Translations under genes and position numbers: made by a program | Source of the DNA: Pelagomonas calceolata | Lineage: Eukaryota; Sar; Pelagophyceae; Pelagomonadales; Pelagomonadaceae | Length of the DNA stretch: 64,000 nucleotides | NCBI GenBank assembly: GCA_918797485.1 | Contig: CAKKNE010000003.1 | Coordinates: 1,488,001 to 1,552,000 of the forward strand | Reading direction: 5' to 3' | The notes under the pieces: generated by a model | Told to the model about the DNA's origin: nothing | The model's input: the letters and a program-made list of their open reading frames with translations, nothing else | Database searches by the model: none | In this document: piece by piece, positions 1 to 64,000 of the stretch | Position numbering within the stretch: the stretch's first letter is position 1 | How the letters are laid out: each line of letters starts with the position of its first letter

Positions 1-3000
1 CCTGGCCGGCGGCGGCCCTGGCGGCGGCTCTGGCCGTCATCCTCTGGTCCCAACCAAGGGCCGGCGGCAGACGAGACCGCGGGCCGGTCGACCCCGGGGC
101 GGGCGCAGCCGCCGCGGCGCTGCTCGAGGCGACGGGCATCGACCCCGCGGCTCCGGTCTGGGGCGCGCCCTTCCGCGAGATGGCCGCGCTGTACGACGGC
201 GCCGACCCGCCGCTCGAGACTTTTGGCGTGTCGGCCAAATTCTCGAACGGGAAAGCCGCCACCGCGCGGTACTACGTCGCGCTGGAGCTCCCGGGCTCCG
301 GCGGGCACCTGCCGCGCGACGCCCAGCGCCGCGCGGCCGCGCGCACGGCCGCCGCGCTCAAGGCGCCGCCGCTCGTCGACGCCTGGCTCGCCGTGCTCGC
401 CGCGGAGGCGCCGCCGCCCGTCTACGGCTTCGGCGTTGACGCGGACGCCGGCGCCGCGAAGCTCTACGTCCAGAACCGCGACGGCGCGGCCCTGCCCCAG
501 CTACCGGCGGCCGCACAGGCGGCGATGCCGCCAGTATTTAGCAACGGCACGCGGGAGCCGCGGCAAGTGCTGTCGCTCGAATGGCACGTCGGCGAACCGA
601 CGACGGCGCTGCGTCGGTACGCCGTCGGGGCCACACCGGACGGCCCGCCGCGGGCGGCGCGCGACAGCTTCCTCGCAGTCGGCGGCGGCCAGCTGGCTGA
701 CGCGCTCGAGGCGGCGGCCGACGCGCACGCGGCATTGGTCTACGACGTGGCCGCGACCGGCTTCTTCCAGGCAGACGGCCCGGCGCCGCCCGCGCGCGCC
801 GAACGCGCCAAGGCCGGTCTCTCGTTCGTTCGGCAGCCAGACATCGAAGCGCTGACGCCGGTCTTCAAGGCCTTTGACGTCGATGCGAGCTTGGCGGCGC
901 GCTGGGTGCGAGATTCGGCGGACATAGGACACTCGATCACAAACGTGGAGGTCGGGCGCGGCGCCGTCGCGGTCTACCGCCACCCGACGCGCTTCGACTT
1001 CTTCGACGGCGCCGCGCCCGCGCTACACGCGCAACCAGCTGCGCCGCGCGGCGTGGCACCCTACGTGTGGCCGGCGCCACCGGCGGAGCTCATGATGCGC
1101 TCCGAGACGACGGTCGTCCGCGGCAGCCCGTCGGCTGGTTCCTGCGGTCGACGGGCGGCTTGGATCACTGGGACGAGTACGAAGCTGGCTGCTGGCTCGG
1201 GCTCGATTACCCCTTGGATTCGGAGGGACTCTACCCTGCTACTGACCGCTGCCACACCTGCCAATCGTCGTACCTGTGCTCCACGAACGTGGCCAAGGCC
1301 GCTCCGTCGCCCGCGCCGACGACGGCCGCGCCGACGGTGACGGCTGCGCCCACGATCGACGGTCTCGCGCTCGTGATCGACGGATCCAAAGACACGTTTT
1401 ACTACGACTCGCCTCTCTGGACGAACGACCAGCTCTACAACCGCGCCGGCGAGCTCAAGGCGCGCGCCTTCTTCGAGCCGACGAGCGAATTCACCGTCGT
1501 GATGGAATACGGCTCCGAGGAACGCTCGCTCACTATCGAGCTGGATCAGGAGAAAAGCCTGCAGGAGCTTTTCTCCGGCGACTATACCGCCACGGACGCC
1601 AGCGTCGACGCGTGGCGCTCCCTTGTTCCGGACGCGGGCTATGCAAACAACTGCAACCGGCAAGGCTTCAACACCGAATCAGATGGCTGCCACGTGGGCA
1701 TGTCGCACTGCCGCCTGCGGTTGGGCATCTGGTTCAACAACGAGGATGAATGTCATTCGTCAGACAGCTTCCTGGGCATCGGCGCTGCCGAGTTTTCGTC
1801 GGGCTCGAAATGTCACTACAACGGCGATGGCGGTGGGACCTGCGACACCAAAGCGACCGTCACGCGGATCTACGCCAGGGCCGCGCCGTCGCCCGCGCCG
1901 ACTGCGACGCTGAAGCCGTCCTTGTCGCCGGCGCCCACGATCAATGCGGTATGCGCCGCCGGCTACTACAGCTGCGCCAGCTGCTGCGACCAGGACGCGG
2001 ACTGCTCGTGCGACGGGCACGGCGGTGACGCCTACGAGCACGACTGGCGCACGCCCAAGTGCCCCGAAGGCTATTACGAGTGCCGCGATTGCTGCGACCG
2101 CGACGCGGACTGCGGCTGCGACGACCATTGCGAGTGGGGCGCGAACGCGGACTGCTCCCTCGCGTACGACGGCGACGCCAAGCCCGCGGGATGGTGCCCC
2201 GTGGGCTACCACGACTGCGGCCATCACGACTGCTGCGACTGGAACAGCGACTGTGCGTGCGACGGCGCGTGGCGGACGGGCAACGACGACGAGCACTGCG
2301 GCGTCGGGCCGACGGGCCACGATGGCGCGCTGCCGGACTTCGAGTGCAGCGTGCGCAAAGGCTCGACGTCTGCTGGCAGCGTGTCCCTCTACGAGGACAA
2401 GAGCCGCGGCTCGGAATGCGACGCGCTCGACTCTAGCGGAAATGTCGTGGACGCGGACTCCGCGGACCACTGCTGCCAGGGTGAGGCTTATTGTTGCAAT
2501 CACGTCCTCCCTCAAGCTTTGTACGTCTGGGGCGACTCTGGTGGCGCGGATTGCCCTGCGGATTCTGATATCATCGATACATATGAAGGGTGCCTAGCGG
2601 CAGTCGAATGGTTTGCGCAACAGGGCGTCTCCATGGCAGCAAGCTCGCTCGAGAATGTTGCGTGGGGAGGGCCACGCGGTTGCCACGCCCAGTCCGATGT
2701 GACCGGCACCACCGTGCACTTCCAATTCAACAGTAATATCGACGGTGGCACAAGAGCAGACGATCACACCATTCTGTGTCAAGTCTCAGGAGCTACCGCA
2801 GACGGTACTGGGTCGTGCACGTCCGACTCCGACGATTGCGGCTACCGGTTCCGCTGTGGCGGCTCTCCCGAACCCGTGGACGGCGCGTGCGACAGCATTC
2901 ACGTGCATTACGGCGTGGCCTGCAGCTCGGCGCACGGAGAGGCGCACGGCTGCCCGATCGTGAACGTCCCGCGAGAGACGTGGGATTACGATCTTTGGAG

Positions 3001-6000
3001 CTGCGACGACTTGTGCGGGCGAGTCGGCGGGTGGTGCGAGCGCGCGGCGTACATGAGCAACGATCACTGCGGGTCGGACGTCCACGAGGAGTACGAGCTC
3101 TCGTGCGATCAGGGCATTCGTGATTCGGGTTTGACGTATCCGTCCCACACTCTGTGCTGGTGCCGGGTCGAGGACACGCCTATGCCGACGGCCATGCCGA
3201 CGTCCGTGCCGACGTCGGCGCCAACGCCCACGTTCCAGCCGACGGTGGCGCCGACGAAAGTCCCGACGCCGGTGCCGACGTCGATGCCGTCTCGCGAGCC
3301 GACGACGGCGACAAATCGGCCGACGTCGACGCCGACGCACGTGCCGACGTCGCCGACGTCAGCGCCGACGAAAGTCCCGACGTCGACGCCGACGTCGATG
3401 CCGTCTCGCGAGCCGACGACGGCGACAAATCGGCCGACGTCGACGCCGACGCACGTGCCGACGTCGCCGACGTCAGCGCCGACGAAAGTGCCCACCGCGC
3501 AGCCGTCGCTCGAGCCCAAAACCGAAACCCCAACGAGCGTTCCGACGTCGACGCCGACGACGCCGCCGACGCCCGAGCCGACGGCGACGCCAAGCGCGTT
3601 TCCGACGCCAAGCGAGCCGTCGCCGTCGCCCACGATTGAATATTTTGCGGCGCCAGGTGACAATCTGCAGACTGTGCTTGATTCGGCGCCCGATGGCAGC
3701 GAGATCGTACTCGCGGACGGGACGTATACCAGCGGACAGAGCCCAAATTTTCTATCCATCAGCAAAGACATCACAGTTCGTGCGCTGAACCCAAGGGGCG
3801 CGATCCTTGACGGGCAGAACGGTCGACGCCTCTTCTGCATCAGCACTAGCGGCACCGTCGTGATCGAGGGCCTGGACCTAGCTTGCGGTGCGGCGCGGAC
3901 GGGGCGGGCGAGGACCAGACCGTCACGATCTATTGCGGTCCGACGGCCCTGCCGACGGCGGCGCCAACGTCCGTGCCGACGCCATCGCCGAGCCCCGCGC
4001 CGAGCCGCCTGCCGACGACGGCGCCAACGTCCGTGCCGACGTTACCGCCGAGCCCCGCGCCGAGCCGCCTGCCGACGACGGCGCCAACGTCCGTGCCGAC
4101 GTTACCGCCGAGCCCCGCGCCGAGCCGCGTGCCGACGGTGGCACCAACGTCCTCGCCGACGTCTCCGCCGAGCCCCGCGCCGACAACTGCGGTGCCGTCG
4201 CCGGTGCCGTCGCTCGCGCCGACGACCATAAATTACCGCCTCGCGGACTTCTCGGCGACGGCGCCCGCGGAGCTGGCCGAGGCGGCCTTTACGGGGACGG
4301 CTCTCAAGGTAGAGCACCTGGTCGTCAACCTCACGGTCCCGGCGACCGAGCCCGTTCACGTGTCGCTGAGCGCGTGGGAGCAGGGCGGCGGAGGTTTTCG
4401 CGGCAGGCGGAGGAAGGGCGGCGGCGCCCTCCGCTTCTACGCCGAGGACCCAGATAACCCGGGCTACGCGCTCGTCTCCGACCGCGGAACAGCCTTCGTC
4501 ACAGAAAGTATCCCCGCTGGCGACACCATTCTTACCCTCGCCGCCGGCGCGCTCCGGGACCGCGTCAATAACGGCCAGAGCGTCGTGCAGACCATCACGG
4601 TCTCCCTCGACTCGGACGATCCGATCTACGGCCGCGAGCGAAACTTTGTCGGGTCGTTCGCCGTGACGGTGCTGGACGTCGACGAGTCGCTGATCGCGGT
4701 GAACAAATTCCTGGCGACGACGGACCCCGTCACCTCCGACGCGGCGGCCCTCACGGCGAAAGCAAAGGAGAACGCCGCGGCCTTCGTCTTCACGGCAGCG
4801 CTGACGAGCCGGCCGTTTTCCGCCGTGCACCTTGAGGTCAAGGGCGACGTCGACGCGTTTGCGAGCATCTCCGTCGACGGCGCCGACGGAGGGAACCGCA
4901 CGGTCGAGCCTGCCGACTGGGCCTCGGCCGTGACGTACGAGTTCCGCGTCGCCGACGACGCCGTGCTCTCCGGCGACCGCAACTACTCCGTATGGTTCGT
5001 GGCGCGCTCGGACGATGCTAATTATAACAGCGTTCGCTCGGCTACGATGACGTGCCAGGTGATAGAGGACGACGTCGCGTTCGCGACGGTCTCGGGCAAG
5101 CAATTGACGGTCGGGGCCGGCGTCAACGGTCCGACGTTCAGCGACGGCTACTGGATCACGCTCTTCGCGCCGCCGACGGCCAACGTCTTCGTGTCGCTCG
5201 CCTGCGCCGACACGAATGTGTTCTACACGAAGCGGCTCGTGTTCACGCCGGACAGCTGGGATCGGAAGTAGACGGGACCATCTCGGACCTGCTGCAGATC
5301 GAGCTCGGCGGCGAAGGCACCACGGTCAAGGTTGACAACCTCGCCGAACCCATCGTGTTCGACATCCCGTTCGACTACGACCCGGCGCTCGAGGATGGCT
5401 ACGACCCGGGCACGGACACGGGCGTGTGTTCGGATCAGTCTCAGGTCCTGACCTTCAACTGTGACGTGCCCACGACCTTCGACTGCGGCGGGTCTGAAGA
5501 CCCGCGCGACGTCACCGTGAATTGTCCCACCAAGGCGGCTTCGTGCTCGTTCTGGGATAATGCGACGAGAAGCTGGTCCTCCGACGGCTGTTCTGTCGTC
5601 GCGAACACGGCGTCCGGCGTGACGTGCGCGTGTACGCATCTGACCGACTTCGCCGCCTCGACGACCGCCCCGGACGCGGACGTCGTCGTGAGCGTCCGAT
5701 ATCCCACGCCATCGCCGACCACACCGTCACCGACGTCGAGCCCCACGACGTCGTCGCCGGGCCCCTCGCCGCGACCGACGCCGCGATCTAGCCCGGCGCC
5801 GACGCCCCTGCCCGGGCACCCCACGGCGGCGCCGGTCTTTGCTCCGACGCAGCGGCCCACACCAACGCCCACGCCGCGACCGACGCGAGCGCCGTCTCCC
5901 ATTCCCACGCCGATGCCGACGACCGAGCCGCCGTCGCCGTCGCCGACGCACCAGCCGACGCCGGCCCCCACGCCGGCGCCGACGCAAGCTCAGACGCTGG

Positions 6001-6929
6001 TCCAGGTCGCTTCGTCGGTGACGCTCGAGGGCGTCAACCCCGTCCTGTTTAACGCCGACAAGACCGGCAGGCAGGCGGCGTTCGCGCAGTCGATCATGGA
6101 CAGCGCCAACGATCTCTTCGACGAGATCATAGACATTGAGGCCGCCGGGCGGCGTCGCCTCGACGACGGCGCGGGCGTCGCGATCTCGTACACGGGCATC
6201 GCCCGCATCGACGGCACGGATAACGGCGAACAAGTCTCGGCGGAATTGCTGGAACAGTCCATGGACGCCCTGACGTTGGCAATTAACGACGGGAGTTTCT
6301 TGACCACGCTGCAGGCCGCGGATTCCGCGTTCGCCGCCGTGACCGTGGACGAGACGGCGACGTACGCGGCGATTGCGGCGGCCACGGTCGTCTTCGTCGT
6401 CACCACGCCGGCGCCGACTACGTCGCCGAGCCCGAGGCCCACGTCGGCGCCGTCCCTGCGGCCGACGCCAAAACCGTCCCCGCGGCCGACGGCCACACCT
6501 TCGAGCGGGGCACCTGGCGGCGCTGCCGGCGACGACGACGGCGCTGCCGACGACGGCGGTGCCGCCGCCGCCCCCGCCCCCGCCCCCGCCTCTGGCGGCG
6601 GGGGCTCCGACTCGGGCGGTGGCACTCTTATCATCATCATTGTGGTGTTGGTAGTTGTTATTTTGATGCTCCTGTCAGGCATCGGCGGCTACCTCGTGAG
6701 CACGCGGCGAGGAAACAAGATTTCTGCCGTGGCCGTCGCCGTCGCGCCTGTCGAGGACGGTGAGCTGACGACAGACCGCTGGGCGACCGCGCGCCGCGAG
6801 GAACGCTGTATGATGAAAGCCTCGCCGCGCGTGCTGCCCATGGTCACGCCTACAGACGCGGCCGCGACGCACTTTCCGCCCTCGGGCGCGCCGCGGAGGC
6901 AAGCCCCGGACCTCGAGGACCAAGTCTGA
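1..6929 (+). CDS. PT-rich, Cys-rich surface protein with GPS motif and one TM segment (5' partial, frame-disrupted)
   Basis: The reading frame is already open at base 3 and begins with a hydrophobic stretch ([15 protein letters not shown]) resembling a signal anchor, so the gene starts left of the window. Bases 3-1120 encode a region homologous to the N-terminus of the receptor-like kinase at 12804-19324 (shared [17 protein letters not shown] and VWPAP blocks). The frame shifts near 1125 into one with Cys-rich CCDxDxDC repeats (1950-2270), PT-rich linkers (3180-3630) and the first turns of a beta-helix (3640-3885). It shifts again near 3890 into a frame ending in TAG at 5269-5271; the last frame runs to TGA at 6927-6929. 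That part has a GPS-like motif (W, then CxCxHLTDF; 5542-5655), a second PT-rich linker, a conserved block before the membrane, a roughly 25-residue TM segment (6625-6700) and a short tail. I found no usable intron at the frame changes, so this is a decaying gene or the assembly has indels. Role unknown; probably a cell-surface protein. Confidence 0.6.
3248..3489 (+). repeat. 114-bp tandem repeat coding for PT-rich linker
   Basis: A 114-bp unit (38 codons, PTS/VPT-rich) occurs twice in full (from 3248 and 3362), with the start of a third copy at 3476. The two full copies are nearly identical, so the duplication is recent. The period is a multiple of three and keeps the frame. Confidence 0.85.
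3961..4182 (+). repeat. 60-bp tandem repeat coding for PT/SPAP linker
   Basis: Three near-identical 60-bp units start at 3961, 4021 and 4081, with a diverged partial unit from 4141. Each encodes 20 residues rich in Pro, Thr, Ser and Ala, typical of the extended mucin-like linkers of ochrophyte surface proteins. Confidence 0.9.
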
Positions 6930-7069
6930 TGAGGTACAATCCCCCCCCCCCCGTTTAGAATCCTTTGCTTGCGCGCTCGCTCGGGCCGACTGAGGCCGAC
7001 GGCGCACCCCATTTCCCCTTTCTTTCGTGTTTCATAAATACTGCTAGTATTGGATGCCGACCTCTTACG

Positions 7070-7235
7070 CTGGCGGGTAAAGACCCCGCACACTTTTCGA
7101 TAAACCCGTTTTCTCAAAGGCCCGGGGCCTTTTTTGCCAGTGAGAGGAAAAAGGGGTAGTAACCCGAACGACGTAGGAGAGAGGGGTGGTACCCCTTTGA
7201 CGACGTAAAAGAGGGGTGGGGTCTTTACGCACCAG
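7070..7235. mobile_element. Non-autonomous inverted-repeat DNA transposon (MITE), 166 bp
   Basis: The ends are inverted repeats: CTGGCGGGTAAAGACCCC at the left, matched by GGGGTCTTTACGCACCAG at the right with two mismatches. The element is flanked by a perfect 9-bp direct repeat, CCTCTTACG, at 7061-7069 and 7236-7244. The interior has two related sub-repeats (AGGGGT-GTA-CCC...GACGTA) and no coding capacity. An 8-9 bp target duplication fits hAT-like or Mutator-like transposases, but the superfamily is not decided by these ends. It sits a few bases beyond the stop codon of the minus-strand GPR107-like gene, so it is probably in that gene's 3' untranslated region. The spacer to its left carries a 12-base poly-C run at 6941-6952. 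Confidence 0.75.
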
Positions 7236-7250
7236 CCTCTTACGCGCGCG

Positions 7251-8673
7251 TCAGGCCGGCGCCGCCTCCTTCCCCGGCTCCTCCGCGTCGCCCCCGCCGA
7301 GGCCGAACTCCTCGAGCTCCTCGGCGCGCACGGCGAGGTACGGGTTGTCCTCGCGCGGCCGGAACTTGTAGCCCGTCGCCGCGTAGAATAATAAAGTAGC
7401 GCCCTCGGCGAAGACGTAGCGCAGCCACAAAAACTCGAAGGGCAGCGTCGCCGCCAGCAGGAAGACGACGATGCGCGTGAAGTAGACGTAGGCCACGACC
7501 ATGACGTAGAACTGGCGGAAGAGCGTCAGCTTGCCGACCGTGTCCGCGGCCTTGCCGTCCGCCGCCGCCGCCTCGCGCAGGTGCCGGATCGACCACACGA
7601 TGGGCATGAGGATGGCCACGCAGCAGGCGATGTCCACGAGGTGCAGCACGTCGCGCCACGTGAGCCACGCGCGCGACCCCGGCGCCGCCTCCTCGAAGAC
7701 GACGAGCGCGAGGTTGTCGACGACCTGGAGGACGAGGACGACGACGACGATGCGCCGCTCCCGGCCGCTCAGGTAGGGCTTGACGATCGACCAGCCCGTG
7801 CCCACGAGCAAAATGACCTGCGCGCGCGGCGACCGGTGCGTCACCCGCCGAGCGGGCGTCGCGTCGATGGCGTGGACGCGCCGCCACGATGCGACTCTCG
7901 CGCCGCGCGCGCACCACGAACAGCATGACGCCCTTGAGCGACGCGAAGACGTAGTAGGCGTCGGCCCAGCCGCCGCCCGAGCCCGTTCTATCAATAGCGG
8001 CGTAGCGCGCGGCCCGCGCCGCGAGCGTGAGCGTCTTGAGGATGAGTAATACGCCCATGAGGGGATGCACGCGGTGCACGCGCTCCTTGCCTCCCCTGCA
8101 CAAAAGGAACCACCAGACGCAGGCGCAGAGCCCGAAGAGGCCCGCGAAGGCCGCAAAAACTTTTGGTAGGGCGGCCTCGCACGCTGATAAATAAGAGGGC
8201 CCCGGGTTGTAGAACTTGGCCTCGAGGTGGAAGGACGACGCGCCATCTTTAGATTCGTCGGGCGCGCAGCGCGCGTAGACGAGAGAATATAAACCCTCCT
8301 CGCCCGCCTTCACGACGTGTTTCAGCGTCTGCGTGTCCGCCCACTTGCTCCGGTCGCTCAGGTCCATCTCGAAGACGGCGCCGTCGCCCCTCGCGCCCTC
8401 GGTCCAGTCCAGGATGCAGGCCTCGGCCTCCAGGGACTCCTCGAGCTCCTGCTGCGCGGCGGACTCCGACGCCGCGCGCCGCATCGCGAAGCCCGCGCGC
8501 GGGTCGCCGCGGCCGTCGACGCGGAAGTCGCTCACGTCCAGCTCGAGCACGCCGCCCTCGACGAAGCAGAAGGACTCGATGCGGTACAGCGCGCGCCGGT
8601 CCTTGTCCACGACCAGGTCGTGGATGCTCGCGCTTGCGCCGGCCGCGAGGAGGAGCCAGCGGCGGGCGGCCAT
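7251..8673 (-). CDS. GPR107/GPR108-like (lung seven-transmembrane family) protein, two exons
   Basis: The ATG is at 8671-8673 and is followed by a signal peptide (MAARRWLLLAAGASA). Exon 1 is 8673-7915, the intron 7818-7914, and exon 2 7817-7251 with TGA at 7251-7253; the product is about 441 residues. The luminal N-terminal half precedes a seven-helix domain with hallmarks of the GPR107/LU7TM family: FYNPGPSYLSA before helix 1, HPLMGVLLILK, LLVGTGWSIVKPYLS, WRDVLHLVDIACC, VVWSIRHL, YVYFTRI and GYKFRP near the end. Family members act in Golgi and endosomal trafficking. Splicing GTG|GTGCGC...CGCGCAG|GTC joins MLFV to VILLVGTGW in frame, as the family requires. The intron contains an introner-core remnant at 7849-7875. 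Confidence 0.88.
7849..7875. repeat. Introner-core remnant inside the GPR107-like intron
   Basis: These 27 bases match the hairpin core of the introners of this window (CGAGCAGG...GCGTGG) at 26 of 27 positions. They sit in the middle of a 97-bp GT-AG intron whose ends no longer show the introner inverted repeats. I infer an old introner insertion shortened by deletion. Confidence 0.65.
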
Positions 8674-8811
8674 TATGGTGGGGGCGCGCTGCGGCTGTTG
8701 GTCTGTTTGTCGCTTCCTGTTACGCAGCCACCTTGTTGATGGCCTACTCGACCCTTACGCAGCCAGTGCCAGCCACCTCTGTGCTCCTTTGTGCGTTCGG
8801 AGGCAAATTAT

Positions 8812-8839
8812 ATGCTAGTGTCTTACAGGACGCTAGCAT
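8812..8839. promoter_or_regulatory. Palindromic upstream motif, copy 1
   Basis: GCTAGTGTCTTAC...CGCTAGC at 8814-8837 is extended to ATGCTAG/CTAGCAT arms. It lies 141 nt upstream of the minus-strand start at 8673, in a 369-bp spacer where I see nothing else. It is one of eleven copies in the window, all upstream of genes. The function is unknown; a promoter or 5' UTR element is my inference. Confidence 0.55.
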
Positions 8840-9042
8840 TTTGCTGCTGCGAAGCGATCGGGCGCGGTAGTACGTCCATCGCGAAGAGCCAAGACCGCGG
8901 AGAGCAATAAACCCCCTGCAAGCGGGGGGACCCCGCGCCGCCAAGAGCCTGAGCCCGAGCCTGACGGGCTCGGACCCGTTGCCTAGATGCTACCTCGTAC
9001 AGTCTCACATATACGCGACGGCGGAATCGGGGGAGACGGCTC

Positions 9043-10074
9043 CTAGAGGCGACTCCTAGCACACCGCCGCCGCACCAGGTCCGCGAATTCGCCCGCGAGC
9101 CACGACGCGGTCGGCCGTTTTTCCCAGCGCGGGTCCAGCATCGCCTCCAGCAACTCGCCCTCGCGCGCCGGCTCGGCGCGGAGCCGGCACCGCGCCGCCT
9201 CGGCCGGGAGCGCCGCCGCGGCGAGCGTGGCGCCGACGCGGCGCCGCCTGAGCCGCTGCGCGAGCTCGCGGAAACGAGCTGCGAGACGATCCGGTCGCTC
9301 CTCGACGCCATGGCGGCGCGCGGTGTCGGGCCCGTGCGCGCACCGCAGGAGCAGGAAGACGAGCCCCGCGCCCCAGACGTCGCTCGCGGGCGTGAGGGCC
9401 ACGCGCCCCGCCTCCGGCGCCGCCGCCAGCGCGCCCGCGGTCGCCAGGCACCCCCCCGTTCCCGGCCGCGCGCCGGCCAGGCAGGCCCGCCCGAAGTCCG
9501 AGACCTTCCACCGCATGGCCGGCCCCGCGCCCTTGTACAGCAGGTTGCCGGCGTGGACGTCCTGGTTTACGATGCCGACGGCGTGCGCCGCCGCCAGGCC
9601 CCGCAGCATCTGGTGCACCGCCGTCAGAGCGAAGCACGCCCGGTCGCGGCGCGGCGGCACGAACCTGAGCGGGTCGGTGCCGTTCGTGGCCAGGAGGAGC
9701 TGGACCAGCGAACCGTCCATGCGCTCGTAGGTCGCGACGCGGGTCGCACCGCCGTCGAAGCACGCCGTCGCGGTCATCACGTGCGCGCCGGACACGTTCA
9801 GCAGGTTCGGGAGGAGGTCGTTCGCGAGATGAATCGCCATGCCACCGGGGGCCCGCTTCAGGACCACGCGCCGTTGCGTCTGCGCGTCCGTGGCCGCGTC
9901 GACGGTCAGGAAGACGCCCGTCCGGGGTCCGAGGGGCGACAGCCGCGTGCGATCGACGAAGCGCGCCTCGTCGAAGGTCTCGGCGCAGAAGCGGCCGAGG
10001 CCGTCGACCAGGCTCTCGTTCCAGTAGCGCGCGCGGCACCGGGTGCTTAGGAGCAATAGGACCCATCGACTCAT
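9043..10074 (-). CDS. Secretory protein kinase-like protein
   Basis: 343 residues from ATG 10072-10074 to TAG 9043-9045, intronless. A hydrophobic N-terminus (MSRWVLLLLSTRCRA) suggests a signal peptide. The kinase fold is visible from VVLKRAP (VAIK-like lysine), through a catalytic loop VNQDVHAGNLL, where the usual HRD is NQD with the catalytic Asp kept and Asn in HAGN, to the metal-binding DFG in KVSDFGRA and an ASDVWGAGLVF helix-F motif. The glycine loop is not obvious. It is probably an active or atypical eukaryotic-like kinase of the secretory pathway; no substrate can be named. The C-terminal third is Arg/Ala-rich. Confidence 0.7.
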   Translation of the reverse strand: MSRWVLLLLSTRCRARYWNESLVDGLGRFCAETFDEARFVDRTRLSPLGPRTGVFLTVDAATDAQTQRRVVLKRAPGGMAIHLANDLLPNLLNVSGAHVMTATACFDGGATRVATYERMDGSLVQLLLATNGTDPLRFVPPRRDRACFALTAVHQMLRGLAAAHAVGIVNQDVHAGNLLYKGAGPAMRWKVSDFGRACLAGARPGTGGCLATAGALAAAPEAGRVALTPASDVWGAGLVFLLLRCAHGPDTARRHGVEERPDRLAARFRELAQRLRRRRVGATLAAAALPAEAARCRLRAEPAREGELLEAMLDPRWEKRPTASWLAGEFADLVRRRCARSRL

Positions 10075-10198
10075 GAATTAGGGCTGCCGCCCGGTGCCAC
10101 AACCTGTTAGGTTGTACAACTTCTTCCTGTAAGCACGGCTGCCCAGCCACCGCGAATGCCTCTGCAGGCATCCTTTGCGCACGCCCGAAGCCGGATGC

Positions 10199-10221
10199 CT
10201 AGTGTGTTACAGGCCGCTAGC
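10199..10221. promoter_or_regulatory. Palindromic upstream motif, copy 2
   Basis: CCTAGTGTGTTACAGG...GCTAGC lies in the 615-bp divergent spacer, 125 nt upstream of the minus-strand start at 10074 and 469 nt upstream of the plus-strand start at 10690. The same spacer has TTGCAAGCG at 10577-10585, a word also found upstream of other genes. I see nothing else in it. Confidence 0.5.
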
Positions 10222-10689
10222 TTTGCATAACGCGGTTTGTTTAGATTTTTTGGCCGTCGGTGGCGCGGGTGCGACTTGCAAGGTTCGACTGACGACTGGT
10301 AGTTGGCGTCGGCGTGCTACGCGGACGGGACAAGACAGCAGCGCGCACCGTACCGTCGACGCGCGCGGGTTGACTCTCGCACTGCGCGGCGAACGGAGAG
10401 GGAAGCGAGCCGTGCCTTACATGCGAGGCGACCATTCACGCTTCTCGTATCTGAATTCTCCCGCAACCTACTAGAAAATTGAAAGTGTGGCATCTCAGCC
10501 CCAAAAAACGCCATCGCACGCCCGCCCAAGAGCCCAGATCAGCCCCACGAGCGGACCGAGGCCCGTCGCCAGCGATTTGCAAGCGACCAGCCAAAAAACG
10601 CGGACGCCAGCGGCGTTTTAGTCGATTTTGGCGCCTTGGCGCGAGAGCCCAGCCCAGCCCCTAGGCGCGGCGCGCGGCGCATACAGCTC

Positions 10690-12399
10690 ATGGACCCCGC
10701 CCGCCGCCCCGCCGGCGCGCCGGACGTCAAACCGGAGCCCGCCGCGGCGCCGCCGCAAGCCGGCGACGACGCGGACCCGTCCAGCCAGTTCGCCAAGGAC
10801 GGCTACATCAAGTTCGCCTCGCCGCGCCGGCCCCTCGAGGCCATCGCCGAGGCCGCCGCGTCGCCGCCGCCCAAGCGCGGCGGCCCGCGCACGAAAACCG
10901 AGGGCGACAGCCCGTTCGCCGGCCTCGCCGCGGCCGTCTCGTTCTGCGGCGGCTCGGGCCCGGCGACGCCGGGCGGCGTCGACTGGGCCGGGCTCTTGGC
11001 GCGAGGCACGCCGACGCCGACGCGCGGCGAGCCCAAGCGGCGGACGCCGCCGAAGCACGTCCGGACGCCCGGGAGACAGCGCGACGATTTGAGATTGGAC
11101 TTCTGCCTGTCTCCGCTCGACGCGCGGAGCCCGCCCCACTCGTCGCGACGGGCGCCGTCGTCGGAGGCGACGATGACCGATTTACTGCCCGTGCAACCGC
11201 GGCGCGTCGACGACGAATTGTTATTAGACCACACGGCGGCGCGGACGCTCATGGAGGTGGCGGCGTCGCCGGCGCGCGTCGCGCGGTCGCCCGTCCGGTC
11301 GGGCGACGCGCCGCCCGTGCCGTCGTCCTTCCGCGCGCGCGGCTACCGGCGCCCCTCGCGCGGCGCTGCCAAACAAGTCATGCCGCCGACGCCCGGCGGC
11401 GTTCAACAACTGGGGCCGCCCGTCCAGTCGACGCCCTCGCCGAACATGCAGCCGCAGTCGCGGCGGAAAAGAGGAAGGGAGGGCAAGGCGTTGGCCTCGA
11501 CGTCCTTCAAGCCGTGCAACTGCAAGAAGTCGAAGTGCCTCAAACTGTACTGCGAGTGCTACGCCGCCGGCGTCTTCTGCCGGGACTGCAACTGCCTCGA
11601 CTGCCTCAACAAGACGGACGAGCCGCTGCCCGTGAGCCCGTACCCGGCGTCGGACCCGCGCGGCCGCGTGCGCCACACGGACGTCGAGGCCGCGCCCGAG
11701 GTCATCAGACATTCGGCCCAGAAGCGCAAGCCCCAGTCGAAGCAGCGGCAGGAGAGCGGCTGCTTCTGCAAAAAATCCAGATGCCTCAAGAAGTACTGCG
11801 AGTGCTTCGAACGGGGCGAGCTCTGCGAGGCGTCGTGCCGCTGCGAGAACTGCCAGAACTACCCCGGGAGCGAGGAGCTGGCCGCGGCGCGGGCGTCGCG
11901 CGGCCGCGGCTCGAAATCTAGAAGGGTCTCGACGTCGTCGGCGCAAAAGCCCGCGCGCGTGACCGTCACGCCGGACCAGGCCCTGCCGCCGCTACCGACG
12001 AACGAGCAGGCGTCCAGACTCGCCGCGGCGCGCGCCGTCGTGCGGGCCAAGCGCTCGGCCGCGGAAGCGCTGACCGCGGCCGCGGCGCACGACCCCCTCC
12101 CCAAAAAGAAGAAGGCCAAGACGCCGGCCCAGCGCCAGGCGTCCGAGGCCCAGGCCGCGCTGCGGAGCGCCACCGGCGCCGTCGCCGCGGCGAAGAAGGC
12201 CTTCGCCGCCGACGCGCACGCGGCCTTCGTCCAGCGCCAGGCCGCGCTCGAGGCGGGCCCGGGCGCGCTGGGCCTGGCCCGGCCGGCGGTCCTGCGGGCC
12301 TTCGACGCGCTGCCGTCCGAGGACCTCTACGGGGCGTGCCTCGTGTCGCGGCGGTGGAACGGCCTCGCGCTGGACCGGTACCTCTGGGGCTTCTTCTAG
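10690..12399 (+). CDS. CRC-domain (tesmin/TSO1/LIN54-type) protein with C-terminal F-box-like motif
   Basis: 569 residues, intronless, ATG at 10690 (MDPARRPAG), TAG at 12397-12399. The centre holds two CXC cysteine-rich motifs: FKPCNCKKSKCLKLYCECYA (nt 11508-11568) and GCFCKKSRCLKKYCECFE (nt 11758-11814). Each is followed by further Cys residues (CRDCNCLDCLN; CRCENCQN), with a basic linker between. This is the DNA-binding CRC domain of the LIN54/TSO1 family, which in plants and animals binds CHR-type promoter elements of cell-cycle genes. After an Ala/Lys-rich region, the last 40 residues (VLRAFDALPSEDLYGACLVS, then RRWNGLALDRYLW) look like an F-box. That pairing is unusual. The N-terminal 270 residues are low-complexity with many SP/TP sites, possible kinase targets. 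Confidence 0.85.
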   Translation: MDPARRPAGAPDVKPEPAAAPPQAGDDADPSSQFAKDGYIKFASPRRPLEAIAEAAASPPPKRGGPRTKTEGDSPFAGLAAAVSFCGGSGPATPGGVDWAGLLARGTPTPTRGEPKRRTPPKHVRTPGRQRDDLRLDFCLSPLDARSPPHSSRRAPSSEATMTDLLPVQPRRVDDELLLDHTAARTLMEVAASPARVARSPVRSGDAPPVPSSFRARGYRRPSRGAAKQVMPPTPGGVQQLGPPVQSTPSPNMQPQSRRKRGREGKALASTSFKPCNCKKSKCLKLYCECYAAGVFCRDCNCLDCLNKTDEPLPVSPYPASDPRGRVRHTDVEAAPEVIRHSAQKRKPQSKQRQESGCFCKKSRCLKKYCECFERGELCEASCRCENCQNYPGSEELAAARASRGRGSKSRRVSTSSAQKPARVTVTPDQALPPLPTNEQASRLAAARAVVRAKRSAAEALTAAAAHDPLPKKKKAKTPAQRQASEAQAALRSATGAVAAAKKAFAADAHAAFVQRQAALEAGPGALGLARPAVLRAFDALPSEDLYGACLVSRRWNGLALDRYLWGFF

Positions 12400-12803
12400 G
12401 TCGCTGCTTGCTGCTTGGTTCGGCCTAACGACATAGTCCAGTGTTGGGGCTTAGGCGGTCGACGTGGAAACCCGCGAGCTCTGGAGTGTTGGGGCGGGCG
12501 CGACCATCCCGATGGACCAGAGAGAGAAAACCCGCACTATAAAGCCGAAGACCCGGGAGGTGTCCTGAGACGTCTAGTCTAGGCCGCACGGAGATCCCTG
12601 CGCCGCAATTACCTGGCAAGTATCTCGGGGGGTGCGCGCGCGATGATGGCTCATGCCCAGGTGCAGCGCTGCTAGATTAACGCAGGGTCGACCTACGAGC
12701 TTGTATTGCTGCGGGGTTGGGGCACGCCAGCCCCCATTTCACAGCCACCCGCACGAGGCCGGGGGCAGCGCCACGAGGCAGGCCTCCTGGGATCGGCACA
12801 GTG
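12400..12803. other. Intergenic spacer
   Basis: 404 bp between the CRC gene and the receptor-like kinase. It holds a repeated AGTGTTGGGGC word (12440s and 12480s) and a TATA-like ACTATAAAG near 12537. The palindromic upstream motif seen at other genes is absent. No convincing gene. Confidence 0.5.
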
Positions 12804-15800
12804 ATGCGGTCGCTCCCCCTGTTCGCCGTCCTCGCCGGGCGGGCGGCGGGCGATCGCCCGGCGGCGCTGCGCCGCGCGACGGGCATCGACGCCACGGAGG
12901 GGATCTGGGGCGCCGACCGCCCGGCGGCGCTGCGCCGCGCGACGGGCATCGACGCCACGGAGGCGATCTGGGGCGCACCCTTCCGCGAGCTGGCCGCGCT
13001 GCACGGCAGCGCGCCGCCGGCCGCCGCCCTCGGCGTGTCGGCCAAGTTCTGCCCGGGGCGGGACCACACGGCGCGCTACCACGTCGCCCTCGAGCCGCAG
13101 CCGCCGCGCGACGGGGGCCCGCCCCTCCGTCGCGTGCCGCGGGCCGCGCAGCGCCGCGCGGCCGAGCGCACGGCCGCGGCCCTGGAGGCGCCGCCGCTCG
13201 TCCACGACTGGTTGGAGGCGATCCTGGCGGCGTCGCCGCCGATCTTTGGCTTCGGCGTCGACCGGGACGCGGCCGCGGCCAAGCTCTACGTCCAGGCCCG
13301 GCCCGGGGCGCCCCTGCCGCCGCTGCCCGCGACGCAGGCGATGCCGCCGGTTGTAGCGCAGGGGTCGCGCACGCTCGCGCTCGAGTGGCGCGTCGGCAGC
13401 GACGCGACGGCGCTGCGCCAGTACGCCGTCCAGGCCGGTGCGGCCGGCGCGCCGCGGCCGGACCGCGACCGCCTGCGCGCCGTCGCCGACGCCCGGCTCG
13501 CGGGGGCGCTCGAGGCCGCGAGGGACGCGACCGGCGCCGCGGTCGAGGACGTGGCCGCCTGTGTGGAAATCAAAATTCTACGGCGCGTTCGTGCTGAACC
13601 GCCGCGTCGACCTCCACGCCATCGATGGGACGCCTGCTCGATGGCGTGGCGATGCCGGTTCCTTGCCGCTCGACGGAGCCAGCACGGCCGCGTCATCGCC
13701 GAGACATGACTTAGTGAAGAATTGTCGGGTGCACCCGACGCACTGGTTGATTTCCACACAGGTGGCCGCGACAGGCTTCTTCGCCCACGCGAACGCCTCG
13801 GCGCCGGCGGCGCGCGCGGACCGCGCCCGGGTCGGCATGGACTTCGCGCGGCCGCCGGCCGCGGAGACGCTGGCGCCCGTCCTCGCGGCCGCCGGCGCGA
13901 ACGCGACGGCGGCGGCGCGATGGGCCGCCGCCTGTGTGGAAATCAACCAGTGCGTCGGGTGCACTTCGAGCAGGCGTCGCGTCGATGGCGTGGAGGGCGA
14001 CGAGACGATTCTGCACGAACGCGCCGTAAAATTTTGATTTCCACACAGGCCGCCGCCTCCGCGAGCGTCGGGCACGCGCTGTCGAACGTGCAGGTCGACG
14101 GAAACGGGTGCGTGGCGCTCTACCGCCACCCGGTGTCGCCGCCCGCGGCGGCGGCCGCGCCGCCGGGCGCTTACGCGTGGCCGGCGCCGGTCGCGGCGAT
14201 GCTCGACCAAACGACGGCGACGGTCTGGCGCGCGGCGGCGGCGCCGCTCGACGCGTCGGCCGAGGCGGCGTTCGGCCCGTTCGTCGGGTACGACGGCGCG
14301 CTGACGGCGCGCGCCGCGACCGCGGCCGCGCCCCCGCCCCGCGACGCGGAAGAGCTCCTGGGGCGGTGGGCCGACGTCGAGTCGGCGGTGCTCCGGCTCG
14401 AACACCTCGACTTCGACGCGCGGGGCACCATGTACGAAGCGGCGTTAGCGCCCTTTCCCCTGGCCGACGGACACACGGCGCACGTCTACGCGTCCCGGAG
14501 GGGCGCCTCGGCGCTGCGCAACCACACGGACACGACGGACGTCCTCGTGCTCCAGCTCAGCGGGGCCAAGGAGTGGCGCCACTGCCGCGCGAAGCGCGAA
14601 GCGAAGTGCGCGACGTACGCCGACGCCGCCCTCGACGACCTCGCCTGCGAGACGGTCGTGCTGGAGCCCGGCGACGCGCTGTTCCTGCCGCGCGGCGTCG
14701 TGCACGGCGCCGTCGCGGTCGACGCCGCGGCCGTGCACCTGACCATCGGCCTCGGCGAGCTGACGGAGCGCGGCCGCCGCCGCCTCGTCACGTGCACGCA
14801 GGACGGCGCCGGCACGGCGTGCCCCGGCGGCTATTACAGCGCATCCGGCAGGTACAGCGCCTCGGCCTGCAACGCGGGCTGCGACACGGGCTGCACGACC
14901 GAATGGGGCACGACGACGTGTACCACGGGCTGCAACGCGGACTGCAACACCTGCAACGGGTGCTGGGCGTGCGCGGAGTGCGCCGGCGGTGGGCGGGTGG
15001 GCTGCGGCGGCACCTCCGCGGGCTACTGCGTCTACCCCACACCCAAGCCGACGCAGCGCCCGACTATGCCTCTCCCCACACCCGAGGCCTTCCCCGCGAC
15101 GTGCCCCGCCTGGTACGACGAGTCCGCGTACCAGTACCCGTTCTACTACCAGGACGATCCGGGCGCAGACGACCTGCCGAACGACGTCGGGTCGATCCAG
15201 GACGGCTTCTCTGTCTATAACGGCCGCTTCACGTCGAAGTTCGTGGGGATGGCGGCGCTCGCAGCGACGAATCTGATGGGCGACGTTGAGATCTGCGCCG
15301 TCGTGACGCCGCTGTGCGTCGCGTCGTGCGTGAAACCGACGCTCAACCCCGTCGTTGAGGAGCGGTGGCGCGAGTGGTGCCCGGGAGCCGGCGGCTACGA
15401 CTTGACCGACAATCAAAAGATCGTGGCGTTGGTGAGCGGCGCCTGCGGATTTCCGAACGGCCTCGGAGAGGACGACGGCGGCTCCTCTCCGGCATTCTTC
15501 TCAAACCCGGAGATCTTCTACGGCGGTGGCTTTCGCGACGCGGACGGCAACGACGTGCTGCCGGGCCAGGGGTGGGCCGGGCAAAGTTGCGGATCAGTTC
15601 GTGGAATGGTCACTTACGATGACCTCCCGTGGCACGTGAACGGGTATGGCATCAGCCTCTACAGTATGAGGACGCAGGTGGAAATCGGCTACTGGAACAA
15701 CGAGGCGAGCACCGGCGCGGGAGAAGGATGCGGCGCCGAGTCTTTCACGGGCCACGCGAGCATCGTCTTTGCCCGGGTGCCGCCTCCTCCCCCGCCGACG

Positions 15801-16672
15801 CCGGCCCCTTCGTCCTCGCCGACGGTTGGACCGACGCCCGCGCCGACGACGGCGGCGCCGTCACTGGCGCCTTCACTCAGTCCGACGGCGGCGTTCCTGC
15901 GCGTCGATAGTGTGGGGGGGACCACCAACTTCTGCCAGTCCGGCGCCGATTGCGACGTGGCGTGGACCTCGCGCGGGCCTGACTGCGCGAAGGTCGTGAT
16001 ACGGCTCCACGACGAGGACGGGTCGTGGCTCCAGGACGTGGCATTCGGGGATAACAACGGCGCCGCCCCGGTCGTCCTGCCCGCCCCGGGCGCCGCGGGC
16101 TTCGCCAAGCATTGGATCGCGGTCGCGTGCATCGACGGTAGCAGGGAGTCGGACACGTTTGGGCCCGTCTACGTCTCGACGACCCTCGCGCCCACGCCGA
16201 GTCCGACGCAGTTCGTGCCGTACCCCACGCCCGAGGTCTCGCACGGCGTGGCGGGGACGATCGGCCTCCAGGGCGTCGCCGCCTCCACCGTCGCAAGCCA
16301 CGCGCGCGTCTTCCAGCTCGCGATCGCCGCCTTCCTCGTAATTCCGGCGAGCCGCGTCGTCGTCTCCTCCGACTCCGCGGCGCGGCGGCGGCTCGCGGAC
16401 ACCGTCGTCGTCGAATACGTCGTGCTGTACGACACGAGCGCGGAAGCCAGCTTGGCGGCGGCCAACGCGGCGGTGGCCGTCCTGCAGCCGGGCGCCGCGG
16501 CGGCCCTCGGGGCCGAGGTCCAGACCGCCGCGGCCGCCGTCGGCGCCGCCGGCGCCTTCGCGGCCGCGGCAGTCGTGGACCTCCCGCCGCCGGCAGCTAC
16601 CTTTACGACGTCACGGCCGACCGCGGCTCCAACAACAACGCCCGGTGGCGGCGGCGGCGGTGGTGGTGGTGG

Positions 16673-16703
<31 letters not shown>

Positions 16704-19324
16704 GACGGCGGCGGCGGCGTCGTCATTGCCCTTGTTTTCGTCGTGCTGGCCCTTGCTGGCGTCGCTGCGTACCTATACTGGAAGAAGAAGAAAAGGGGTA
16801 CGGGAGGCACGAAGGTCGCGCCCGCAACGAAGCCATCGTCGTCCACGAAGGCCGCGGTGGCCGTCGGCGCCGCGGCCGGCGCCGGAGGAGCCGCGCTCAC
16901 GGCGTCGCAGACCGACGTCCTCGGACCGCTCTCTGGAATTCTATCGGCGCTTCCCGCGGCTGCGCCGCCGCCGCTCAACATGTGTCTGATGCCGTTGACG
17001 CACGCCTTAGCCGAACTGGGCCTCGCGGTGCGCCAGGTGCGCTTCAACAAGGAGGCCGCGGAGCTGCTGCAGCGGCGCGGAACGGAGATCGCCCAGAAGC
17101 TCCAGGACGTCGTCAAAGCGACGCAGGGCCTGCCGACGGGACAGGTCGAGGCCGTCGCTCGGACGGTGACGGCCATCGGCCAGGCGCTCGACGAGGCGGC
17201 GAAGTTTCTCCAGCAGTTCTCGAAGAAGGGCGCGTTCTCGAAGCTCTGCTCCGGCACGCTCGACGCGCGGCGCTTCGGTCTCCTCGACAAGCGGCTCTGC
17301 GAGCTCAGCACGGAGCTCGGCTCGGCGTTGGACCTCCAGCAGCTCGCGCTGCAGGCGCAGCGATTCGAGAAGATCGAAGGCTTGATCCAACTCCTCGGCC
17401 AGCAGACGGTCAATGCGAACAATCAGGCGGCGGCCCAGCGGGCGGCGATCCTGTGCGGCATCCCGAAGGGCAGCGCCGTCGAGCACGAGGAGCTCTCGGC
17501 GCTCGGCCTGAAGCTGGACCGGATCGCCGAGGACGTGAGCACGGTCATGGACCAGAACACGAAGCAGCAGGAGTCGCTCGACGAGATCAAGGAATTGGTG
17601 GCGACGAAGAACTCGAAGCTGCGAGGCCGCGCGCTGGCGCGCCAGGATAAAGATAGGGCGCTCGAGGAGCTGGAGATCGAGTTGGACTCGGTCGAAGAGA
17701 AGCCCATCGCGAAGGGCTCGCAGGGCGCCGTTCACAAGGCTTCGTACCAAGGCGACGTGGTCGCGCTGAAGAAGATGAGTCTCGTCCTGTGTGGAAATCA
17801 ACCAGTGTGTCGGGTGCACCCGACAATTCTTCACTAAGTCATTTCTCGGCGATGACGCGGCCGTCCTGGCTCGGTCGAGCGGTGAGGAACCGGCATCGCC
17901 ACGCCATCGAGCAGACATCGCGTCGATGGCGTGGAGGACGACGCGATGGTTCAGCACGAACGCGCCGTAAAATTTTGATTTCCATCGGCGCCTGCAGGTC
18001 TCGTCGGCATCACGGCGACGAAGCGGAACAAGATGATGAAGGACTTTGCGACGGAGCTGGCCATCATGGTCAAGCTTCGGAGCCCGCGCATTGTTTCCGT
18101 GTATGGGGTGGTGACCTGTGTGGAAATCAACCAGTGTGTCGGGTGCACCGATAATTCTTCACTAAGTCATTTCTCAGTCATGACGCGGCCGTGCTGGCCC
18201 CGTCGAGCGATGAGGAACCGGCATCGCCACGCCATCGAGCAGGCGGCGCGCGATGGCGTGGAGGACGACGCGAAGATTCAGCACGAACGTGCCGTAAAAT
18301 TTTGATTTCCACACAGGTGGTGACGACGGACTCGAGTTGGCTGGGCTTGGTCGTCGAGTACTGCGGCGGCGGTGACCTGCGCGAGGCGCTCGACGCCGAC
18401 GACGCGGCAAGTATTGACGAAGCGCAGCGGAGGCGCTGGCTATCGGACATCTCGCTGGGCATGGCATACCTCTACTCCAAGGGCGTGGAGCATCGCGACC
18501 TCAAGACGTTAAACATCCTCCTCGACGGCGACCGGCGCTGCAAGGTAACGGACTTCGGTTTGAGCAAGTCCGAGTCGCTGGCCACGGCGGCGACGCAGGC
18601 GACGGCCGGGGGCGACGCCAAGGGCACGCCTGCGTACATGGCGCCCGAGCTCCTCCAGCACAACATCTTCACAGAAAAGGGCGACGTGTACGCCTACGGC
18701 ATGATCGTCTTCGAGGTACTGACCGGAGATATGCCATGGCGCGGCCTCAATCAGATGCAAATCATGATGCAGGTGTGCATTCAGAAGGACCGCCCGAAGA
18801 TTGATGGCGATGCGCCCGCGGACCTGGTAGCGCTCATGGAACGCTGCTGGGCGCCCGAGCCCGACGCTCGACCCTGCTTCGCCGACATCAAGGCCGCGCT
18901 GCGGGGCGGCCCCGATACTCCTGCGCGACGACGGCCGGTCGAGGAACAGCCCGCGGCGGCGGCCGTGGACGAGGAGACGCGGCAATTGCAAGAAGCTATG
19001 GCGCTCTCCGAGCAGTCTCTCGAGCAGGAGCGGCGTCGCGCGCAAGAGCAGCAGGAGCAGGAGCGGCGTCGCGCGCAAGAGCAGCAGGAGCAGGAGCGGC
19101 GTCGCGCGCAAGAGCAGCAGGCGTCGCAGGCGGCGGCGGCAGCACCCCAACAGCCACAAACCCAGCCGGCGGAGACGCAACCGCAGCGGACGGTGATGAT
19201 CCAGGTTCCGCCCGGCTGCGGCCCGGGCATGCCACTGCAAATCAGAACGCCGACCGGCCAGATCGTACAGATCGTCGTCCCCGCCGGGGCAGGACCTGGG
19301 AGCCAGTTCCAGGTCGGCTACTGA
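12804..19324 (+). CDS. Receptor-like TKL protein kinase with cupin/JmjC-like extracellular domain, five exons
   Basis: ATG at 12804 opens a signal peptide (MRSLPLFAVLAGRAAG). Exons: 12804-13550, 13762-13923, 14049-17778, 17998-18107, 18317-19324, joining in frame to about 1918 residues. In order: an N-terminal region shared with the gene at 1-6929; a Cupin_4/JmjC-like fold with HTD at residues 462-464 and a second His at 522 (PRGVVHGA); a Cys-rich patch; PT-rich linkers; an Ig-like segment; a poly-Gly tract (16645-16719); one TM helix (about 1193-1214) followed by KKKKRG; a helical bundle recalling MLKL/HeLo domains; and a kinase domain (about 1517-1800) with ALKK, HRDLKTLN and DFG. The tail has three QEQERRRAQEQ repeats and a 45-residue domain (VPPGCGPGMP...VPAGAGPGSQFQV) also found at 42176-43840. 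All four introns are introners. I infer a plasma-membrane receptor kinase; the ligand is unknown. Confidence 0.85.
12852..12977 (+). repeat. 63-bp tandem duplication at the mature N-terminus
   Basis: Two head-to-tail 63-bp units (12852-12914 and 12915-12977) differ at about three positions and encode DRPAALRRATGIDATE-IWGA twice. The paralogue at 1-6929 has the block once, so this is a recent in-frame duplication here. Confidence 0.9.
13559..13761 (-). mobile_element. Introner 1 (intron 1 of the receptor-like kinase)
   Basis: 203 bp, with CTGTGTGGAAATCAA at the left and its inverse at the right. Perfect 8-bp target duplication GTGGCCGC at 13551-13558 and 13762-13769. The intron is 13551-13761: the left target copy gives the GT donor, the element end gives CACAG. 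Splicing restores GAC|GTGGCCGCG (DVAATGFF). The paralogue at 1-6929 has the uninterrupted site at 747-754. The core is in reverse orientation relative to the gene. Confidence 0.95.
13932..14048 (+). mobile_element. Introner 2, internally deleted (intron 2 of the receptor-like kinase)
   Basis: 117 bp with intact 15-bp ends and an internal deletion of about 85 bp that removes the left part of the core. 8-bp target duplication GCCGCCGC at 13924-13931 and 14049-14056. The duplication starts with GC, so the intron 13924-14048 is GC-AG. Clean removal gives ARWAAASASVGH, the same length as [12 protein letters not shown] in the paralogue at 1-6929, which supports exactly these boundaries. Confidence 0.93.
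17787..17997 (+). mobile_element. Introner 3 (intron 3 of the receptor-like kinase)
   Basis: 211 bp with a normal left end. The right end reads TTGATTTCCA and then TCGGCGCCTGCAG instead of CACAG, so the terminal repeat is damaged, yet an AG still abuts the target. Target duplication GTCTCGTC at 17779-17786 and 17998-18005. The GT-AG intron 17779-17997 interrupts the N-lobe of the kinase after ALKKM. The core hairpin (CCACGCCATCGA/TCGATGGCGTGG) is intact. Confidence 0.93.
18116..18316 (+). mobile_element. Introner 4 (intron 4 of the receptor-like kinase)
   Basis: 201 bp with intact ends. Target duplication GTGGTGAC at 18108-18115 and 18317-18324. The GT-AG intron 18108-18316 joins VYG to VVTTDSSW in the kinase N-lobe. 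It lies only 110 bp of exon away from introner 3, in the same orientation. Confidence 0.95.
19022..19117 (+). repeat. 33-bp tandem repeat coding for a QEQERRRAQEQ coiled coil
   Basis: Two full 33-bp units (19052-19084, 19085-19117) follow a 30-bp first unit (19022-19051). They encode a charged Gln/Glu/Arg helix after the kinase domain. Confidence 0.9.
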
Positions 19325-19496
19325 GGCTTTTCTTTCGCCCCGCTTTTGCTTTCTACCCCCAACGCCCGGTGCGTAAAATCCCATTTCAAGTTTTGCTGTG
19401 CTTAGAGCTCGGCCGCCTAGCCACCACAACATGGTCCGTCCGGGCGGCGCGAGCATGCCAATCAATTCTCTAGTACAGGGGGGGCGGGGGACGGAC

Positions 19497-20178
19497 CTAC
19501 GTCTCCTTCATCTCGCAGAAGATCATCGGGTCCTTGCGCGCGAGCTGCTGGACGTAGTGCTCCGCGAGCTCCTGGGACGTCGTGCAGACGTTCGCCTGGC
19601 CGCCCTTCTGGGCCTCGAGGAAGATCTCCTCGGCCTGCTTGATCTGGACGTCCTCGACGACGTCCAATAGGGCCTTGCAGATGTGCTCCTGCGTGTAGTC
19701 CTCGTCGCCTGTGTGGAAATCAAAATGTTACGGCGCGTTCGTGCTGAATCGTCGCGTCGACCTCCACGCCATCGACGCGATGCCTGCTCGATGGCGTGGC
19801 GATGCCGGTTCCTCGCCGCTCGACCGAGCCAGGACGGCCGCGTCATCGCCGAGAAATGACTTAATGAAGAATTGTCGGGTGCACCCGACGCACTGGTTGA
19901 TTTCCACACAGCTCGTCGCCCAGCAAGATGACGTTGAACATCTTCGGATCTTCGAGGTCCTCGACGTTCTTTCTTTCGAATTCGCGCTCGCGCTCGCCGT
20001 CGTCCGTGCCGCCGCCGCCGGGGTTCGCCGTCGTCTTGAGCGAGACCTTTTGCTTGAGCTCGACCTTGCCGGGCGCGACGCAGGTGATGGTGCGGCGCGG
20101 CGTCACGGGCCGCACGGGCCGCACGCTGAGGGCCGTCGCGCCGACTAGTGCGAGGACTGCTGCCGCCCAGCGCGCCAT
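19497..20178 (-). CDS. clpS: ClpS-like N-recognin / Clp protease adaptor, plastid type, two exons
   Basis: ATG at 20176-20178; exon 1 20178-19920, exon 2 19708-19497 (TAG at 19497-19499), 156 residues. The N-terminus (MARWAAAVLALVGATALSVRP) looks like the signal part of a bipartite plastid presequence. The ClpS fold starts at KMFNVILLGDEDYTQEHICK, the counterpart of YKVILLNDDFTPMEFV, and continues through IKQAEEIFLEAQKGGQANV to ELAEHYVQQL and a C-terminal CEMKE strand, the usual ClpS order. ClpS delivers N-degron substrates to the ClpC/ClpP protease. The two exons join exactly in the first conserved loop (LLG|DED) when introner 5 and one target copy are removed as a GC-AG intron. Confidence 0.88.
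19709..19911 (-). mobile_element. Introner 5 (intron of the ClpS-like gene)
   Basis: 203 bp with intact 15-bp ends. Target duplication CTCGTCGC at 19701-19708 and 19912-19919; read on the gene strand it is GCGACGAG. The donor is therefore GC and the intron is 19709-19919 (GC-AG). The core is in forward orientation relative to the gene. Confidence 0.94.
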
Positions 20179-20346
20179 GTTAACGCACTGGGTAGCAGTG
20201 GAGCAGCCGGAGAGGCGGTCCGCGGTGTGACGCGCGGTTCGTCCTATCGCGCGACGCCGGAGCTGGAAAGGGCTCCTTCCCACGTGTGTTAACGAGGTTG
20301 CAGCGAGCGCGTACGTAGGACGGCGCTCATCAAGCCACTGCTACTT

Positions 20347-20366
20347 GCTAGTGTCTCACAGCTAGC
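20347..20366. promoter_or_regulatory. Palindromic upstream motif, copy 3 (short)
   Basis: GCTAGTGTCTCACAGCTAGC, lacking the CCGC spacer of the other copies, 169 nt upstream of the ClpS start. The rest of the 341-bp spacer 20179-20519 shows nothing I recognise. Confidence 0.5.
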
Positions 20367-20519
20367 CTTTTCACGTGATATAGAAATCAGCCAGCGGTGC
20401 TGAGAAGGAGGAGCTACCAGGAACGGAATTCTATAAAGATCCTAGGGCGCCCGCCGCCGCCACCGCGCCCGCACAAGCCCCACCCTCGGCGCCGCCGCGC
20501 GCCCCAAACCACAAGCTTT

Positions 20520-21152
20520 CTACCATGAGTCGGGCAGCGCCGGCACGGAGCCGTCGACGTACGACGCCGCGAACATCGAGGCCGCGCCGATCATGGCCAG
20601 CCGGCCGTTGTTGAGCTCCATCTGGCGCTTGTTCGCCTTGACCTCCTCGGAGAGGCCGCCCATGAGGCCGACGGGGTCCCAGAGGCGCAGGCCGAAGGGG
20701 CCCGGGATCGAGCCGAGCTTGCCGCCCTTCATGTAGTGCGGCGACTGGAACTCGGAGGCCGTCTCGATCGCGCCGGCCGCGAGGAGGATCTGGAGCTTGC
20801 CCGCGTCGGGCACGTTCTCCCACGCCTGGACGCCCTTGCCGAGCGACGCAAAGGACACGCCCGAGGCGATGTCGCCGTCGAAGGTGATGCCCGCCTCGTT
20901 GATGATCCAGCCGACCGTGGCCGCCATGGCAACGCGCGAGTGCTTGATCTCGGCGGCGCGGAACCACGCGAGCGTCGCCGGCGTGCCGAGGTCCGCGAGG
21001 CCGGCGGGGTCCCAGCCGTCGGGGAAGGGGTTCGACGCGCCCTCCTTGAGGTCCGCGAGCGCCTGCCGGGGCGCGGCCTTCGGCGCCGGCGCCGACGGCG
21101 CCACGAGGCCCGCGGCGCCGCTGAGCGCGAGGGCGGCGATGAGCTTCTGCAT
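20520..21152 (-). CDS. Light-harvesting chlorophyll a/c (fucoxanthin-type) protein
   Basis: 210 residues, intronless, ATG 21150-21152, TAG 20520-20522. The presequence MQKLIAALALSGAAGLVAP fits the bipartite signal of secondary plastids, with a signal peptide and a cleavage region before a Pro/Ala-rich stretch. The mature part has the LHC helix-1 chlorophyll motif AEIKHSRVAMAA and the helix-3 motif MELNNGRLAMIG. The spacing of three helices and the length are typical of FCP/LHCF or LHCR proteins. It acts in the thylakoid membrane as an antenna protein. The exact LHC subclass is not decided from sequence alone. Confidence 0.93.
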   Translation of the reverse strand: MQKLIAALALSGAAGLVAPSAPAPKAAPRQALADLKEGASNPFPDGWDPAGLADLGTPATLAWFRAAEIKHSRVAMAATVGWIINEAGITFDGDIASGVSFASLGKGVQAWENVPDAGKLQILLAAGAIETASEFQSPHYMKGGKLGSIPGPFGLRLWDPVGLMGGLSEEVKANKRQMELNNGRLAMIGAASMFAASYVDGSVPALPDSW

Positions 21153-22057
21153 CGTGACCTGTGTTTGACGGGGGAGGGTGAGGCGGGTGCGGCGCGGCGA
21201 CGTCGTGGCGAGTGGTTTTGGGGCGGCGTTCTCGGAGGTCTCGAGTCGGATGCGGGTGTGTCAAGAGCCGGCTCGGACCGTTTCGCGGCCCCAGCGCAGC
21301 CATGCGGCGGCACCGCGATGGAACACGGGCGCCGAGCCAGCCGGACGCGCCGTGCGCCAGCCGCGACCGCAGGCAGCTGGTCAGCTGGAGCAGGCTAAAA
21401 TCGGGCTGTGCGAATGCGCAAGAGCCGCGATTTTTGTGCACAGCTCGTGTCGAGTCACAACAGAAACCACTCGCAATTCGTTGTGTTAATTGGTTGAGGT
21501 ACCGACGCGGTAGAGTGCGATTAAACCCTCCGTGAACCGAGCCAAATCAAATCTAGTAGCTTCTTTCTTACTAGCTAATGACATATACATTACCGAGCGA
21601 TGCCAGCAACGTGGTTGACGTGGCAAGGGCTCGCCGCGGGTCGGGCAAGCCGCCGAACGCCGTCCAACTTAGTTAAAGGCCGACCGCGCGCGGTGGGCTG
21701 CCCCTCGAAAAGCGACGAAGGAGCCGTCGCCGCCGCCACCCCTACGCGACGCCTCCGCCGCGCCCCAAACCAACCTGCGGTATCTCGCGGCCGGCTCGCC
21801 GGTGCCGCAGGCATTTTTGGGCAGAGTGGCCTGCCAATTCGGCTGGCAAAAGTACGTCCGTTGCGGGCACCCCGGCGCGCGGCTTGCAGGAAGGAGTGCC
21901 CGGGACGCACCGAGTCGGAGAGGAACAGCGCTGCCCGCCGGCGGCGTCGCTCGGCCCACCTCTGCTGCCCACTTCCGCTGCCCCGTAGTCGCTCCGGCTG
22001 CTCGCCCGCCTCCGCTCGGCCCACTGCGGCCCCGGCGTGGCTTCCTCCGGCGGAGGC
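21153..22057. other. Divergent intergenic spacer between the LHC and MEKK-type genes
   Basis: About 900 bp. A CTAGTA...TACTAG inverted pair near 21553-21575 might be a diverged relative of the palindromic upstream motif, but the match is weak. No coding region is convincing. Confidence 0.4.
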
Positions 22058-23527
22058 ATGGCCCACTTCGCCGCCGACACCAACACGAAGCCGGCCCGGC
22101 CGAACCCCTACCAGCGCCTGCGCTCGAACACGACGGAGTCGCCGTCCCACCGGAGTTTGAGGAGCGCCACGCCGGGCAACGAGTCGTCGACCTCCTTGGC
22201 CTCCGCGCTCTCGACGCACTCGAACCCGAAGTTCTCGTACAAAAAGGGCGAGAAGATCGGCAGCGGCGCCTTTGGGACCGTCTACCAGGGCCTCTGCGAG
22301 CAGACCGGATCCTTGGTCGCCATCAAGGAAACTACAGTAGCTTTGGGTGACAAGAACATCCCGAAATTAATCCAAGAGATCCAGCTCATGGCTCAGTTGT
22401 CCCACCCAAACATCGTCTTGTATCTGGGAGCGAAACATGACGAGGAACTCGGTGTCTTGCGGATCTACCAGGAGTGGGTGCCTGGGGGTTCTGTGGATGC
22501 TCTATTACGAAAGTACGGGCGACTGTCGGAAGTGATCGTCAAAAGGTATGCGTCGCATACCTTGGAGGCCCTGGACTATTTACATCGGAACAACATCATC
22601 CACCGCGACGTCAAGGGCGGCAACGTCCTCATCACGGACAAGGGCGACGTGAAATTGGCCGACTTCGGCACGAGCGTCATGATGGCGGGAGAAACGCAGG
22701 ACAACAACATCAAGGCGTTGTGCGGCACGCCCTACTTCATGGCGCCGGAGGTCATGACCGGCGAGACGTACGGGCGCAAGACCGACGTCTGGTCGCTTGG
22801 TGGGCTCTTGATCCAGATGGCGACGGGCGAGCCGCCCTGGAAGTGCTTGTCTTTCCAGGGCGTGCCCCAGTTGTTGTTGCACGTCGTCGCGGCGAAGAGT
22901 GCGCCGCCGCTCGATCATTATACCCATTTGTCGTCAGAATTGAGGGAGGCTATTTTGAGATGCTGCGACCCCGACCCCGACAAGCGGCCCTTCGCGCGCG
23001 ACGTGCTGGAATTGCCCTTCTTTCTGGATCGCGTCGACTCTCCACTCACGCCGGACACGCCAAATAGATTCTCGCAACAACCGGCGCCCTACGCTAGAAG
23101 GGTCCAGCCGCGGCCGTCCCAAAATCCGTACGCGCGCTCAAAATCTATCTTGGACCGCCTGGAAGCGGCGCCGGCGGAAGGATCTGTCTTGTTAAAGAGG
23201 AGGATTGAACGGCCGCAGCTTCTGGAAGCCGAAGAGGCGGAGTTTAACCAACTGGTCAACGGCCTCGACAGCGACGACGAGGAGTGCACGCCCAAATCGG
23301 ATGGCGAGTACACGACGACCTGGGAGTCCGAGGAACCTGTTGAACATTCACGCTTCCGGCCGACGATGCCGACGTCGCCGGAAGCTGTCGAAGAGGAGGA
23401 CGACGACGACGAGGAGATGACGATCGAAGACGCGCACATGCGCGGGTTCCTGACGGCCGCCGAGTACCAGAAGCGGCTCCACGCGGGGCACCACACGTTT
23501 ATCAGACGTAGTAATTCACAGACCTAG
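22058..23527 (+). CDS. MEKK/STE11-type protein kinase
   Basis: 489 residues, intronless; ATG at 22058 (MAHFAADTN), TAG 23525-23527. The kinase domain begins about 55 residues in with FSYKKGEKIGSGAFGTVYQG (complete glycine loop). It has VAIKE, catalytic loop IIHRDVKGGNVLI, LADFGTS and the activation-segment GTPYFMAPEV, then TDVWSLGGLLIQMATGEPPW. These are diagnostic of the MAPKKK (STE11/MEKK) group, which phosphorylates MAPKKs. The C-terminal 170 residues are acidic and Ser/Pro-rich, with an EEEDDDDEE run and a short helical end. Its stop codon overlaps the stop of the convergent gene at 23524-24048. Confidence 0.9.
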   Translation: MAHFAADTNTKPARPNPYQRLRSNTTESPSHRSLRSATPGNESSTSLASALSTHSNPKFSYKKGEKIGSGAFGTVYQGLCEQTGSLVAIKETTVALGDKNIPKLIQEIQLMAQLSHPNIVLYLGAKHDEELGVLRIYQEWVPGGSVDALLRKYGRLSEVIVKRYASHTLEALDYLHRNNIIHRDVKGGNVLITDKGDVKLADFGTSVMMAGETQDNNIKALCGTPYFMAPEVMTGETYGRKTDVWSLGGLLIQMATGEPPWKCLSFQGVPQLLLHVVAAKSAPPLDHYTHLSSELREAILRCCDPDPDKRPFARDVLELPFFLDRVDSPLTPDTPNRFSQQPAPYARRVQPRPSQNPYARSKSILDRLEAAPAEGSVLLKRRIERPQLLEAEEAEFNQLVNGLDSDDEECTPKSDGEYTTTWESEEPVEHSRFRPTMPTSPEAVEEEDDDDEEMTIEDAHMRGFLTAAEYQKRLHAGHHTFIRRSNSQT

Positions 23528-24048
23528 TCACGTCTTACGTAGAACCCCTCCTCGCCGGGCTCGTACCACTCGGGCGCGAAGCCCGGCTTGTGGTTCGGCT
23601 TCGCTCGCGCCGGTTCCACGAGCTCCAAAGGCGCCTCGCCCTTGGCCACCTCGACCTCCGAGTTGCCCCGCGCCAGACCCCAGACCAGGTCGCGGTTCTC
23701 GAGGACGGGCTGCAGGAATTTGGCATGCGGCTCCAGGAGGTGACTCAGAGCTGTAAGGGCGCTTTCCGGCGGCGTCGCGAGGTCGTGGCCGATTTTCCCG
23801 ACGAACCACAACTTCGACGCGTCGCGGACGCCGCAGTAGACGTCCACGACGAAGGTGCCCCGTTCCCTTGCTTTCAATTCATCGAAGCGCTCGTGGGATT
23901 TCTCGAGAGCTTTCTTGGAGTACTCCTTCTTCGGGGGCGGCTTGGGCTTCGGCGCGCCGAAGCCGGCGCGCAGTTTTGTTTGTCGTCTCGTGGGTAATGG
24001 GTGCTGCAGCGCCGTTACTGTGGTGAATGCGAGGAGTGCGGTGTACAT
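23524..24048 (-). CDS. Predicted plastid-targeted protein of unknown function
   Basis: 174 residues, intronless; ATG 24046-24048, TAG 23524-23526. The N-terminus (MYTALLAFTTVTALQHPLPT) looks like a signal peptide followed by a transit region, then GFGAPKPKPPPKKEYSKKALEKS. The body, with a VVDVYCGVRDASKLWFVGKIG segment and a C-terminal GFAPEWYEPGEEGFYVRRD, resembles conserved algal plastid proteins but I cannot name a function. The stop overlaps the convergent kinase stop in a shared CTAG. Confidence 0.7.
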   Translation of the reverse strand: MYTALLAFTTVTALQHPLPTRRQTKLRAGFGAPKPKPPPKKEYSKKALEKSHERFDELKARERGTFVVDVYCGVRDASKLWFVGKIGHDLATPPESALTALSHLLEPHAKFLQPVLENRDLVWGLARGNSEVEVAKGEAPLELVEPARAKPNHKPGFAPEWYEPGEEGFYVRRD

Positions 24049-24291
24049 GTTAACTGTTTGGCACCGCTGCGATGGCGTAATGAGGTTCTGCAGTGCTCAA
24101 GCGGCACCGCTGCGATTGCTTGATGAAGAGTGCTGCTGTAGGATGGATGCCTTTTGTGCAACGTTTGGCTGGCGAACCCCTACAGCGCTCGAACGGTAGA
24201 TCAAATGCGTGATCTGAGCTGGCTGGATCGCCCTGTAGCTAGATTACTCGCGAGTACTGCCTGCGTAGTAGTAGCTCTCCGTATGCTTGCT

Positions 24292-24315
24292 CTAGAGTGT
24301 CTTACATGCCGCTAG
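24292..24315. promoter_or_regulatory. Palindromic upstream motif, copy 4
   Basis: CTAGAGTGTCTTAC...CCGCTAG lies 244 nt upstream of the minus-strand start at 24048. The 344-bp spacer also contains a direct repeat of GGCACCGCTGCGAT (near 24060 and 24103), itself of unknown meaning. Confidence 0.5.
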
Positions 24316-24392
24316 GTCGAGAGCCTGAGCCTGAGAGAATTCTCATTCTATAATATGCATCTTACACATAACAGGTTCCCCGGAAAACCCAA

Positions 24393-25691
24393 TCAAACGG
24401 AGAACTGGTTCGCGCGCCGCTGGGGCTGGTCGCGGGCGTACTTCTTCTGGACGGCGATGAGGAGCTCCGACGCGCCGACGCCGACGTCGCGGTACTTGGC
24501 GATCAAGGCGTCGACGTCCTGGACCTTGCTCGGGTTGTGTTCCCGGTAGAAGGCGATGATCTTGGCCCGTGCGGCCCGGTCATCATCCACATCATCATCA
24601 TCCACGTCATACGCCGACCGCGCCACGTCGACGCGCGCGCTCGAGCCGCGCGGCGTGCCGTACTGAAACGAACTGTTCGAGATGGCCGGCGAGGAATACC
24701 TTGACAAAGGCGGCGTCGGCGGCGGCGGCTCGGCGTAGCGCGGCGTCACGGCCGGCGGCGGCGGCTGTCCTAATAAAGACGCCTGGAGCTCGCGCGCGCG
24801 CTGCCTCAAGCTCAGGTCGTCGGGCGGGATCGCCCGGCAGCCCGCGGCTCGCAAGCCCCGCTCGAGCTGCGGCGTCGACAGCAGCTCGACGTCGCTCGCG
24901 AGAAACTCATCCAGAGCACTCTCGTCGCGCGACCGCGGCGGCGACGACGCTCTTACGAGAGCCTGGAGCGGCGCGCCGGCGCCGACGCGCGGCCGCGGCG
25001 ATTGCGAGTGATGGTGGTGGTGCGCCGGCGCCGCTTCCATAGGAGGAGGCGGCGCGCTCATGACGGCGACCTCGCGGCGCGCCGCGAGCGGCGTCGTCCG
25101 CGGCGACTGATAAGGGGGCGTCTCGGCCGCCTGGCGTGCAACGAAGGCGTCCCAGGACGCCTGCTCGGCGGGCGTCGGCTTGCGCTCGGCTGGCGGCGGC
25201 GACCGGCTCGGCTCGGCTGAGGGGCGTCGGCTCGGCGGCGCCTCGGAGAACTGGCGCGCCGGCGGTTGCCTCCGTTGCGGCGTCGGCGGCGTCTCTGCGG
25301 ACGAGCGCCGCCGCGGCGAGCGCGCCTTCTCGTCGCGGCGCGCCTTTGCTACCAACCTCCTCTCTCTCAGTGATAACTCCCAGTCGTCCAGCGACGGCTG
25401 GGGCCCGTCCTGCTTGCGCGGGTTCGCGACGGCCCTGAGTTGGTGCCTCCTTTTCGCATCGACCCAGAGCACGAGCTTCTCGCCCCGCCGCTCGATCTTC
25501 TGGAGGCCCTCGAGCAGGTCCATCGCCGCTCTAGGGGGCGCCGACGCCGGATCGGCGCCGGGGTCCACGTAGTAGAGTTTCGACTTGTGCGCCGTGAAGT
25601 ACTGCGTGCGCCACGTGCCGTCCGAGCCCTTCTTTTCCAGCAGGCCGCGGAGGCGCTTGAGCTGGAAGCCGGCGGTGGCTTGCGAGGCCAT
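24393..25691 (-). CDS. PH-domain protein with C-terminal NPSK-type helical motif
   Basis: 432 residues, intronless, starting MASQATAGFQLKRLRGLLEK. Residues 9-100 form a PH domain: GLLEKKGSDGTWRTQYFTAH, strand KLYYVD, and the closing LVLWVDAKRRHQLRA. A long Pro/Ser/Arg-rich disordered centre includes a His5 run. The last 70 residues carry IIAFYREHNPSKVQDVDALI followed by AKYRDVGVGASELLIAVQKKY, a short helical motif I associate with unnamed protist proteins. It probably binds phosphoinositides or a membrane partner; nothing more specific can be said. Confidence 0.78.
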   Translation of the reverse strand: MASQATAGFQLKRLRGLLEKKGSDGTWRTQYFTAHKSKLYYVDPGADPASAPPRAAMDLLEGLQKIERRGEKLVLWVDAKRRHQLRAVANPRKQDGPQPSLDDWELSLRERRLVAKARRDEKARSPRRRSSAETPPTPQRRQPPARQFSEAPPSRRPSAEPSRSPPPAERKPTPAEQASWDAFVARQAAETPPYQSPRTTPLAARREVAVMSAPPPPMEAAPAHHHHHSQSPRPRVGAGAPLQALVRASSPPRSRDESALDEFLASDVELLSTPQLERGLRAAGCRAIPPDDLSLRQRARELQASLLGQPPPPAVTPRYAEPPPPTPPLSRYSSPAISNSSFQYGTPRGSSARVDVARSAYDVDDDDVDDDRAARAKIIAFYREHNPSKVQDVDALIAKYRDVGVGASELLIAVQKKYARDQPQRRANQFSV

Positions 25692-26246
25692 GGTGTCGTT
25701 GTTTCGCGTTGATGGCGTGTCTGGCGGCGGTCAAAGCACTGCTTTGTCACGTGCGCGCGCGTAGCGTGGCAGCGTTGCTGTCGGCACCACGCCTGTTATC
25801 TCGCCGTGCGCGTCGATCTGCTTAGAAACCAACGTCGGTACCGGGAGCAATGATGGTTCGGGCCACAACGGCAGTGTACGGCCTAAATTTGAGCGGTCCT
25901 CCCCGAGCTACAGCAGCGCTTTTGTACGGTGTTTGCGCCGCAAAGACACTCTAGGTTGATTTCACGAGGGGACTCTTGCCCCTCCTCGTGGCTCCAGAGA
26001 AGTAGGCGCAGAACTCTCCAACAGGAAACGCACGCTTTCCTGCTTTTACGTGCGGGTTTTGCAGCACTCGGCTTTTTTCTTCTAAAACTTGGCCGCAGGG
26101 GCTGTTCGCGGCGCATAAAACTGCTCGTCGAGAGCTGTCTGTCGACAGCACATCGCTGCGCAAAGCGTTGCGCGCCTCGCGCTACATTTTAAAGCACAGC
26201 TCTCCCAGCTGGTGCTCTCTGAGGCAGACGGACCCGCACAGATAAA
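25692..26246. other. Divergent intergenic spacer upstream of VPS13
   Basis: 555 bp between two divergent starts. A CTGTCGACAG palindrome lies near 26139-26148. No palindromic GCTAGTG motif and no coding region seen. Confidence 0.4.
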
Positions 26247-29200
26247 ATGTCGGTAAAAAAACTCCTCTACGGCGTGCTCCAGGACGCTTTAGGCGACTAC
26301 ATCGAGGGCCTCGCGCCCGAGTCGCTCAAGTTGGGGCTGTGGTCCGGTAAAATAGAACTGCAAAATCTACGCGTGAACACGAAGGCTGTCGATGAGTTGA
26401 GTCTGCCCGTGCGGATCGAGACTGGCACGGTCGGGAAGCTGTCGGTGGCCATTCCGTGGTCGTCGCTGGGCTCGACGCCAGTAAGGATCGCTATCGAAAA
26501 CGTCGACGTGACGCTCGCCTCACAGACGGACCCGGACCCTGACACGCTGCAGAAGGTCGTGGAGGACGCGTTGTCGGCGAAGTTGGAACGCGCCGACGCC
26601 GCGTGTCGACGCGCGCTCGAAGCGAAGACGGAAACAACCGAGACGGACCCGGGCTACATGCGTCGATTAGCAGCCAAGGTCGTGGACAACCTCGAGATTA
26701 GTATTACGAACGTCCGCGCGCGTATTACTGCTGCCGACTGCGCGTGCTCGCTGTGGTGTCAATCATTAAGCCTGCAGGCGTGCGACGCAAGTTGGACGCC
26801 ATGTTTCGTCGACCGCGGGTCTACCAAGGAATTGCTGAGAAATGCCGTCTCACTGCAAGGCTTCAGCGTGACCTTCAACAACGAGGACGTGTTAGCGCCC
26901 GTCTCGTCTACGCTCAAGTTGACGCGGAACCCCGGCTGCATCATTGGAGACACACCGCAGTACGACGTCGAGCTCTCCTTGAATGATGTGCGCACATCTA
27001 TAGAATCGAGGGCTTTGAGAGGGTCGACGAAATTGGTCGACGCGCTGACCCTCGCGGCGCGGCGCCAGAAATTACTCGATCAGCACCCCTACTACATCCT
27101 GGGGAGTCGCGCGAGACCCATCACCTCAAGTAACGCGCGCTGCTGGTGGCGCTACGCCGCTAGATTAGCTTGCCCGGCGCTCGACGCGAAAAAACGCGCG
27201 TCCGAGGCGCTGCTCGGCCTCGCGCGGTCCGCGAATGATAGAAGGACGTACCTCGATGCCTTACGGAATGAGGATCGGGCGACGATGCGACGGATTGAAA
27301 GAAAAGCGCCCTTCGAGGCGCTGCGCATGTGGCGCCGCGACGACGTCGTCGCCACGCTAGAACGGGAGCGGGCTGAAGCAAGGAAGGCCGAGACGCAGCA
27401 GCGGTCGTCCTGGTTCAGCTGGAGGCGGTCGTCCAAGAGTGAAGACGCCTTCGAGGACGACGGCAGCGACGAGGGGGACGTGACCACTGATGACATAGAA
27501 GCACTACTCGAGCGGGACGACGAGGGCGAATGTGCTACAGGAGGCGACTTTTTGAGGGTGCGCCTGTCCACGTCGCTCACCTGCACGGTGTCTCATGACA
27601 AGAACGACCTCGCATCCTTAAGCATGAGCGGGTCCATCAATGCCAAGGCCACGGCGGGCTTCGCGTCGGTCGACGCGACGGCTGATTTAACACAGTTCGT
27701 TTTGGGGGATACGACGGGCATGCTTTTGAAAAGCGGTGTCGCGAGCGGCGCGTGCATCACCAGACGGGGCGCGGCGCCTTTACGAGTTGTGTTCGCGAAA
27801 GTTGAGGATCGGACGTCGATCTCCGTCACGGGCGACTCCTACGACGTCGCCTACCACAAGCCCTGGCTCTCTCGCGTCGTGGAAGCGTTGACGTCCGACG
27901 CCACGGCGAAAGCAGCGAGAGCCGCGGCCGAGCAAGCTAGGCGCTACCGGTCCATCGTCGCTAAAGCAGCGGAAGGGGTGCTCCAGCGCCAGGGCGAGGC
28001 TTCATCCTTCGCCTGGGACCCGTCGAAACGCACGTTGATTATAACTGTAGACGTGGGCGCGCCGACCATACTCGTACCGATGCAGTGGGACCGCGACGCT
28101 GGGCTGCTCGTGATAGATACGGGTAGTGTCAATGTAGACGGCGGCGCGGCGGCCAATGGCCAGCGCTGGGACGTCGCCTTGATGGGCGCGACGGCGCGCG
28201 TCGGCGACCGCGACATCGTATTGTCGCCGCTGCGATTGGATATCAGGGTGGACTTGGCGAACGACGCGCCCCTCGACGCCTCGATCACGCTCTCGAAGTG
28301 TTCCTTGGGGATGGCGCCGGACGATATTAGGGACGTCCTGGGCGTCGTGGCGTCGCTGGGCAAGGCCGATGCCGTCGCCGTCGCTTCCGACGATGCTACT
28401 ACGGTGCCTCAACAACCGCAGGGCGTCGTGGGCCTCCGTTTACATGTGAGGGCGCCGCTCGTCGAGCTCGCGATCCTCGAGCCGGACCGGTCGAGGTGCA
28501 TGGTCCTCGCGATCACGGAACTCAAAGCATCCTTGGTGTCGGGCGGCAGCGGCCTTACGATAAACGCCCTGCTCGGCGGCATCAAACTCGCTCGATCAAA
28601 CGTGGCACTCATCGAGACGCGGGGCGACGCGCGCGCCGCCGACGCCATGCAGCTCGCTCGAACTGCTTTCGACGCGCTGCCGGCGCCGCCTTCTGACAAA
28701 GTGGACCGCACGGATTCGGTGCTCGCGGTGCGCTTCCGGTCCGTCCCCACGCCTTCGGACGACGCCTTCCATTCGGATATCGACGTCGAGTTCGCCACGT
28801 TACGTCTCGCCGTGGGCGCTATTGATTTAAAGCCGCTGGAGCCGTTCATGACAGCGGTGCGCGGTGGATTGGCGGGCTTCTCCGCTCCTGCGACGACAGT
28901 ACAACAACAACAAGTGGTGGAAGTCTCGACGAAGCGCCTGCGCGTCTCGTTGCGACTGGGCGAGCTCGCGTGCACGCTGCGCAACGACCAGGGGGATGTG
29001 GCGACGGCGGCGATCGTCGGACTAGGAGCATGTTACACAAAAAACGGCGACGCCCAGGCCACCTACGTGCGTCTGGCGAAAGTAGACGTGGCGGACACAC
29101 GCGATGCCACGTCTACAAACCATTTCCGGTCCATGGTCGTGCCCTGGATTTCATCAGATGATGCGCGAGGCGCGGCGCTCGACCGGCTCCTACAAGGATC

Positions 29201-32200
29201 GGCGGAGCTGCAGCTGCCCCCTTCCGATCTAATGCTTGCTGTCGATTATGGTGATGTGAGTGGCCGGAAGACCGTATCGCTGACAGCGAAGCCGATTACG
29301 GTGCAGTTACTCTTAGAACCGATCGGCGCCGCGATCGACGCGGCGTTGTCTACCATAAAACAAATTGTGGTCTTGGCCGTGGCCACACCTTCTGTTGATG
29401 ATGAGACACCCGTACACGTGCAAGAGGGGTCCATGAGTGTTCGAGTCGAGGTCCGGGCTTGTGAAGTGTTATTAGTCGAGGACGCGTCGTCACAAACGTC
29501 GCGCATGCTCTCCTTGAGGACCGGGGTCCTGTGTTCCTTGGATGGCAAGGACGACCAGAGCTTCTCAGAACAGCTTCTAAAGGTAAGTGTGAGGGATGTG
29601 GAGGCTGCTCTCATTGATGGTGTGGAGAAGAGTATATTGAAACCAACATCGTTACAACTTAACCTAGAGAAGCGCTTCGCGTCGTCCGAGTTATATGATT
29701 GGCGCTTGACTGGCGACGTCTCGCCCTTGAATCTGCGGTTGAGCTACCGGGACGTGTTAAGTGTTGCTTCTATAGCCAAAAAGGCGCCGTCCGCGGGGAG
29801 CACTGCCGTCGAGACCGAGGCAAAACCTCAGCCAAAGTCGAATCGCGTCGTCACGGCCTCGCTCAAATTCGACGTCTCAAGCATTAGCGTCGCGTTAGTG
29901 GACGACGCGAAGGGCCCAGCCGCGCCGCTCGTCGACCTCTCGCTCACGGACCTCTCCACGAATATCAACGGCCCGTCCACGGAGCTCGAAGGTCACGTGA
30001 CGACGACGCTGAAGGCGCGAGCCTTTGATTTGAGGAGTTTGAGGTTTGAACCTCTCATAGAACCCTACTCTATGACTTGTCACGTGAAAGCCAATGCAAC
30101 AGACAAGAGCTGGGACGTCACGACTTCATCGGAAGATGTCCTAGATGCCGTGTTATCCACGGCCTTCGCCGCACGTTTGATAAGGCTCCAGGGGAGTCTG
30201 CAAAAGGATTTGTCAATGAGCCGTACGATTCGGCAACGGGAGGCCTTCTCCCTAAGGAACGAGACCGGTCTGGTGTTAGATGTTAGAGCGGGCACGCGAG
30301 AGTGGACGCGCGTGGATGCAGGCGCTTCATTAGATCTGAGGAGTCCTACACAGATAGAATGCCGGTTGCCCGGCGGCCGCATTTTACCGGCGCTGCCGTG
30401 TAAGCGGCCCGCCGCCATGCACCTGGCGCACGGTTTAAGATGGTCCTGCGGCTTCGACGAGGACCAAGGGTTGATTGTTGGGACGCTTTCTCGCAGAGCG
30501 GCTGTGACGAACAAAACTCTCGAAACGTTCGACGTCGCATCAAGTGTCGAGGGCTATGGGGATTTCGAAGTTGTGTCGGTGAAGCCGGCCTCCCCAACTC
30601 AAGCGGGGCGCGGCGAAGGACACGCGACGCCCCTGCCTCCGTCGTTGTCCGGTGGTGCTTTACGATTGCGCCACGGAGACAAGTGGGGCCGCCCCCACGT
30701 ATCTGGAGACGGCAAGGTCGCCGTCAATTTCGACAATGCTTGTGTCGTAGCTCATTCTAAACAAGACGGGGGCGAGCCTTCTATTGTTCTCCACGCGCCG
30801 GTGGTGGTGGAGAACCGGTTGCCGTGCGGCGTTCTGGTGAGGATCCAGGCGAAAGCTAGAGAGGGGCGCTGCCGCGTCGAGCCGGGACGACGGTCTTCTT
30901 GTTGCGCCATCGACGTCCAGGAGGGCTGCTGGCTTGCATTAAGGGTCGGCAACCTGCGGGGTCGACTCAGGAAGCGCCTAGTACCGCAGGACCTGCCGAA
31001 CCACGCGCGCATGACGGCGACGGAAGCGAAGGGTCTCTACGAAGTGGCCTTGTCCGAAAATAGTGAAGATGTGTTGGCCGTGGCGATCCGGGCCGAGCGG
31101 CGCCACCGAGGTCTAGGTTTATTCGTAGTGATCGAGGCGCCGCTCTGGGTCGTGGACCGAACTGGATTACATTTAGATCTGGCGGCGGCGCCGGGCGGGT
31201 CCCTACTACCACCTGGCTTAGCCCGGAAGGCGTCCGAAGTTAGAAGAGCACTCCTGTCGTCTTCATCGTCAAAGCAGAGTTCTATCGGCGACGGCGAGAG
31301 AATTGTGGAGACCGCCTCGTCGAATTTGGTCAAGATCGTCACGGTGGCGAGCGCGCGAAGGCATTACCTCGCGAACCCGGCCAAGAGGGGCGATCGCTTG
31401 TATGCGGACGCCGACGCGTACGTCTTCGTAGCCTTACCTCCACCGTTGACGACGTGCCAGCGGTTGATCACGCACGACGCCCACAAGGCCATTGGGAGTC
31501 AGGCGTCGCAGTTATTTGGCCATGCTGCTAGATCTGTGGGAGAAAACACGGCCTCGTTTTTACTTGGGGATGAAGACAAACAGCGCTTTCTACATTTGGA
31601 GGCTGGTAGTCAGGGATTGGACCTGTATGTGGCGACCGACTCCCGAATCAACCGGCCGCCTTCTTGGGTCGTGGACCACTTCGAGAGGTGCCCGGAGCCG
31701 ATCGTAGCCGAGAAAAGGCGAGGCGCATTGGATTTTGGTGGTATTGACCAACGCAAATATGATGTGTGGGTGCGTCGTTTGGTCAAAGACGAAACCATAG
31801 ACCTAGGCCCGAACGAGCAGAAGACTCATTACCTCGTTTTTCTTGGAGAAGGTACGGCGTCCTCCTCATCAACACCAGATACGGTGATACTGGGCGACTG
31901 GGTTATGAATTGGCCGGGCTACGCCTGGGCCGATCCCCTCATTACGGGGAGAAGGTTGCTCGCGGCTAGAGACAATTCGTTGGCCGTCGGGTGCCGAGGG
32001 GCTTGGAGTTCGAGATATTCAGTGGGCGCGTCGGAGTTTCCCATCTTGTTGGATTGTAGGGATGGGAGACGGTTAGATTTAGAAGTCAGATCGCATGCTC
32101 TAGGTGGGGCCTTCGGACGAGGTGGTGGTCGTTCGGTCGAGGTCGCGCCGAGGTTAGCTCTGAGGAATGTGGATGACAAAGTGCAAATATTAGTAAGACG

Positions 32201-34172
32201 CCAGGACGATGCAAATGCGGAGAACTGGATGCAATTACCACCTTCAATGAAGCAGGCCCAGGCCTGGCACTGGCCCGCCGACGGAAGTTTAGTTGACAGA
32301 CGAAATGTTGTTGGAAGGGTCCAGTTCGGCGTCGGCGGCTTCTGGTCCGCGCCCGTGCCTCTGGATCGCGTTGCAGGACATGCTTTATTTGTAGAAAGAG
32401 CGGATGTTGTTATTAGAGTCGAAATTAGGGCCAATGATGACGTGTCAAAACCGCCCCACGAGGCCGTCACTGTAAGATGTGCTGTAGATAGAGTTGACAG
32501 GAGGCCCCTGTTCCTGGTGAGGAACCAGTCGTCGCAATACCTGCAGGTGAGGCACACGGACAAAAAGGTGGCTTCGCTAGAACCTTCCTCATGTAAAGTC
32601 GTGGGATTCGTGGACGTCGACGCTCCTCGTAGTTTAGAGGTCATCAGCCCCCAGTCGAAAGATTCTGTCGACGTCGGCTGCGTCTCGGGGCCGCTATCCT
32701 TGTCAGGATTGGACGCTCGCGTCGCGCTCGAGGACGGCGCGCGGGTCCTTGTGATAAATGACGGCGGCGAGGCCTTCGAGGAGAAGGATTTAAATGAAGA
32801 ATCTAGTGTACGACGCGCCTTGACGCTCAAGCTCAAAGAGGCGAGACTCCACGTCGTCGACGGTAGGGGCAAGAATCGGTCAGAAGTCCTCTCACTCATT
32901 GTGGGAGACATGCGCTACGCCCAGGCCACCGAAGGCTTAAATAGGGAGACGGAAGTGTCCATAAAGGCGCTGCAGGTCGACCAGTTCGCTCCGGAGACGC
33001 GGTGGCCCGTTTTATTACGAGGTAAGGACACACCGGTCTTCGAGGCGGCGTCGGCCTCGGAGGGCGCTACTCTCCGATACCTGGCGGCGAAGCTTTTACA
33101 GTTGGAGGTGGGCACGGATACCACCTCCTTACGAGCTTTGGGTAGAGTATGGACGACGTTGTCTGACGCGAGGACCGAAGCGCTGGATCGACGCGTTTCC
33201 ACCGATCCAGGCAGGTGGGCCGAGGCTCTACTCTTTTCCACCGATCCTCCAGAGTCGACCGAAGAAGCTAGAACGGCGACCTTCGAACCAAGAGGTGTAG
33301 TGGACGCGTTGGTCTTGCACCCCGTCCAACTTACGACCTCATTCTCTCCCGTATATAACGATGATGATGAAGGCGACGCGGCGGTCGAGCGCATGGGCTT
33401 CGGCGCGTTGGCGAACCTCGCGGAGATCGACCGAGCTGAGGTCCAGCTCAAGTCCTTCTGCGTCGAGAAGGCGGTGGAGGAGCCCGGGTTGCTCGCGAAG
33501 ACTATTAGAAGACACTACGTCCTCTCACTAGTACAGCAGCTCCATAAAGTGGTCGGTTCTCTGGCCTCGATCGGCCAGCCCCTGAATCTGGTATCGACCA
33601 TCGGCGGCGGCGTCAAGCAGTTCTTCTACGAGCCGTCGAAGGGTATTGTCGAAAGCCCGACAGCGTTTGCCAAGGGCGTGCATCGAGGGACATCAGCCTT
33701 AGCGTCTTCTGTCGTCGGTGGGTTTGCCACTTCGATCGGTGGTGTTGGGAATGTGCTCGCGAACAATGCCTCACTCTTGGCGGGCGACGCGTCGTACTCC
33801 CAACAGCGCGACGCGCGTCGACGCGCTTCCAAGGGCCAGAATATGGCCTCTTCCGCTGCTGGTGGTGCGGAGAGCGTCGTAAGGGGTGTAGGGGAAGGAG
33901 TGGCGGGCGTGTTCTTGCAGCCGGTGCGGGGTGCCCAAAAGGGCGGTGTCGGTGGGTTCTTCAAGGGCGTGGCGCGGGGCGTCGCCGGTGTGGTCGTGAA
34001 GCCCGTTGTTGGTGTGCTCGACGGCGCGACGCAGGTCGTCGAAGGGATCGGCACGGCGGCGGGCGGCGGCGCGGCGCCGCGCGCGTCGCATGTGACGGGG
34101 CCCCTGCGCTTCGTGCGGCTCCCCGACTCGGACGAGTGCGCGCTGCGCGGGACGGAGCCGCTCGGCGACTGA
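26247..34172 (+). CDS. VPS13: VPS13-family bridge-like lipid transfer protein
   Basis: 2641 residues in a single exon of 7926 bp, ATG 26247, TGA 34170-34172. It begins with the chorein N-terminus (VKKLLYGVLQDALGDYIEGL, then WSGKIELQNLRV), the lipid-entry end of the VPS13/ATG2 groove. The long middle has the alternating beta pattern of the repeating-beta-groove domain. A VAB/SHR-BD-like adaptor-binding region lies around residues 1950-2060 (APRLALRNVDDKVQILVRR). The C-terminal helical part (from about 2380) has a VSTIGGGVKQFFYEPSKGIV block, then GTSALASSVVGGF and Gly-rich GVAGVFLQPVRGAQKGG and GVARGVAGVVVKPVVG helices typical of VPS13 C-termini. Such proteins move lipid at organelle contact sites. 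Animal VPS13 is usually over 3000 residues; this one is shorter but has both ends. Confidence 0.93.
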   Translation: MSVKKLLYGVLQDALGDYIEGLAPESLKLGLWSGKIELQNLRVNTKAVDELSLPVRIETGTVGKLSVAIPWSSLGSTPVRIAIENVDVTLASQTDPDPDTLQKVVEDALSAKLERADAACRRALEAKTETTETDPGYMRRLAAKVVDNLEISITNVRARITAADCACSLWCQSLSLQACDASWTPCFVDRGSTKELLRNAVSLQGFSVTFNNEDVLAPVSSTLKLTRNPGCIIGDTPQYDVELSLNDVRTSIESRALRGSTKLVDALTLAARRQKLLDQHPYYILGSRARPITSSNARCWWRYAARLACPALDAKKRASEALLGLARSANDRRTYLDALRNEDRATMRRIERKAPFEALRMWRRDDVVATLERERAEARKAETQQRSSWFSWRRSSKSEDAFEDDGSDEGDVTTDDIEALLERDDEGECATGGDFLRVRLSTSLTCTVSHDKNDLASLSMSGSINAKATAGFASVDATADLTQFVLGDTTGMLLKSGVASGACITRRGAAPLRVVFAKVEDRTSISVTGDSYDVAYHKPWLSRVVEALTSDATAKAARAAAEQARRYRSIVAKAAEGVLQRQGEASSFAWDPSKRTLIITVDVGAPTILVPMQWDRDAGLLVIDTGSVNVDGGAAANGQRWDVALMGATARVGDRDIVLSPLRLDIRVDLANDAPLDASITLSKCSLGMAPDDIRDVLGVVASLGKADAVAVASDDATTVPQQPQGVVGLRLHVRAPLVELAILEPDRSRCMVLAITELKASLVSGGSGLTINALLGGIKLARSNVALIETRGDARAADAMQLARTAFDALPAPPSDKVDRTDSVLAVRFRSVPTPSDDAFHSDIDVEFATLRLAVGAIDLKPLEPFMTAVRGGLAGFSAPATTVQQQQVVEVSTKRLRVSLRLGELACTLRNDQGDVATAAIVGLGACYTKNGDAQATYVRLAKVDVADTRDATSTNHFRSMVVPWISSDDARGAALDRLLQGSAELQLPPSDLMLAVDYGDVSGRKTVSLTAKPITVQLLLEPIGAAIDAALSTIKQIVVLAVATPSVDDETPVHVQEGSMSVRVEVRACEVLLVEDASSQTSRMLSLRTGVLCSLDGKDDQSFSEQLLKVSVRDVEAALIDGVEKSILKPTSLQLNLEKRFASSELYDWRLTGDVSPLNLRLSYRDVLSVASIAKKAPSAGSTAVETEAKPQPKSNRVVTASLKFDVSSISVALVDDAKGPAAPLVDLSLTDLSTNINGPSTELEGHVTTTLKARAFDLRSLRFEPLIEPYSMTCHVKANATDKSWDVTTSSEDVLDAVLSTAFAARLIRLQGSLQKDLSMSRTIRQREAFSLRNETGLVLDVRAGTREWTRVDAGASLDLRSPTQIECRLPGGRILPALPCKRPAAMHLAHGLRWSCGFDEDQGLIVGTLSRRAAVTNKTLETFDVASSVEGYGDFEVVSVKPASPTQAGRGEGHATPLPPSLSGGALRLRHGDKWGRPHVSGDGKVAVNFDNACVVAHSKQDGGEPSIVLHAPVVVENRLPCGVLVRIQAKAREGRCRVEPGRRSSCCAIDVQEGCWLALRVGNLRGRLRKRLVPQDLPNHARMTATEAKGLYEVALSENSEDVLAVAIRAERRHRGLGLFVVIEAPLWVVDRTGLHLDLAAAPGGSLLPPGLARKASEVRRALLSSSSSKQSSIGDGERIVETASSNLVKIVTVASARRHYLANPAKRGDRLYADADAYVFVALPPPLTTCQRLITHDAHKAIGSQASQLFGHAARSVGENTASFLLGDEDKQRFLHLEAGSQGLDLYVATDSRINRPPSWVVDHFERCPEPIVAEKRRGALDFGGIDQRKYDVWVRRLVKDETIDLGPNEQKTHYLVFLGEGTASSSSTPDTVILGDWVMNWPGYAWADPLITGRRLLAARDNSLAVGCRGAWSSRYSVGASEFPILLDCRDGRRLDLEVRSHALGGAFGRGGGRSVEVAPRLALRNVDDKVQILVRRQDDANAENWMQLPPSMKQAQAWHWPADGSLVDRRNVVGRVQFGVGGFWSAPVPLDRVAGHALFVERADVVIRVEIRANDDVSKPPHEAVTVRCAVDRVDRRPLFLVRNQSSQYLQVRHTDKKVASLEPSSCKVVGFVDVDAPRSLEVISPQSKDSVDVGCVSGPLSLSGLDARVALEDGARVLVINDGGEAFEEKDLNEESSVRRALTLKLKEARLHVVDGRGKNRSEVLSLIVGDMRYAQATEGLNRETEVSIKALQVDQFAPETRWPVLLRGKDTPVFEAASASEGATLRYLAAKLLQLEVGTDTTSLRALGRVWTTLSDARTEALDRRVSTDPGRWAEALLFSTDPPESTEEARTATFEPRGVVDALVLHPVQLTTSFSPVYNDDDEGDAAVERMGFGALANLAEIDRAEVQLKSFCVEKAVEEPGLLAKTIRRHYVLSLVQQLHKVVGSLASIGQPLNLVSTIGGGVKQFFYEPSKGIVESPTAFAKGVHRGTSALASSVVGGFATSIGGVGNVLANNASLLAGDASYSQQRDARRRASKGQNMASSAAGGAESVVRGVGEGVAGVFLQPVRGAQKGGVGGFFKGVARGVAGVVVKPVVGVLDGATQVVEGIGTAAGGGAAPRASHVTGPLRFVRLPDSDECALRGTEPLGD

Positions 34173-34288
34173 CGTGTGATTTTGCTTTCGTAATCTTGTG
34201 TGACTTTTATTGCTGCTATGTACACTTAACACTGCTCCGCGGGAACCCAGAATGCGCGCAGTCCTCTTTTCGCGAGAGGCTTGCGTCG

Positions 34289-35003
34289 TCAGAGCTCGGC
34301 CTTGCCCCCCATGTCCTCCCAGATGTCGTCGCGGAAGCCGAGGTAGTAGATCAGAATGCCGAGGATCGGAATGATCGCGAGGAGAGAAGGCGTGCTGAAC
34401 GCGGGCTCGGGGTCGGCCTCGGCGCTCAGGACCTCGACGTCGAAGAGTAACCACGAATCCGGCGGGATCGCGCCGCCCGCGCCGCGCTCGCCGTAGCCGT
34501 GCTCCGGCGCGATCAGGATGCGAGCACGCCTGTGTGGCCATCAACCCAGTGAGTTAGGTTATGGAGGTAGTAGGGCGCCCGAAATTTGATTCCCACACAG
34601 GCGTGCGCTCGCCGACCTTCATCGCGGCCACGGCGGCGTCCCAGCCCCCGATCACCTGGCGGTGGCCGACGACGAAGCTGAACGGCTGGCGGCCGCGCGA
34701 CGAGTCGAAGGGTCGCGCGCTCGTCGCCTGCTTTATTAAGGCATCATTGATCAGCGGCGCGGCGCTGTCCGCCGGCACCGGCGCGAGCCAACCGGTGTAA
34801 TGGACCTTGGCGCGCAGGTCCGGCGTCACGAGCGGCGTGATCTCCCTTACCAAACTGATCGTCTGCTTGGCGATGCGGAAGGAGCCGTCGCCGACGCAGT
34901 CGAGGGCTTTGTCGGCGTCGCGCGTCTGCAGCGCTTCGACGCGCGCCTCGTGGCGCTCGCGGCTCTGGGCGACGCGCATTGCGGCGAATTCATGGCTGCT
35001 CAT
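34289..35003 (-). CDS. FKBP-type peptidyl-prolyl isomerase with C-terminal TM anchor, two exons
   Basis: ATG 35001-35003; exon 1 35003-34609, exon 2 34529-34289 (TGA 34289-34291), 211 residues. The FKBP fold runs from AKVHYTGWLAP through PFDSSRGRQPFSFVVGHRQV and GWDAAVAAMKVGERARILI to HGYGERGAGGAIPP and LLFDVEVL, with the usual aromatic pocket residues. After the domain, LLAIIPILGILIYYLGF is a likely membrane anchor near the C-terminus, giving a tail-anchored FKBP. The join GGCGA|GCGTGCTCGC restores GERARI and needs a GC donor. Convergent with VPS13, 116 bp apart. Confidence 0.9.
34530..34600 (+). mobile_element. Introner 6, short and diverged (intron of the FKBP gene)
   Basis: 71 bp: left end CTGTGTGGCCATCAACC, right end TTTGATTCCCACACAG. 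The interior is reduced to about 40 bp with traces of the introner core (ATGGAGG, GCGCC before the right end). Flanking 8-mers, read on the gene strand, are GCGCACGC upstream and GCGTGCTC downstream, matching at 5 of 8 positions, so the duplication has aged. The intron is 34530-34608, GC-AG. Confidence 0.82.
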
Positions 35004-35205
35004 GGTGTCTTGCCTGCGTGTGGCGTTGCGGCGCTCTGCAGTGCAACAATTGCAGCAGTGCTGTATTTTACCACTGTAGTATCAGCTGTCTGAACGCAGT
35101 GCACCGCAGTAGCTGCTATTGTGAATCGTCGATATGCACTGCTGGTGGATAAAATCGGGTACGTAGGCCGTCGCGCGAGGCAAGTGCACGCCGCCGCACA
35201 GATTA

Positions 35206-35227
35206 GCTAGCGGCCTAAGACACTAGC
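35206..35227. promoter_or_regulatory. Palindromic upstream motif, copy 5
   Basis: GCTAGCGGCC...AGACACTAGC, the motif in inverse orientation, 203 nt upstream of the minus-strand FKBP start. An ACGCCATCGACGCGAC word from the introner core lies just beyond, near 35237. Confidence 0.5.
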
Positions 35228-35266
35228 AACCGATATACGCCATCGACGCGACAGGATTCATTCAGA

Positions 35267-37824
35267 TCAGAACTTATAAATCACAGAGGGGATCTCGGGC
35301 GACGTGGAGCCCGTCCGCTCGTCCTTGGTCTCCTCCGAGGAGACGGAACCGATGCCGGACAGCCGCTGCTCGTGGATGTAGTCCAGGAACTCGTTGTAGT
35401 CGACGCGCCCGCCGACGCCGGCGTGGGCCAGCGCCGCGTCGACTTCCGCGGTAGAACCGTACCGCTTCGCGTCGCGACCCATCGTGGCGACGACAGCTTC
35501 CCGCGTGATGTACCCCAATCCTTCGGAGTCGATGGCCTCGAAGGCCACGTGGAGCATCTTGTCATCTAATTCTACTCTTCGTACCAATGCGGCGGCGACG
35601 AACTCGTGAAAAGATAATGTCTGAGTGGCATCCACATCCGCGGCTGCGAATAATGCTTCCAGTTCCCTCTCGTCCACCTTCGCGTCGCCTAAGAATGAAC
35701 GCAGTTCCGCCAAGGATAGGACGCCATCTCCATCGAGGTCTGCCTTGGTGAAATCTTGTCGTAATTGTACTAACCTAGCTGGAGCTAAGTGAGCCGCCGC
35801 GACCTCGACGACCAACTTGGAGAAGGCGTTCAAGGCCGCGAAGGACCGCAAAGCATCTAAGAGCGGCGGCTCCTCTTCTTGGTCGGGAAGGATACCCTCC
35901 ACCAATCCAGAAACGGATCTCACGAGCGTCGCATAGAGCGAGAAGAAGGGGTGTTCTAGAGCTTGGTCCGCCGTGAGTCGTAGCTCCACATCTCTTTGTA
36001 ACAACCCTCTTACGAGTGATAGACCCTCGGACGACGTCGACCGGAACAATTCCGGAGGGAACTTGACCTCGGTACTTCGGACCCTGCGTGGGATGACTCT
36101 GAGACTCGCCGTCGGCGGTGTCGCGGGCGCGACCGAGACTCTCGCGCGGCCGCGTCGACGGCGTCTGGCGACACCTCCACGCCATCGACGCGTCATCGCC
36201 GCGAAGTAAACCTCGACATAACCACAAGGCATACATACCTCTTGAGGATCTCTTTATCAGAGCGGCCCCAGAAGGGCGGCGTCCCCGAGAAGAGCATGTA
36301 GGCGATGACGCCCAGCGACCATAGATCACATCTACGATCGTAGATGCCCTCGAGCACCTCAGGCGCGCAATAGTATGCTGAGCCTACCCTTTCATCAAAG
36401 TTGGTCTTGCTTCTCGTCTTGCTGAGATCGGGTCGTAGCGGACCGAACACTCTCGCGAGGCCAAAGTCCACCAATCTGAGAGTGGCGGTGTCGGGATCTG
36501 GCGAATCAAACAGCCAATTTTCCAATTTGAGATCTCTGTGGCAGACGCCGCAGGAGTGCATGTAGCGGACGACGCCGAGCATCTGCCTCAGGAGCTCCGC
36601 GGATCGCGATTCCGTGAAGGGCGGCCTTACACCCGGTCTTGCTCTCTTGTCGACTGCTTTGAAGAGCTCGCCTCCACTGCAGAGATCTGTTACTAGTAGA
36701 CAAGTTCTCCCTGTATCAGAGTAGAAGACCTCTCGTAATCGCACAATGTGGGGATGATCTAGAGCTTTGAGCGCGGCGATTTCTTCATGTAACCGCGCGA
36801 GGCCTTTGGCCGACAATCTTTTCAAGTCTAGTCGTTTACAGGCGAAGGCCTCCTGGTCCGCTCTACGGGTACATCCTAACACGACCCCATAACCGCCCCG
36901 TCCCAGGATTTCTCCGGTTAATGAATAGGCAGCGTCGAACGTGCGAGGATCTTCTGGCGAGTGCTCTAGCACGCAGTTCTCTAGTAGGTGCGACAATCTA
37001 CGAGCCCGCCAGCGCGCGTACCTCCTAGAAGCCTCGAGAGCGGGCGCGAGAGGTTTGCCGCCTAGTAACCGCACAATCTCCAGATGCAGAGCAGCTCTCT
37101 GGAATTGCCTCGCGGCGGCTCCTCGATCCCTGCGAGAAGCGGCCTCCTCGGCCGCCGCCAACAGCTCCGTGGCCGTGTTTTCTAGCAATTGGCGCGCCCC
37201 TGGCGTCAGTGACGCCTCGGCGGCGAGCTTACAATGCTCCGCGCCTCGCGCGAGGAAGTGGCCGTCCAGCTGCAACGTCTCTTCCGACCCCATCCGCTGG
37301 GGCTCGTGCTTGTTCGTTATCGGTGAGGCGCTATCAATGGACGAGCTCTCGGACTCCCGCCCATACCCGAGGCAGTCCAACCCGCCGCAGAACTCCGAGA
37401 AGTCCCAGAAGGCCCCGCAGCCGCGCACCGGCCGGTCGTCGGCCTCGTCCATGTCCACGGTGGGAGTATCTACGACTCCCGCATACGACGCGGCCTCGTC
37501 GCACTCGCGGATCGCTTGTCTTAGTTCTTCCGCGAAGCGTAGTAATCGGATGGAGTCTTTTGCACTGGCGCCCCCGCCGGTCCGCATGGCCGCCTCGCAC
37601 TCCTGGAGGGCGCACCGCAGGGCGCAGCCGGCGATCGTATGGCGCTGGCCGACGGGGCCCTCCTCGTTGTGGACCAATTCGGCGGCTCTTTTGACGTACG
37701 TCTCGGCGTTCGGCGTGAGGGTGGCGCTGCCCGTGGATTCTCTTAATATTCGCAACCGTTCTTGTAACGGCGATTCCGACGGCGGCGCCGGCGGCGGGCG
37801 GTCGGTCATCGCTACGTCCGGCAT
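35267..37824 (-). CDS. Calcium-dependent protein kinase (CDPK-like), two exons
   Basis: First ATG of the frame at 37822-37824 (MPDVAMTDRPP); exon 1 37824-36239, intron 36084-36238 (155 bp, GT-AG), exon 2 36083-35267; 800 residues. The N-terminal 330 residues include two MIT-like helical segments (ETYVKRAAELV; ARGAEHCKLAAEAS). The kinase domain has ILGRGGYGVVLG, FACKRLDL, CHRDLKLENWLF, LVDFGLA and SAYYCAPEVLEG. The intron falls in helix G (EILK|R). After a junction region come EF hands: DLDGDGVLSLAEL is canonical, DVDATQTLSFHEF and DSEGLGYITREA are weaker, and a fourth is degenerate. Such kinases couple Ca2+ to phosphorylation. The MIT-like N-terminus is unusual for a CDPK and may direct it to membranes. 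Confidence 0.9.
36174..36200. repeat. Introner-core remnant inside the CDPK intron
   Basis: On the gene strand the intron reads GGCGATGACGCG directly followed by TCGATGGCGTGGAGG. Both pieces occur in the introners, but about 70-80 bp apart. The join lies between the similar words GACGCG and GTCGCG, consistent with a deletion between short repeats in an old introner. Confidence 0.6.
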
Positions 37825-38252
37825 GGTTTCTGCCCTTTTCCTAGGATTAACGCGGCGGCGGTCGGCGCGGTGCGGCCGCAAAGGTCGCGGTTACGGGCTG
37901 CGGTGTACTTCTTTTGCTTTCCGCTGGCTGCGCCACGGGTCGCGAGAGTCCTCGCGTCGCCGCGGCGCGTAGCCCCCGCAGAGCTGGTCTAGGTCGGGAT
38001 TGGATTTGAGCGCTCGCTCGTCTCCCGAGTTGACCCCTTCTGGCTCGACAGCGGATATTATTATACACCAAGTCGCCCGCAGCGCTACAAGCCCATCAAA
38101 CTCGTGGCAGCGGGCGAATAGGTGAATCCTGCTGGCAGCCAAGGACTTGGCCAATCGGTTGTGGGGCCCCAGGGCCCAACAGAATCGTGGCTAAGAGTCC
38201 TGCTCGGCCCGGGTCGGACGCCTGGCGACCCATTCGGCAGCTTTGCTCCCCG

Positions 38253-38278
38253 GCTAGTGTGTCTTACACCACGCTAGC
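38253..38278. promoter_or_regulatory. Palindromic upstream motif, copy 6
   Basis: GCTAGTGTGTCTTAC...CGCTAGC, 191 nt upstream of the LysM gene start and 429 nt from the divergent CDPK start. The 644-bp divergent spacer 37825-38468 has no other feature I can name. Confidence 0.5.
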
Positions 38279-38468
38279 TCCTACCCCAAGCGCTAGACGC
38301 GCAAAACGCAGCAAACGAGGGAGCCGAGTAACTCATCAGCAATCCCAGGCACCGATTTTGTGGCGTCCACGAAGAGAGCGCGAAAACCGGCATCCAGACG
38401 GCACTTTTGGGAGACCACCTCCAGTCTGCTGGACTCTTACACGACTCTACACGACATTACAATACACC

Positions 38469-39209
38469 ATGTCAGGCTACATCGGCGTAGGCAGCCTTAG
38501 CTCACCGCCACCGAGACAAGGAGACCCGAGGAACCAGCACCTCGTGTCTGGCGACGAGATCATGCGCCGAGCGCGCAGCTCGCTCCCGAACCCGCCTGCT
38601 GGCCAGCAGTGGATCCGCGTAAACAACGACTGGCAGCTCGTCAGCACGCCGGACGATGCCGACGCGCCGGCGCCGGCGCCAGAGCCCAGCGCGCCCCGCG
38701 AGCACGTCGTCTTGCCGAGCGACACGCTGCAGGGCCTCTGCCTCCGCTACAAAACAACAGCGCGCAAGCTCAAGCAGGCGAACCCGTCGCTGGACCTGGG
38801 CAACTCGTCGCTCCGCGGCGTCGCCGTGCTGCGCATTCCGGGCTCGGGGCCCGCGCAGCCGGTGACCGAGGAGGTGCAGATGGCGAGTCTGCGCGCCGCC
38901 GTGCCGTCGCTGTCGGCGGCCGAGGCGCGGTTCTACCTGTCGGTGGAGGCGACCGTCGAGGGAGCCGTCGCGAGAGCCCGCGCGGACGCCGCCTGGGAAC
39001 GCGGCCGAGGCGACTGGGCGACCGCCCCCCAGCCGGATCGCGGCGTCGAGGCAGCCGTCGCGAGCGCCGAGGCGTTCATCCGCCAGGCGCAACAGCCGGC
39101 CGTCGCCGTGCCGGTCGCCGACGCCGTCGTCGTCGAGGCCGTGCCCGTGGCGTCCCACGAGCCGGCCCGGTCGAACATATCTAGACAAAGGGACGTGTCG
39201 CTGTTGTAA
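38469..39209 (+). CDS. LysM-domain protein
   Basis: 246 residues, intronless, ATG 38469 (MSGYIGVGSL), TAA 39207-39209. One LysM domain lies near residues 78-120: EHVVLPSDTLQGLCLRYKTT, then LKQANPSL and the closing VAVLRIPG. There is no signal peptide, so it is more like the intracellular LysM proteins of the LYSMD1/2 type than a wall-binding protein. The rest is Ala-rich and helical, with low-complexity VAVPVADAVVVEAVPV near the end. Confidence 0.8.
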   Translation: MSGYIGVGSLSSPPPRQGDPRNQHLVSGDEIMRRARSSLPNPPAGQQWIRVNNDWQLVSTPDDADAPAPAPEPSAPREHVVLPSDTLQGLCLRYKTTARKLKQANPSLDLGNSSLRGVAVLRIPGSGPAQPVTEEVQMASLRAAVPSLSAAEARFYLSVEATVEGAVARARADAAWERGRGDWATAPQPDRGVEAAVASAEAFIRQAQQPAVAVPVADAVVVEAVPVASHEPARSNISRQRDVSLL

Positions 39210-39366
39210 GTCGGCCGGCCCGCGGCCGGCGCACCCCAAACCCCTACCGTTTGAAGCCCTGTTTTGCGTGAATTTTAGTCACTACCCTAAGTATGTTCGT
39301 AGCAAGTTTCGACGTTACCACTTTCCCCCCGTGCTGCTGTAGCCTAGTAATGCTTCTTGTATAAAC

Positions 39367-40506
39367 TTAAAACACGCGGATGTCCCGCTTTGGTCGAGCC
39401 GGCGCCGGTGGCTCCGTCATAAAAGTTCGAGAAACCTCCTCCAACTCCCGTTTTTCGGCCTCCGCCATCTCCTCGCGCAGCTTCTGCCGCCGCCACCGGT
39501 CCGTCGAACACGTGTCGTCGTCGAGGCGCTTGAGCTCCCCCGTCTTCTTCATCGTCGCGTACAGTAGATCGAGGTCGTCGGGGAATCGAATATTAGTAGG
39601 CATGAAGCAGGGCGAGATGCGCTTGAAATCGCTATTCAACGACGTGTAGGGCCGCATCGACGGTTCGGGGGCTCTCCCACAGCGCCCGGGCGCGTTCCTC
39701 CAGCCCTTCAACTTTAAAGTGGTCGGCCAGTAGTCGTACATGCCTCGCGTGCTTGTCGACGCAAGCGACGACGTCGGTCGTTGAGACGGTGTCCGCTTCG
39801 ACAGTCGGGATCTTGCCCGCCCACGAGGCCCTCCATCAGGAGGGGTTTTGGGCCGGCCCGCCTGCAAGGTCGCCCTACCCGTCAGGCGCGCAAACTCGGC
39901 ACTCTCCACGCTATGCTGCTGGTCCACAAATCTGGGCACCTCGGACGCGAAAACGCTATGCGACTGCAATCCCCCGTACTCCTCGTCTATGCTTTTGCCG
40001 AGCCGCTTTTCCCTCTTCACCTGCTCGCGCCGCCTCTCCATGGCTTCATCCGTATACTCGAACCCCGGCTCTTCGTAGATGTGTTGGTCCGGCTTATACA
40101 GGCACATCTTGTCACTGACGAGCATCGGCCACGGTGCTTCCAGCAGATCACCCCTCTGGGACGCTCGGAAGGGCGCCTCACTACATAACGACGCGTCGTG
40201 GCCTCTACTCTTAAATTCGGCCTCCAAGACGTCTAGACCGGGGTAGTCCGCGTTATGTACTTTATGGGAGCGCCACCGCTTCACCGAATCCGCGAAGGGC
40301 GCGTTCATGTTGCTCTCGGCTAGTTCTTTGGGGTTGAGGAAGCTCCTATGGTCGCGGCCGTCGTAGTTCGACAGCTGCTGGAGGCCGTCGGACTCGAGGT
40401 CTCTCAATGCTGTGGTCAATGGAGGCCCCCACTTGAATGGGGGCCTCACTTGCGTCATGGTCATGAGGATGGGCTCGCCCCTCGCTCTACGACCTTCGCC
40501 GCCCAT
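39367..40506 (-). CDS. Hypothetical protein
   Basis: 379 residues, ATG 40504-40506 (MGGEGRRARG), TAA 39367-39369. It is hydrophilic, rich in charged residues and helical stretches (EAMERRREQVKREKRLGKSI; REEMAEAEKRELEEVSRTF). I recognise no domain. The pattern of short aromatic motifs with charged helices recalls cytoskeletal or ciliary proteins, but that is only an impression. The open frame continues upstream without a stop, but that extension is low-complexity and probably not translated. Confidence 0.6.
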   Translation of the reverse strand: MGGEGRRARGEPILMTMTQVRPPFKWGPPLTTALRDLESDGLQQLSNYDGRDHRSFLNPKELAESNMNAPFADSVKRWRSHKVHNADYPGLDVLEAEFKSRGHDASLCSEAPFRASQRGDLLEAPWPMLVSDKMCLYKPDQHIYEEPGFEYTDEAMERRREQVKREKRLGKSIDEEYGGLQSHSVFASEVPRFVDQQHSVESAEFARLTGRATLQAGRPKTPPDGGPRGRARSRLSKRTPSQRPTSSLASTSTRGMYDYWPTTLKLKGWRNAPGRCGRAPEPSMRPYTSLNSDFKRISPCFMPTNIRFPDDLDLLYATMKKTGELKRLDDDTCSTDRWRRQKLREEMAEAEKRELEEVSRTFMTEPPAPARPKRDIRVF

Positions 40507-40977
40507 GGTAGTTGTTTGCTTGTCGCGGCGACGGCGTGCAGGTGAGCCCGAGTTGGGGAGGTGGAGAGGCTTGCTCCTATCTCTGGGCAGCGGGCAGCCG
40601 GCGCTGTGGTCCTGCGACGAGGCCGCTCTGCGCGCGACTCTCCGCAACAGCAATGCCACCGCGCGCCGCGCGAGAGGCCTATGCGATGCTGGCCTGAGAG
40701 CGCTGTTTTGTGCGGGGTCTCCGATCGACAGGCGAACGTGGCTCATTGTCTGGGGGGATCTGCCGAGGCGTGTCTGCTTCGACGGAAGTATGCCGTTACG
40801 AAGACGCGGCCCGCGACGAAGCGGATCTACGAAGCGGCGACGCGCGGTGGCAGATGCGTTGGCTCCCTCGACTTCTACGCCGCTGCACGCCATCGACGCG
40901 ACATCCTCCGCGGCGATGGCGTCTACGCCAGCTGCCATCGACGAATCGGCGACGAGTCCCAGCTGAGCAACAGACTC
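40507..40977. other. Intergenic spacer between two minus-strand genes
   Basis: 471 bp that should hold the promoter of the gene ending at 39367. It carries the introner-like hairpin at 40887-40922 and no copy of the palindromic upstream motif. Confidence 0.45.
40887..40922. repeat. Introner-core-like hairpin outside any gene
   Basis: ACGCCATCGACGC, about 10 bp, then GCGGCGATGGCGT, forming an inverted repeat. The left arm is the same word as in the introner core hairpin. There are no introner ends or target duplication here. Confidence 0.5.
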
Positions 40978-41838
40978 TTACCCCGCGAGTAATACCACCG
41001 CCCCGACCACAAACGAAGCGAACGCCACCGCACCTCTACCAACATCAAGCGCGGAGCTACAAGCGTCCCAGCCTAGCTTGCGCGTGCAGCACTCGAACCC
41101 TAGTGGCGGGCGCGTGTTCTTCGTCAACGGAATCGTGACCTCGTGCAAGCCGTCGGGGCCCTCGGGCACCCTCCTCCCCTTCGAGTCGACCTCGAGCTTG
41201 AACTCGATGGACTTCTTCTCGCAGCCGCCCGGCGCGGCAAACCGAGGTGTGCCGAACATACCTCCACACCCCCAGATGTAGAACAGCCGGTAATACTGCT
41301 GCTCGTCCCAGGTCGTGTGGGCGATGAGTCGCTCCATGTCCCTCGCGTCGCTCAGCTTCGCCTTCCAACAATAAAAACAGACGCGCTCCCACTTCTTCTC
41401 GACTCGCAGCCGTATGTTATCTTTGTTCACTTGGCCCCAGCCGACGGGGCAGGACATTCGCTCCGCGCCGCCGACCTGGCCCTCCCAGCGGACGGGCCCA
41501 ATCCCATTACGTTGCGTCGTCGTCATGGCCGGCCACCAGTGGTCCGGGTCCGGTGGGCTTTTTCTCCACCAACATCTAGGGCAGTGGTCCTCCTTGCCCT
41601 TGACGGTCGGGGCGGGCGTTTCGTCTTGTAGTATTCTAGAGACGTTGAACTGCGGCTTGTGGTCCCGGGCCCAGGCTCGTTCGTCCTCTTCGTAGAGGAA
41701 GCGCGTGCCGTTCGCGGACGCCTCGAATTGTCTGCGCAGGTCGGCCCAGATCTGCTGCTCGTCGGCGGCGAGCTGGCCTAATCGCGCGTGCGTTTGTCCG
41801 GCGGCGACAAGGAGGAGGGTGGTGCGCCGGGGGGCCAT
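40978..41838 (-). CDS. Secreted Cys/Trp-rich protein, possibly GPI-anchored, unknown function
   Basis: 286 residues, ATG 41836-41838, TAA 40978-40980. A signal peptide (MAPRRTTLLLVAAGQTHA) precedes a region with many Cys and Trp residues (HCPRCWWRKSPPDPDHWWP, VCFYCWKAK, IWGCGGMFGTP, FECCTRK). The last 18 residues are hydrophobic (VAFASFVVGAVVLLAG) right after small residues, as in GPI-anchor signals or a short TM tail. I do not recognise the family. Confidence 0.68.
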   Translation of the reverse strand: MAPRRTTLLLVAAGQTHARLGQLAADEQQIWADLRRQFEASANGTRFLYEEDERAWARDHKPQFNVSRILQDETPAPTVKGKEDHCPRCWWRKSPPDPDHWWPAMTTTQRNGIGPVRWEGQVGGAERMSCPVGWGQVNKDNIRLRVEKKWERVCFYCWKAKLSDARDMERLIAHTTWDEQQYYRLFYIWGCGGMFGTPRFAAPGGCEKKSIEFKLEVDSKGRRVPEGPDGLHEVTIPLTKNTRPPLGFECCTRKLGWDACSSALDVGRGAVAFASFVVGAVVLLAG

Positions 41839-41993
41839 GATGGGGCTGCCTCCCGTCGTCTGTGATCGGCGTGGGAGCGGGACCACGGCGTGGGGCTGCT
41901 ATTGGGGGCTGCACGTTTGCGATCTGCGTCCTCTCTGTGAGTTCTACCTCGCCCTTTCGGCGTTAGCGTACAGCGCAGCGTAAAGGTCGTCTT

Positions 41994-42018
41994 GCTAGTG
42001 TGTCTACAGGCCGCTAGC
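41994..42018. promoter_or_regulatory. Palindromic upstream motif, copy 7
   Basis: GCTAGTGTGTCTACAGG...GCTAGC sits almost at the centre of the 337-bp divergent spacer, 156 nt from the start at 41838 and 158 nt from the start at 42176. Confidence 0.55.
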
Positions 42019-42175
42019 ATTATTTGCTCTCCGTAGTATTGGGGCTGTTTTGAAGCCCCAGTGGGCTCAGAGAAGCAGTTGACAGTGGCGCGCAGCACTC
42101 AGCTAACCACAGGTCAGCCCTGGGACCGAGCCGCGCCTCCGACACGCCCCAAATCAGTCGTAACTCTAAGGCACG

Positions 42176-43840
42176 ATGGATCACGGCGTTTGGCACCAAG
42201 CGAGAGATGCGGGCGGTCGCCTCTATTTTTTCAACGACGCCGGTGAAACGCGCTGGGATTGGCCCGGCGGCGAGGCGGCGCCGCTGGCTGTGCAGAATGC
42301 CTTCGCGGGAGCGCTGCAGCAGCCCGTCGTCCCCGGGGGCAACGCGCCCATCTCGCGAGAGTTGGCGGAGAGATGCCTCGGGGAGATGCGGCGCGACAAA
42401 GCGGAGCTCGCGCGGCTCGAGGGAGAGCTCGCGGCCGCCGCCGACCGCGACTCGCAACTGGATGCCCAATTCGCGGCAGCCGTCGCCGACCGGGCCGCGC
42501 TCGCGACCGCCGCGGCCGAGAGCCGCCGCGCAGCCGCGGACCGCGCCCTCAGCTGCGCCACCGCTGCCTTGGCCGACGCGTGGCTCGCGACGGAGGCCCG
42601 TCTGCCCGACGTCGAGGCCGCCTGGGCCCGGGCCTGGCCCGCGCCCGCGCCCGCGCCGCCCCCGGACGACGACGACCTCCGGCAGCTGCTTGACGGCGAC
42701 GCCGCCGCGCCACCGGCGCCGATGGAGACGGACGACGACGACGACCTGGCCCGCGCCCTCGCCATGTCGCGCGAGGAGGCGCCGCCGCCGCCGCCTGAAG
42801 ACGAAGACATTGACGGCGACGGCATGGCCTTCGATCCCGCGCTCCTGCAACCGGCCACCCGGTGGCCGGGTCCCACCGGCGGCGACAGCACCGACGACGA
42901 CACGCCGCCGTCGCCCGCGCCCGCGCGGCCCACGCGCGCGCCGAAACGCCCCAAGAAGCTCGAGGACGCCGCGCCGGCGCCGAAGAAGCGGGCGCGTGTG
43001 TCGACGGACGGTGCGCCGCTAGCGCGCGATCCTCCCGGCGCCACGGCCGCGGCGCCGGACAGCATCATGGCCACGGTCCAGGGCCAGCTGTCGGACACGC
43101 TTTATAGCAAGAAGCAGATATTGGAGCTCATGCCCAACGGCCAGGGCTCGCACGTGCCCGCGGTCTACGCGGCAGGGGGCGTGATCTACGCGCTTTGCTT
43201 CTCCGAGGACTCGAACCCGGGCCTGCCGACCGTCGTCGAGATCTCCTGCGGCACGCAGCGCCGGAAGCAAGTGACCCAGTTTCAGGAGCTCCAGCGTCGC
43301 CGCGGGACTGTCCCTCTGTTCGTCTGCCTCAAGACGGCGCGCGGCCGCCTCGAGCTCCTACCGAGCGGCTCGGGTAGCAAGGGGTTCCGCTTCGCCGGCA
43401 TGCGCTCGGTTGTGTCCGTGGAGACACACTCGACGCCGAAAATGGTCGGCGGCGAAGCGAGGCAGGCGACCGTGACGCTGTCGGCGCCGACCGCGGGAGA
43501 AACATGCCCGCTGCAGGTCGCTGGCATCCCTCGAGCCATCCAGGTCGCGGGAGCGCCGGCGCCGGCGCCGGCTCCGCCCGCTGCGCCGCCCGTGACGCCG
43601 GCTCCGGCTCCTCCGCCGCGACCCGCGGCGCCAGTGACACCGGCCCAGCCGCGCATGGTGACCTCGGGGGCGGTGTGGAGTGAGGGTGCGGCGTCCGGCG
43701 TGATGGTCCGGTGCCCAGAAGGCGTCGGCGTCGGGCAGACTCTGATGTTCGAACACTCCGAGTCGGGCAGAAAATTCAAGGTCGTCGTGCCCGCCGGGGT
43801 CGCACCGGGGCAGGAGTTCCGCGTGCCCCTGCCCTCGTAA
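42176..43840 (+). CDS. WW/UIM protein with a C-terminal domain shared with the receptor-like kinase
   Basis: 554 residues, intronless, ATG 42176, TAA 43838-43840. Residues 3-30 resemble a WW domain (VWHQARDAGGRLYFFNDAGE, then TRWDWP). An Ala-rich coiled region follows. DDDDLARALAMSREEA fits a ubiquitin-interacting motif. A basic, possibly nuclear-localising KRPKKLED...PKKRAR stretch precedes a globular domain (VPAVYAAGGVIYALCFSEDS, then a TVVEISCGTQRRKQV strand) that I cannot name. The last 45 residues (MVRCPEGVGVGQTLMFEHSE and VVVPAGVAPGQEFRVPLP) match the C-terminal domain of the kinase at 12804-19324. Possibly a ubiquitin-linked nuclear adaptor; this is inference. Confidence 0.75.
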   Translation: MDHGVWHQARDAGGRLYFFNDAGETRWDWPGGEAAPLAVQNAFAGALQQPVVPGGNAPISRELAERCLGEMRRDKAELARLEGELAAAADRDSQLDAQFAAAVADRAALATAAAESRRAAADRALSCATAALADAWLATEARLPDVEAAWARAWPAPAPAPPPDDDDLRQLLDGDAAAPPAPMETDDDDDLARALAMSREEAPPPPPEDEDIDGDGMAFDPALLQPATRWPGPTGGDSTDDDTPPSPAPARPTRAPKRPKKLEDAAPAPKKRARVSTDGAPLARDPPGATAAAPDSIMATVQGQLSDTLYSKKQILELMPNGQGSHVPAVYAAGGVIYALCFSEDSNPGLPTVVEISCGTQRRKQVTQFQELQRRRGTVPLFVCLKTARGRLELLPSGSGSKGFRFAGMRSVVSVETHSTPKMVGGEARQATVTLSAPTAGETCPLQVAGIPRAIQVAGAPAPAPAPPAAPPVTPAPAPPPRPAAPVTPAQPRMVTSGAVWSEGAASGVMVRCPEGVGVGQTLMFEHSESGRKFKVVVPAGVAPGQEFRVPLPS

Positions 43841-43863
43841 GTAGACTGATTGTGCTAATAGAG

Positions 43864-44829
43864 TTACCTCGCGTCGCGCGTCCCCGGCAGAGCACCCACT
43901 GGATTCCCACCCACAAAGCGCGCCAGAGCCATCGCCGTGGGCAGGGGCTGCTCGAGGTGCGGGACGTGGCCGCACGCGTCGACGAAGCGGATGTCCGCGT
44001 CGGGCAGGGCGGACGCGAACTGGGGCAAAGCATCCGCGGGAGGCAAGATTTCATCAGAATCACCCCAGAGGATGAGCGTGTCCTCGTCGCGCAGCGCGGG
44101 CGCCACGATATCGGACACGGAGTAGCCGCCCCCCAGGAGCCAGGCCACGGCGTCGTCCTCCCACGCGTCGCGCTCGCAATGCAAGAGCCCGACGCGGATC
44201 GCGTCGAAGTTGCCCAACCTTTTGTCCTTGTACGCGATGACGTTCGCGAGGGCGCGCAGCGGCCAGCTTCGTAACACGCGGACGCCCAGGCGCGCGCCCC
44301 ACTCCGGCACCGGCGGCGCCCCGTCGATGAAGCACTGGGGCCCGATCAACGCTACTTTTTCGACGTTCTCCACCTGACCGTTCCGCAGCGCGTCGACGAC
44401 GACCGCGGCGCCCAGCGACGCGCCCGCGAGGACGCAGGGGCCCCGGACGACGTCTCTGACGAACTCCTCTATTTGTTTCCGCTTCGCTTCTATAGAAACG
44501 CCTTGCTTTGGTGTTGTTAAGCCCCATCCGACCAAATCGAGGGCGTAGGCCTCGACACCCTGTGCCTCGAGCTGAGGGAGCAATCTACGGTACTCGAATA
44601 ATGAAGAGTCGAAGCCGTGCAGGAGGACCAACGCCGGCGCGGCGCTCTTCGCATTCGTGCGCACGAACGTCGTCCGGGACGAGGGCAGGTCCACTTCCTC
44701 ATATTTCGCGGCGAGGTCGAGGGCCGCCGGCTCCTCGACCTCCGCGAGCTTCTCTCTTATTACGGACGTCACGGCGTTGGGCGCCAGGGCGTGGCTTGTT
44801 GCGGCGAGCAGCGCTAGTTTTGCAATCAT
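43864..44829 (-). CDS. Alpha/beta hydrolase, probably plastid- or secretory-targeted
   Basis: 321 residues from the first ATG at 44827-44829 (MIAKLALLAATSHALAP, a signal-like N-terminus with an LAP motif). The alpha/beta hydrolase fold has PALVLLHGFDSS with the oxyanion HG, the nucleophile elbow LAGASLGAAVVVDAL (GASLG), a late Asp in TLILWGDSDEILP and the catalytic His in ACGHVPHLEQP. The triad is complete. Plant and algal relatives include lipases and epoxide-hydrolase-like enzymes; the substrate is unknown. Confidence 0.85.
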   Translation of the reverse strand: MIAKLALLAATSHALAPNAVTSVIREKLAEVEEPAALDLAAKYEEVDLPSSRTTFVRTNAKSAAPALVLLHGFDSSLFEYRRLLPQLEAQGVEAYALDLVGWGLTTPKQGVSIEAKRKQIEEFVRDVVRGPCVLAGASLGAAVVVDALRNGQVENVEKVALIGPQCFIDGAPPVPEWGARLGVRVLRSWPLRALANVIAYKDKRLGNFDAIRVGLLHCERDAWEDDAVAWLLGGGYSVSDIVAPALRDEDTLILWGDSDEILPPADALPQFASALPDADIRFVDACGHVPHLEQPLPTAMALARFVGGNPVGALPGTRDAR

Positions 44830-45182
44830 TTTGCTGCTAGCTTGCAAAATGCAAAGCTGTGAGTGGATATTGCAAAAACTGCTGCAATAAAGCGCTTGCA
44901 ATGCAGTGGTTTGCAAGCGACGACCGCGATAGCGTCAGAGACGACCAGTTTACTGCAAGCGCAGTCGTATTGGCCGCAAGCTCGCCTGCATCCAATTGTG
45001 AGATGAATGACAAGCCATCTCCCAAAGGCGGGTTTTCGCGACAGGTGCCAGGGACACAGTGGGCTGCCACGATGTGCTCAACTGCGCGCTGGCGGCATAG
45101 GTGGCGGAACCCACTAGAGTTGCTCGAAGCCCCGACCAGTGTCCATCAGTTTGGTCTTTGGCAGCCCAAAAACGCCGCAACG
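44830..45182. other. Divergent intergenic spacer
   Basis: 353 bp with several TTGCAA words (for example 44911-44919, TTGCAAGCG). An open frame runs in from the left of the gene at 45183, but its composition changes at the ATG chosen here, so I treat this as untranscribed or 5' UTR. Confidence 0.4.
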
Positions 45183-46169
45183 ATGCTGCCCCAGCGGCAG
45201 AGCGGCACGCCGACGGCGCTGCAACGCGCCGTACGCGCGCGCGAAGCCGCGAAACCCAAGAAGCAGCGACGCAAATGGAACATACAGCCGGTGCGGCTTG
45301 CTGCTGCGGACCGGGTGGCCTACCCGCCGGGCCAGCGGCCGGCGCCGCGCCCGCGCACGCCGGCCGCGCCGAGCGAGAAGACGTCGGTGCCGCGCGCGCG
45401 CACGCCGGCGGTCGACGCACCCAAATCGTCGCGCACGCCCCGCGTGACACCCCCCAAAACAGCAATCACGAGCCACGCGGCGCTCGCGGCCAAGCGCGCG
45501 CGCCACCTCGCCGCGGGCGACGCCACGCCGCGGCATCAGCCCGCGCCGGCGCTGGCGTCGGTGCCGGCGCCGAAGGCACTGATACCCGAGGAGCAGCCCG
45601 TCCGCGGCGCCGCCCAGGCGCGCGCCGTGACGCCCGACGAGGGCTCTCATCAGAGGCGGGACCTGCGGGCCGTCGTCTACGACGCCGAGAAAAAAACACT
45701 GCTGTGGCAGGCGCCGGAAGGTGTACAACCGGTGCCGTACGGGGAGGCACTCACTATGGCGCGGCCGCCGCGCTACGTGCGCGCATTCTACGACGTCGCC
45801 TCGGGTGAGACCTGCTGGACGGCCGACGAGCGCGTTCCGGCGGCCGCGCCCGACGCGGCCGACGCCTCGGAGGACGCCTCGGAGGACGCCGCGTCCGACG
45901 CCTGCATCGACGCGCGCGGCACGGCGGCGTCGCCCGTCGCGTCGCCCGCGGCGTCTTCGGAGTATTCCGAGGCCTTCGAGACGGACGACGAGAGCTTCGC
46001 GGTCGACGATGCGGAGGTCGGCGCGTCCTGCTTCTTCGACGACGTGTGCAACCACGGCGTCGCGGAGAAGCGACGACACCTGGCCCTCGACGGCGGCATG
46101 GAGGAGATGCGGCGGCGCATCGAGCGCATGGAGGTGTCGCTCCGCGAGGGGGGCATCGTACCTGCGTAA
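45183..46169 (+). CDS. Hypothetical basic/acidic low-complexity protein
   Basis: 328 residues from ATG 45183 (MLPQRQSGTP), TAA 46167-46169. The first half is rich in Arg, Pro and Ala with SP/TP sites (PRPRTPAAPSEKTSVPRA). A short ordered block (DLRAVVYDAEKKTLLWQAPE, then VRAFYDVASGETCWT) may be two degenerate WW-like strands. The acidic tail ends in a helix (GGMEEMRRRIERMEVSLREG). Function unknown. An in-frame ATG at 44901 is an alternative start. Confidence 0.55.
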   Translation: MLPQRQSGTPTALQRAVRAREAAKPKKQRRKWNIQPVRLAAADRVAYPPGQRPAPRPRTPAAPSEKTSVPRARTPAVDAPKSSRTPRVTPPKTAITSHAALAAKRARHLAAGDATPRHQPAPALASVPAPKALIPEEQPVRGAAQARAVTPDEGSHQRRDLRAVVYDAEKKTLLWQAPEGVQPVPYGEALTMARPPRYVRAFYDVASGETCWTADERVPAAAPDAADASEDASEDAASDACIDARGTAASPVASPAASSEYSEAFETDDESFAVDDAEVGASCFFDDVCNHGVAEKRRHLALDGGMEEMRRRIERMEVSLREGGIVPA

Positions 46170-46233
46170 TGATTCCAACGAGTGACTCCCGAGGACGACG
46201 GACACGATTCACGCGAAACCCCGGCGCTGCTGC

Positions 46234-46358
46234 GGCGATGGCGTGCCGGTGAACTCGCGTCGACTCGGACCACTTGCACGCCATCGAAGCGACGACGGCG
46301 TCGCCGTCGAACGCCATCGACGCGTAGCGATGGCGTGGAGTCGTGGACGTGACGATTC
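46234..46358. repeat. Introner-like hairpin remnants between convergent genes
   Basis: Between the stops at 46169 and 46373 there are two inverted pairs of the introner core words: GCGATGGCGTG...CACGCCATCG and ACGCCATCGACGCG...GCGATGGCGTGG. The second is followed by GAGTCGTGGACGTGACGATTC, which parallels the introner segment GAGGACGACGCGACGATTC. No introner ends are left. Confidence 0.5.
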
Positions 46359-46372
46359 GAGTAGCGGTCATA

Positions 46373-47479
46373 CTATGAGGACCTTACGTCGATCTTCCCC
46401 TGCGTCTCGATCCCGTGGTCCCCCGGCGTCGCGTTCGGGTTCAGCGCGGCACCCAAATAAGAAAACGACACGACGCCCTTCGCGCCCTTCCGGTACACGT
46501 CGAAGACCTTGCGGAACTCGTCCGTGTTCCAGATCTTGAACTTCTTGGGCTTCGAGCCGTCGCCCTTATCGAACACTAGGATCACTTTCACCTTCTCCGC
46601 CGGCTTCGCCTGCGCCTTCGGCGAGGCGCGCTTCTTCTTGGCTGGCGCCGCTGCTGGACTCTTGGCCGGCGACGGCTGCGCGGGGCCCTCGCCCGGCCGC
46701 GGCCGCTTCCTTCCCCTGGGAGGAGCCTTGCAGTCGATCATGTCCTCGGACTCCATGTCCAACGCTCGAGGTTTGCTACCGGCGCCGACGACCTCCCCAT
46801 CGAACACAAACTTGCAATCATAAGCGTTGACGCCTCGATCACACGCATACCGTTCGAACAACTCGGCGAAGGGCTCGTCCTCCCGGATCTCGTAATCTAG
46901 GGGCTTGCCGTCGCCCTCGGTCCGGATCTTGATCTTGAGCAAAGCGCCGCCGTACTTCGGGGCTGCCGGCTTCGGCGGCGCCTCCACCTGAACGCGCCGC
47001 CGTCTCGTCGGTTGCGCCACGACGGGCTCGTCGTCGCTCTCGGCCAGATTCTCGACCTTGCGCTCGGCTTGTCTCATCGCTTCCCGCGCAGCTCTCGACT
47101 CCCTCAACATCCGCAGCCGCCGCTTCGTGTCCTCGTCGGCGTCGTCGTCGTCATCAGACGATTCTTGCTTCTTGCGAGCCTTCTTTTTTTTGGGCGGAGA
47201 TGGCTTTGTAGGCTCATCATCATCCACGTTAATGGCGGGCGCAAAGGCCTCGACGTCGTCATCGATCTCTATCGTTTCGTGTTGCTTTTTGCGCGTCGGT
47301 GCCTTGGTCTTGGCGGGGCTCTTCTTCGGCTTCTTGCCCTTTTTTTCCTTGGCCTCGGCCTCGGCCCGCCGCTGGCGCTCCAATTCGCGCTCGAACTCGC
47401 CGTCGCTGACGTCGTCGTCGCTTGAGCTCGAGCTTTCTCCGCCGCCGAAGGCCTTGGCCTTGTACTGGAAGACGGACAT
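46373..47479 (-). CDS. Rad60/Esc2/NIP45-like protein with two SUMO-like domains
   Basis: 368 residues, intronless, ATG 47477-47479, TAG 46373-46375. The N-terminal half is charged, with Ser/Asp runs and basic KKKKARKK tracts, as in the disordered half of the Rad60-Esc2-NIP45 (RENi) family. Two ubiquitin-like folds follow: LLKIKIRTEGDGKPLDYEI to DMESEDMIDC, and VKVILVFDKGDGSKPKKFKI to GIETQGKIDV. Family members assist SUMO-dependent genome maintenance, which fits a nuclear role; that role is inferred from domain order only. Confidence 0.75.
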   Translation of the reverse strand: MSVFQYKAKAFGGGESSSSSDDDVSDGEFERELERQRRAEAEAKEKKGKKPKKSPAKTKAPTRKKQHETIEIDDDVEAFAPAINVDDDEPTKPSPPKKKKARKKQESSDDDDDADEDTKRRLRMLRESRAAREAMRQAERKVENLAESDDEPVVAQPTRRRRVQVEAPPKPAAPKYGGALLKIKIRTEGDGKPLDYEIREDEPFAELFERYACDRGVNAYDCKFVFDGEVVGAGSKPRALDMESEDMIDCKAPPRGRKRPRPGEGPAQPSPAKSPAAAPAKKKRASPKAQAKPAEKVKVILVFDKGDGSKPKKFKIWNTDEFRKVFDVYRKGAKGVVSFSYLGAALNPNATPGDHGIETQGKIDVRSS

Positions 47480-47654
47480 CTCTGGCCGCGCGTTGCCAAC
47501 AGTGGCTGATATGCTGTTTTGGCTTTTGCAGGGCTGCTAGGCCCGAACCACTCGCACAGCGCTGCTTGGGTGGTTATGTACGAGTGCTGGCGCTGCTTTC
47601 TGGCGTCGCGCGCGCCCAGCTACGCTAAAAGACGCTAAAAATAATCGCAGCCGC

Positions 47655-47677
47655 CTAACGCTCTGTAACATACTAGC
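47655..47677. promoter_or_regulatory. Palindromic upstream motif, copy 8 (diverged, inverse)
   Basis: CTAACGCTCTGTAACATACTAGC is the inverse of GCTAGTATGTTACAG-AGCGTTAG. It lies in the 436-bp divergent spacer, 176 nt from the start at 47479 and 239 nt from the MAD2 start at 47916. Confidence 0.45.
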
Positions 47678-47915
47678 TCCGCAGCCAGAGGCGCCAGTTC
47701 ACGTCTCGTGTGCGCTAGATAGCGCGCTTACCTACCGACCGCGGCTCTCGGAGGAGCCAGCCGATCCATCGCGAGCGGACGGCCGCGGCAACCGGCGCCC
47801 TCGAGACGCAGCGGCACCGCTACAAGCCGAACAACGAGCAGCGCGCAAAAGCCGCCGGCGCAGCGCGTAGACCTACCGCGGCACGCCGTCGACGCGCCGA
47901 CGCGCCGACGACACC

Positions 47916-48729
47916 ATGGCCGACGGCGCCACGTCCACCATTTCGCTGAGAGGCAGCGTCGACCTCGTCCAGGAGTTCTTCGAGTACGCGATTAACTCGA
48001 TCCTGTACCAGCGCGGCATCTACCCGCCCGAGGAGTTTCGGAGGGTGGCAAAGTACGGGCTGAGCATGATGGTCGCTAGTGATGACGGCCTCCAGACCTA
48101 CCTGAAGAAGATTTTGGCCCAACTCAAGACGTGGCTTGAGGAGGGCGACGTCCAGCGATTAGTCGTCGTCGTGACCTGTGTGGAAATCAACCATGTCGGG
48201 TGCACCCGACAATTCTTCACTAAGTAATTTCTCGGCGATGACGCGGCCGACCTGGCTCGGTCGAGCGGCGAGGAACCGGCATCGCCACGCCGTCGAGCAG
48301 GTGTCGCGTCGATGGCGTGGAGGGCGACGCGACGATTCAGGACGAACGCGCCGTAAAATTTTGATTTCCACACAGGTCGTGACGGGCGTCGAGACCAACG
48401 AAACGCTAGAACGGTGGACCTTCGCCGTGAACGCCTGCGACACGGAGAACGCCGCGCCATCAACCGCGGGAGACATCAAGGCCATTACCAAACAGATCCA
48501 GGCCATCATCCGCCAGATTACCGCAAGCGTGACGTTCCTGCCTTTACTAGACGAGGCCTGCGCCTTCGATCTGCTCGTGTACACGCGGAAGACGGCGGCC
48601 GTGCCGGGCGCGTGGGAGGACTCGGACCCGAAGTACATCGCCGACTCGCAAGAAGTGAAATTGCGGTCGTTCACGACGTCCGTGCACTCCGTCGAGGCGG
48701 CGGTGGCGTACAAGGACCACGACGCCTGA
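47916..48729 (+). CDS. MAD2: MAD2 spindle-checkpoint HORMA protein, two exons
   Basis: Exon 1 47916-48167, exon 2 48376-48729 (TGA 48727-48729), 201 residues against about 205 in animals. The HORMA domain spans the protein: ISLRGSVDLVQEFFEYAINS, ILYQRGIYPPEEF, KYGLSMMVASDD and LKTWLEEGDVQRLVVV. Exon 2 continues with VTGVETNETLERWTF, the IKAITKQIQAIIRQITAS helix, TFLPLLDE and the safety-belt region ending FTTSVHSVEAAVAYK. MAD2 binds CDC20 to inhibit the anaphase-promoting complex. Splicing out introner 7 joins QRLVV to VVTGVE without change. Confidence 0.95.
48176..48375 (+). mobile_element. Introner 7 (intron of MAD2)
   Basis: 200 bp with intact ends and a small deletion near the left end (CAACCATGTCGGG instead of CAACCAGTGTGTCGGG). 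Target duplication GTCGTGAC at 48168-48175 and 48376-48383. The GT-AG intron is 48168-48375. Confidence 0.95.
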
Positions 48730-48937
48730 GTAGTCGTGGGCTAAGGTCGAAGTGTTTTATATATCGTGGTTCCGCGTCGAGGGGGGCAGCACCTGCCGGC
48801 GGCACGTCGCTGATGAGAGAGATATAGTTTAAACTATTACAACAGCACTCCGTGTTGCGGAGACAGAGACTGGATCGACCCGCCGCCGGCCCGAAGGCGC
48901 GCGAACGCCAACAGGGCGCAGGCCAAATCCAATCCGA

Positions 48938-51385
48938 TCAGCAATGCCGCTTGGCGGCGGGCTCGTCGCGCGGGCCGTTCTCGGCCAGCGCGCGCCGCCG
49001 CGGCGACGGCGCGGCGACGGCGCACGGCGCCGGAGCCGGAGCAGAAGCCGCCGAGAGGAGGTCGCGAAAGACGGCCTCCGGGATGCACGGGACGCGGTGC
49101 TTCCGCGCGGCCTTGACCGCGCCGCATTCCTTACTGAGATGACCGTAGACGAGAAAGTCCGTCTTCTTCGTGACGCTCTTGTGGACCGTGGCGCCGAGGC
49201 GCTGGATCTCCGCGCGGACCTGGTGCAGAGTTAGGCCCGTCACGCCGCCCGTCCGCGCGACGCCCTTGCCGCGCAGGGCCTGGGGCGTCAACCGGTCATC
49301 GCACCAGACGATCGGCGTCGCTTCCAGGCGCGCCACGCGCGCCGCCTTCGCCCGCTCGATCGCACCCTCCTCCAGGAGCGACATGAAGTAGTCGACGTCG
49401 ACGAGGCGGTTGCCGGCCTTCGTGACGTTGCCGTCGCCCGAGCCAATGCGTCCGATGACGTAGTGCGTGTCGCCGCTCGTGGCGCGTGTGACCGCCTCGA
49501 CGTGCAGGAGCTCCACCAGAACGTCTTTCAGCTTCTGCTTCGATGCGGGCAGATCCCCCCCAGAGATCACGACGCGCTTGTCGCGGAAGTCCTGCAACGA
49601 GGGCCGCACTTCCGTCGGCGGCGGCGGCGCGCGGGGGCGTGACGGCAGCGTGACGGCGGCGCGGGCGCCGCCGCCGGCCTCGGCCTCGATGCCGCGCTGA
49701 AACGCCGCGAGCAGCTTCGGCATGCGCTGGGCGCACTGCTTTGCCGACCGCGTGCCGACGCGCTTCGCGGCGGTGTTCGTCCATAAGTGCATCGTGCCGT
49801 TGTTGGTCGCTTTGTAGGCCTCCCAAAGTAGGGCGTCCTCGTCGGGCAACCACTTTCGGTAAGGCGACGGCGTGGCGTCCGGAGAAGCGGTAGACGGCGA
49901 CGGCGCGGCGGGCAGCAGCGCGGGCAGCGGTTCAGGAGCGACGGCAGCAGCGGCGGCGAGCGGCGTCAGAACGGAGGGCGGCGAGGACGGCGGAGACGGC
50001 ACGGAGACGGACGTCTTCTTGCGAGGGCGGCTGCGCGGCCGAGGTGCCATGCACTCCTTCACGGCCTTCTCGAGGAGCGGGCCCGACAAATCGAGGACCG
50101 GCGAGGGCTGCTTCTTGAGGAAGGCTTCCAAGCGCTTCTTGAGGCCGCCGTTCAACTTGTTCTTGATGAAGTGGTCCGTCCGGCCCGGGAGTCGCTTGGC
50201 AATTGCGCCCGGGCCCTTCTTGCGGGATACTTCGGATAATACTATCCTGAGCTCCTCCTTCGTGAGCGGCACCTTCGACATGTTCGGGTCCAACTCGTAC
50301 TTCCAGCGGCGGCGGCACTGCTTGTCCGTTCTATCGGGCATCGTCGCGGCGACCTTCGGCCAATAACCATGGCGGCCAGATGTGGACGGGGGCGGGCCCG
50401 CCACAAAGACGGCCCGCCTCAGCGCCGCGTCCTGCTCGCCCGTCCACACCTCGCCGTAGCGCACGTGCGTCGCAGCTTGCGTCGACCGCGCCGCCGCGAG
50501 CGCCGCCGCGTCCGCGCACGCCTTCTCGATCGCGTCGCGGTCCTCCCGCGGGAAGTGGCCGAGGTCGACGACGGCCAGACCATGACCGCGCCCGGCGCCA
50601 ATGCCGCCGGAGACGCCCGGCGCGGGGCCGAGCGGCGCGTCGGCGCGTCGCAGCGCGAGCGCGCCGTAAGTGTTGCCGCAGGCGCTAGGCGAGCGCACCA
50701 CGCCCGGGAACCGCGCGTTAACGAGCGCGGCGACGGCATCCCAGTAGCCGGTGCCGCCCTGCGCCTTGACGACCTCAACGAGGAAGTCCTGCGCCTCTAG
50801 CGACCACCGGACATTGGTGATGCCGGTGTAGCCAGGCACAAGTGTGCCATCTCGCAGGGCCAGCTGGTACAGGTCGCGCGTGCCGTCAAACGTGCCGGCG
50901 GGCACGGTCGAGCAGCAGCAGTACAGGACGAGCGAGCCATCGTCGTCCTTGTGCACGCTGGCGCCGCAGAGGTTGATGTTCAGCTCGTCAAAGCCCTGGC
51001 CGAAGAGCTGGCGCAGCGCCTTCACGACGGCCCGGCGCCAGGTCTCCTCGGCGCCGACGCCGTCGGCGTACGCCTTGCCGTCGGCCTTGTAACCCTGGAG
51101 GTTCTTGACCTTGACGGCGAACGTGAACATCTGCGCGTCGCCGTCCTCGAGGCCCTCGAGGCCGAGGTTGTTGAGGGGCATCGAGTGCACGCCGATGATG
51201 CTCTTGGCGGCGACCCAGTGCTTGGAGCCGCCCAAATAGACGCTTTTGAGCTTGAAACCGGCCTCGTGAAGCCTGCGGACGACGTCAGCGGCCACTGATG
51301 TGATGGCCTCGCCGAGGTACTCGACTTCAAAGAGTTGCACGTTGCGGCCGCGCAGCGTGGAGGACATGGTCACGTGGAAGGACAT
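48938..51385 (-). CDS. MYB/SANT-repeat protein with C-terminal BRCT domains
   Basis: 815 residues, intronless. The first ATG is 51383-51385; a second Met 6 codons on (MSSTLRGRN) is an equally good start. An N-terminal conserved region of about 200 residues (EVEYLGEAITSVAADVVRRL, SIIGVHSMPLNN) is unknown to me. MYB/SANT repeats follow: GEVWTGEQDAALRRAV to RTDKQCRRRWKYEL, LTKEELRIVLSEVSRKKGPG to GRTDHFIKNKLNG, and after a Pro/Ser linker WLPDEDALLWEAYKATN to SAKQCAQRMPKLL. The C-terminus has a BRCT-like region (DKRVVISGGDLPASKQKLKD) and a clearer BRCT (VHKSVTKKTDFLVYG to HRVPCIPEAVFRDLL). It ends in a basic tail. MYB plus BRCT suggests a chromatin or DNA-damage factor; the exact role is unknown. 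Confidence 0.82.
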   Translation of the reverse strand: MSFHVTMSSTLRGRNVQLFEVEYLGEAITSVAADVVRRLHEAGFKLKSVYLGGSKHWVAAKSIIGVHSMPLNNLGLEGLEDGDAQMFTFAVKVKNLQGYKADGKAYADGVGAEETWRRAVVKALRQLFGQGFDELNINLCGASVHKDDDGSLVLYCCCSTVPAGTFDGTRDLYQLALRDGTLVPGYTGITNVRWSLEAQDFLVEVVKAQGGTGYWDAVAALVNARFPGVVRSPSACGNTYGALALRRADAPLGPAPGVSGGIGAGRGHGLAVVDLGHFPREDRDAIEKACADAAALAAARSTQAATHVRYGEVWTGEQDAALRRAVFVAGPPPSTSGRHGYWPKVAATMPDRTDKQCRRRWKYELDPNMSKVPLTKEELRIVLSEVSRKKGPGAIAKRLPGRTDHFIKNKLNGGLKKRLEAFLKKQPSPVLDLSGPLLEKAVKECMAPRPRSRPRKKTSVSVPSPPSSPPSVLTPLAAAAAVAPEPLPALLPAAPSPSTASPDATPSPYRKWLPDEDALLWEAYKATNNGTMHLWTNTAAKRVGTRSAKQCAQRMPKLLAAFQRGIEAEAGGGARAAVTLPSRPRAPPPPTEVRPSLQDFRDKRVVISGGDLPASKQKLKDVLVELLHVEAVTRATSGDTHYVIGRIGSGDGNVTKAGNRLVDVDYFMSLLEEGAIERAKAARVARLEATPIVWCDDRLTPQALRGKGVARTGGVTGLTLHQVRAEIQRLGATVHKSVTKKTDFLVYGHLSKECGAVKAARKHRVPCIPEAVFRDLLSAASAPAPAPCAVAAPSPRRRALAENGPRDEPAAKRHC

Positions 51386-52355
51386 GTTTCAATCGGGGCG
51401 GCGGCGAGCAGCTGCGGAGCTGCTGCTCGCTCTGGCGCCTGCGCGAGCGGAGCGCAGCGCTGCAGTACCGGGTGGGGTCTGGGAGCTGGCCGAATGCCTG
51501 CGCGCGGGCGAAACGGCGCGTTTGCGCTGCGTTTTTTAGGGAGCCTGTTAGCTAACGATGTTCCCCCTATCATCCGCGTGCCCGCAAAAAACGAAAATCT
51601 GCGGGACTACGCCTCGCTTCCCCGCCGGCGGGGAGAGGGTCCGCGGGAGATACCTAGCAGTCGTTATCTCCGAGTATGGTCCATCGAATGCTCTGGCCTT
51701 GCGACGGCCTTCTCTCGTCATAAGCGGGGCGTTCTGGACGGCTGGGGAGCTTTGTGAGGAGGAGTACCGCGCAGCGCCCTCAACTTCGCCTGCCAAAAAA
51801 GTCTCGTTTGCCCAGCGAAGCGCAAGCTAAAAAACGCTCTACGGAGCACAAAATCGCGCGGCGCAGCGTCCTGCGACATTCATCAGAGTACCAGACCTGG
51901 CGCGGCACTACTGCGCGCTGGGCGCAGCGTCGCGGCGCGTTTTCGCGCAGCGCTGGACGATTTCGTGGCTGTGGTCTGTTTAGGCCAGTGTGCGGCGCGC
52001 GCGCCCGCGCGGGGCACGGGAACCCGCCTCAAGCAATTGAGTGCTACCGGATACCCCGTGGGCGCGCCGCCACCGCCGCCTACACACGCGCGCGCGTTCC
52101 AACACCCGTGCGCGCGCCGACGCCACCCGTTGGGCGTGCCGCCGCCGCGCGCCGCGCGCCCGCCCGCAACTGGCAGCGCACCGCGCCGCGCGCGGCGGCG
52201 TGCACGCGCTGCGCGGGCCGCCGCCGCCGCCGCAAACACACAAAACACAACCCCGCGGCGCGCCGAGCCACGGTTTCACCCGGTCGCCCCACCGCAGGTC
52301 GTTAACTCGACAAAAAAACACCACAACCGAACACCACAAGAAGAACACCACCAGA
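51386..52355. other. Divergent intergenic spacer between the MYB-BRCT gene and CDC20
   Basis: About 970 bp, the longest gene-free stretch of the right half. A perfect palindrome GTTAGCTAAC lies at 51547-51556, 162 nt upstream of the MYB-BRCT start, in the position where other genes carry the CTAG motif. Open frames across it are compositional. No RNA gene recognised. Confidence 0.45.
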
Positions 52356-53786
52356 ATGTCGGCCATGAAAGCGCTACGCGACAAGAACGCCGACCTCGCC
52401 GACCTCGAGAAGATCCTGAACCCGACCGACGTGAAGAGTTCCGTGATGCCGCGCTGGCAGCGCAAGGCCCTCCAACGGTCTGATAGCTCGACGTCGAACG
52501 ACCGCTTCATCCCGACGCGGTCGGCCATCGACTTCGACCAGGCGGGCCACGTCATGTCCTCGTCGGAGAACTCGTCTTCGTCGGAGGGCGAGTCCGATGA
52601 ATCGAAGGAGGCGCGCCAAGTACACGCTGATAGACTCAAGGCCGGCCTCTTGGATGCCGAAAGTCGCGTGCTCGCGTACAAACAAAAGGCACCCGCACCA
52701 AAAGCCGGCTACGTGAACTCGTTGAAAGTGTTGTACACGGCGCACGGCTCCCAGCAAGTGCGGAAGGCGAAATCCACAAGACACATTCCGAGCGCGCCTT
52801 CTCGAGTCCTGGACGCTCCGGACCTCTTGGACGACTACTACCTCAACTTGACGTCCTGGGGCGCGAACAACTGCGTCGCCGTGGCCTTGGGCCCGACGGT
52901 CTACGTCTGGAACGCCGGCACGGGCGCCATCACGGAGTTACTGACCTTAGACGAAGGTGACGATTACGTCTGCTCCGTGTCGTGGCTGCCGGGCGAGACG
53001 GGCGCCGGCCACTTGGCCGTCGGGACGTCTGCCGGTTCCACGGAGCTCTGGGACGTCGCGGCGTCGCGAGCGTTGCGGCGCATGGACGGCCACGCGGCGC
53101 GCGTGTCTTGCTTGGCCTGGAACGGGCATTGCCTGTCTTCGGCTGGTAGAGATGCTACCATCGTCCACCACGACGTGAGGATCCGGGACCACGCGACCGG
53201 TTCGTGTGTTGGTCATCAACAGGAGATCTGCGGGCTGTCCTGGTCGCCTGATGGCACTACCTTAGCTTCCGGCGCGAACGATAATTGTGTGATGCTCTGG
53301 AGCGCCGCGCAGACGGGCGTGCGGTCACAAGCGCCGGCTCATTCGTTGACGGACCACACGGCGGCCGTGAAGGCGTTAGCTTGGAGCCCGCACGACCGCC
53401 ACGTACTGGCGTCGGGCGGCGGCACGGCCGACCGGTGCATCAAGCTCTGGAACGCTTCTACCGGAATCAATCTCAACAGTGTGGACACGGGCTCGCAAGT
53501 CTGCGCGCTCGCGTGGAACCCTAGGGAGAAGGAGTTATTGTCTGGACACGGCTACGCCGAGAACCAGCTGTCGCTCTGGAAGTACCCTGCCATGGCGCGC
53601 GTCAAAGATCTCAAAGGACATACTGGAAGAGTGTTGGCTTTATGTACGTCGCCTGATGGTTCTACCGTGTTATCCGCGGGCGCCGACGAGACCTTACGGT
53701 TCTGGGACTGCTTCGGCACCGCGCCGGCGAAGAAGGGCAAGAGCCGCGCCGCCGCTTTAAGCAAGGGCGTCGTGTGCATCCGGTGA
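52356..53786 (+). CDS. CDC20: CDC20/Fizzy anaphase-promoting-complex activator
   Basis: 476 residues, intronless, ATG 52356 (MSAMKALRDKN), TGA 53784-53786. The N-terminal regulatory part has the C-box DRFIPTRS, used to bind the APC/C, and LKVLYTA, matching the LKVLYS segment next to the MAD2-interaction motif of animal Cdc20. A seven-blade WD40 propeller follows, from DDYYLNLTSWGANNCVAVAL, with ICGLSWSPDGTTLASGANDN among the blades, to LSAGADETLRFWDCF. The protein ends in Ile-Arg, the IR tail that docks on APC subunits. Together these identify CDC20 (or a CDC20/CDH1-type activator) with confidence; the MAD2-motif neighbourhood favours CDC20. Confidence 0.93.
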   Translation: MSAMKALRDKNADLADLEKILNPTDVKSSVMPRWQRKALQRSDSSTSNDRFIPTRSAIDFDQAGHVMSSSENSSSSEGESDESKEARQVHADRLKAGLLDAESRVLAYKQKAPAPKAGYVNSLKVLYTAHGSQQVRKAKSTRHIPSAPSRVLDAPDLLDDYYLNLTSWGANNCVAVALGPTVYVWNAGTGAITELLTLDEGDDYVCSVSWLPGETGAGHLAVGTSAGSTELWDVAASRALRRMDGHAARVSCLAWNGHCLSSAGRDATIVHHDVRIRDHATGSCVGHQQEICGLSWSPDGTTLASGANDNCVMLWSAAQTGVRSQAPAHSLTDHTAAVKALAWSPHDRHVLASGGGTADRCIKLWNASTGINLNSVDTGSQVCALAWNPREKELLSGHGYAENQLSLWKYPAMARVKDLKGHTGRVLALCTSPDGSTVLSAGADETLRFWDCFGTAPAKKGKSRAAALSKGVVCIR

Positions 53787-54247
53787 AGTTCTCGCGTTGG
53801 TGTCCTCTGTTTTTCCCTACGCAGGCAACGCGTCGATTTTCGTTCGTTCGCGAGAGCGGGGGGTGGTTGTGGGGGTATCGCATCGCGGGGACTTCAGTTG
53901 GACCGACCCGCCTTGAGCCTTTGCTCGGCACTTTTCCTTTCACCGGTGTCTTCGGGCACCCCACTTGTACATCGAAGTTGTCGACGCGCCGACGGCGTCC
54001 AGGGCTGCCGACGCCGACGACTTCACGAGACCTCCGAGTCCCCGAGCAGGCCCGCCCCCACGAGAATGTTTTAAGGTTAGGTAAAACTATATACAGGGAC
54101 TAGAAATATGGACAAGATAAACAGTGGCAGGTTGCAACAGGTAACGATCGGTCTTGGGTGGTGATCGCGATATGTACAGACAGCGTGTCCCTCTGTAAAG
54201 AGACACGCAAGATGCAGTGCGCGGCGTCGCACTACGTCAAATAAACT
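53787..54247. other. Convergent intergenic spacer
   Basis: 461 bp between two 3' ends. A GTGTC...GACAC pair near 54185-54207 could form a small hairpin, possibly in a 3' UTR. No palindromic GCTAGTG motif, no gene. Confidence 0.4.
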
Positions 54248-55306
54248 TCAGAGGTCGGCCCAGGGCTCCAGCAGCGCGGCGATGCCGTCGAGCTCGTCGT
54301 CATTAATGTCGAGCGACGGCGCTTGCGTCGAGCAGACGGGGAAGGCGCCCGCGAAGGATGAGTTGGGGTTCGCGAGGGCGTCCCGCAGCCGCTGCTTGAG
54401 CACGCCCTTGAGGCCCTCCGTCGACAGGCCCCGAGACGCGAGCTGCGCTCGTAACTCGTGGACTTTCAACGCAGGAGGTCTCGAGGGCCGGTGGCGCTTC
54501 TTCTTCTCGCCCGTAGCAGGTAGGGGACGCTTCAGAGAAGGTGGAGATGGCGGTACGGAGGTCGAGAGCGGCGGCTTCGGTCTGGGGGGAGGCGCCTCGA
54601 CGCACTCCTCCGTCACGCCGGACTCGGCCGCGGCCTCGCGCCGGAAGGCGGCTCGGCAGCGCTCCAACCTTAATAATGAATCGGGCGGGCACTCCTCGAC
54701 GCGGCGAAACACCAACTTCCCGATGGACTGGCCGGCGGCGTACTTTTTACTGATGCGCATCCTTTCACATCTCAGCTCCGCAGCCAGAAAAGCTCGTAAG
54801 GTCGTCCCTTCGCGGCAGCCCGGGACGCGCCCGGCCTTGAAGAGCTCGATGAGTAACTCCGCGAGCGCGACCTCCGTAGCGGACCACTTGCCCCTCCTCA
54901 TGGGCTGGACGACCTTTCTGGGTGGTGGCGGCAAGGCTAATGTGTCGTCGGAAGTCGACCTTGAAACAGGATTGGGCACGAGGCTGTCTCCGCTCACCTT
55001 GTAGAGCTCGGGCAGCTCCACAAAAGAAGTAGAGCGGCTGACCACCGGGTGTAGGAGCGGCGCCGCGTAGTGCGTCGGCGGCGACGGGCTCGCGCTGACG
55101 ACGGGACCGGCCTCGGGGTCCGGCTCGGCGTCCGACGACTCGGGGGTCACCTTGACGTTGGTTTGGGCGAGCGCCCTCACAAAATTCGGGTGCCCCGCGG
55201 GCACCAGGGCCTCGGGCCTAGTGGTGAAGGGGCTGGTCGCGTGCCCGCCGGCCGCCGGCGCCGCCAGCCCCTCGTTGAAGGGGTTGCATAAAAGGGGGGA
55301 GGCCAT
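54248..55306 (-). CDS. SAP-domain protein with a stramenopile-type conserved region
   Basis: 352 residues from ATG 55304-55306 (MASPLLCNPFNEG), TGA 54248-54250. An in-frame ATG at 55510 exists, but the upstream half-site at 55463 and the change in composition favour 55306. The middle (RRGKWSATEVALAELLIELF, then EGTTLRAFLAAELRCERMRI, SKKYAAGQSIGKLVF) is a conserved block I associate with unnamed diatom and other stramenopile nuclear proteins. Near the C-terminus, LKVHELRAQLASRGLSTEGL followed by KGVLKQRLRDAL fits a SAP DNA-binding motif. Probably a nuclear, chromatin-associated protein. Confidence 0.7.
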   Translation of the reverse strand: MASPLLCNPFNEGLAAPAAGGHATSPFTTRPEALVPAGHPNFVRALAQTNVKVTPESSDAEPDPEAGPVVSASPSPPTHYAAPLLHPVVSRSTSFVELPELYKVSGDSLVPNPVSRSTSDDTLALPPPPRKVVQPMRRGKWSATEVALAELLIELFKAGRVPGCREGTTLRAFLAAELRCERMRISKKYAAGQSIGKLVFRRVEECPPDSLLRLERCRAAFRREAAAESGVTEECVEAPPPRPKPPLSTSVPPSPPSLKRPLPATGEKKKRHRPSRPPALKVHELRAQLASRGLSTEGLKGVLKQRLRDALANPNSSFAGAFPVCSTQAPSLDINDDELDGIAALLEPWADL

Positions 55307-55462
55307 CGCCGCGGGCCGCCCTGCCTGTCTATCCGTTTTTGTAAAACCGGTGTGGACCCACCGGTGGCGCTGCCCCGCCCGGCGGCGGGCTGCCTGCCTC
55401 CTGCTGCGCGCTGGCAATGGCAATCGCTGTGCTCCCAACCGGGGCTGCCTAGCAGAGTGGCT

Positions 55463-55472
55463 GCTAGTGTCT
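55463..55472. promoter_or_regulatory. Half-site of the palindromic upstream motif
   Basis: GCTAGTGTCT without the right arm, 157 nt upstream of the start at 55306, the same distance range as the full copies. Confidence 0.3.
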
Positions 55473-55530
55473 GGAAAAAATCTCCGGAACCCTGGGAACC
55501 CTGGGAACATAGGTATAAAAACAAACCTTT

Positions 55531-56148
55531 TTAGAGCGCTTGGAGAGGGCTACTTTTCGCGTCCTCCGCGTTCTCCCGCACGAAGGGCGCCACGGACTTG
55601 AAATGAGGGTGCTTCGAGTCTTTCAGTAATTGGAAGACCACCGCCTCCGAGGTAGACAACACGGCGCCCGCGCCCGCCAACCTCTTCAAAGCAACGGATC
55701 GGTCGAACGGCCGTTGGGACGACACGGCGTCGCACGCAATGTGGACATGTAATCCTTGATCTAACAAATCCAACGTCGTCTGCAGCACACAGACGTGCGT
55801 CTCCAACCCACATAAAACGCAGGACTCAATACCCATCGAAGACAGATGAGACATGACCTCCGGCGTCGCCATCGAGAACATGGTCTTCTCGAACGTTCGA
55901 TTTTTTTCCTTCTGCTGGATTAATGTAGAAAGTTCAGGCACGGTCTGTTTGAATGCTTTCGGATATTGTTCAGTGCACACGACCGGCAGATCTAACGCGT
56001 TCGCGACCTTCACTAAATAAGACGAACACTTCACGAGCTCCTGGAACCCAAAGATGATCTCCGTGAAGCGCTGCTGGACGTCGCAGACGAGCACGCAGGT
56101 CGTGGCGGGGTTCAGCTTCTGCACACTGGCTTTGAGCATGGTGGCCAT
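55531..56148 (-). CDS. Isochorismatase-fold cysteine hydrolase (ISOC1/2-like)
   Basis: 205 residues, intronless, ATG 56146-56148, TAA 55531-55533. Strand 1 carries the catalytic Asp in TCVLVCDVQQRF. LPVVCTEQYPKAF and KTMFSMATPEV follow, and the nucleophile is in SCVLCGLETHVCVLQT (Cys of HVCV). Length and motifs match the ISOC1/ISOC2 branch of isochorismatase-like hydrolases, many of unknown substrate. No targeting peptide is evident. Confidence 0.88.
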   Translation of the reverse strand: MATMLKASVQKLNPATTCVLVCDVQQRFTEIIFGFQELVKCSSYLVKVANALDLPVVCTEQYPKAFKQTVPELSTLIQQKEKNRTFEKTMFSMATPEVMSHLSSMGIESCVLCGLETHVCVLQTTLDLLDQGLHVHIACDAVSSQRPFDRSVALKRLAGAGAVLSTSEAVVFQLLKDSKHPHFKSVAPFVRENAEDAKSSPLQAL

Positions 56149-56166
56149 GGTTTCTCGTCTTCCGAT

Positions 56167-56213
56167 CGCTGTGGTCTTTTGAGAATGCTTCGTGGCGAGC
56201 GCTGTGGTCTTTT
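56167..56213. repeat. Direct repeat of CGCTGTGGTCTTTT upstream of the isochorismatase gene
   Basis: CGCTGTGGTCTTTT occurs at 56167-56180 and 56200-56213, 33 bp apart, just upstream of the minus-strand start at 56148. It could be a local duplication or a pair of factor-binding sites. Confidence 0.5.
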
Positions 56214-56285
56214 TTGGCGTATTTTTGCGTCCCAGCGCTCTGCTATGGCCTTCGTAGGGCTGGTTTTTGGCTCGAGGGGCTGGTT

Positions 56286-56308
56286 GCTAGTATGTGACCG
56301 CCGCTAGC
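56286..56308. promoter_or_regulatory. Palindromic upstream motif, copy 9
   Basis: GCTAGTATGTGACCG...CGCTAGC in the 416-bp divergent spacer, 138 nt from the start at 56148 and 257 nt from the start at 56565. Confidence 0.5.
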
Positions 56309-56564
56309 TGCGGCTGATTATGGGAATCGGTGCCAGCGCTGTGCGAAGAGCGTAAACGTTGGCGTTGGCAGCTCTCTGGATCTCTGAGAACCCACCGTAA
56401 CGCACTCGCATCCACGCGGAGCCCTGGGGACGGCTGCCAGAGGCACAGTGGCTGCAGCCTGTTCAGACGCCCGACGCCGACGGCGCGCAAGCTATACAGA
56501 TTACACAGGGGCGGAGGCGACAGCAGATCTGAGGCCCAGCAACTCCAGCTGAAAGACAAGAGTC

Positions 56565-57671
56565 ATGTCGTACCAGGTCCAGGTACCGAACTACGACACG
56601 ACGACCGGCGCGCCGCTGCCGGCGGGCTGGGTCCGCTGGGTCGATCCAGAGAGCGACGAGTTCTACTATCACAACGAGACGACGGGCGAGACGACCTGGG
56701 ACGACCCCACGCGCTGGAAGGTGGGCCTGCTCTTCGATCGACTCAGAGGCGAACCACCGAAGGATGCACCTCTGTATAGGCCGCGGACGATCGAGTGCGC
56801 CTTCGCGGAGTACTCTTCTGCTGATACTGATGAAAGCGACGGCGACGCGCCCGTCACGCTGCGCGTCTACGACGTGAGTTTTAGGGGTGCGGGAGCGCTC
56901 AATTCATTGCTGAATGGCTCGTCTGGAGCGTTCCATACGGCCATCGAGGTGCACGGGCTAGAGTGGTCATTTGGCGCCACAGCAGACGACGACGACGACA
57001 CGAGCGGCATTTTTTGTTGCGACCCGGCGTCGGCCCAGCCGCACCGCTACCGCGAGGCCATCTCGTTGGGCCGCACGAAGAAGTCGCCCGTCGACGTGTT
57101 CAATATCCTGCTGCGGCTCGCGCCGTTCTGGCTCGGGAAGTCGTATGACGTGCTGCGGAAGAACTGCAACTCGTTCTGCATCCTGTTTTCCGGCGAGCTG
57201 GGCGCCGACGCGCCGCCGCCGTGGACGCACCGATTGGGCGACGGCGCCGCGGCTTTAGATGACCGGGTCTCGCGGCTGCTGGAGACGACAGGCTTGGGTG
57301 GTGGGGACGAGCCGCGCGCCGACGGGCCGGCGGCGGTGGTCTGGGACCATCCTCAGTGGTGTGCGCGCCACTTCGACTCGTTGGCAGAAGCGGAACGTTT
57401 GTGGGCCGCCCTGCCGCTCGCGCACGCGGCTTGTTTTTTCGTGCGGGACGCTCCCTCATTAACTATAGACGGCGCCGACGCGCCGGCCGTCGAGTGGACC
57501 CTGCACAAATCTTATGGGTTGCCCCACGCGACGGCGCGCATCCGAGACCGGTTCGCGTCCACGCGCGCGCTGCGGCGGCGCGCGCCGCCGCCCGTCCGGC
57601 CCGCGGCGAACCTACTGCGACCGCCGCGACGGCCTCTGGGAGCTAGCGAGTCGAAGGAGGTAGAATTGTAA
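56565..57671 (+). CDS. WW-domain PPPDE (DeSI-like) cysteine peptidase
   Basis: 368 residues, intronless, ATG 56565, TAA 57669-57671. Residues 18-50 form a WW domain (LPAGWVRWVDPESDEFYYHN, then ETTWDDP). A PPPDE fold lies at about residues 95-230: VTLRVYDVSF, the catalytic His in AFHTAIEVHGLEWSFG, and the Cys in LRKNCNSFCILFSGEL. These are the two catalytic residues of the DeSI deSUMOylating/deubiquitinating family. The C-terminal 140 residues are less conserved. The WW domain probably recruits proline-rich substrates; WW-PPPDE is an uncommon pairing. Confidence 0.87.
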   Translation: MSYQVQVPNYDTTTGAPLPAGWVRWVDPESDEFYYHNETTGETTWDDPTRWKVGLLFDRLRGEPPKDAPLYRPRTIECAFAEYSSADTDESDGDAPVTLRVYDVSFRGAGALNSLLNGSSGAFHTAIEVHGLEWSFGATADDDDDTSGIFCCDPASAQPHRYREAISLGRTKKSPVDVFNILLRLAPFWLGKSYDVLRKNCNSFCILFSGELGADAPPPWTHRLGDGAAALDDRVSRLLETTGLGGGDEPRADGPAAVVWDHPQWCARHFDSLAEAERLWAALPLAHAACFFVRDAPSLTIDGADAPAVEWTLHKSYGLPHATARIRDRFASTRALRRRAPPPVRPAANLLRPPRRPLGASESKEVEL

Positions 57672-57756
57672 GTTCCTTGTTGTGTACCTTGTTTGCGAAG
57701 AACACTCCCGAGGGGCGACGGCGTATGAGGGTGTGCGGTCGCGCGGCGGGGAGATT

Positions 57757-57797
57757 GTTCAAGTTCAAGTTATAGAAGCTTAAAGTTGAACTTGAAC
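57757..57797. repeat. 12-bp-stem hairpin across the stop codon of the MYND/TPR gene
   Basis: GTTCAAGTTCAA (57757-57768) and TTGAACTTGAAC (57786-57797) are perfect inverse complements around the TAA at 57770-57772. Part of the right arm codes for FKFNFK, so the symmetry could partly reflect the peptide repeat. Confidence 0.6.
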
Positions 57798-58975
57798 GAC
57801 GTACGCCGTCGAACGGCAGGATCCTCCGGGTCCATGACGTACCCCAGCGCCTCACTGATCCCCCGCCACTTGCCCTCGCGGGCCCTCAGCTCGGCCTGCG
57901 CGAAGCGGATGTCTTTCGGGTCCATCTCCCTTGTGTACGAGTGCTCGGCCCCGAACGCGCGCCGCACGGTCCCATATGTCTCCTCCATCGTTGCCACGGC
58001 CTCGCGAATGTCGTCGAGCGTGGCGTCGGGGGCCCGGTAGAGAAAGAGCCCGTAGCTCCACCGCAGCCGGATCACGTCGATGTTGCCTTTGCCGAGGACG
58101 CGCCGCGCGACGGGAATCACCTTGCGCAGCAGCGCCTTGCCTTCGTCGAAGCGCCGTGTTCTGTACAGGCTATTCGCAAGGTAGCCTGCGGACCAAATGG
58201 TCTCTTGATGGTTCTCGCCGTGGAGCTTCAACCGTCCAGAGTACACGTCTCGTTGCAGGGGCAGGCCCTCTTCATGCCGTCCAAGAGCATTATACGAGTA
58301 CCCAACGCGCGTTTGCACCCTAAGCATGTGGTCTCCCGGCGCGCCGACGCGCTTCATCAGAGACAACTCGGCTTGTCTCGCGAGTAGCGCGTCCTCGTGG
58401 TCGCCCGCATCGAATAACACGTTCCCGAGCAGCCGGGTTGCGGACAACCGGATTTGGTCCGTCTCCGACCGCCCCAAGTACGTCTTCCAGCACGCCCACC
58501 CAAGCGCACATGCCACGATGCCGTGGTAATTTTGCTCGCACTGGCCGCACTTGTGCCACCGCTCCCACCTCTTCTCCAACGCTCTGTCGTCCAAATTGTT
58601 CTCCTCGACCTCGTCCATCAAAATCTTCGCTTGCTCCATCAGGCACGACACGTGCGCGAAGCCCGCCGTCCCGCGGCACGCGCACATGCGCACGAGGCCT
58701 TCTTTGTCGTCGCCACAGATGTAGCACGTCTGGCCCTTCGCGTCCTCCTTACACGCCTCCGCCGCGACCGTCACGGCCTCCTTAAATTTGGTATCGGCGT
58801 GATACTGTTCGGCGCCGCCTCCTTTTCTGATCTTCCTACAGAGCTTGTCGTGGCCGCCTTGCTCCCAGTGCTGTTTCTGGCAGGTCGGCGAGCAGTAGAG
58901 CGTCTTGCAGCGGCTGCATTGCTTCGCCGGGTGTGGGAGCGGGGCAGCGCAGCAGGCGCAGTTAATGAGGACCAT
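57770..58975 (-). CDS. MYND zinc-finger / RING-like / TPR protein of a pelagophyte-expanded family
   Basis: 401 residues, intronless, ATG 58973-58975, TAA 57770-57772. The N-terminal MYND finger (CACCAAPLPHPAKQCSRCKT, then CSPTCQKQHWEQGGHDKLC) has all zinc ligands. A second Cys/His region (CYICGDDKEGLVRMCACRGT, then GFAHVSCLMEQAK and WHKCGQCEQNYHG) resembles a RING-CH/RINGv finger. The C-terminal half is built of TPR-like helices with paired A/L motifs (RLLGNVLFDAGDHEDALLAR; YSYNALGRHEEGLPLQ; YLANSLYRTRRFDEGKALL). I recall this exact architecture as a very large family in Aureococcus. The role is probably protein-protein interaction, possibly E3-like. Confidence 0.85.
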   Translation of the reverse strand: MVLINCACCAAPLPHPAKQCSRCKTLYCSPTCQKQHWEQGGHDKLCRKIRKGGGAEQYHADTKFKEAVTVAAEACKEDAKGQTCYICGDDKEGLVRMCACRGTAGFAHVSCLMEQAKILMDEVEENNLDDRALEKRWERWHKCGQCEQNYHGIVACALGWACWKTYLGRSETDQIRLSATRLLGNVLFDAGDHEDALLARQAELSLMKRVGAPGDHMLRVQTRVGYSYNALGRHEEGLPLQRDVYSGRLKLHGENHQETIWSAGYLANSLYRTRRFDEGKALLRKVIPVARRVLGKGNIDVIRLRWSYGLFLYRAPDATLDDIREAVATMEETYGTVRRAFGAEHSYTREMDPKDIRFAQAELRAREGKWRGISEALGYVMDPEDPAVRRRTSFKFNFKLL

Positions 58976-59047
58976 CTGTCTTTATATAGGCTGCCCCAAT
59001 TCGTTATTTGTGTATCCTGGGGCGCTGGCTCGGATTCCTTCTTTCTC

Positions 59048-59070
59048 GCTAGTGTCTTTCCGCCGCTAGC
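59048..59070. promoter_or_regulatory. Palindromic upstream motif, copy 10
   Basis: GCTAGTGTCTTTCCG...CGCTAGC in the divergent spacer, 73 nt from the start at 58975 and 182 nt from the start at 59252. Confidence 0.5.
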
Positions 59071-59251
59071 TAGCTGCTGCGCTGCTCGGGTGCACTTTGT
59101 GTATGTGTAGCTAAGAAGTAGCACAGACAATAGCTAGACACTTGTGCGAGACGCCATCGCCGCGACAACCGGTACCGACGACGTATTATTGCACACAATC
59201 CAGCATCAGCTCTGCAGGCTGTGCGGCAGCCTCGGGACGCGAGGCGGCAAA

Positions 59252-60007
59252 ATGCTGCTATACACATCGACACTGCTCGCGCTCGGCGCACGCATCCCAG
59301 TGCTGCTCTACAAAGACCGCTACGTCGCCGTGAACAAGCCGCCCGGCATCTCGACGCACCGCTCGTTCGACACTGGTAGACGAAGGGTATTAACGACGCA
59401 GCTGCAGCGCCAGTTCCGCAGGAAGGTCTACACGGTCCACCGCCTCGACCACCGGACGAGCGGCTGCATTTTGTTCGGCTTCGACGGCGAGGCAGCGGGC
59501 GAGTGCCACGGCCGGCTGCGCGACGGCGTCAAGGAGTACGTGGCTCTGCTGCGCGGCTTCGACGAGCGCGACGCCGTGGGGAGCGAAGTGGTGGTCGAGA
59601 AGCCCATCAAGGGCGATGACGGCGAGCCTCGACCCGCGAAGACGACGTTTCGCAAATTGGCGGGCCAGGAAGAGCCGCGGTGTACGCTGGTTATTGCGAC
59701 GCCGCACACGGGCCGCCCGCACCAAATAAGACGCCACGCGCAAGCGCTCTCGATGCCGATCATCGGGGACAGCGCTCATGGGGATTCAAAAGTGAACCGG
59801 TGGTGGCGACAGGAGCGCGGCCTCGACCGCCTGGCGCTGCACTGCCTGTCGATCGCGCTGCCCGACCCGGCCGAGACGATCGTCGCGCCGCTCGAGGGGT
59901 CGCTTGCCGAGGTCCTGCGCGCGGAGACGCTCTGGGCGGAGGCGCTCGAACGCGAGCCTCGCTTGGATCTGGCGCCGGTGGACGACCGGTCGGGGTCGCG
60001 GGGTTGA
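59252..60007 (+). CDS. RluA/TruC-type pseudouridine synthase
   Basis: 251 residues from ATG 59252 (MLLYTSTLLALG), TGA 60005-60007. The fold has LLYKDRYVAVNKPPGISTHR, the catalytic motif VYTVHRLDHRTSGCILFGF (RLD Asp), KEYVALLRG, and the late TGRPHQIRRHAQALSMPIIG motif. These match the RluA/TruC family, which converts uridine to pseudouridine in tRNA or rRNA. TruC-like size. The frame upstream to 59144 lacks an ATG. Confidence 0.88.
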   Translation: MLLYTSTLLALGARIPVLLYKDRYVAVNKPPGISTHRSFDTGRRRVLTTQLQRQFRRKVYTVHRLDHRTSGCILFGFDGEAAGECHGRLRDGVKEYVALLRGFDERDAVGSEVVVEKPIKGDDGEPRPAKTTFRKLAGQEEPRCTLVIATPHTGRPHQIRRHAQALSMPIIGDSAHGDSKVNRWWRQERGLDRLALHCLSIALPDPAETIVAPLEGSLAEVLRAETLWAEALEREPRLDLAPVDDRSGSRG

Positions 60008-60108
60008 TAGTAATGTGCTAGTTGTTGTTACTCTCAAAATACGCCATCGTGCTGTCTGTCTCGTGCTTATCAGCCGCACGCGACCCGAGTGGAGGAATAA
60101 TGGGTTTC

Positions 60109-60131
60109 GCTAGTGTCTTACCGACGCTAGC
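60109..60131. promoter_or_regulatory. Palindromic upstream motif, copy 11
   Basis: GCTAGTGTCTTACCG...CGCTAGC, 188 nt upstream of the start at 60319. A TTGCAAGCG word lies at 60249-60257 in the same spacer. The motif favours 60319 over earlier in-frame non-ATG starts. Confidence 0.5.
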
Positions 60132-60318
60132 TTGGATATTGAACGCATACGTATCGCGCTGTTATCGCGGGCGTGGGAGAACGTCTGCAAGCTGGAAAAG
60201 CTCTAAAAGTAGCCTTGCAGCCTCCAGGACCAGTAGCACGGGTCAAAGTTGCAAGCGCAGACGCTCAGGCACCCTGCAACCCAAAAGGACCCAAAACGCA
60301 TCCTTGCAAAAGGCAAAG

Positions 60319-61404
60319 ATGACGCCCCTGCAGGAGGGCCTCCTCGGCACTATCATAATCGCGATAGCTATATGGAGTGAACCGCTCGCCATCAAAATAG
60401 GCTACCTCGACGAAGACTTCACGTCGCGGCTCTTCGACGCGGCCCCACCCGCGGAGACCTGGGGCACGATGTTCGCGCCCGCGCGGGGCTTCGAGCGTTA
60501 CATTGCCTACGAGATGTTAAGGGCATTAGCGACGCACCTCGGCGCCTTTTATTTACTCGGCGCCGTGCGCGACAAGTGGGCCGCGGCGAAGACGGCGGAC
60601 AAGCGCCAAATCCTGTCAAGGGGCGTCATGAACGTGCTGTTTTTGGCGGCCTGCGGGTATCGAGGCCTCATGATGTGGCGGGGCTGGTACGTCGAAGCGG
60701 GGTGGCCCTCGATCCCGGCAGCTTTACAGCACGTCCACTCCGCATTAACGGTGGGCTGCACCGCTACGGAGGGAAACTGGATGACCTTCTGGAAGTCCAG
60801 TGATGGTACCGGCTGCGCCCCTCTCAGATTTGTGCCCCAGACGGCGCACGAGCGGTTATATGACTACGACGCCGACTTCCAAAGGTTATCCGTGGTCATG
60901 TTCGCCTTCCAGTGGAAGAATTTGTTGGATTCGGTCTATTTCGACGACGGGTTGATCTTTGTGATCCACCACAGCGTGGTCATTGTGGTGTCATTATTTG
61001 CGCTACACCCCTTCTCGCATTTATATGGGTCCTTCTTCTTCGGCGTGTCCGAGGTGTCTACGACGGTGCTGGCTGTTGTCGCATTATTTGATGCCGAGCA
61101 CGGCGTCGAGGAGCTCGAGCGGGACTTTCCCAATACACGGCTCGTGATTGGTGGCGTTTTTGCCGTCTCATTTTTCATAGTACGCGGGATCATCTGGCCC
61201 TACCTCACGTACTTTTACTGTCGGGACGGCTTCCGCATTTTGGATAATGACCCGGACATCCACTCGCGGTTTTTGGTCAAGCTCTTCATGGGCGGCCTTC
61301 TGACGCTCAGCGTGATGCAGGTCATCTGGCTCGGGCAGATCGTGCTGAAATTGCGGGAGGAGCTCGGGGGCATGTTGTCGTCGTCGAAGGCGAAGGCGGC
61401 GTAG
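60319..61404 (+). CDS. Multi-pass membrane protein, TLC-domain-like
   Basis: 361 residues, intronless, ATG 60319 (MTPLQEGLLGTIIIAIAIW), TAG 61402-61404. It has about seven hydrophobic segments. Residues 215-290 include DDGLIFVIHHSVVIVVSLFA, with a His-His in the segment, then LYGSFFFGVSEVSTTVLAVV, the pattern of TLC (TRAM/LAG1/CLN8) domains. A pre-domain (FERYIAYEMLRALATHLGAF) precedes it. TLC proteins include ceramide synthases and lipid regulators of the ER; the catalytic assignment here is not supported beyond the family. Confidence 0.65.
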   Translation: MTPLQEGLLGTIIIAIAIWSEPLAIKIGYLDEDFTSRLFDAAPPAETWGTMFAPARGFERYIAYEMLRALATHLGAFYLLGAVRDKWAAAKTADKRQILSRGVMNVLFLAACGYRGLMMWRGWYVEAGWPSIPAALQHVHSALTVGCTATEGNWMTFWKSSDGTGCAPLRFVPQTAHERLYDYDADFQRLSVVMFAFQWKNLLDSVYFDDGLIFVIHHSVVIVVSLFALHPFSHLYGSFFFGVSEVSTTVLAVVALFDAEHGVEELERDFPNTRLVIGGVFAVSFFIVRGIIWPYLTYFYCRDGFRILDNDPDIHSRFLVKLFMGGLLTLSVMQVIWLGQIVLKLREELGGMLSSSKAKAA

Positions 61405-61908
61405 GGCGCGTAAGTATGCTATAGAGCAGCTCCCGCGTTGGCGTTAACAATCGATGTTACGGTGCTAGGACTAGTGGGCGGAGCCCCTGGGGGGGAGACA
61501 CCGCGCGTCGCCGATTCATCGGCGGCCCGCGTATGGCGTCGCTCGCCGGCGGCGTCGATACCCGACCGTCGCGATTCCGCGTACCCACCCACAGACTCCT
61601 CCAAGAGCAGCTCACCGGTCCACGGACCGGGTCCGCGGGGGACCGCGCGCCTCAAGACTGGAAGCACTTGCCCTGCCCTCGCCGTGCCGCGCGTTCGTGC
61701 GCGCGCCGAAGCCAACGGCAACAATAGTGCTCGTCCAGTCGCGTCACAGCCGCGCGCCGGCAGCGTGCATTGCGACAAAATTGTCCACAGCGCCGCGCAC
61801 AGAGTGATAGCTCTTCTGGGGGGAGGGCAGCCCTGAGCGCCCTTTATCCGCGCCGACCGAGCACGGGAAAGAAGGCCGCCGTCGACCGAGCAGGTCGCGC
61901 GGCCCGAG
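61405..61908. other. Intergenic spacer
   Basis: 504 bp between two plus-strand genes, GC-rich, no recognisable element or gene; the palindromic motif is absent. Confidence 0.45.
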
Positions 61909-62733
61909 ATGGAGCTCGTGCACGCGTCTCCGTTAGTCAAGGGCGGCGACGGCCACGCCGACTGCAACATGGTCGACATCGGGGGCGGCAACGTGGTGGT
62001 GGACCGGCAGCCGCGCGCGCGGCAGGACCCCTTTGAGGAGCGGTTGTTGCAAGTCAGGCAGGAATTTGCGGCGCAGGAGCTGTGCGGCCTGGAGGCCCGG
62101 AACAACTACTTTATTACGTCGGCGATCGATGGAAGGCAGATGTTACATGCCGCGGAGGAGTCTGATTGTTTGGAACGGATCTTTTGCCGCCTGTGTCGGG
62201 GCCTGACGATGAACATCACGCTCAATGACAAGAATGGCCCGTCGCGCCTCAAATTAGTAAAGCACTGGCACTGGCCGCAGTGCCCCTGGCCGCTCTGGCT
62301 GCACCCCTTGGTTTGGTTTTATGTTTTACCTAGACAATGTCTCTGTCGCGACGACGCGGCGGAGTTTTCCGTGTATGACGGCGAGAAATTGATTGGGAGG
62401 GTGCGCGACAACGCGGCGTCGACCGTTCGATGCGTGGGCCGGGCTACTGTATTGGATAGCGCGGGCGCGTACGCCTTGCAACTCGGCCCCGTCGAGCACT
62501 GCTCCGGCGCCGTCTGCTGCCCCTGCGTCTGGGGCGAGCGCGTGCCCGTGCACGACGCTTCCGGTGCATCGGAATTGGCAGAGATCAACCGGCCGCCCCT
62601 GACCTGCGCCGAGCTCTGCGGCCACACGAACCGGTTCGTCGTCGACCTCGGAGGCGTCGGCGGCGAGTACCGCAAGCTCCTGCTCGCGGCGGGGCTCCTC
62701 TGGGACCTCACGCACTGGGAGGTGCAGGGGTAA
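61909..62733 (+). CDS. Phospholipid scramblase family protein
   Basis: 274 residues, intronless, ATG 61909, TAA 62731-62733. It begins VDIGGGNVVVDRQP, then the scramblase core: ARNNYFITSAIDGRQMLHAA, SDCLERIFCRLCRGLTMNIT, a Cys-rich CLCRD segment and a C-terminal FVVDLGGVGGEYRKLLLAAG with hydrophobic LLWDLTHW. The layout matches PLSCR proteins, which are membrane-associated through a palmitoylated Cys cluster and a C-terminal helix. It ends 28 bp from the convergent gene's stop. Confidence 0.82.
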   Translation: MELVHASPLVKGGDGHADCNMVDIGGGNVVVDRQPRARQDPFEERLLQVRQEFAAQELCGLEARNNYFITSAIDGRQMLHAAEESDCLERIFCRLCRGLTMNITLNDKNGPSRLKLVKHWHWPQCPWPLWLHPLVWFYVLPRQCLCRDDAAEFSVYDGEKLIGRVRDNAASTVRCVGRATVLDSAGAYALQLGPVEHCSGAVCCPCVWGERVPVHDASGASELAEINRPPLTCAELCGHTNRFVVDLGGVGGEYRKLLLAAGLLWDLTHWEVQG

Positions 62734-62760
62734 CACTAACTATCATTGTATCACAACTTG

Positions 62761-64000
62761 TTAGGGAGCTACCTCTTCCTTCTCCGGCTTCGCCGCCGGC
62801 CGCACGACGTCCGACGCCTGCCGCGCCGCCGACGCGAGCGTCTCGCCGACGCCGCCCGCGCCGTGCGCGCGCTCCGCCGCTCTGTCGAGCACAGCTGCGG
62901 CGAAGCGCCGTCCCACGAGGCCCGCGCGGCGCGCCGTCTCCGGCGTCGCGACGCTGCGCAGGTCCACGTCCGACGTAGATAGCGCCTCGACGACCTTCTG
63001 AGGGTCGACAGAGCCCTCTCCATCCCCACTCACCAGGCCACCGATCTTCTCGGCGGCGCCCAGCACCTTGCGGTCGCGCTCGTCGGCCTTGACCAGCGGC
63101 GCCACGGCCTCCGCCAGGGCCGCGGCGGCCTCGACGCCACCGGTCAGAGGTAACAAAGCGGCGCGCGCGGGCCCAGGCAGGTTCCGCAGGCCCGCGATGG
63201 CCGACCGTAGCGGCCCGTCGTCGGCCTCGCCCGATAATTTGTGAGGCAACAAGGGCGTCGCGTCGATGGCGTCCGTGAGTGCGGCTCGCACGGAAGCATC
63301 TAGCAGGGACGCCGCCTCCTTGACGACCGTCTCTTGCACGAGGTTGCTATCCTCGGCGAACAACACGTCGGCGACCAGCTCGCGCTGCGCCTCTTGCGAG
63401 GCCTTGTCCGAGTCCGCCAGGACGACCTCCGTCGACGCGTCCGATAGACCCGCGCCGCTCGTCGCCGACGTGTACGACGCGAAGCCGTCGATCATCTCCT
63501 GCGTGGAAATCAACCAGTGCGTCGGGTGCACTAAGTCATTTCTCGGCGATGACGCGGCCGCCCTGGCTCTGTCGAGCGGTGAGGAACCGGCATCACCACG
63601 CCATCGAGCAGGCGTCGCGTCGATGGCGTGGAGGACGACGCGACGATTCAGCACGAACGCGCCGTAAAATTTTGATTTCCACACCGTCGCGGACCGAGAA
63701 CTTTTCCACGTCCACTCCATTGTTGGGGTCCTTGCCGTAGATCATCGCAGATAAAGCTGCGCGTGCCCTAGGCGAGTCATCTTTAAATAGGCGACGGGCT
63801 AAATACGGGTAGCACTCCTTCAATATCGCGTACGAGTCGTCCACCGACAACCCAATGCCCTCGAGCGTCGAGAAAGCCCTAACGACGTACAGCACCCACG
63901 TCGGTAATTGAAAGAGCTCCCGGTTCCGCCGCGACCTGTGTGGAAATCAAAATTTACGGCGCGTTCGTGCTGAATCGTCGCGTCAACCTCTACGCCATCG
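62761..64000 (-). CDS. ABC1/ADCK (UbiB-type) atypical kinase, C-terminal part (5' partial at window edge)
   Basis: The last two exons are in the window: 63935-63695 and 63498-62761 (TAA 62761-62763). Upstream exons lie beyond the right edge, behind introner 9. The visible N-terminal part, RRNRELFQLPTWVLYVVRAF and STLEGIGLSVDDSYAILKEC, then YPYLARRLFKDDSPRAR and ALSAMIYG, is the conserved C-terminal region of ABC1K proteins; these act on quinone biosynthesis and lipids in plastids or mitochondria. The last 240 residues are Ala/Glu-rich and less conserved. The exons join KFS to EMIDGFASY in frame when introner 8 is removed. The catalytic motifs themselves are outside the window. Confidence 0.82.
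63499..63686 (+). mobile_element. Introner 8, without a recognisable target duplication (intron of the ABC1-like gene)
   Basis: 188 bp; left end CTGCGTGGAAATCAA (one change), right end CCACACCG. A 15-bp segment is missing after GTGCAC, flanked by CAC repeats. The intron is 63499-63694, with donor GTCCGCGA on the gene strand in the place of the target copy. The downstream flank GAGATGAT does not match it, unlike all other copies. Confidence 0.85.
63936..64000 (-). mobile_element. Introner 9, cut by the window edge (intron of the ABC1-like gene)
   Basis: Starts CTGTGTGGAAATCAA and continues with the right-end sequence of the core (AAAATTTACGGCGCGTTCG) to the window end. The adjacent 8 bases are GCCGCGAC, GTCGCGGC on the gene strand, so a GT donor is expected from the copy outside the window. 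Confidence 0.88.

Follow-up and report, generated by a model that had tools for sequence, protein, structure and literature searches.

Short inverted-repeat elements of Pelagomonas calceolata that very probably act as introners

In a window of 64,000 nt from the Pelagomonas calceolata contig CAKKNE010000003.1 (the whole stretch of DNA analysed, in whose numbering all coordinates are given), we found nine related elements. They are very probably copies of a small, non-autonomous, MITE-like DNA transposon with 15-bp terminal inverted repeats (TIRs) and an 8-bp target duplication, which acts as an introner; its splicing is predicted from the sequence. In the mechanism that we propose, a transposase acting in trans would cut the target with an 8-bp stagger and so duplicate it. 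The element would then supply the 3' splice site (a pyrimidine-rich stretch, CAG and perhaps a branch point in TTGAT), and the donor would be only G-T or G-C (GY) from the upstream target copy. Because the spliceosome would take out this donor copy together with the element and the second target copy would stay, the mRNA would be unchanged. After insertion, the donor GY would be retained as the remaining duplication drifts, and a GC donor may occasionally improve to GT.

Elements and host genes in the window

All nine elements of the original prediction were present and TIR-matched: the TIR CTGTGTGGAAATCAA occurs at 9/9 coordinates, with seven exact matches, one mismatch at 63499 and two at 34530. 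The predicted introns and their host genes are as follows.

114..985, + strand: diverged paralogue of the N-terminal region of the 12804..19322 host (better-aligned part of a local alignment)
12804..19322, + strand: host of introners 1-4, 1918-aa frame with a JmjC_2 domain and a C-terminal protein kinase
13551..13761, + strand: introner 1, target copy 13551-13558 (GTGGCCGC) plus element 13559-13761 (203 bp, core reversed)
13924..14048, + strand: introner 2, GCCGCCGC plus element 13932-14048 (117 bp, internal deletion), GC donor
17779..17997, + strand: introner 3, GTCTCGTC plus element 17787-17997, right TIR damaged, CAG retained
18108..18316, + strand: introner 4, GTGGTGAC plus element 18116-18316 (201 bp)
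19499..20178, - strand: ClpS-like host of introner 5 (open frame after removal, Pfam)
19709..19919, - strand: introner 5, donor GCGACGAG (19912-19919) plus element 19709-19911
34291..35003, - strand: FKBP-type isomerase host of introner 6 (open frame after removal, Pfam)
34530..34608, - strand: introner 6, donor GCGCACGC plus element 34530-34600 (71 bp), which belongs to a second, short subfamily
47916..48727, + strand: MAD2/HORMA host of introner 7 (open frame after removal, Pfam)
48168..48375, + strand: introner 7, GTCGTGAC plus element 48176-48375 (200 bp)
62763..64000, start past the window, - strand: ABC1 (UbiB/COQ8-like) kinase host of introners 8 and 9 (open frame, domain match)
63499..63694, - strand: introner 8, donor GTCCGCGA plus element 63499-63686
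63936..64000, - strand: introner 9, donor GTCGCGGC; the window end cuts the element, and the predicted intron extends to 64145

Six perfect 8-bp duplications had been claimed within the window, and we recovered each of them (13559, 13932, 17787, 18116, 19709 and 48176; that at 19709 is CTCGTCGC). A seventh, the perfect GCCGCGAC pair of introner 9 (63936), is completed by the genome's own sequence past the window end. In introner 1, both TIRs are exact and the duplication matches at 8/8 bases, with the second target copy (13762-13769) predicted to remain exonic. The two target copies of introner 6 are alike at 5/8 bases; introner 8 (63499) has no recognisable duplication (1/8 bases alike) and has lost the AG at its non-acceptor end. 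TIRs and a target duplication of fixed length, the features that define a TIR DNA transposon, occur together. An internal hairpin said to be common to all nine elements was found in most, but the element at 13932 has one arm, that at 34530 has neither, and that at 63936 is cut inside the hairpin region. The core orientations relative to the gene (forward in introners 2-5, 7 and 9; reverse in 1, 6 and 8) agreed with our own strand assignments. An Rfam search of the window gave no match at the gathering threshold.

Exact removal of one target copy plus the element was expected to restore the coding frame, and it left the host frame open in 9/9 cases, including one frame of 1959 codons after removal of introners 1 and 2 and one of 822 codons after removal of introner 8. 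Each of introners 1-4, all in the large gene, would introduce an in-frame stop if it stayed in the message. Five junctions fall within protein domains (kinase, ClpS, FKBP and MAD2). Those of introners 3 and 4 fall at residues 54 and 91 of the same searched kinase fragment, where Pfam PF07714 (2.2e-54) spans 28-284. The introner 5 junction is at residue 87, within a PF02617 match (2.9e-9) spanning 77-144, in a ClpS-like protein with no sequence match in PDB. For introner 6 (residue 132; FKBP_C, 9.5e-24, 64-166) and introner 7 (residue 85; HORMA, 2e-23, 14-188), alignments to wheat FKBP and to MAD2A, respectively, run through the junction without a gap. The ABC1-kinase junctions (introner 8, residue 575; introner 9, residue 494) are both outside the Pfam and PDB matches.

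A natural unoccupied site is present in the same window. The paralogue at 114..985, whose alignment continues beyond about 985 with many gaps as far as 1547, is unoccupied where the host has introners 1 and 2 (GACGTGGCCGCGACCGGC), with a single GTGGCCGC copy at site 1; at site 2 it has no element, but its sequence has diverged there. Together with the open frames and the domain matches, this indicates that exact removal of the window copies recreates the coding sequence as it was before insertion.

Genome-wide copies and the donor rule

With at most one mismatch, the TIR matched the genome 1,261 times in the forward and 1,255 times in the reverse direction; these matches are not due to chance, because a reversed-pattern control gave 2 and 0. 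A search of the genome for 8-bp flanks, proposed with the original prediction, showed that the duplication recurs: among 74 TIR pairs, 48 duplications were perfect, 13 had one mismatch and 13 had more. Many similar copies, each a predicted intron, are what characterizes an introner. A second sample comprised 41 pairs in 44 loci, of which 27 had at most one mismatch and 26 of these had enough flank; seven exact TIRs in these loci were without a recognisable partner. Loci L125-L164 contributed 35 pairs (15 perfect, 9 with one mismatch). As to sampling, loci L009-L038 were picked by similarity to one element, and most of the remaining loci for an exact TIR within the initial part of C1.

Spread by reverse splicing would be expected to leave no fixed duplication and to proceed in one orientation. 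The fixed 8-bp duplications, the 15-bp inverted ends, the use of both orientations and the more than 1,000 TIR matches each way instead fit a DNA transposon. We therefore give almost no credence to the alternative that these introns spread without transposition, by reverse splicing or by double-strand-break repair with direct repeats, even though new introns of euglenids and Daphnia with short direct repeats are ascribed to break repair in the available excerpt of PMC4770533.

The claim that the target supplies the donor and the element the CAG acceptor held for 9/9 window elements, and also genome-wide, in a strand test repeated on a second sample that had been left untouched. The coding strand was inferred from codon usage alone, by calls that succeeded on 91% of 240-bp pieces of their own training set. 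After exclusion of the 13/74 pairs with at least two duplication mismatches, the target began with GT or GC on the sense strand in 59/61 copies (GT 39, GC 20) and on the antisense strand in 20/61, against a background GY frequency of 0.178 (sense excess, p=7e-42). In the 22 copies with the clearest strand, GY was found in 22/22 on the sense and 3/22 on the antisense strand. The second sample, counted as the 24 copies from L125-L164 (every eligible one of the 35 pairs there), gave sense GY in 24/24, with 15 sense-only and 0 antisense-only cases; pooled, 83/85 scored copies had sense GY, and 25/85 had GC donors. The register was equally strict: a GY start with an AG end occurred in 59/61 copies at offset 0 and in at most 3/61 at each of 24 other offsets (-8 to +16). 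GT was enriched 12.9-fold and GC 2.6-fold at the donor, and positions +3 to +8 resembled the background after GY. Element orientation was mildly biased (35:17, p=0.018; 9/61 without assignment) in this partly selected sample.

The donor bases also seem to be kept after insertion. Of 111 records taken for decay and donor scoring, 105 were scored. In 40 decayed pairs, the mismatches at duplication positions 1 to 8 numbered 0, 4, 15, 9, 12, 10, 10 and 10, that is, 4/80 at positions 1-2 versus 66/240 at positions 3-8 (p=7e-6). In all four position-2 differences, the intronic side was GT, and the other copy was GC in three and GA in one. Improvement from GC to GT rests on this handful of cases, since the GT share showed no difference between perfect and decayed duplications (p=0.82). 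Only 3/105 copies (C1:723384, C2:4835994 and C6:86845) lacked sense GY by codon usage; a strand error is possible for these because all have GT on the other strand. C2:4835994 sits between two copies scored on its strand and may use a GA donor.

A separate observation concerns the TIRs themselves. Selection on the acceptor predicts that the acceptor-side TIR is better kept, and it was intact in 30/33 copies versus 29/39 for the donor-side TIR; this difference is a trend (p=0.12), in a test weakened by selecting copies by one exact TIR.

The GY rule could also be read as target choice only: ordinary MITEs whose transposase prefers GY...RC targets, with splicing incidental. Antisense GY was indeed above background (26/82 versus 18.5%, p=0.003; C1:616161 and C1:617711, one insertion in a duplicated gene, were counted once in this test only), and GY was absent from both strands in 0/85 copies, including several with poorly coding flanks. 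However, only-sense outnumbered only-antisense cases by 41:2 and 15:0, the donor bases stay protected once the element is in place, and an element left unremoved would disrupt conserved genes such as MAD2, which makes this reading very improbable. For introners, the near-absence of insertions without sense GY is most likely due to loss by selection. Pure selection fits the 0/85 poorly, because some insertions should fall outside genes, and a mild palindromic target preference (GYNNNNRC) perhaps also contributes.

Another question is whether removal depends on U1. Since the TIR stem joins both ends and the donors have no U1 match past GY, end-pairing, U1-independent removal as in euglenid nonconventional introns can be considered, and two introns that we folded had strong predicted hairpins (z -4.3 and -8.8). 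Such a hairpin is no proof of this route, because any TIR element folds so. On the contrary, the strict GY...CAG borders and the enrichment of GT and GC look spliceosomal, and the genome has two U1 snRNA candidates, each with the canonical 5' end ATACTTACCTG; we consider U1-independent removal extremely improbable. A classification as euglenid-type nonconventional introns was rejected, as the borders are not variable and non-canonical but GY...AG in one register (59/61).

Spliceosomal removal would in turn be served by the TIR in both orientations, because it reads ...TTGATTTCCACACAG at either end. A further idea, which we put forward tentatively and regard as rather doubtful, is that the transposase favours palindromic GYNNNNRC targets and that the TIR is a complete either-orientation 3' splice module (possible branch point TTGAT, pyrimidines and CAG), so that the host gene supplies two bases only and GC-AG introns become common in GC-rich picoalgae. 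If the transposase has this preference, a usable donor would be available on either strand.

Search for a transposase and for carriers

A search for a transposase gene flanked by the same ends, which covered part of the genome, found none. No autonomous partner appeared in five Pfam searches, in one search for unusual ends or among the unpaired ends of the sample. KDZ and P-type profiles gave no match in the genome, nor in control genomes; MULE and IS1595/Merlin searches gave no match in the genome, whereas some controls matched. The hAT superfamily was rejected, as the only hAT dimerisation-domain match (C4:4499982) sits in an element with the ends CAGGGCAGCAGAAGGGCAAG. TIR pairs 4.7 and 1.0 kb apart, considered as autonomous elements, proved to be neighbouring short copies. 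Our literature search for later papers on an introner transposase found none.

Viral carriers were also considered. In IMG/VR, 43 contigs had one exact TIR each and none had a pair, and 18 more had a 17-base core word; at E 1e-3, five window elements gave no alignment to any of these 61 contigs. The single TIRs in the 43 contigs look like scattered chance matches.

Comparison with known introners

Intron gain by such transposons is already known, and P. calceolata is a well-documented further case. Huff, Zilberman and Roy, writing in Nature in 2016, reportedly described the introners of Aureococcus anophagefferens as non-autonomous DNA transposons in which one splice site belongs to the element and the duplicated target provides the other. 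By description, these are alike to the present elements, likewise in a pelagophyte host and near 210 bp.

The P. calceolata genome paper of 2022 (PMC9481584) calls, in a single sentence of its available part, an intron-length peak at about 210 bp characteristic of introner elements, and places A. anophagefferens introners near the same length; the ends, the target duplication and the donor rule were not found in that part. Added here are these ends, the duplication, the donor rule with its upkeep, and the TIR as a putative 3' splice site in either orientation. Judging from the excerpts of PMC9860276, Symbiodinium microadriaticum introners share TIRs and a target duplication with the elements described here, but the duplication is 4 bp instead of 8 bp and the host is unrelated. 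Family 4 of Aureococcus sp. has the same 8-bp duplication, but carries both splice sites and lengthens the mRNA by 12 bp, whereas the P. calceolata elements would add nothing (same excerpts). Euglenid nonconventional introns, as described in the consulted part of PMC4770533, are similar in their near-end inverted repeats, frequent direct repeats and proposed MITE-like origin, but differ in having non-canonical borders without U1 complementarity, in contrast to the strict GY-AG borders here.

GC donors reach up to 50% in introner families (PMC9860276, in part), and the GC-AG share of introns, 39.6% in A. anophagefferens and 22.2% in M. pusilla, is termed not easily explained in the available text of PMC3033335. 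Introners may help to explain this high share, because their donors come from GC-rich coding targets. The P. calceolata elements, which combine numerous young-looking copies with a naturally empty site and a two-base donor, offer a clean test case for intron origin alongside these known systems.

Window introners and the reading frames of their hosts

All nine predicted elements bearing the 15-bp terminal inverted repeat (TIR, which ends in the putative acceptor CAG) were found at their positions, and the six perfect 8-bp target duplications expected inside the window were likewise recovered. At 17787, whose right end is damaged yet closes with CAG ahead of GTCTCGTC, the element end must be set at 17997 for its duplication to appear. 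The element at 63936 extends past the window, and own-genome sequence showed its duplication to be perfect as well, while the duplication of 63499 has been lost. The internal hairpin assigned to all nine elements proved too broad a claim; for example, the element at 34530 (71 bp) belongs to a short subfamily that lacks it. This second short subfamily (34530-34600, and C1:260863 and C1:1200832 on contig 1 of the same genome) carries GTGAGTTAGGTT...GGGCGCCCGAAATT within the same TIRs.

As the original prediction also stated, exact removal of one target copy plus the element leaves an open frame. Removal of introners 1-4 yielded a single 1959-codon frame, in which each of the four introns would introduce an in-frame stop if retained, and removal of introners 8-9 yielded a single 822-codon frame. 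The hosts, with their Pfam matches, are as follows.

Introners 1-4 (13559, 13932, 17787, 18116): JmjC_2 (1.4e-18) and protein kinase PF07714 (2.2e-54)
Introner 5 (19709): ClpS (2.9e-9)
Introner 6 (34530): FKBP_C (9.5e-24)
Introner 7 (48176): HORMA (2e-23)
Introners 8-9 (63499, 63936): ABC1 (3.3e-50)

Predicted splice junctions 3, 4, 5, 6 and 7 lie within the host Pfam domains, and junctions 6 and 7 align gap-free with wheat FKBP and MAD2A, respectively. Junctions 1 and 2 precede the JmjC match; they are supported by the open frame and by a paralogue close to the window start, which is gap-free at both sites and carries one copy of GTGGCCGC at site 1; its closest gap, of 3 bases, is slightly downstream of site 1. 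Junctions 8 and 9 fall outside the Pfam and PDB matches and are based on the open frame. Elsewhere in the window, two cysteine-rich CXC (Tesmin/TSO1-like) repeats occur at 11515-11826 (PF03638, 1.3e-19), and GC-rich direct repeats at 3161-4224, 5867-5996 and 15794-15887, with related units common to distant places, are probably low-complexity coding linkers.

Donor strand across the genome

Across the whole genome (32,445,274 bases, 8 contigs), the TIR matched 1,261 times forward and 1,255 times in reverse, compared with 2 and 0 matches for a reversed-pattern control. In a first sample (the window plus 58 fetched loci), 74 copies were paired, and the 61 with perfect (48) or one-mismatch (13) duplications entered a strand test. 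The coding strand was called from codon usage alone; the model was built on 64 long frames and, when given 240-bp pieces of this training set, chose correctly in 91%. The duplication started with GT or GC (GY) in 59/61 copies on the sense strand (GT 39, GC 20) versus 20/61 on the antisense strand, the GY background being 17.8%; among the 22 copies with the clearest strand, the counts were 22 versus 3. Enrichment at the donor was 12.9-fold for GT and 2.6-fold for GC. GY and AG occurred together in 59/61 copies at offset 0 and in at most 3/61 at other offsets (25 tested). In a second sample of 40 additional loci, kept out of the codon model (35 pairs), all 24 eligible copies had sense GY, 15 of them on the sense strand only and none on the antisense strand only.

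One insertion with matching flanks occurs twice in an inverted gene pair (C1:616161-616271 and C1:617711-617821); the gene was therefore duplicated later than the introner inserted.

Selection after insertion, a possible target preference and predicted splice signals

Among 40 decayed duplications, mismatches at positions 1-8 numbered 0, 4, 15, 9, 12, 10, 10 and 10. Positions 1-2 are thus protected after insertion (p=7e-6), with a slight bias toward protection from the prior exclusion of 3/105 copies without sense GY, only one of which was decayed. All four position-2 differences had GT on the intronic side, opposite GC in three and GA in one, as expected if donors improved after insertion; the GT share showed no rise with decay of the duplication (p=0.82). 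The three copies without sense GY all had GT on the opposite strand. One of these, C2:4835994-4836196, has a perfect duplication whose sense start is GA by codon usage and may be a GA donor; such donors are on record among introners (PMC9860276).

No copy (0/85) lacked GY on both strands, and antisense GY (26/82) exceeded background (p=0.003), which together hint at a palindromic target preference in addition to selection, the two not being separable here.

Because the TIR, read outward, finishes TTGATTTCCACACAG, either end could serve as a 3' splice site; conservation of the acceptor end did not clearly exceed that of the donor-side end (p=0.12). Copies down to 60 bp keep the same layout; the core therefore appears largely dispensable. 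TTGAT is our guess for the branch point. Strong hairpins were predicted in two folded introns, as they would be for any TIR element. Donor positions past GY resemble background. Two U1 snRNA candidates have a canonical 5' end, both scoring below the Rfam cut-off of 69.5 bits:

C1:553941-554112: U1 snRNA candidate, 64.3 bits
C1:5464782-5464959: U1 snRNA candidate, 58 bits

Mobilisation and relation to known introners

Profile searches (including hAT, KDZ and P-type) and a limited TIR-pair search found no mobiliser with these ends. One element with hAT features was rejected as mobiliser, as it has different ends, flanked by an 8-bp duplication of its own:

C4:4499549-4503199: 20-bp identical inverted ends CAGGGCAGCAGAAGGGCAAG, 8-bp duplication TTGCTCGC, 714-aa frame, hAT dimerisation domain barely over cut-off

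An autonomous copy may exist, because the KDZ and P-type searches gave no match in control genomes either and long TIR pairs were searched only in the sampled loci and where the 16th base of the end was unusual.

Introners that take the donor from the target and bring their own acceptor were reportedly described by Huff et al. in 2016. This arrangement is established, with GC donors making up 0 to 50% among introner families (PMC9860276). In P. calceolata, introners are already published: the RCC100 genome paper, which lists a nuclear genome of 32.4 Mb in six contigs together with organelle contigs of 90 kb (plastid) and 39 kb (mitochondrion), gives them one main-text sentence, calling an intron-length peak of ~210 bp characteristic of introner elements (PMC9481584), and in the open-access literature searched 'introner' and 'Pelagomonas' occurred together only there. 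A high GC-AG share is described for A. anophagefferens and M. pusilla (PMC3033335). We infer that introner donors may be linked to the high GC-AG share of these two species, a tie not met in the papers on introners and GC-AG introns that were covered.
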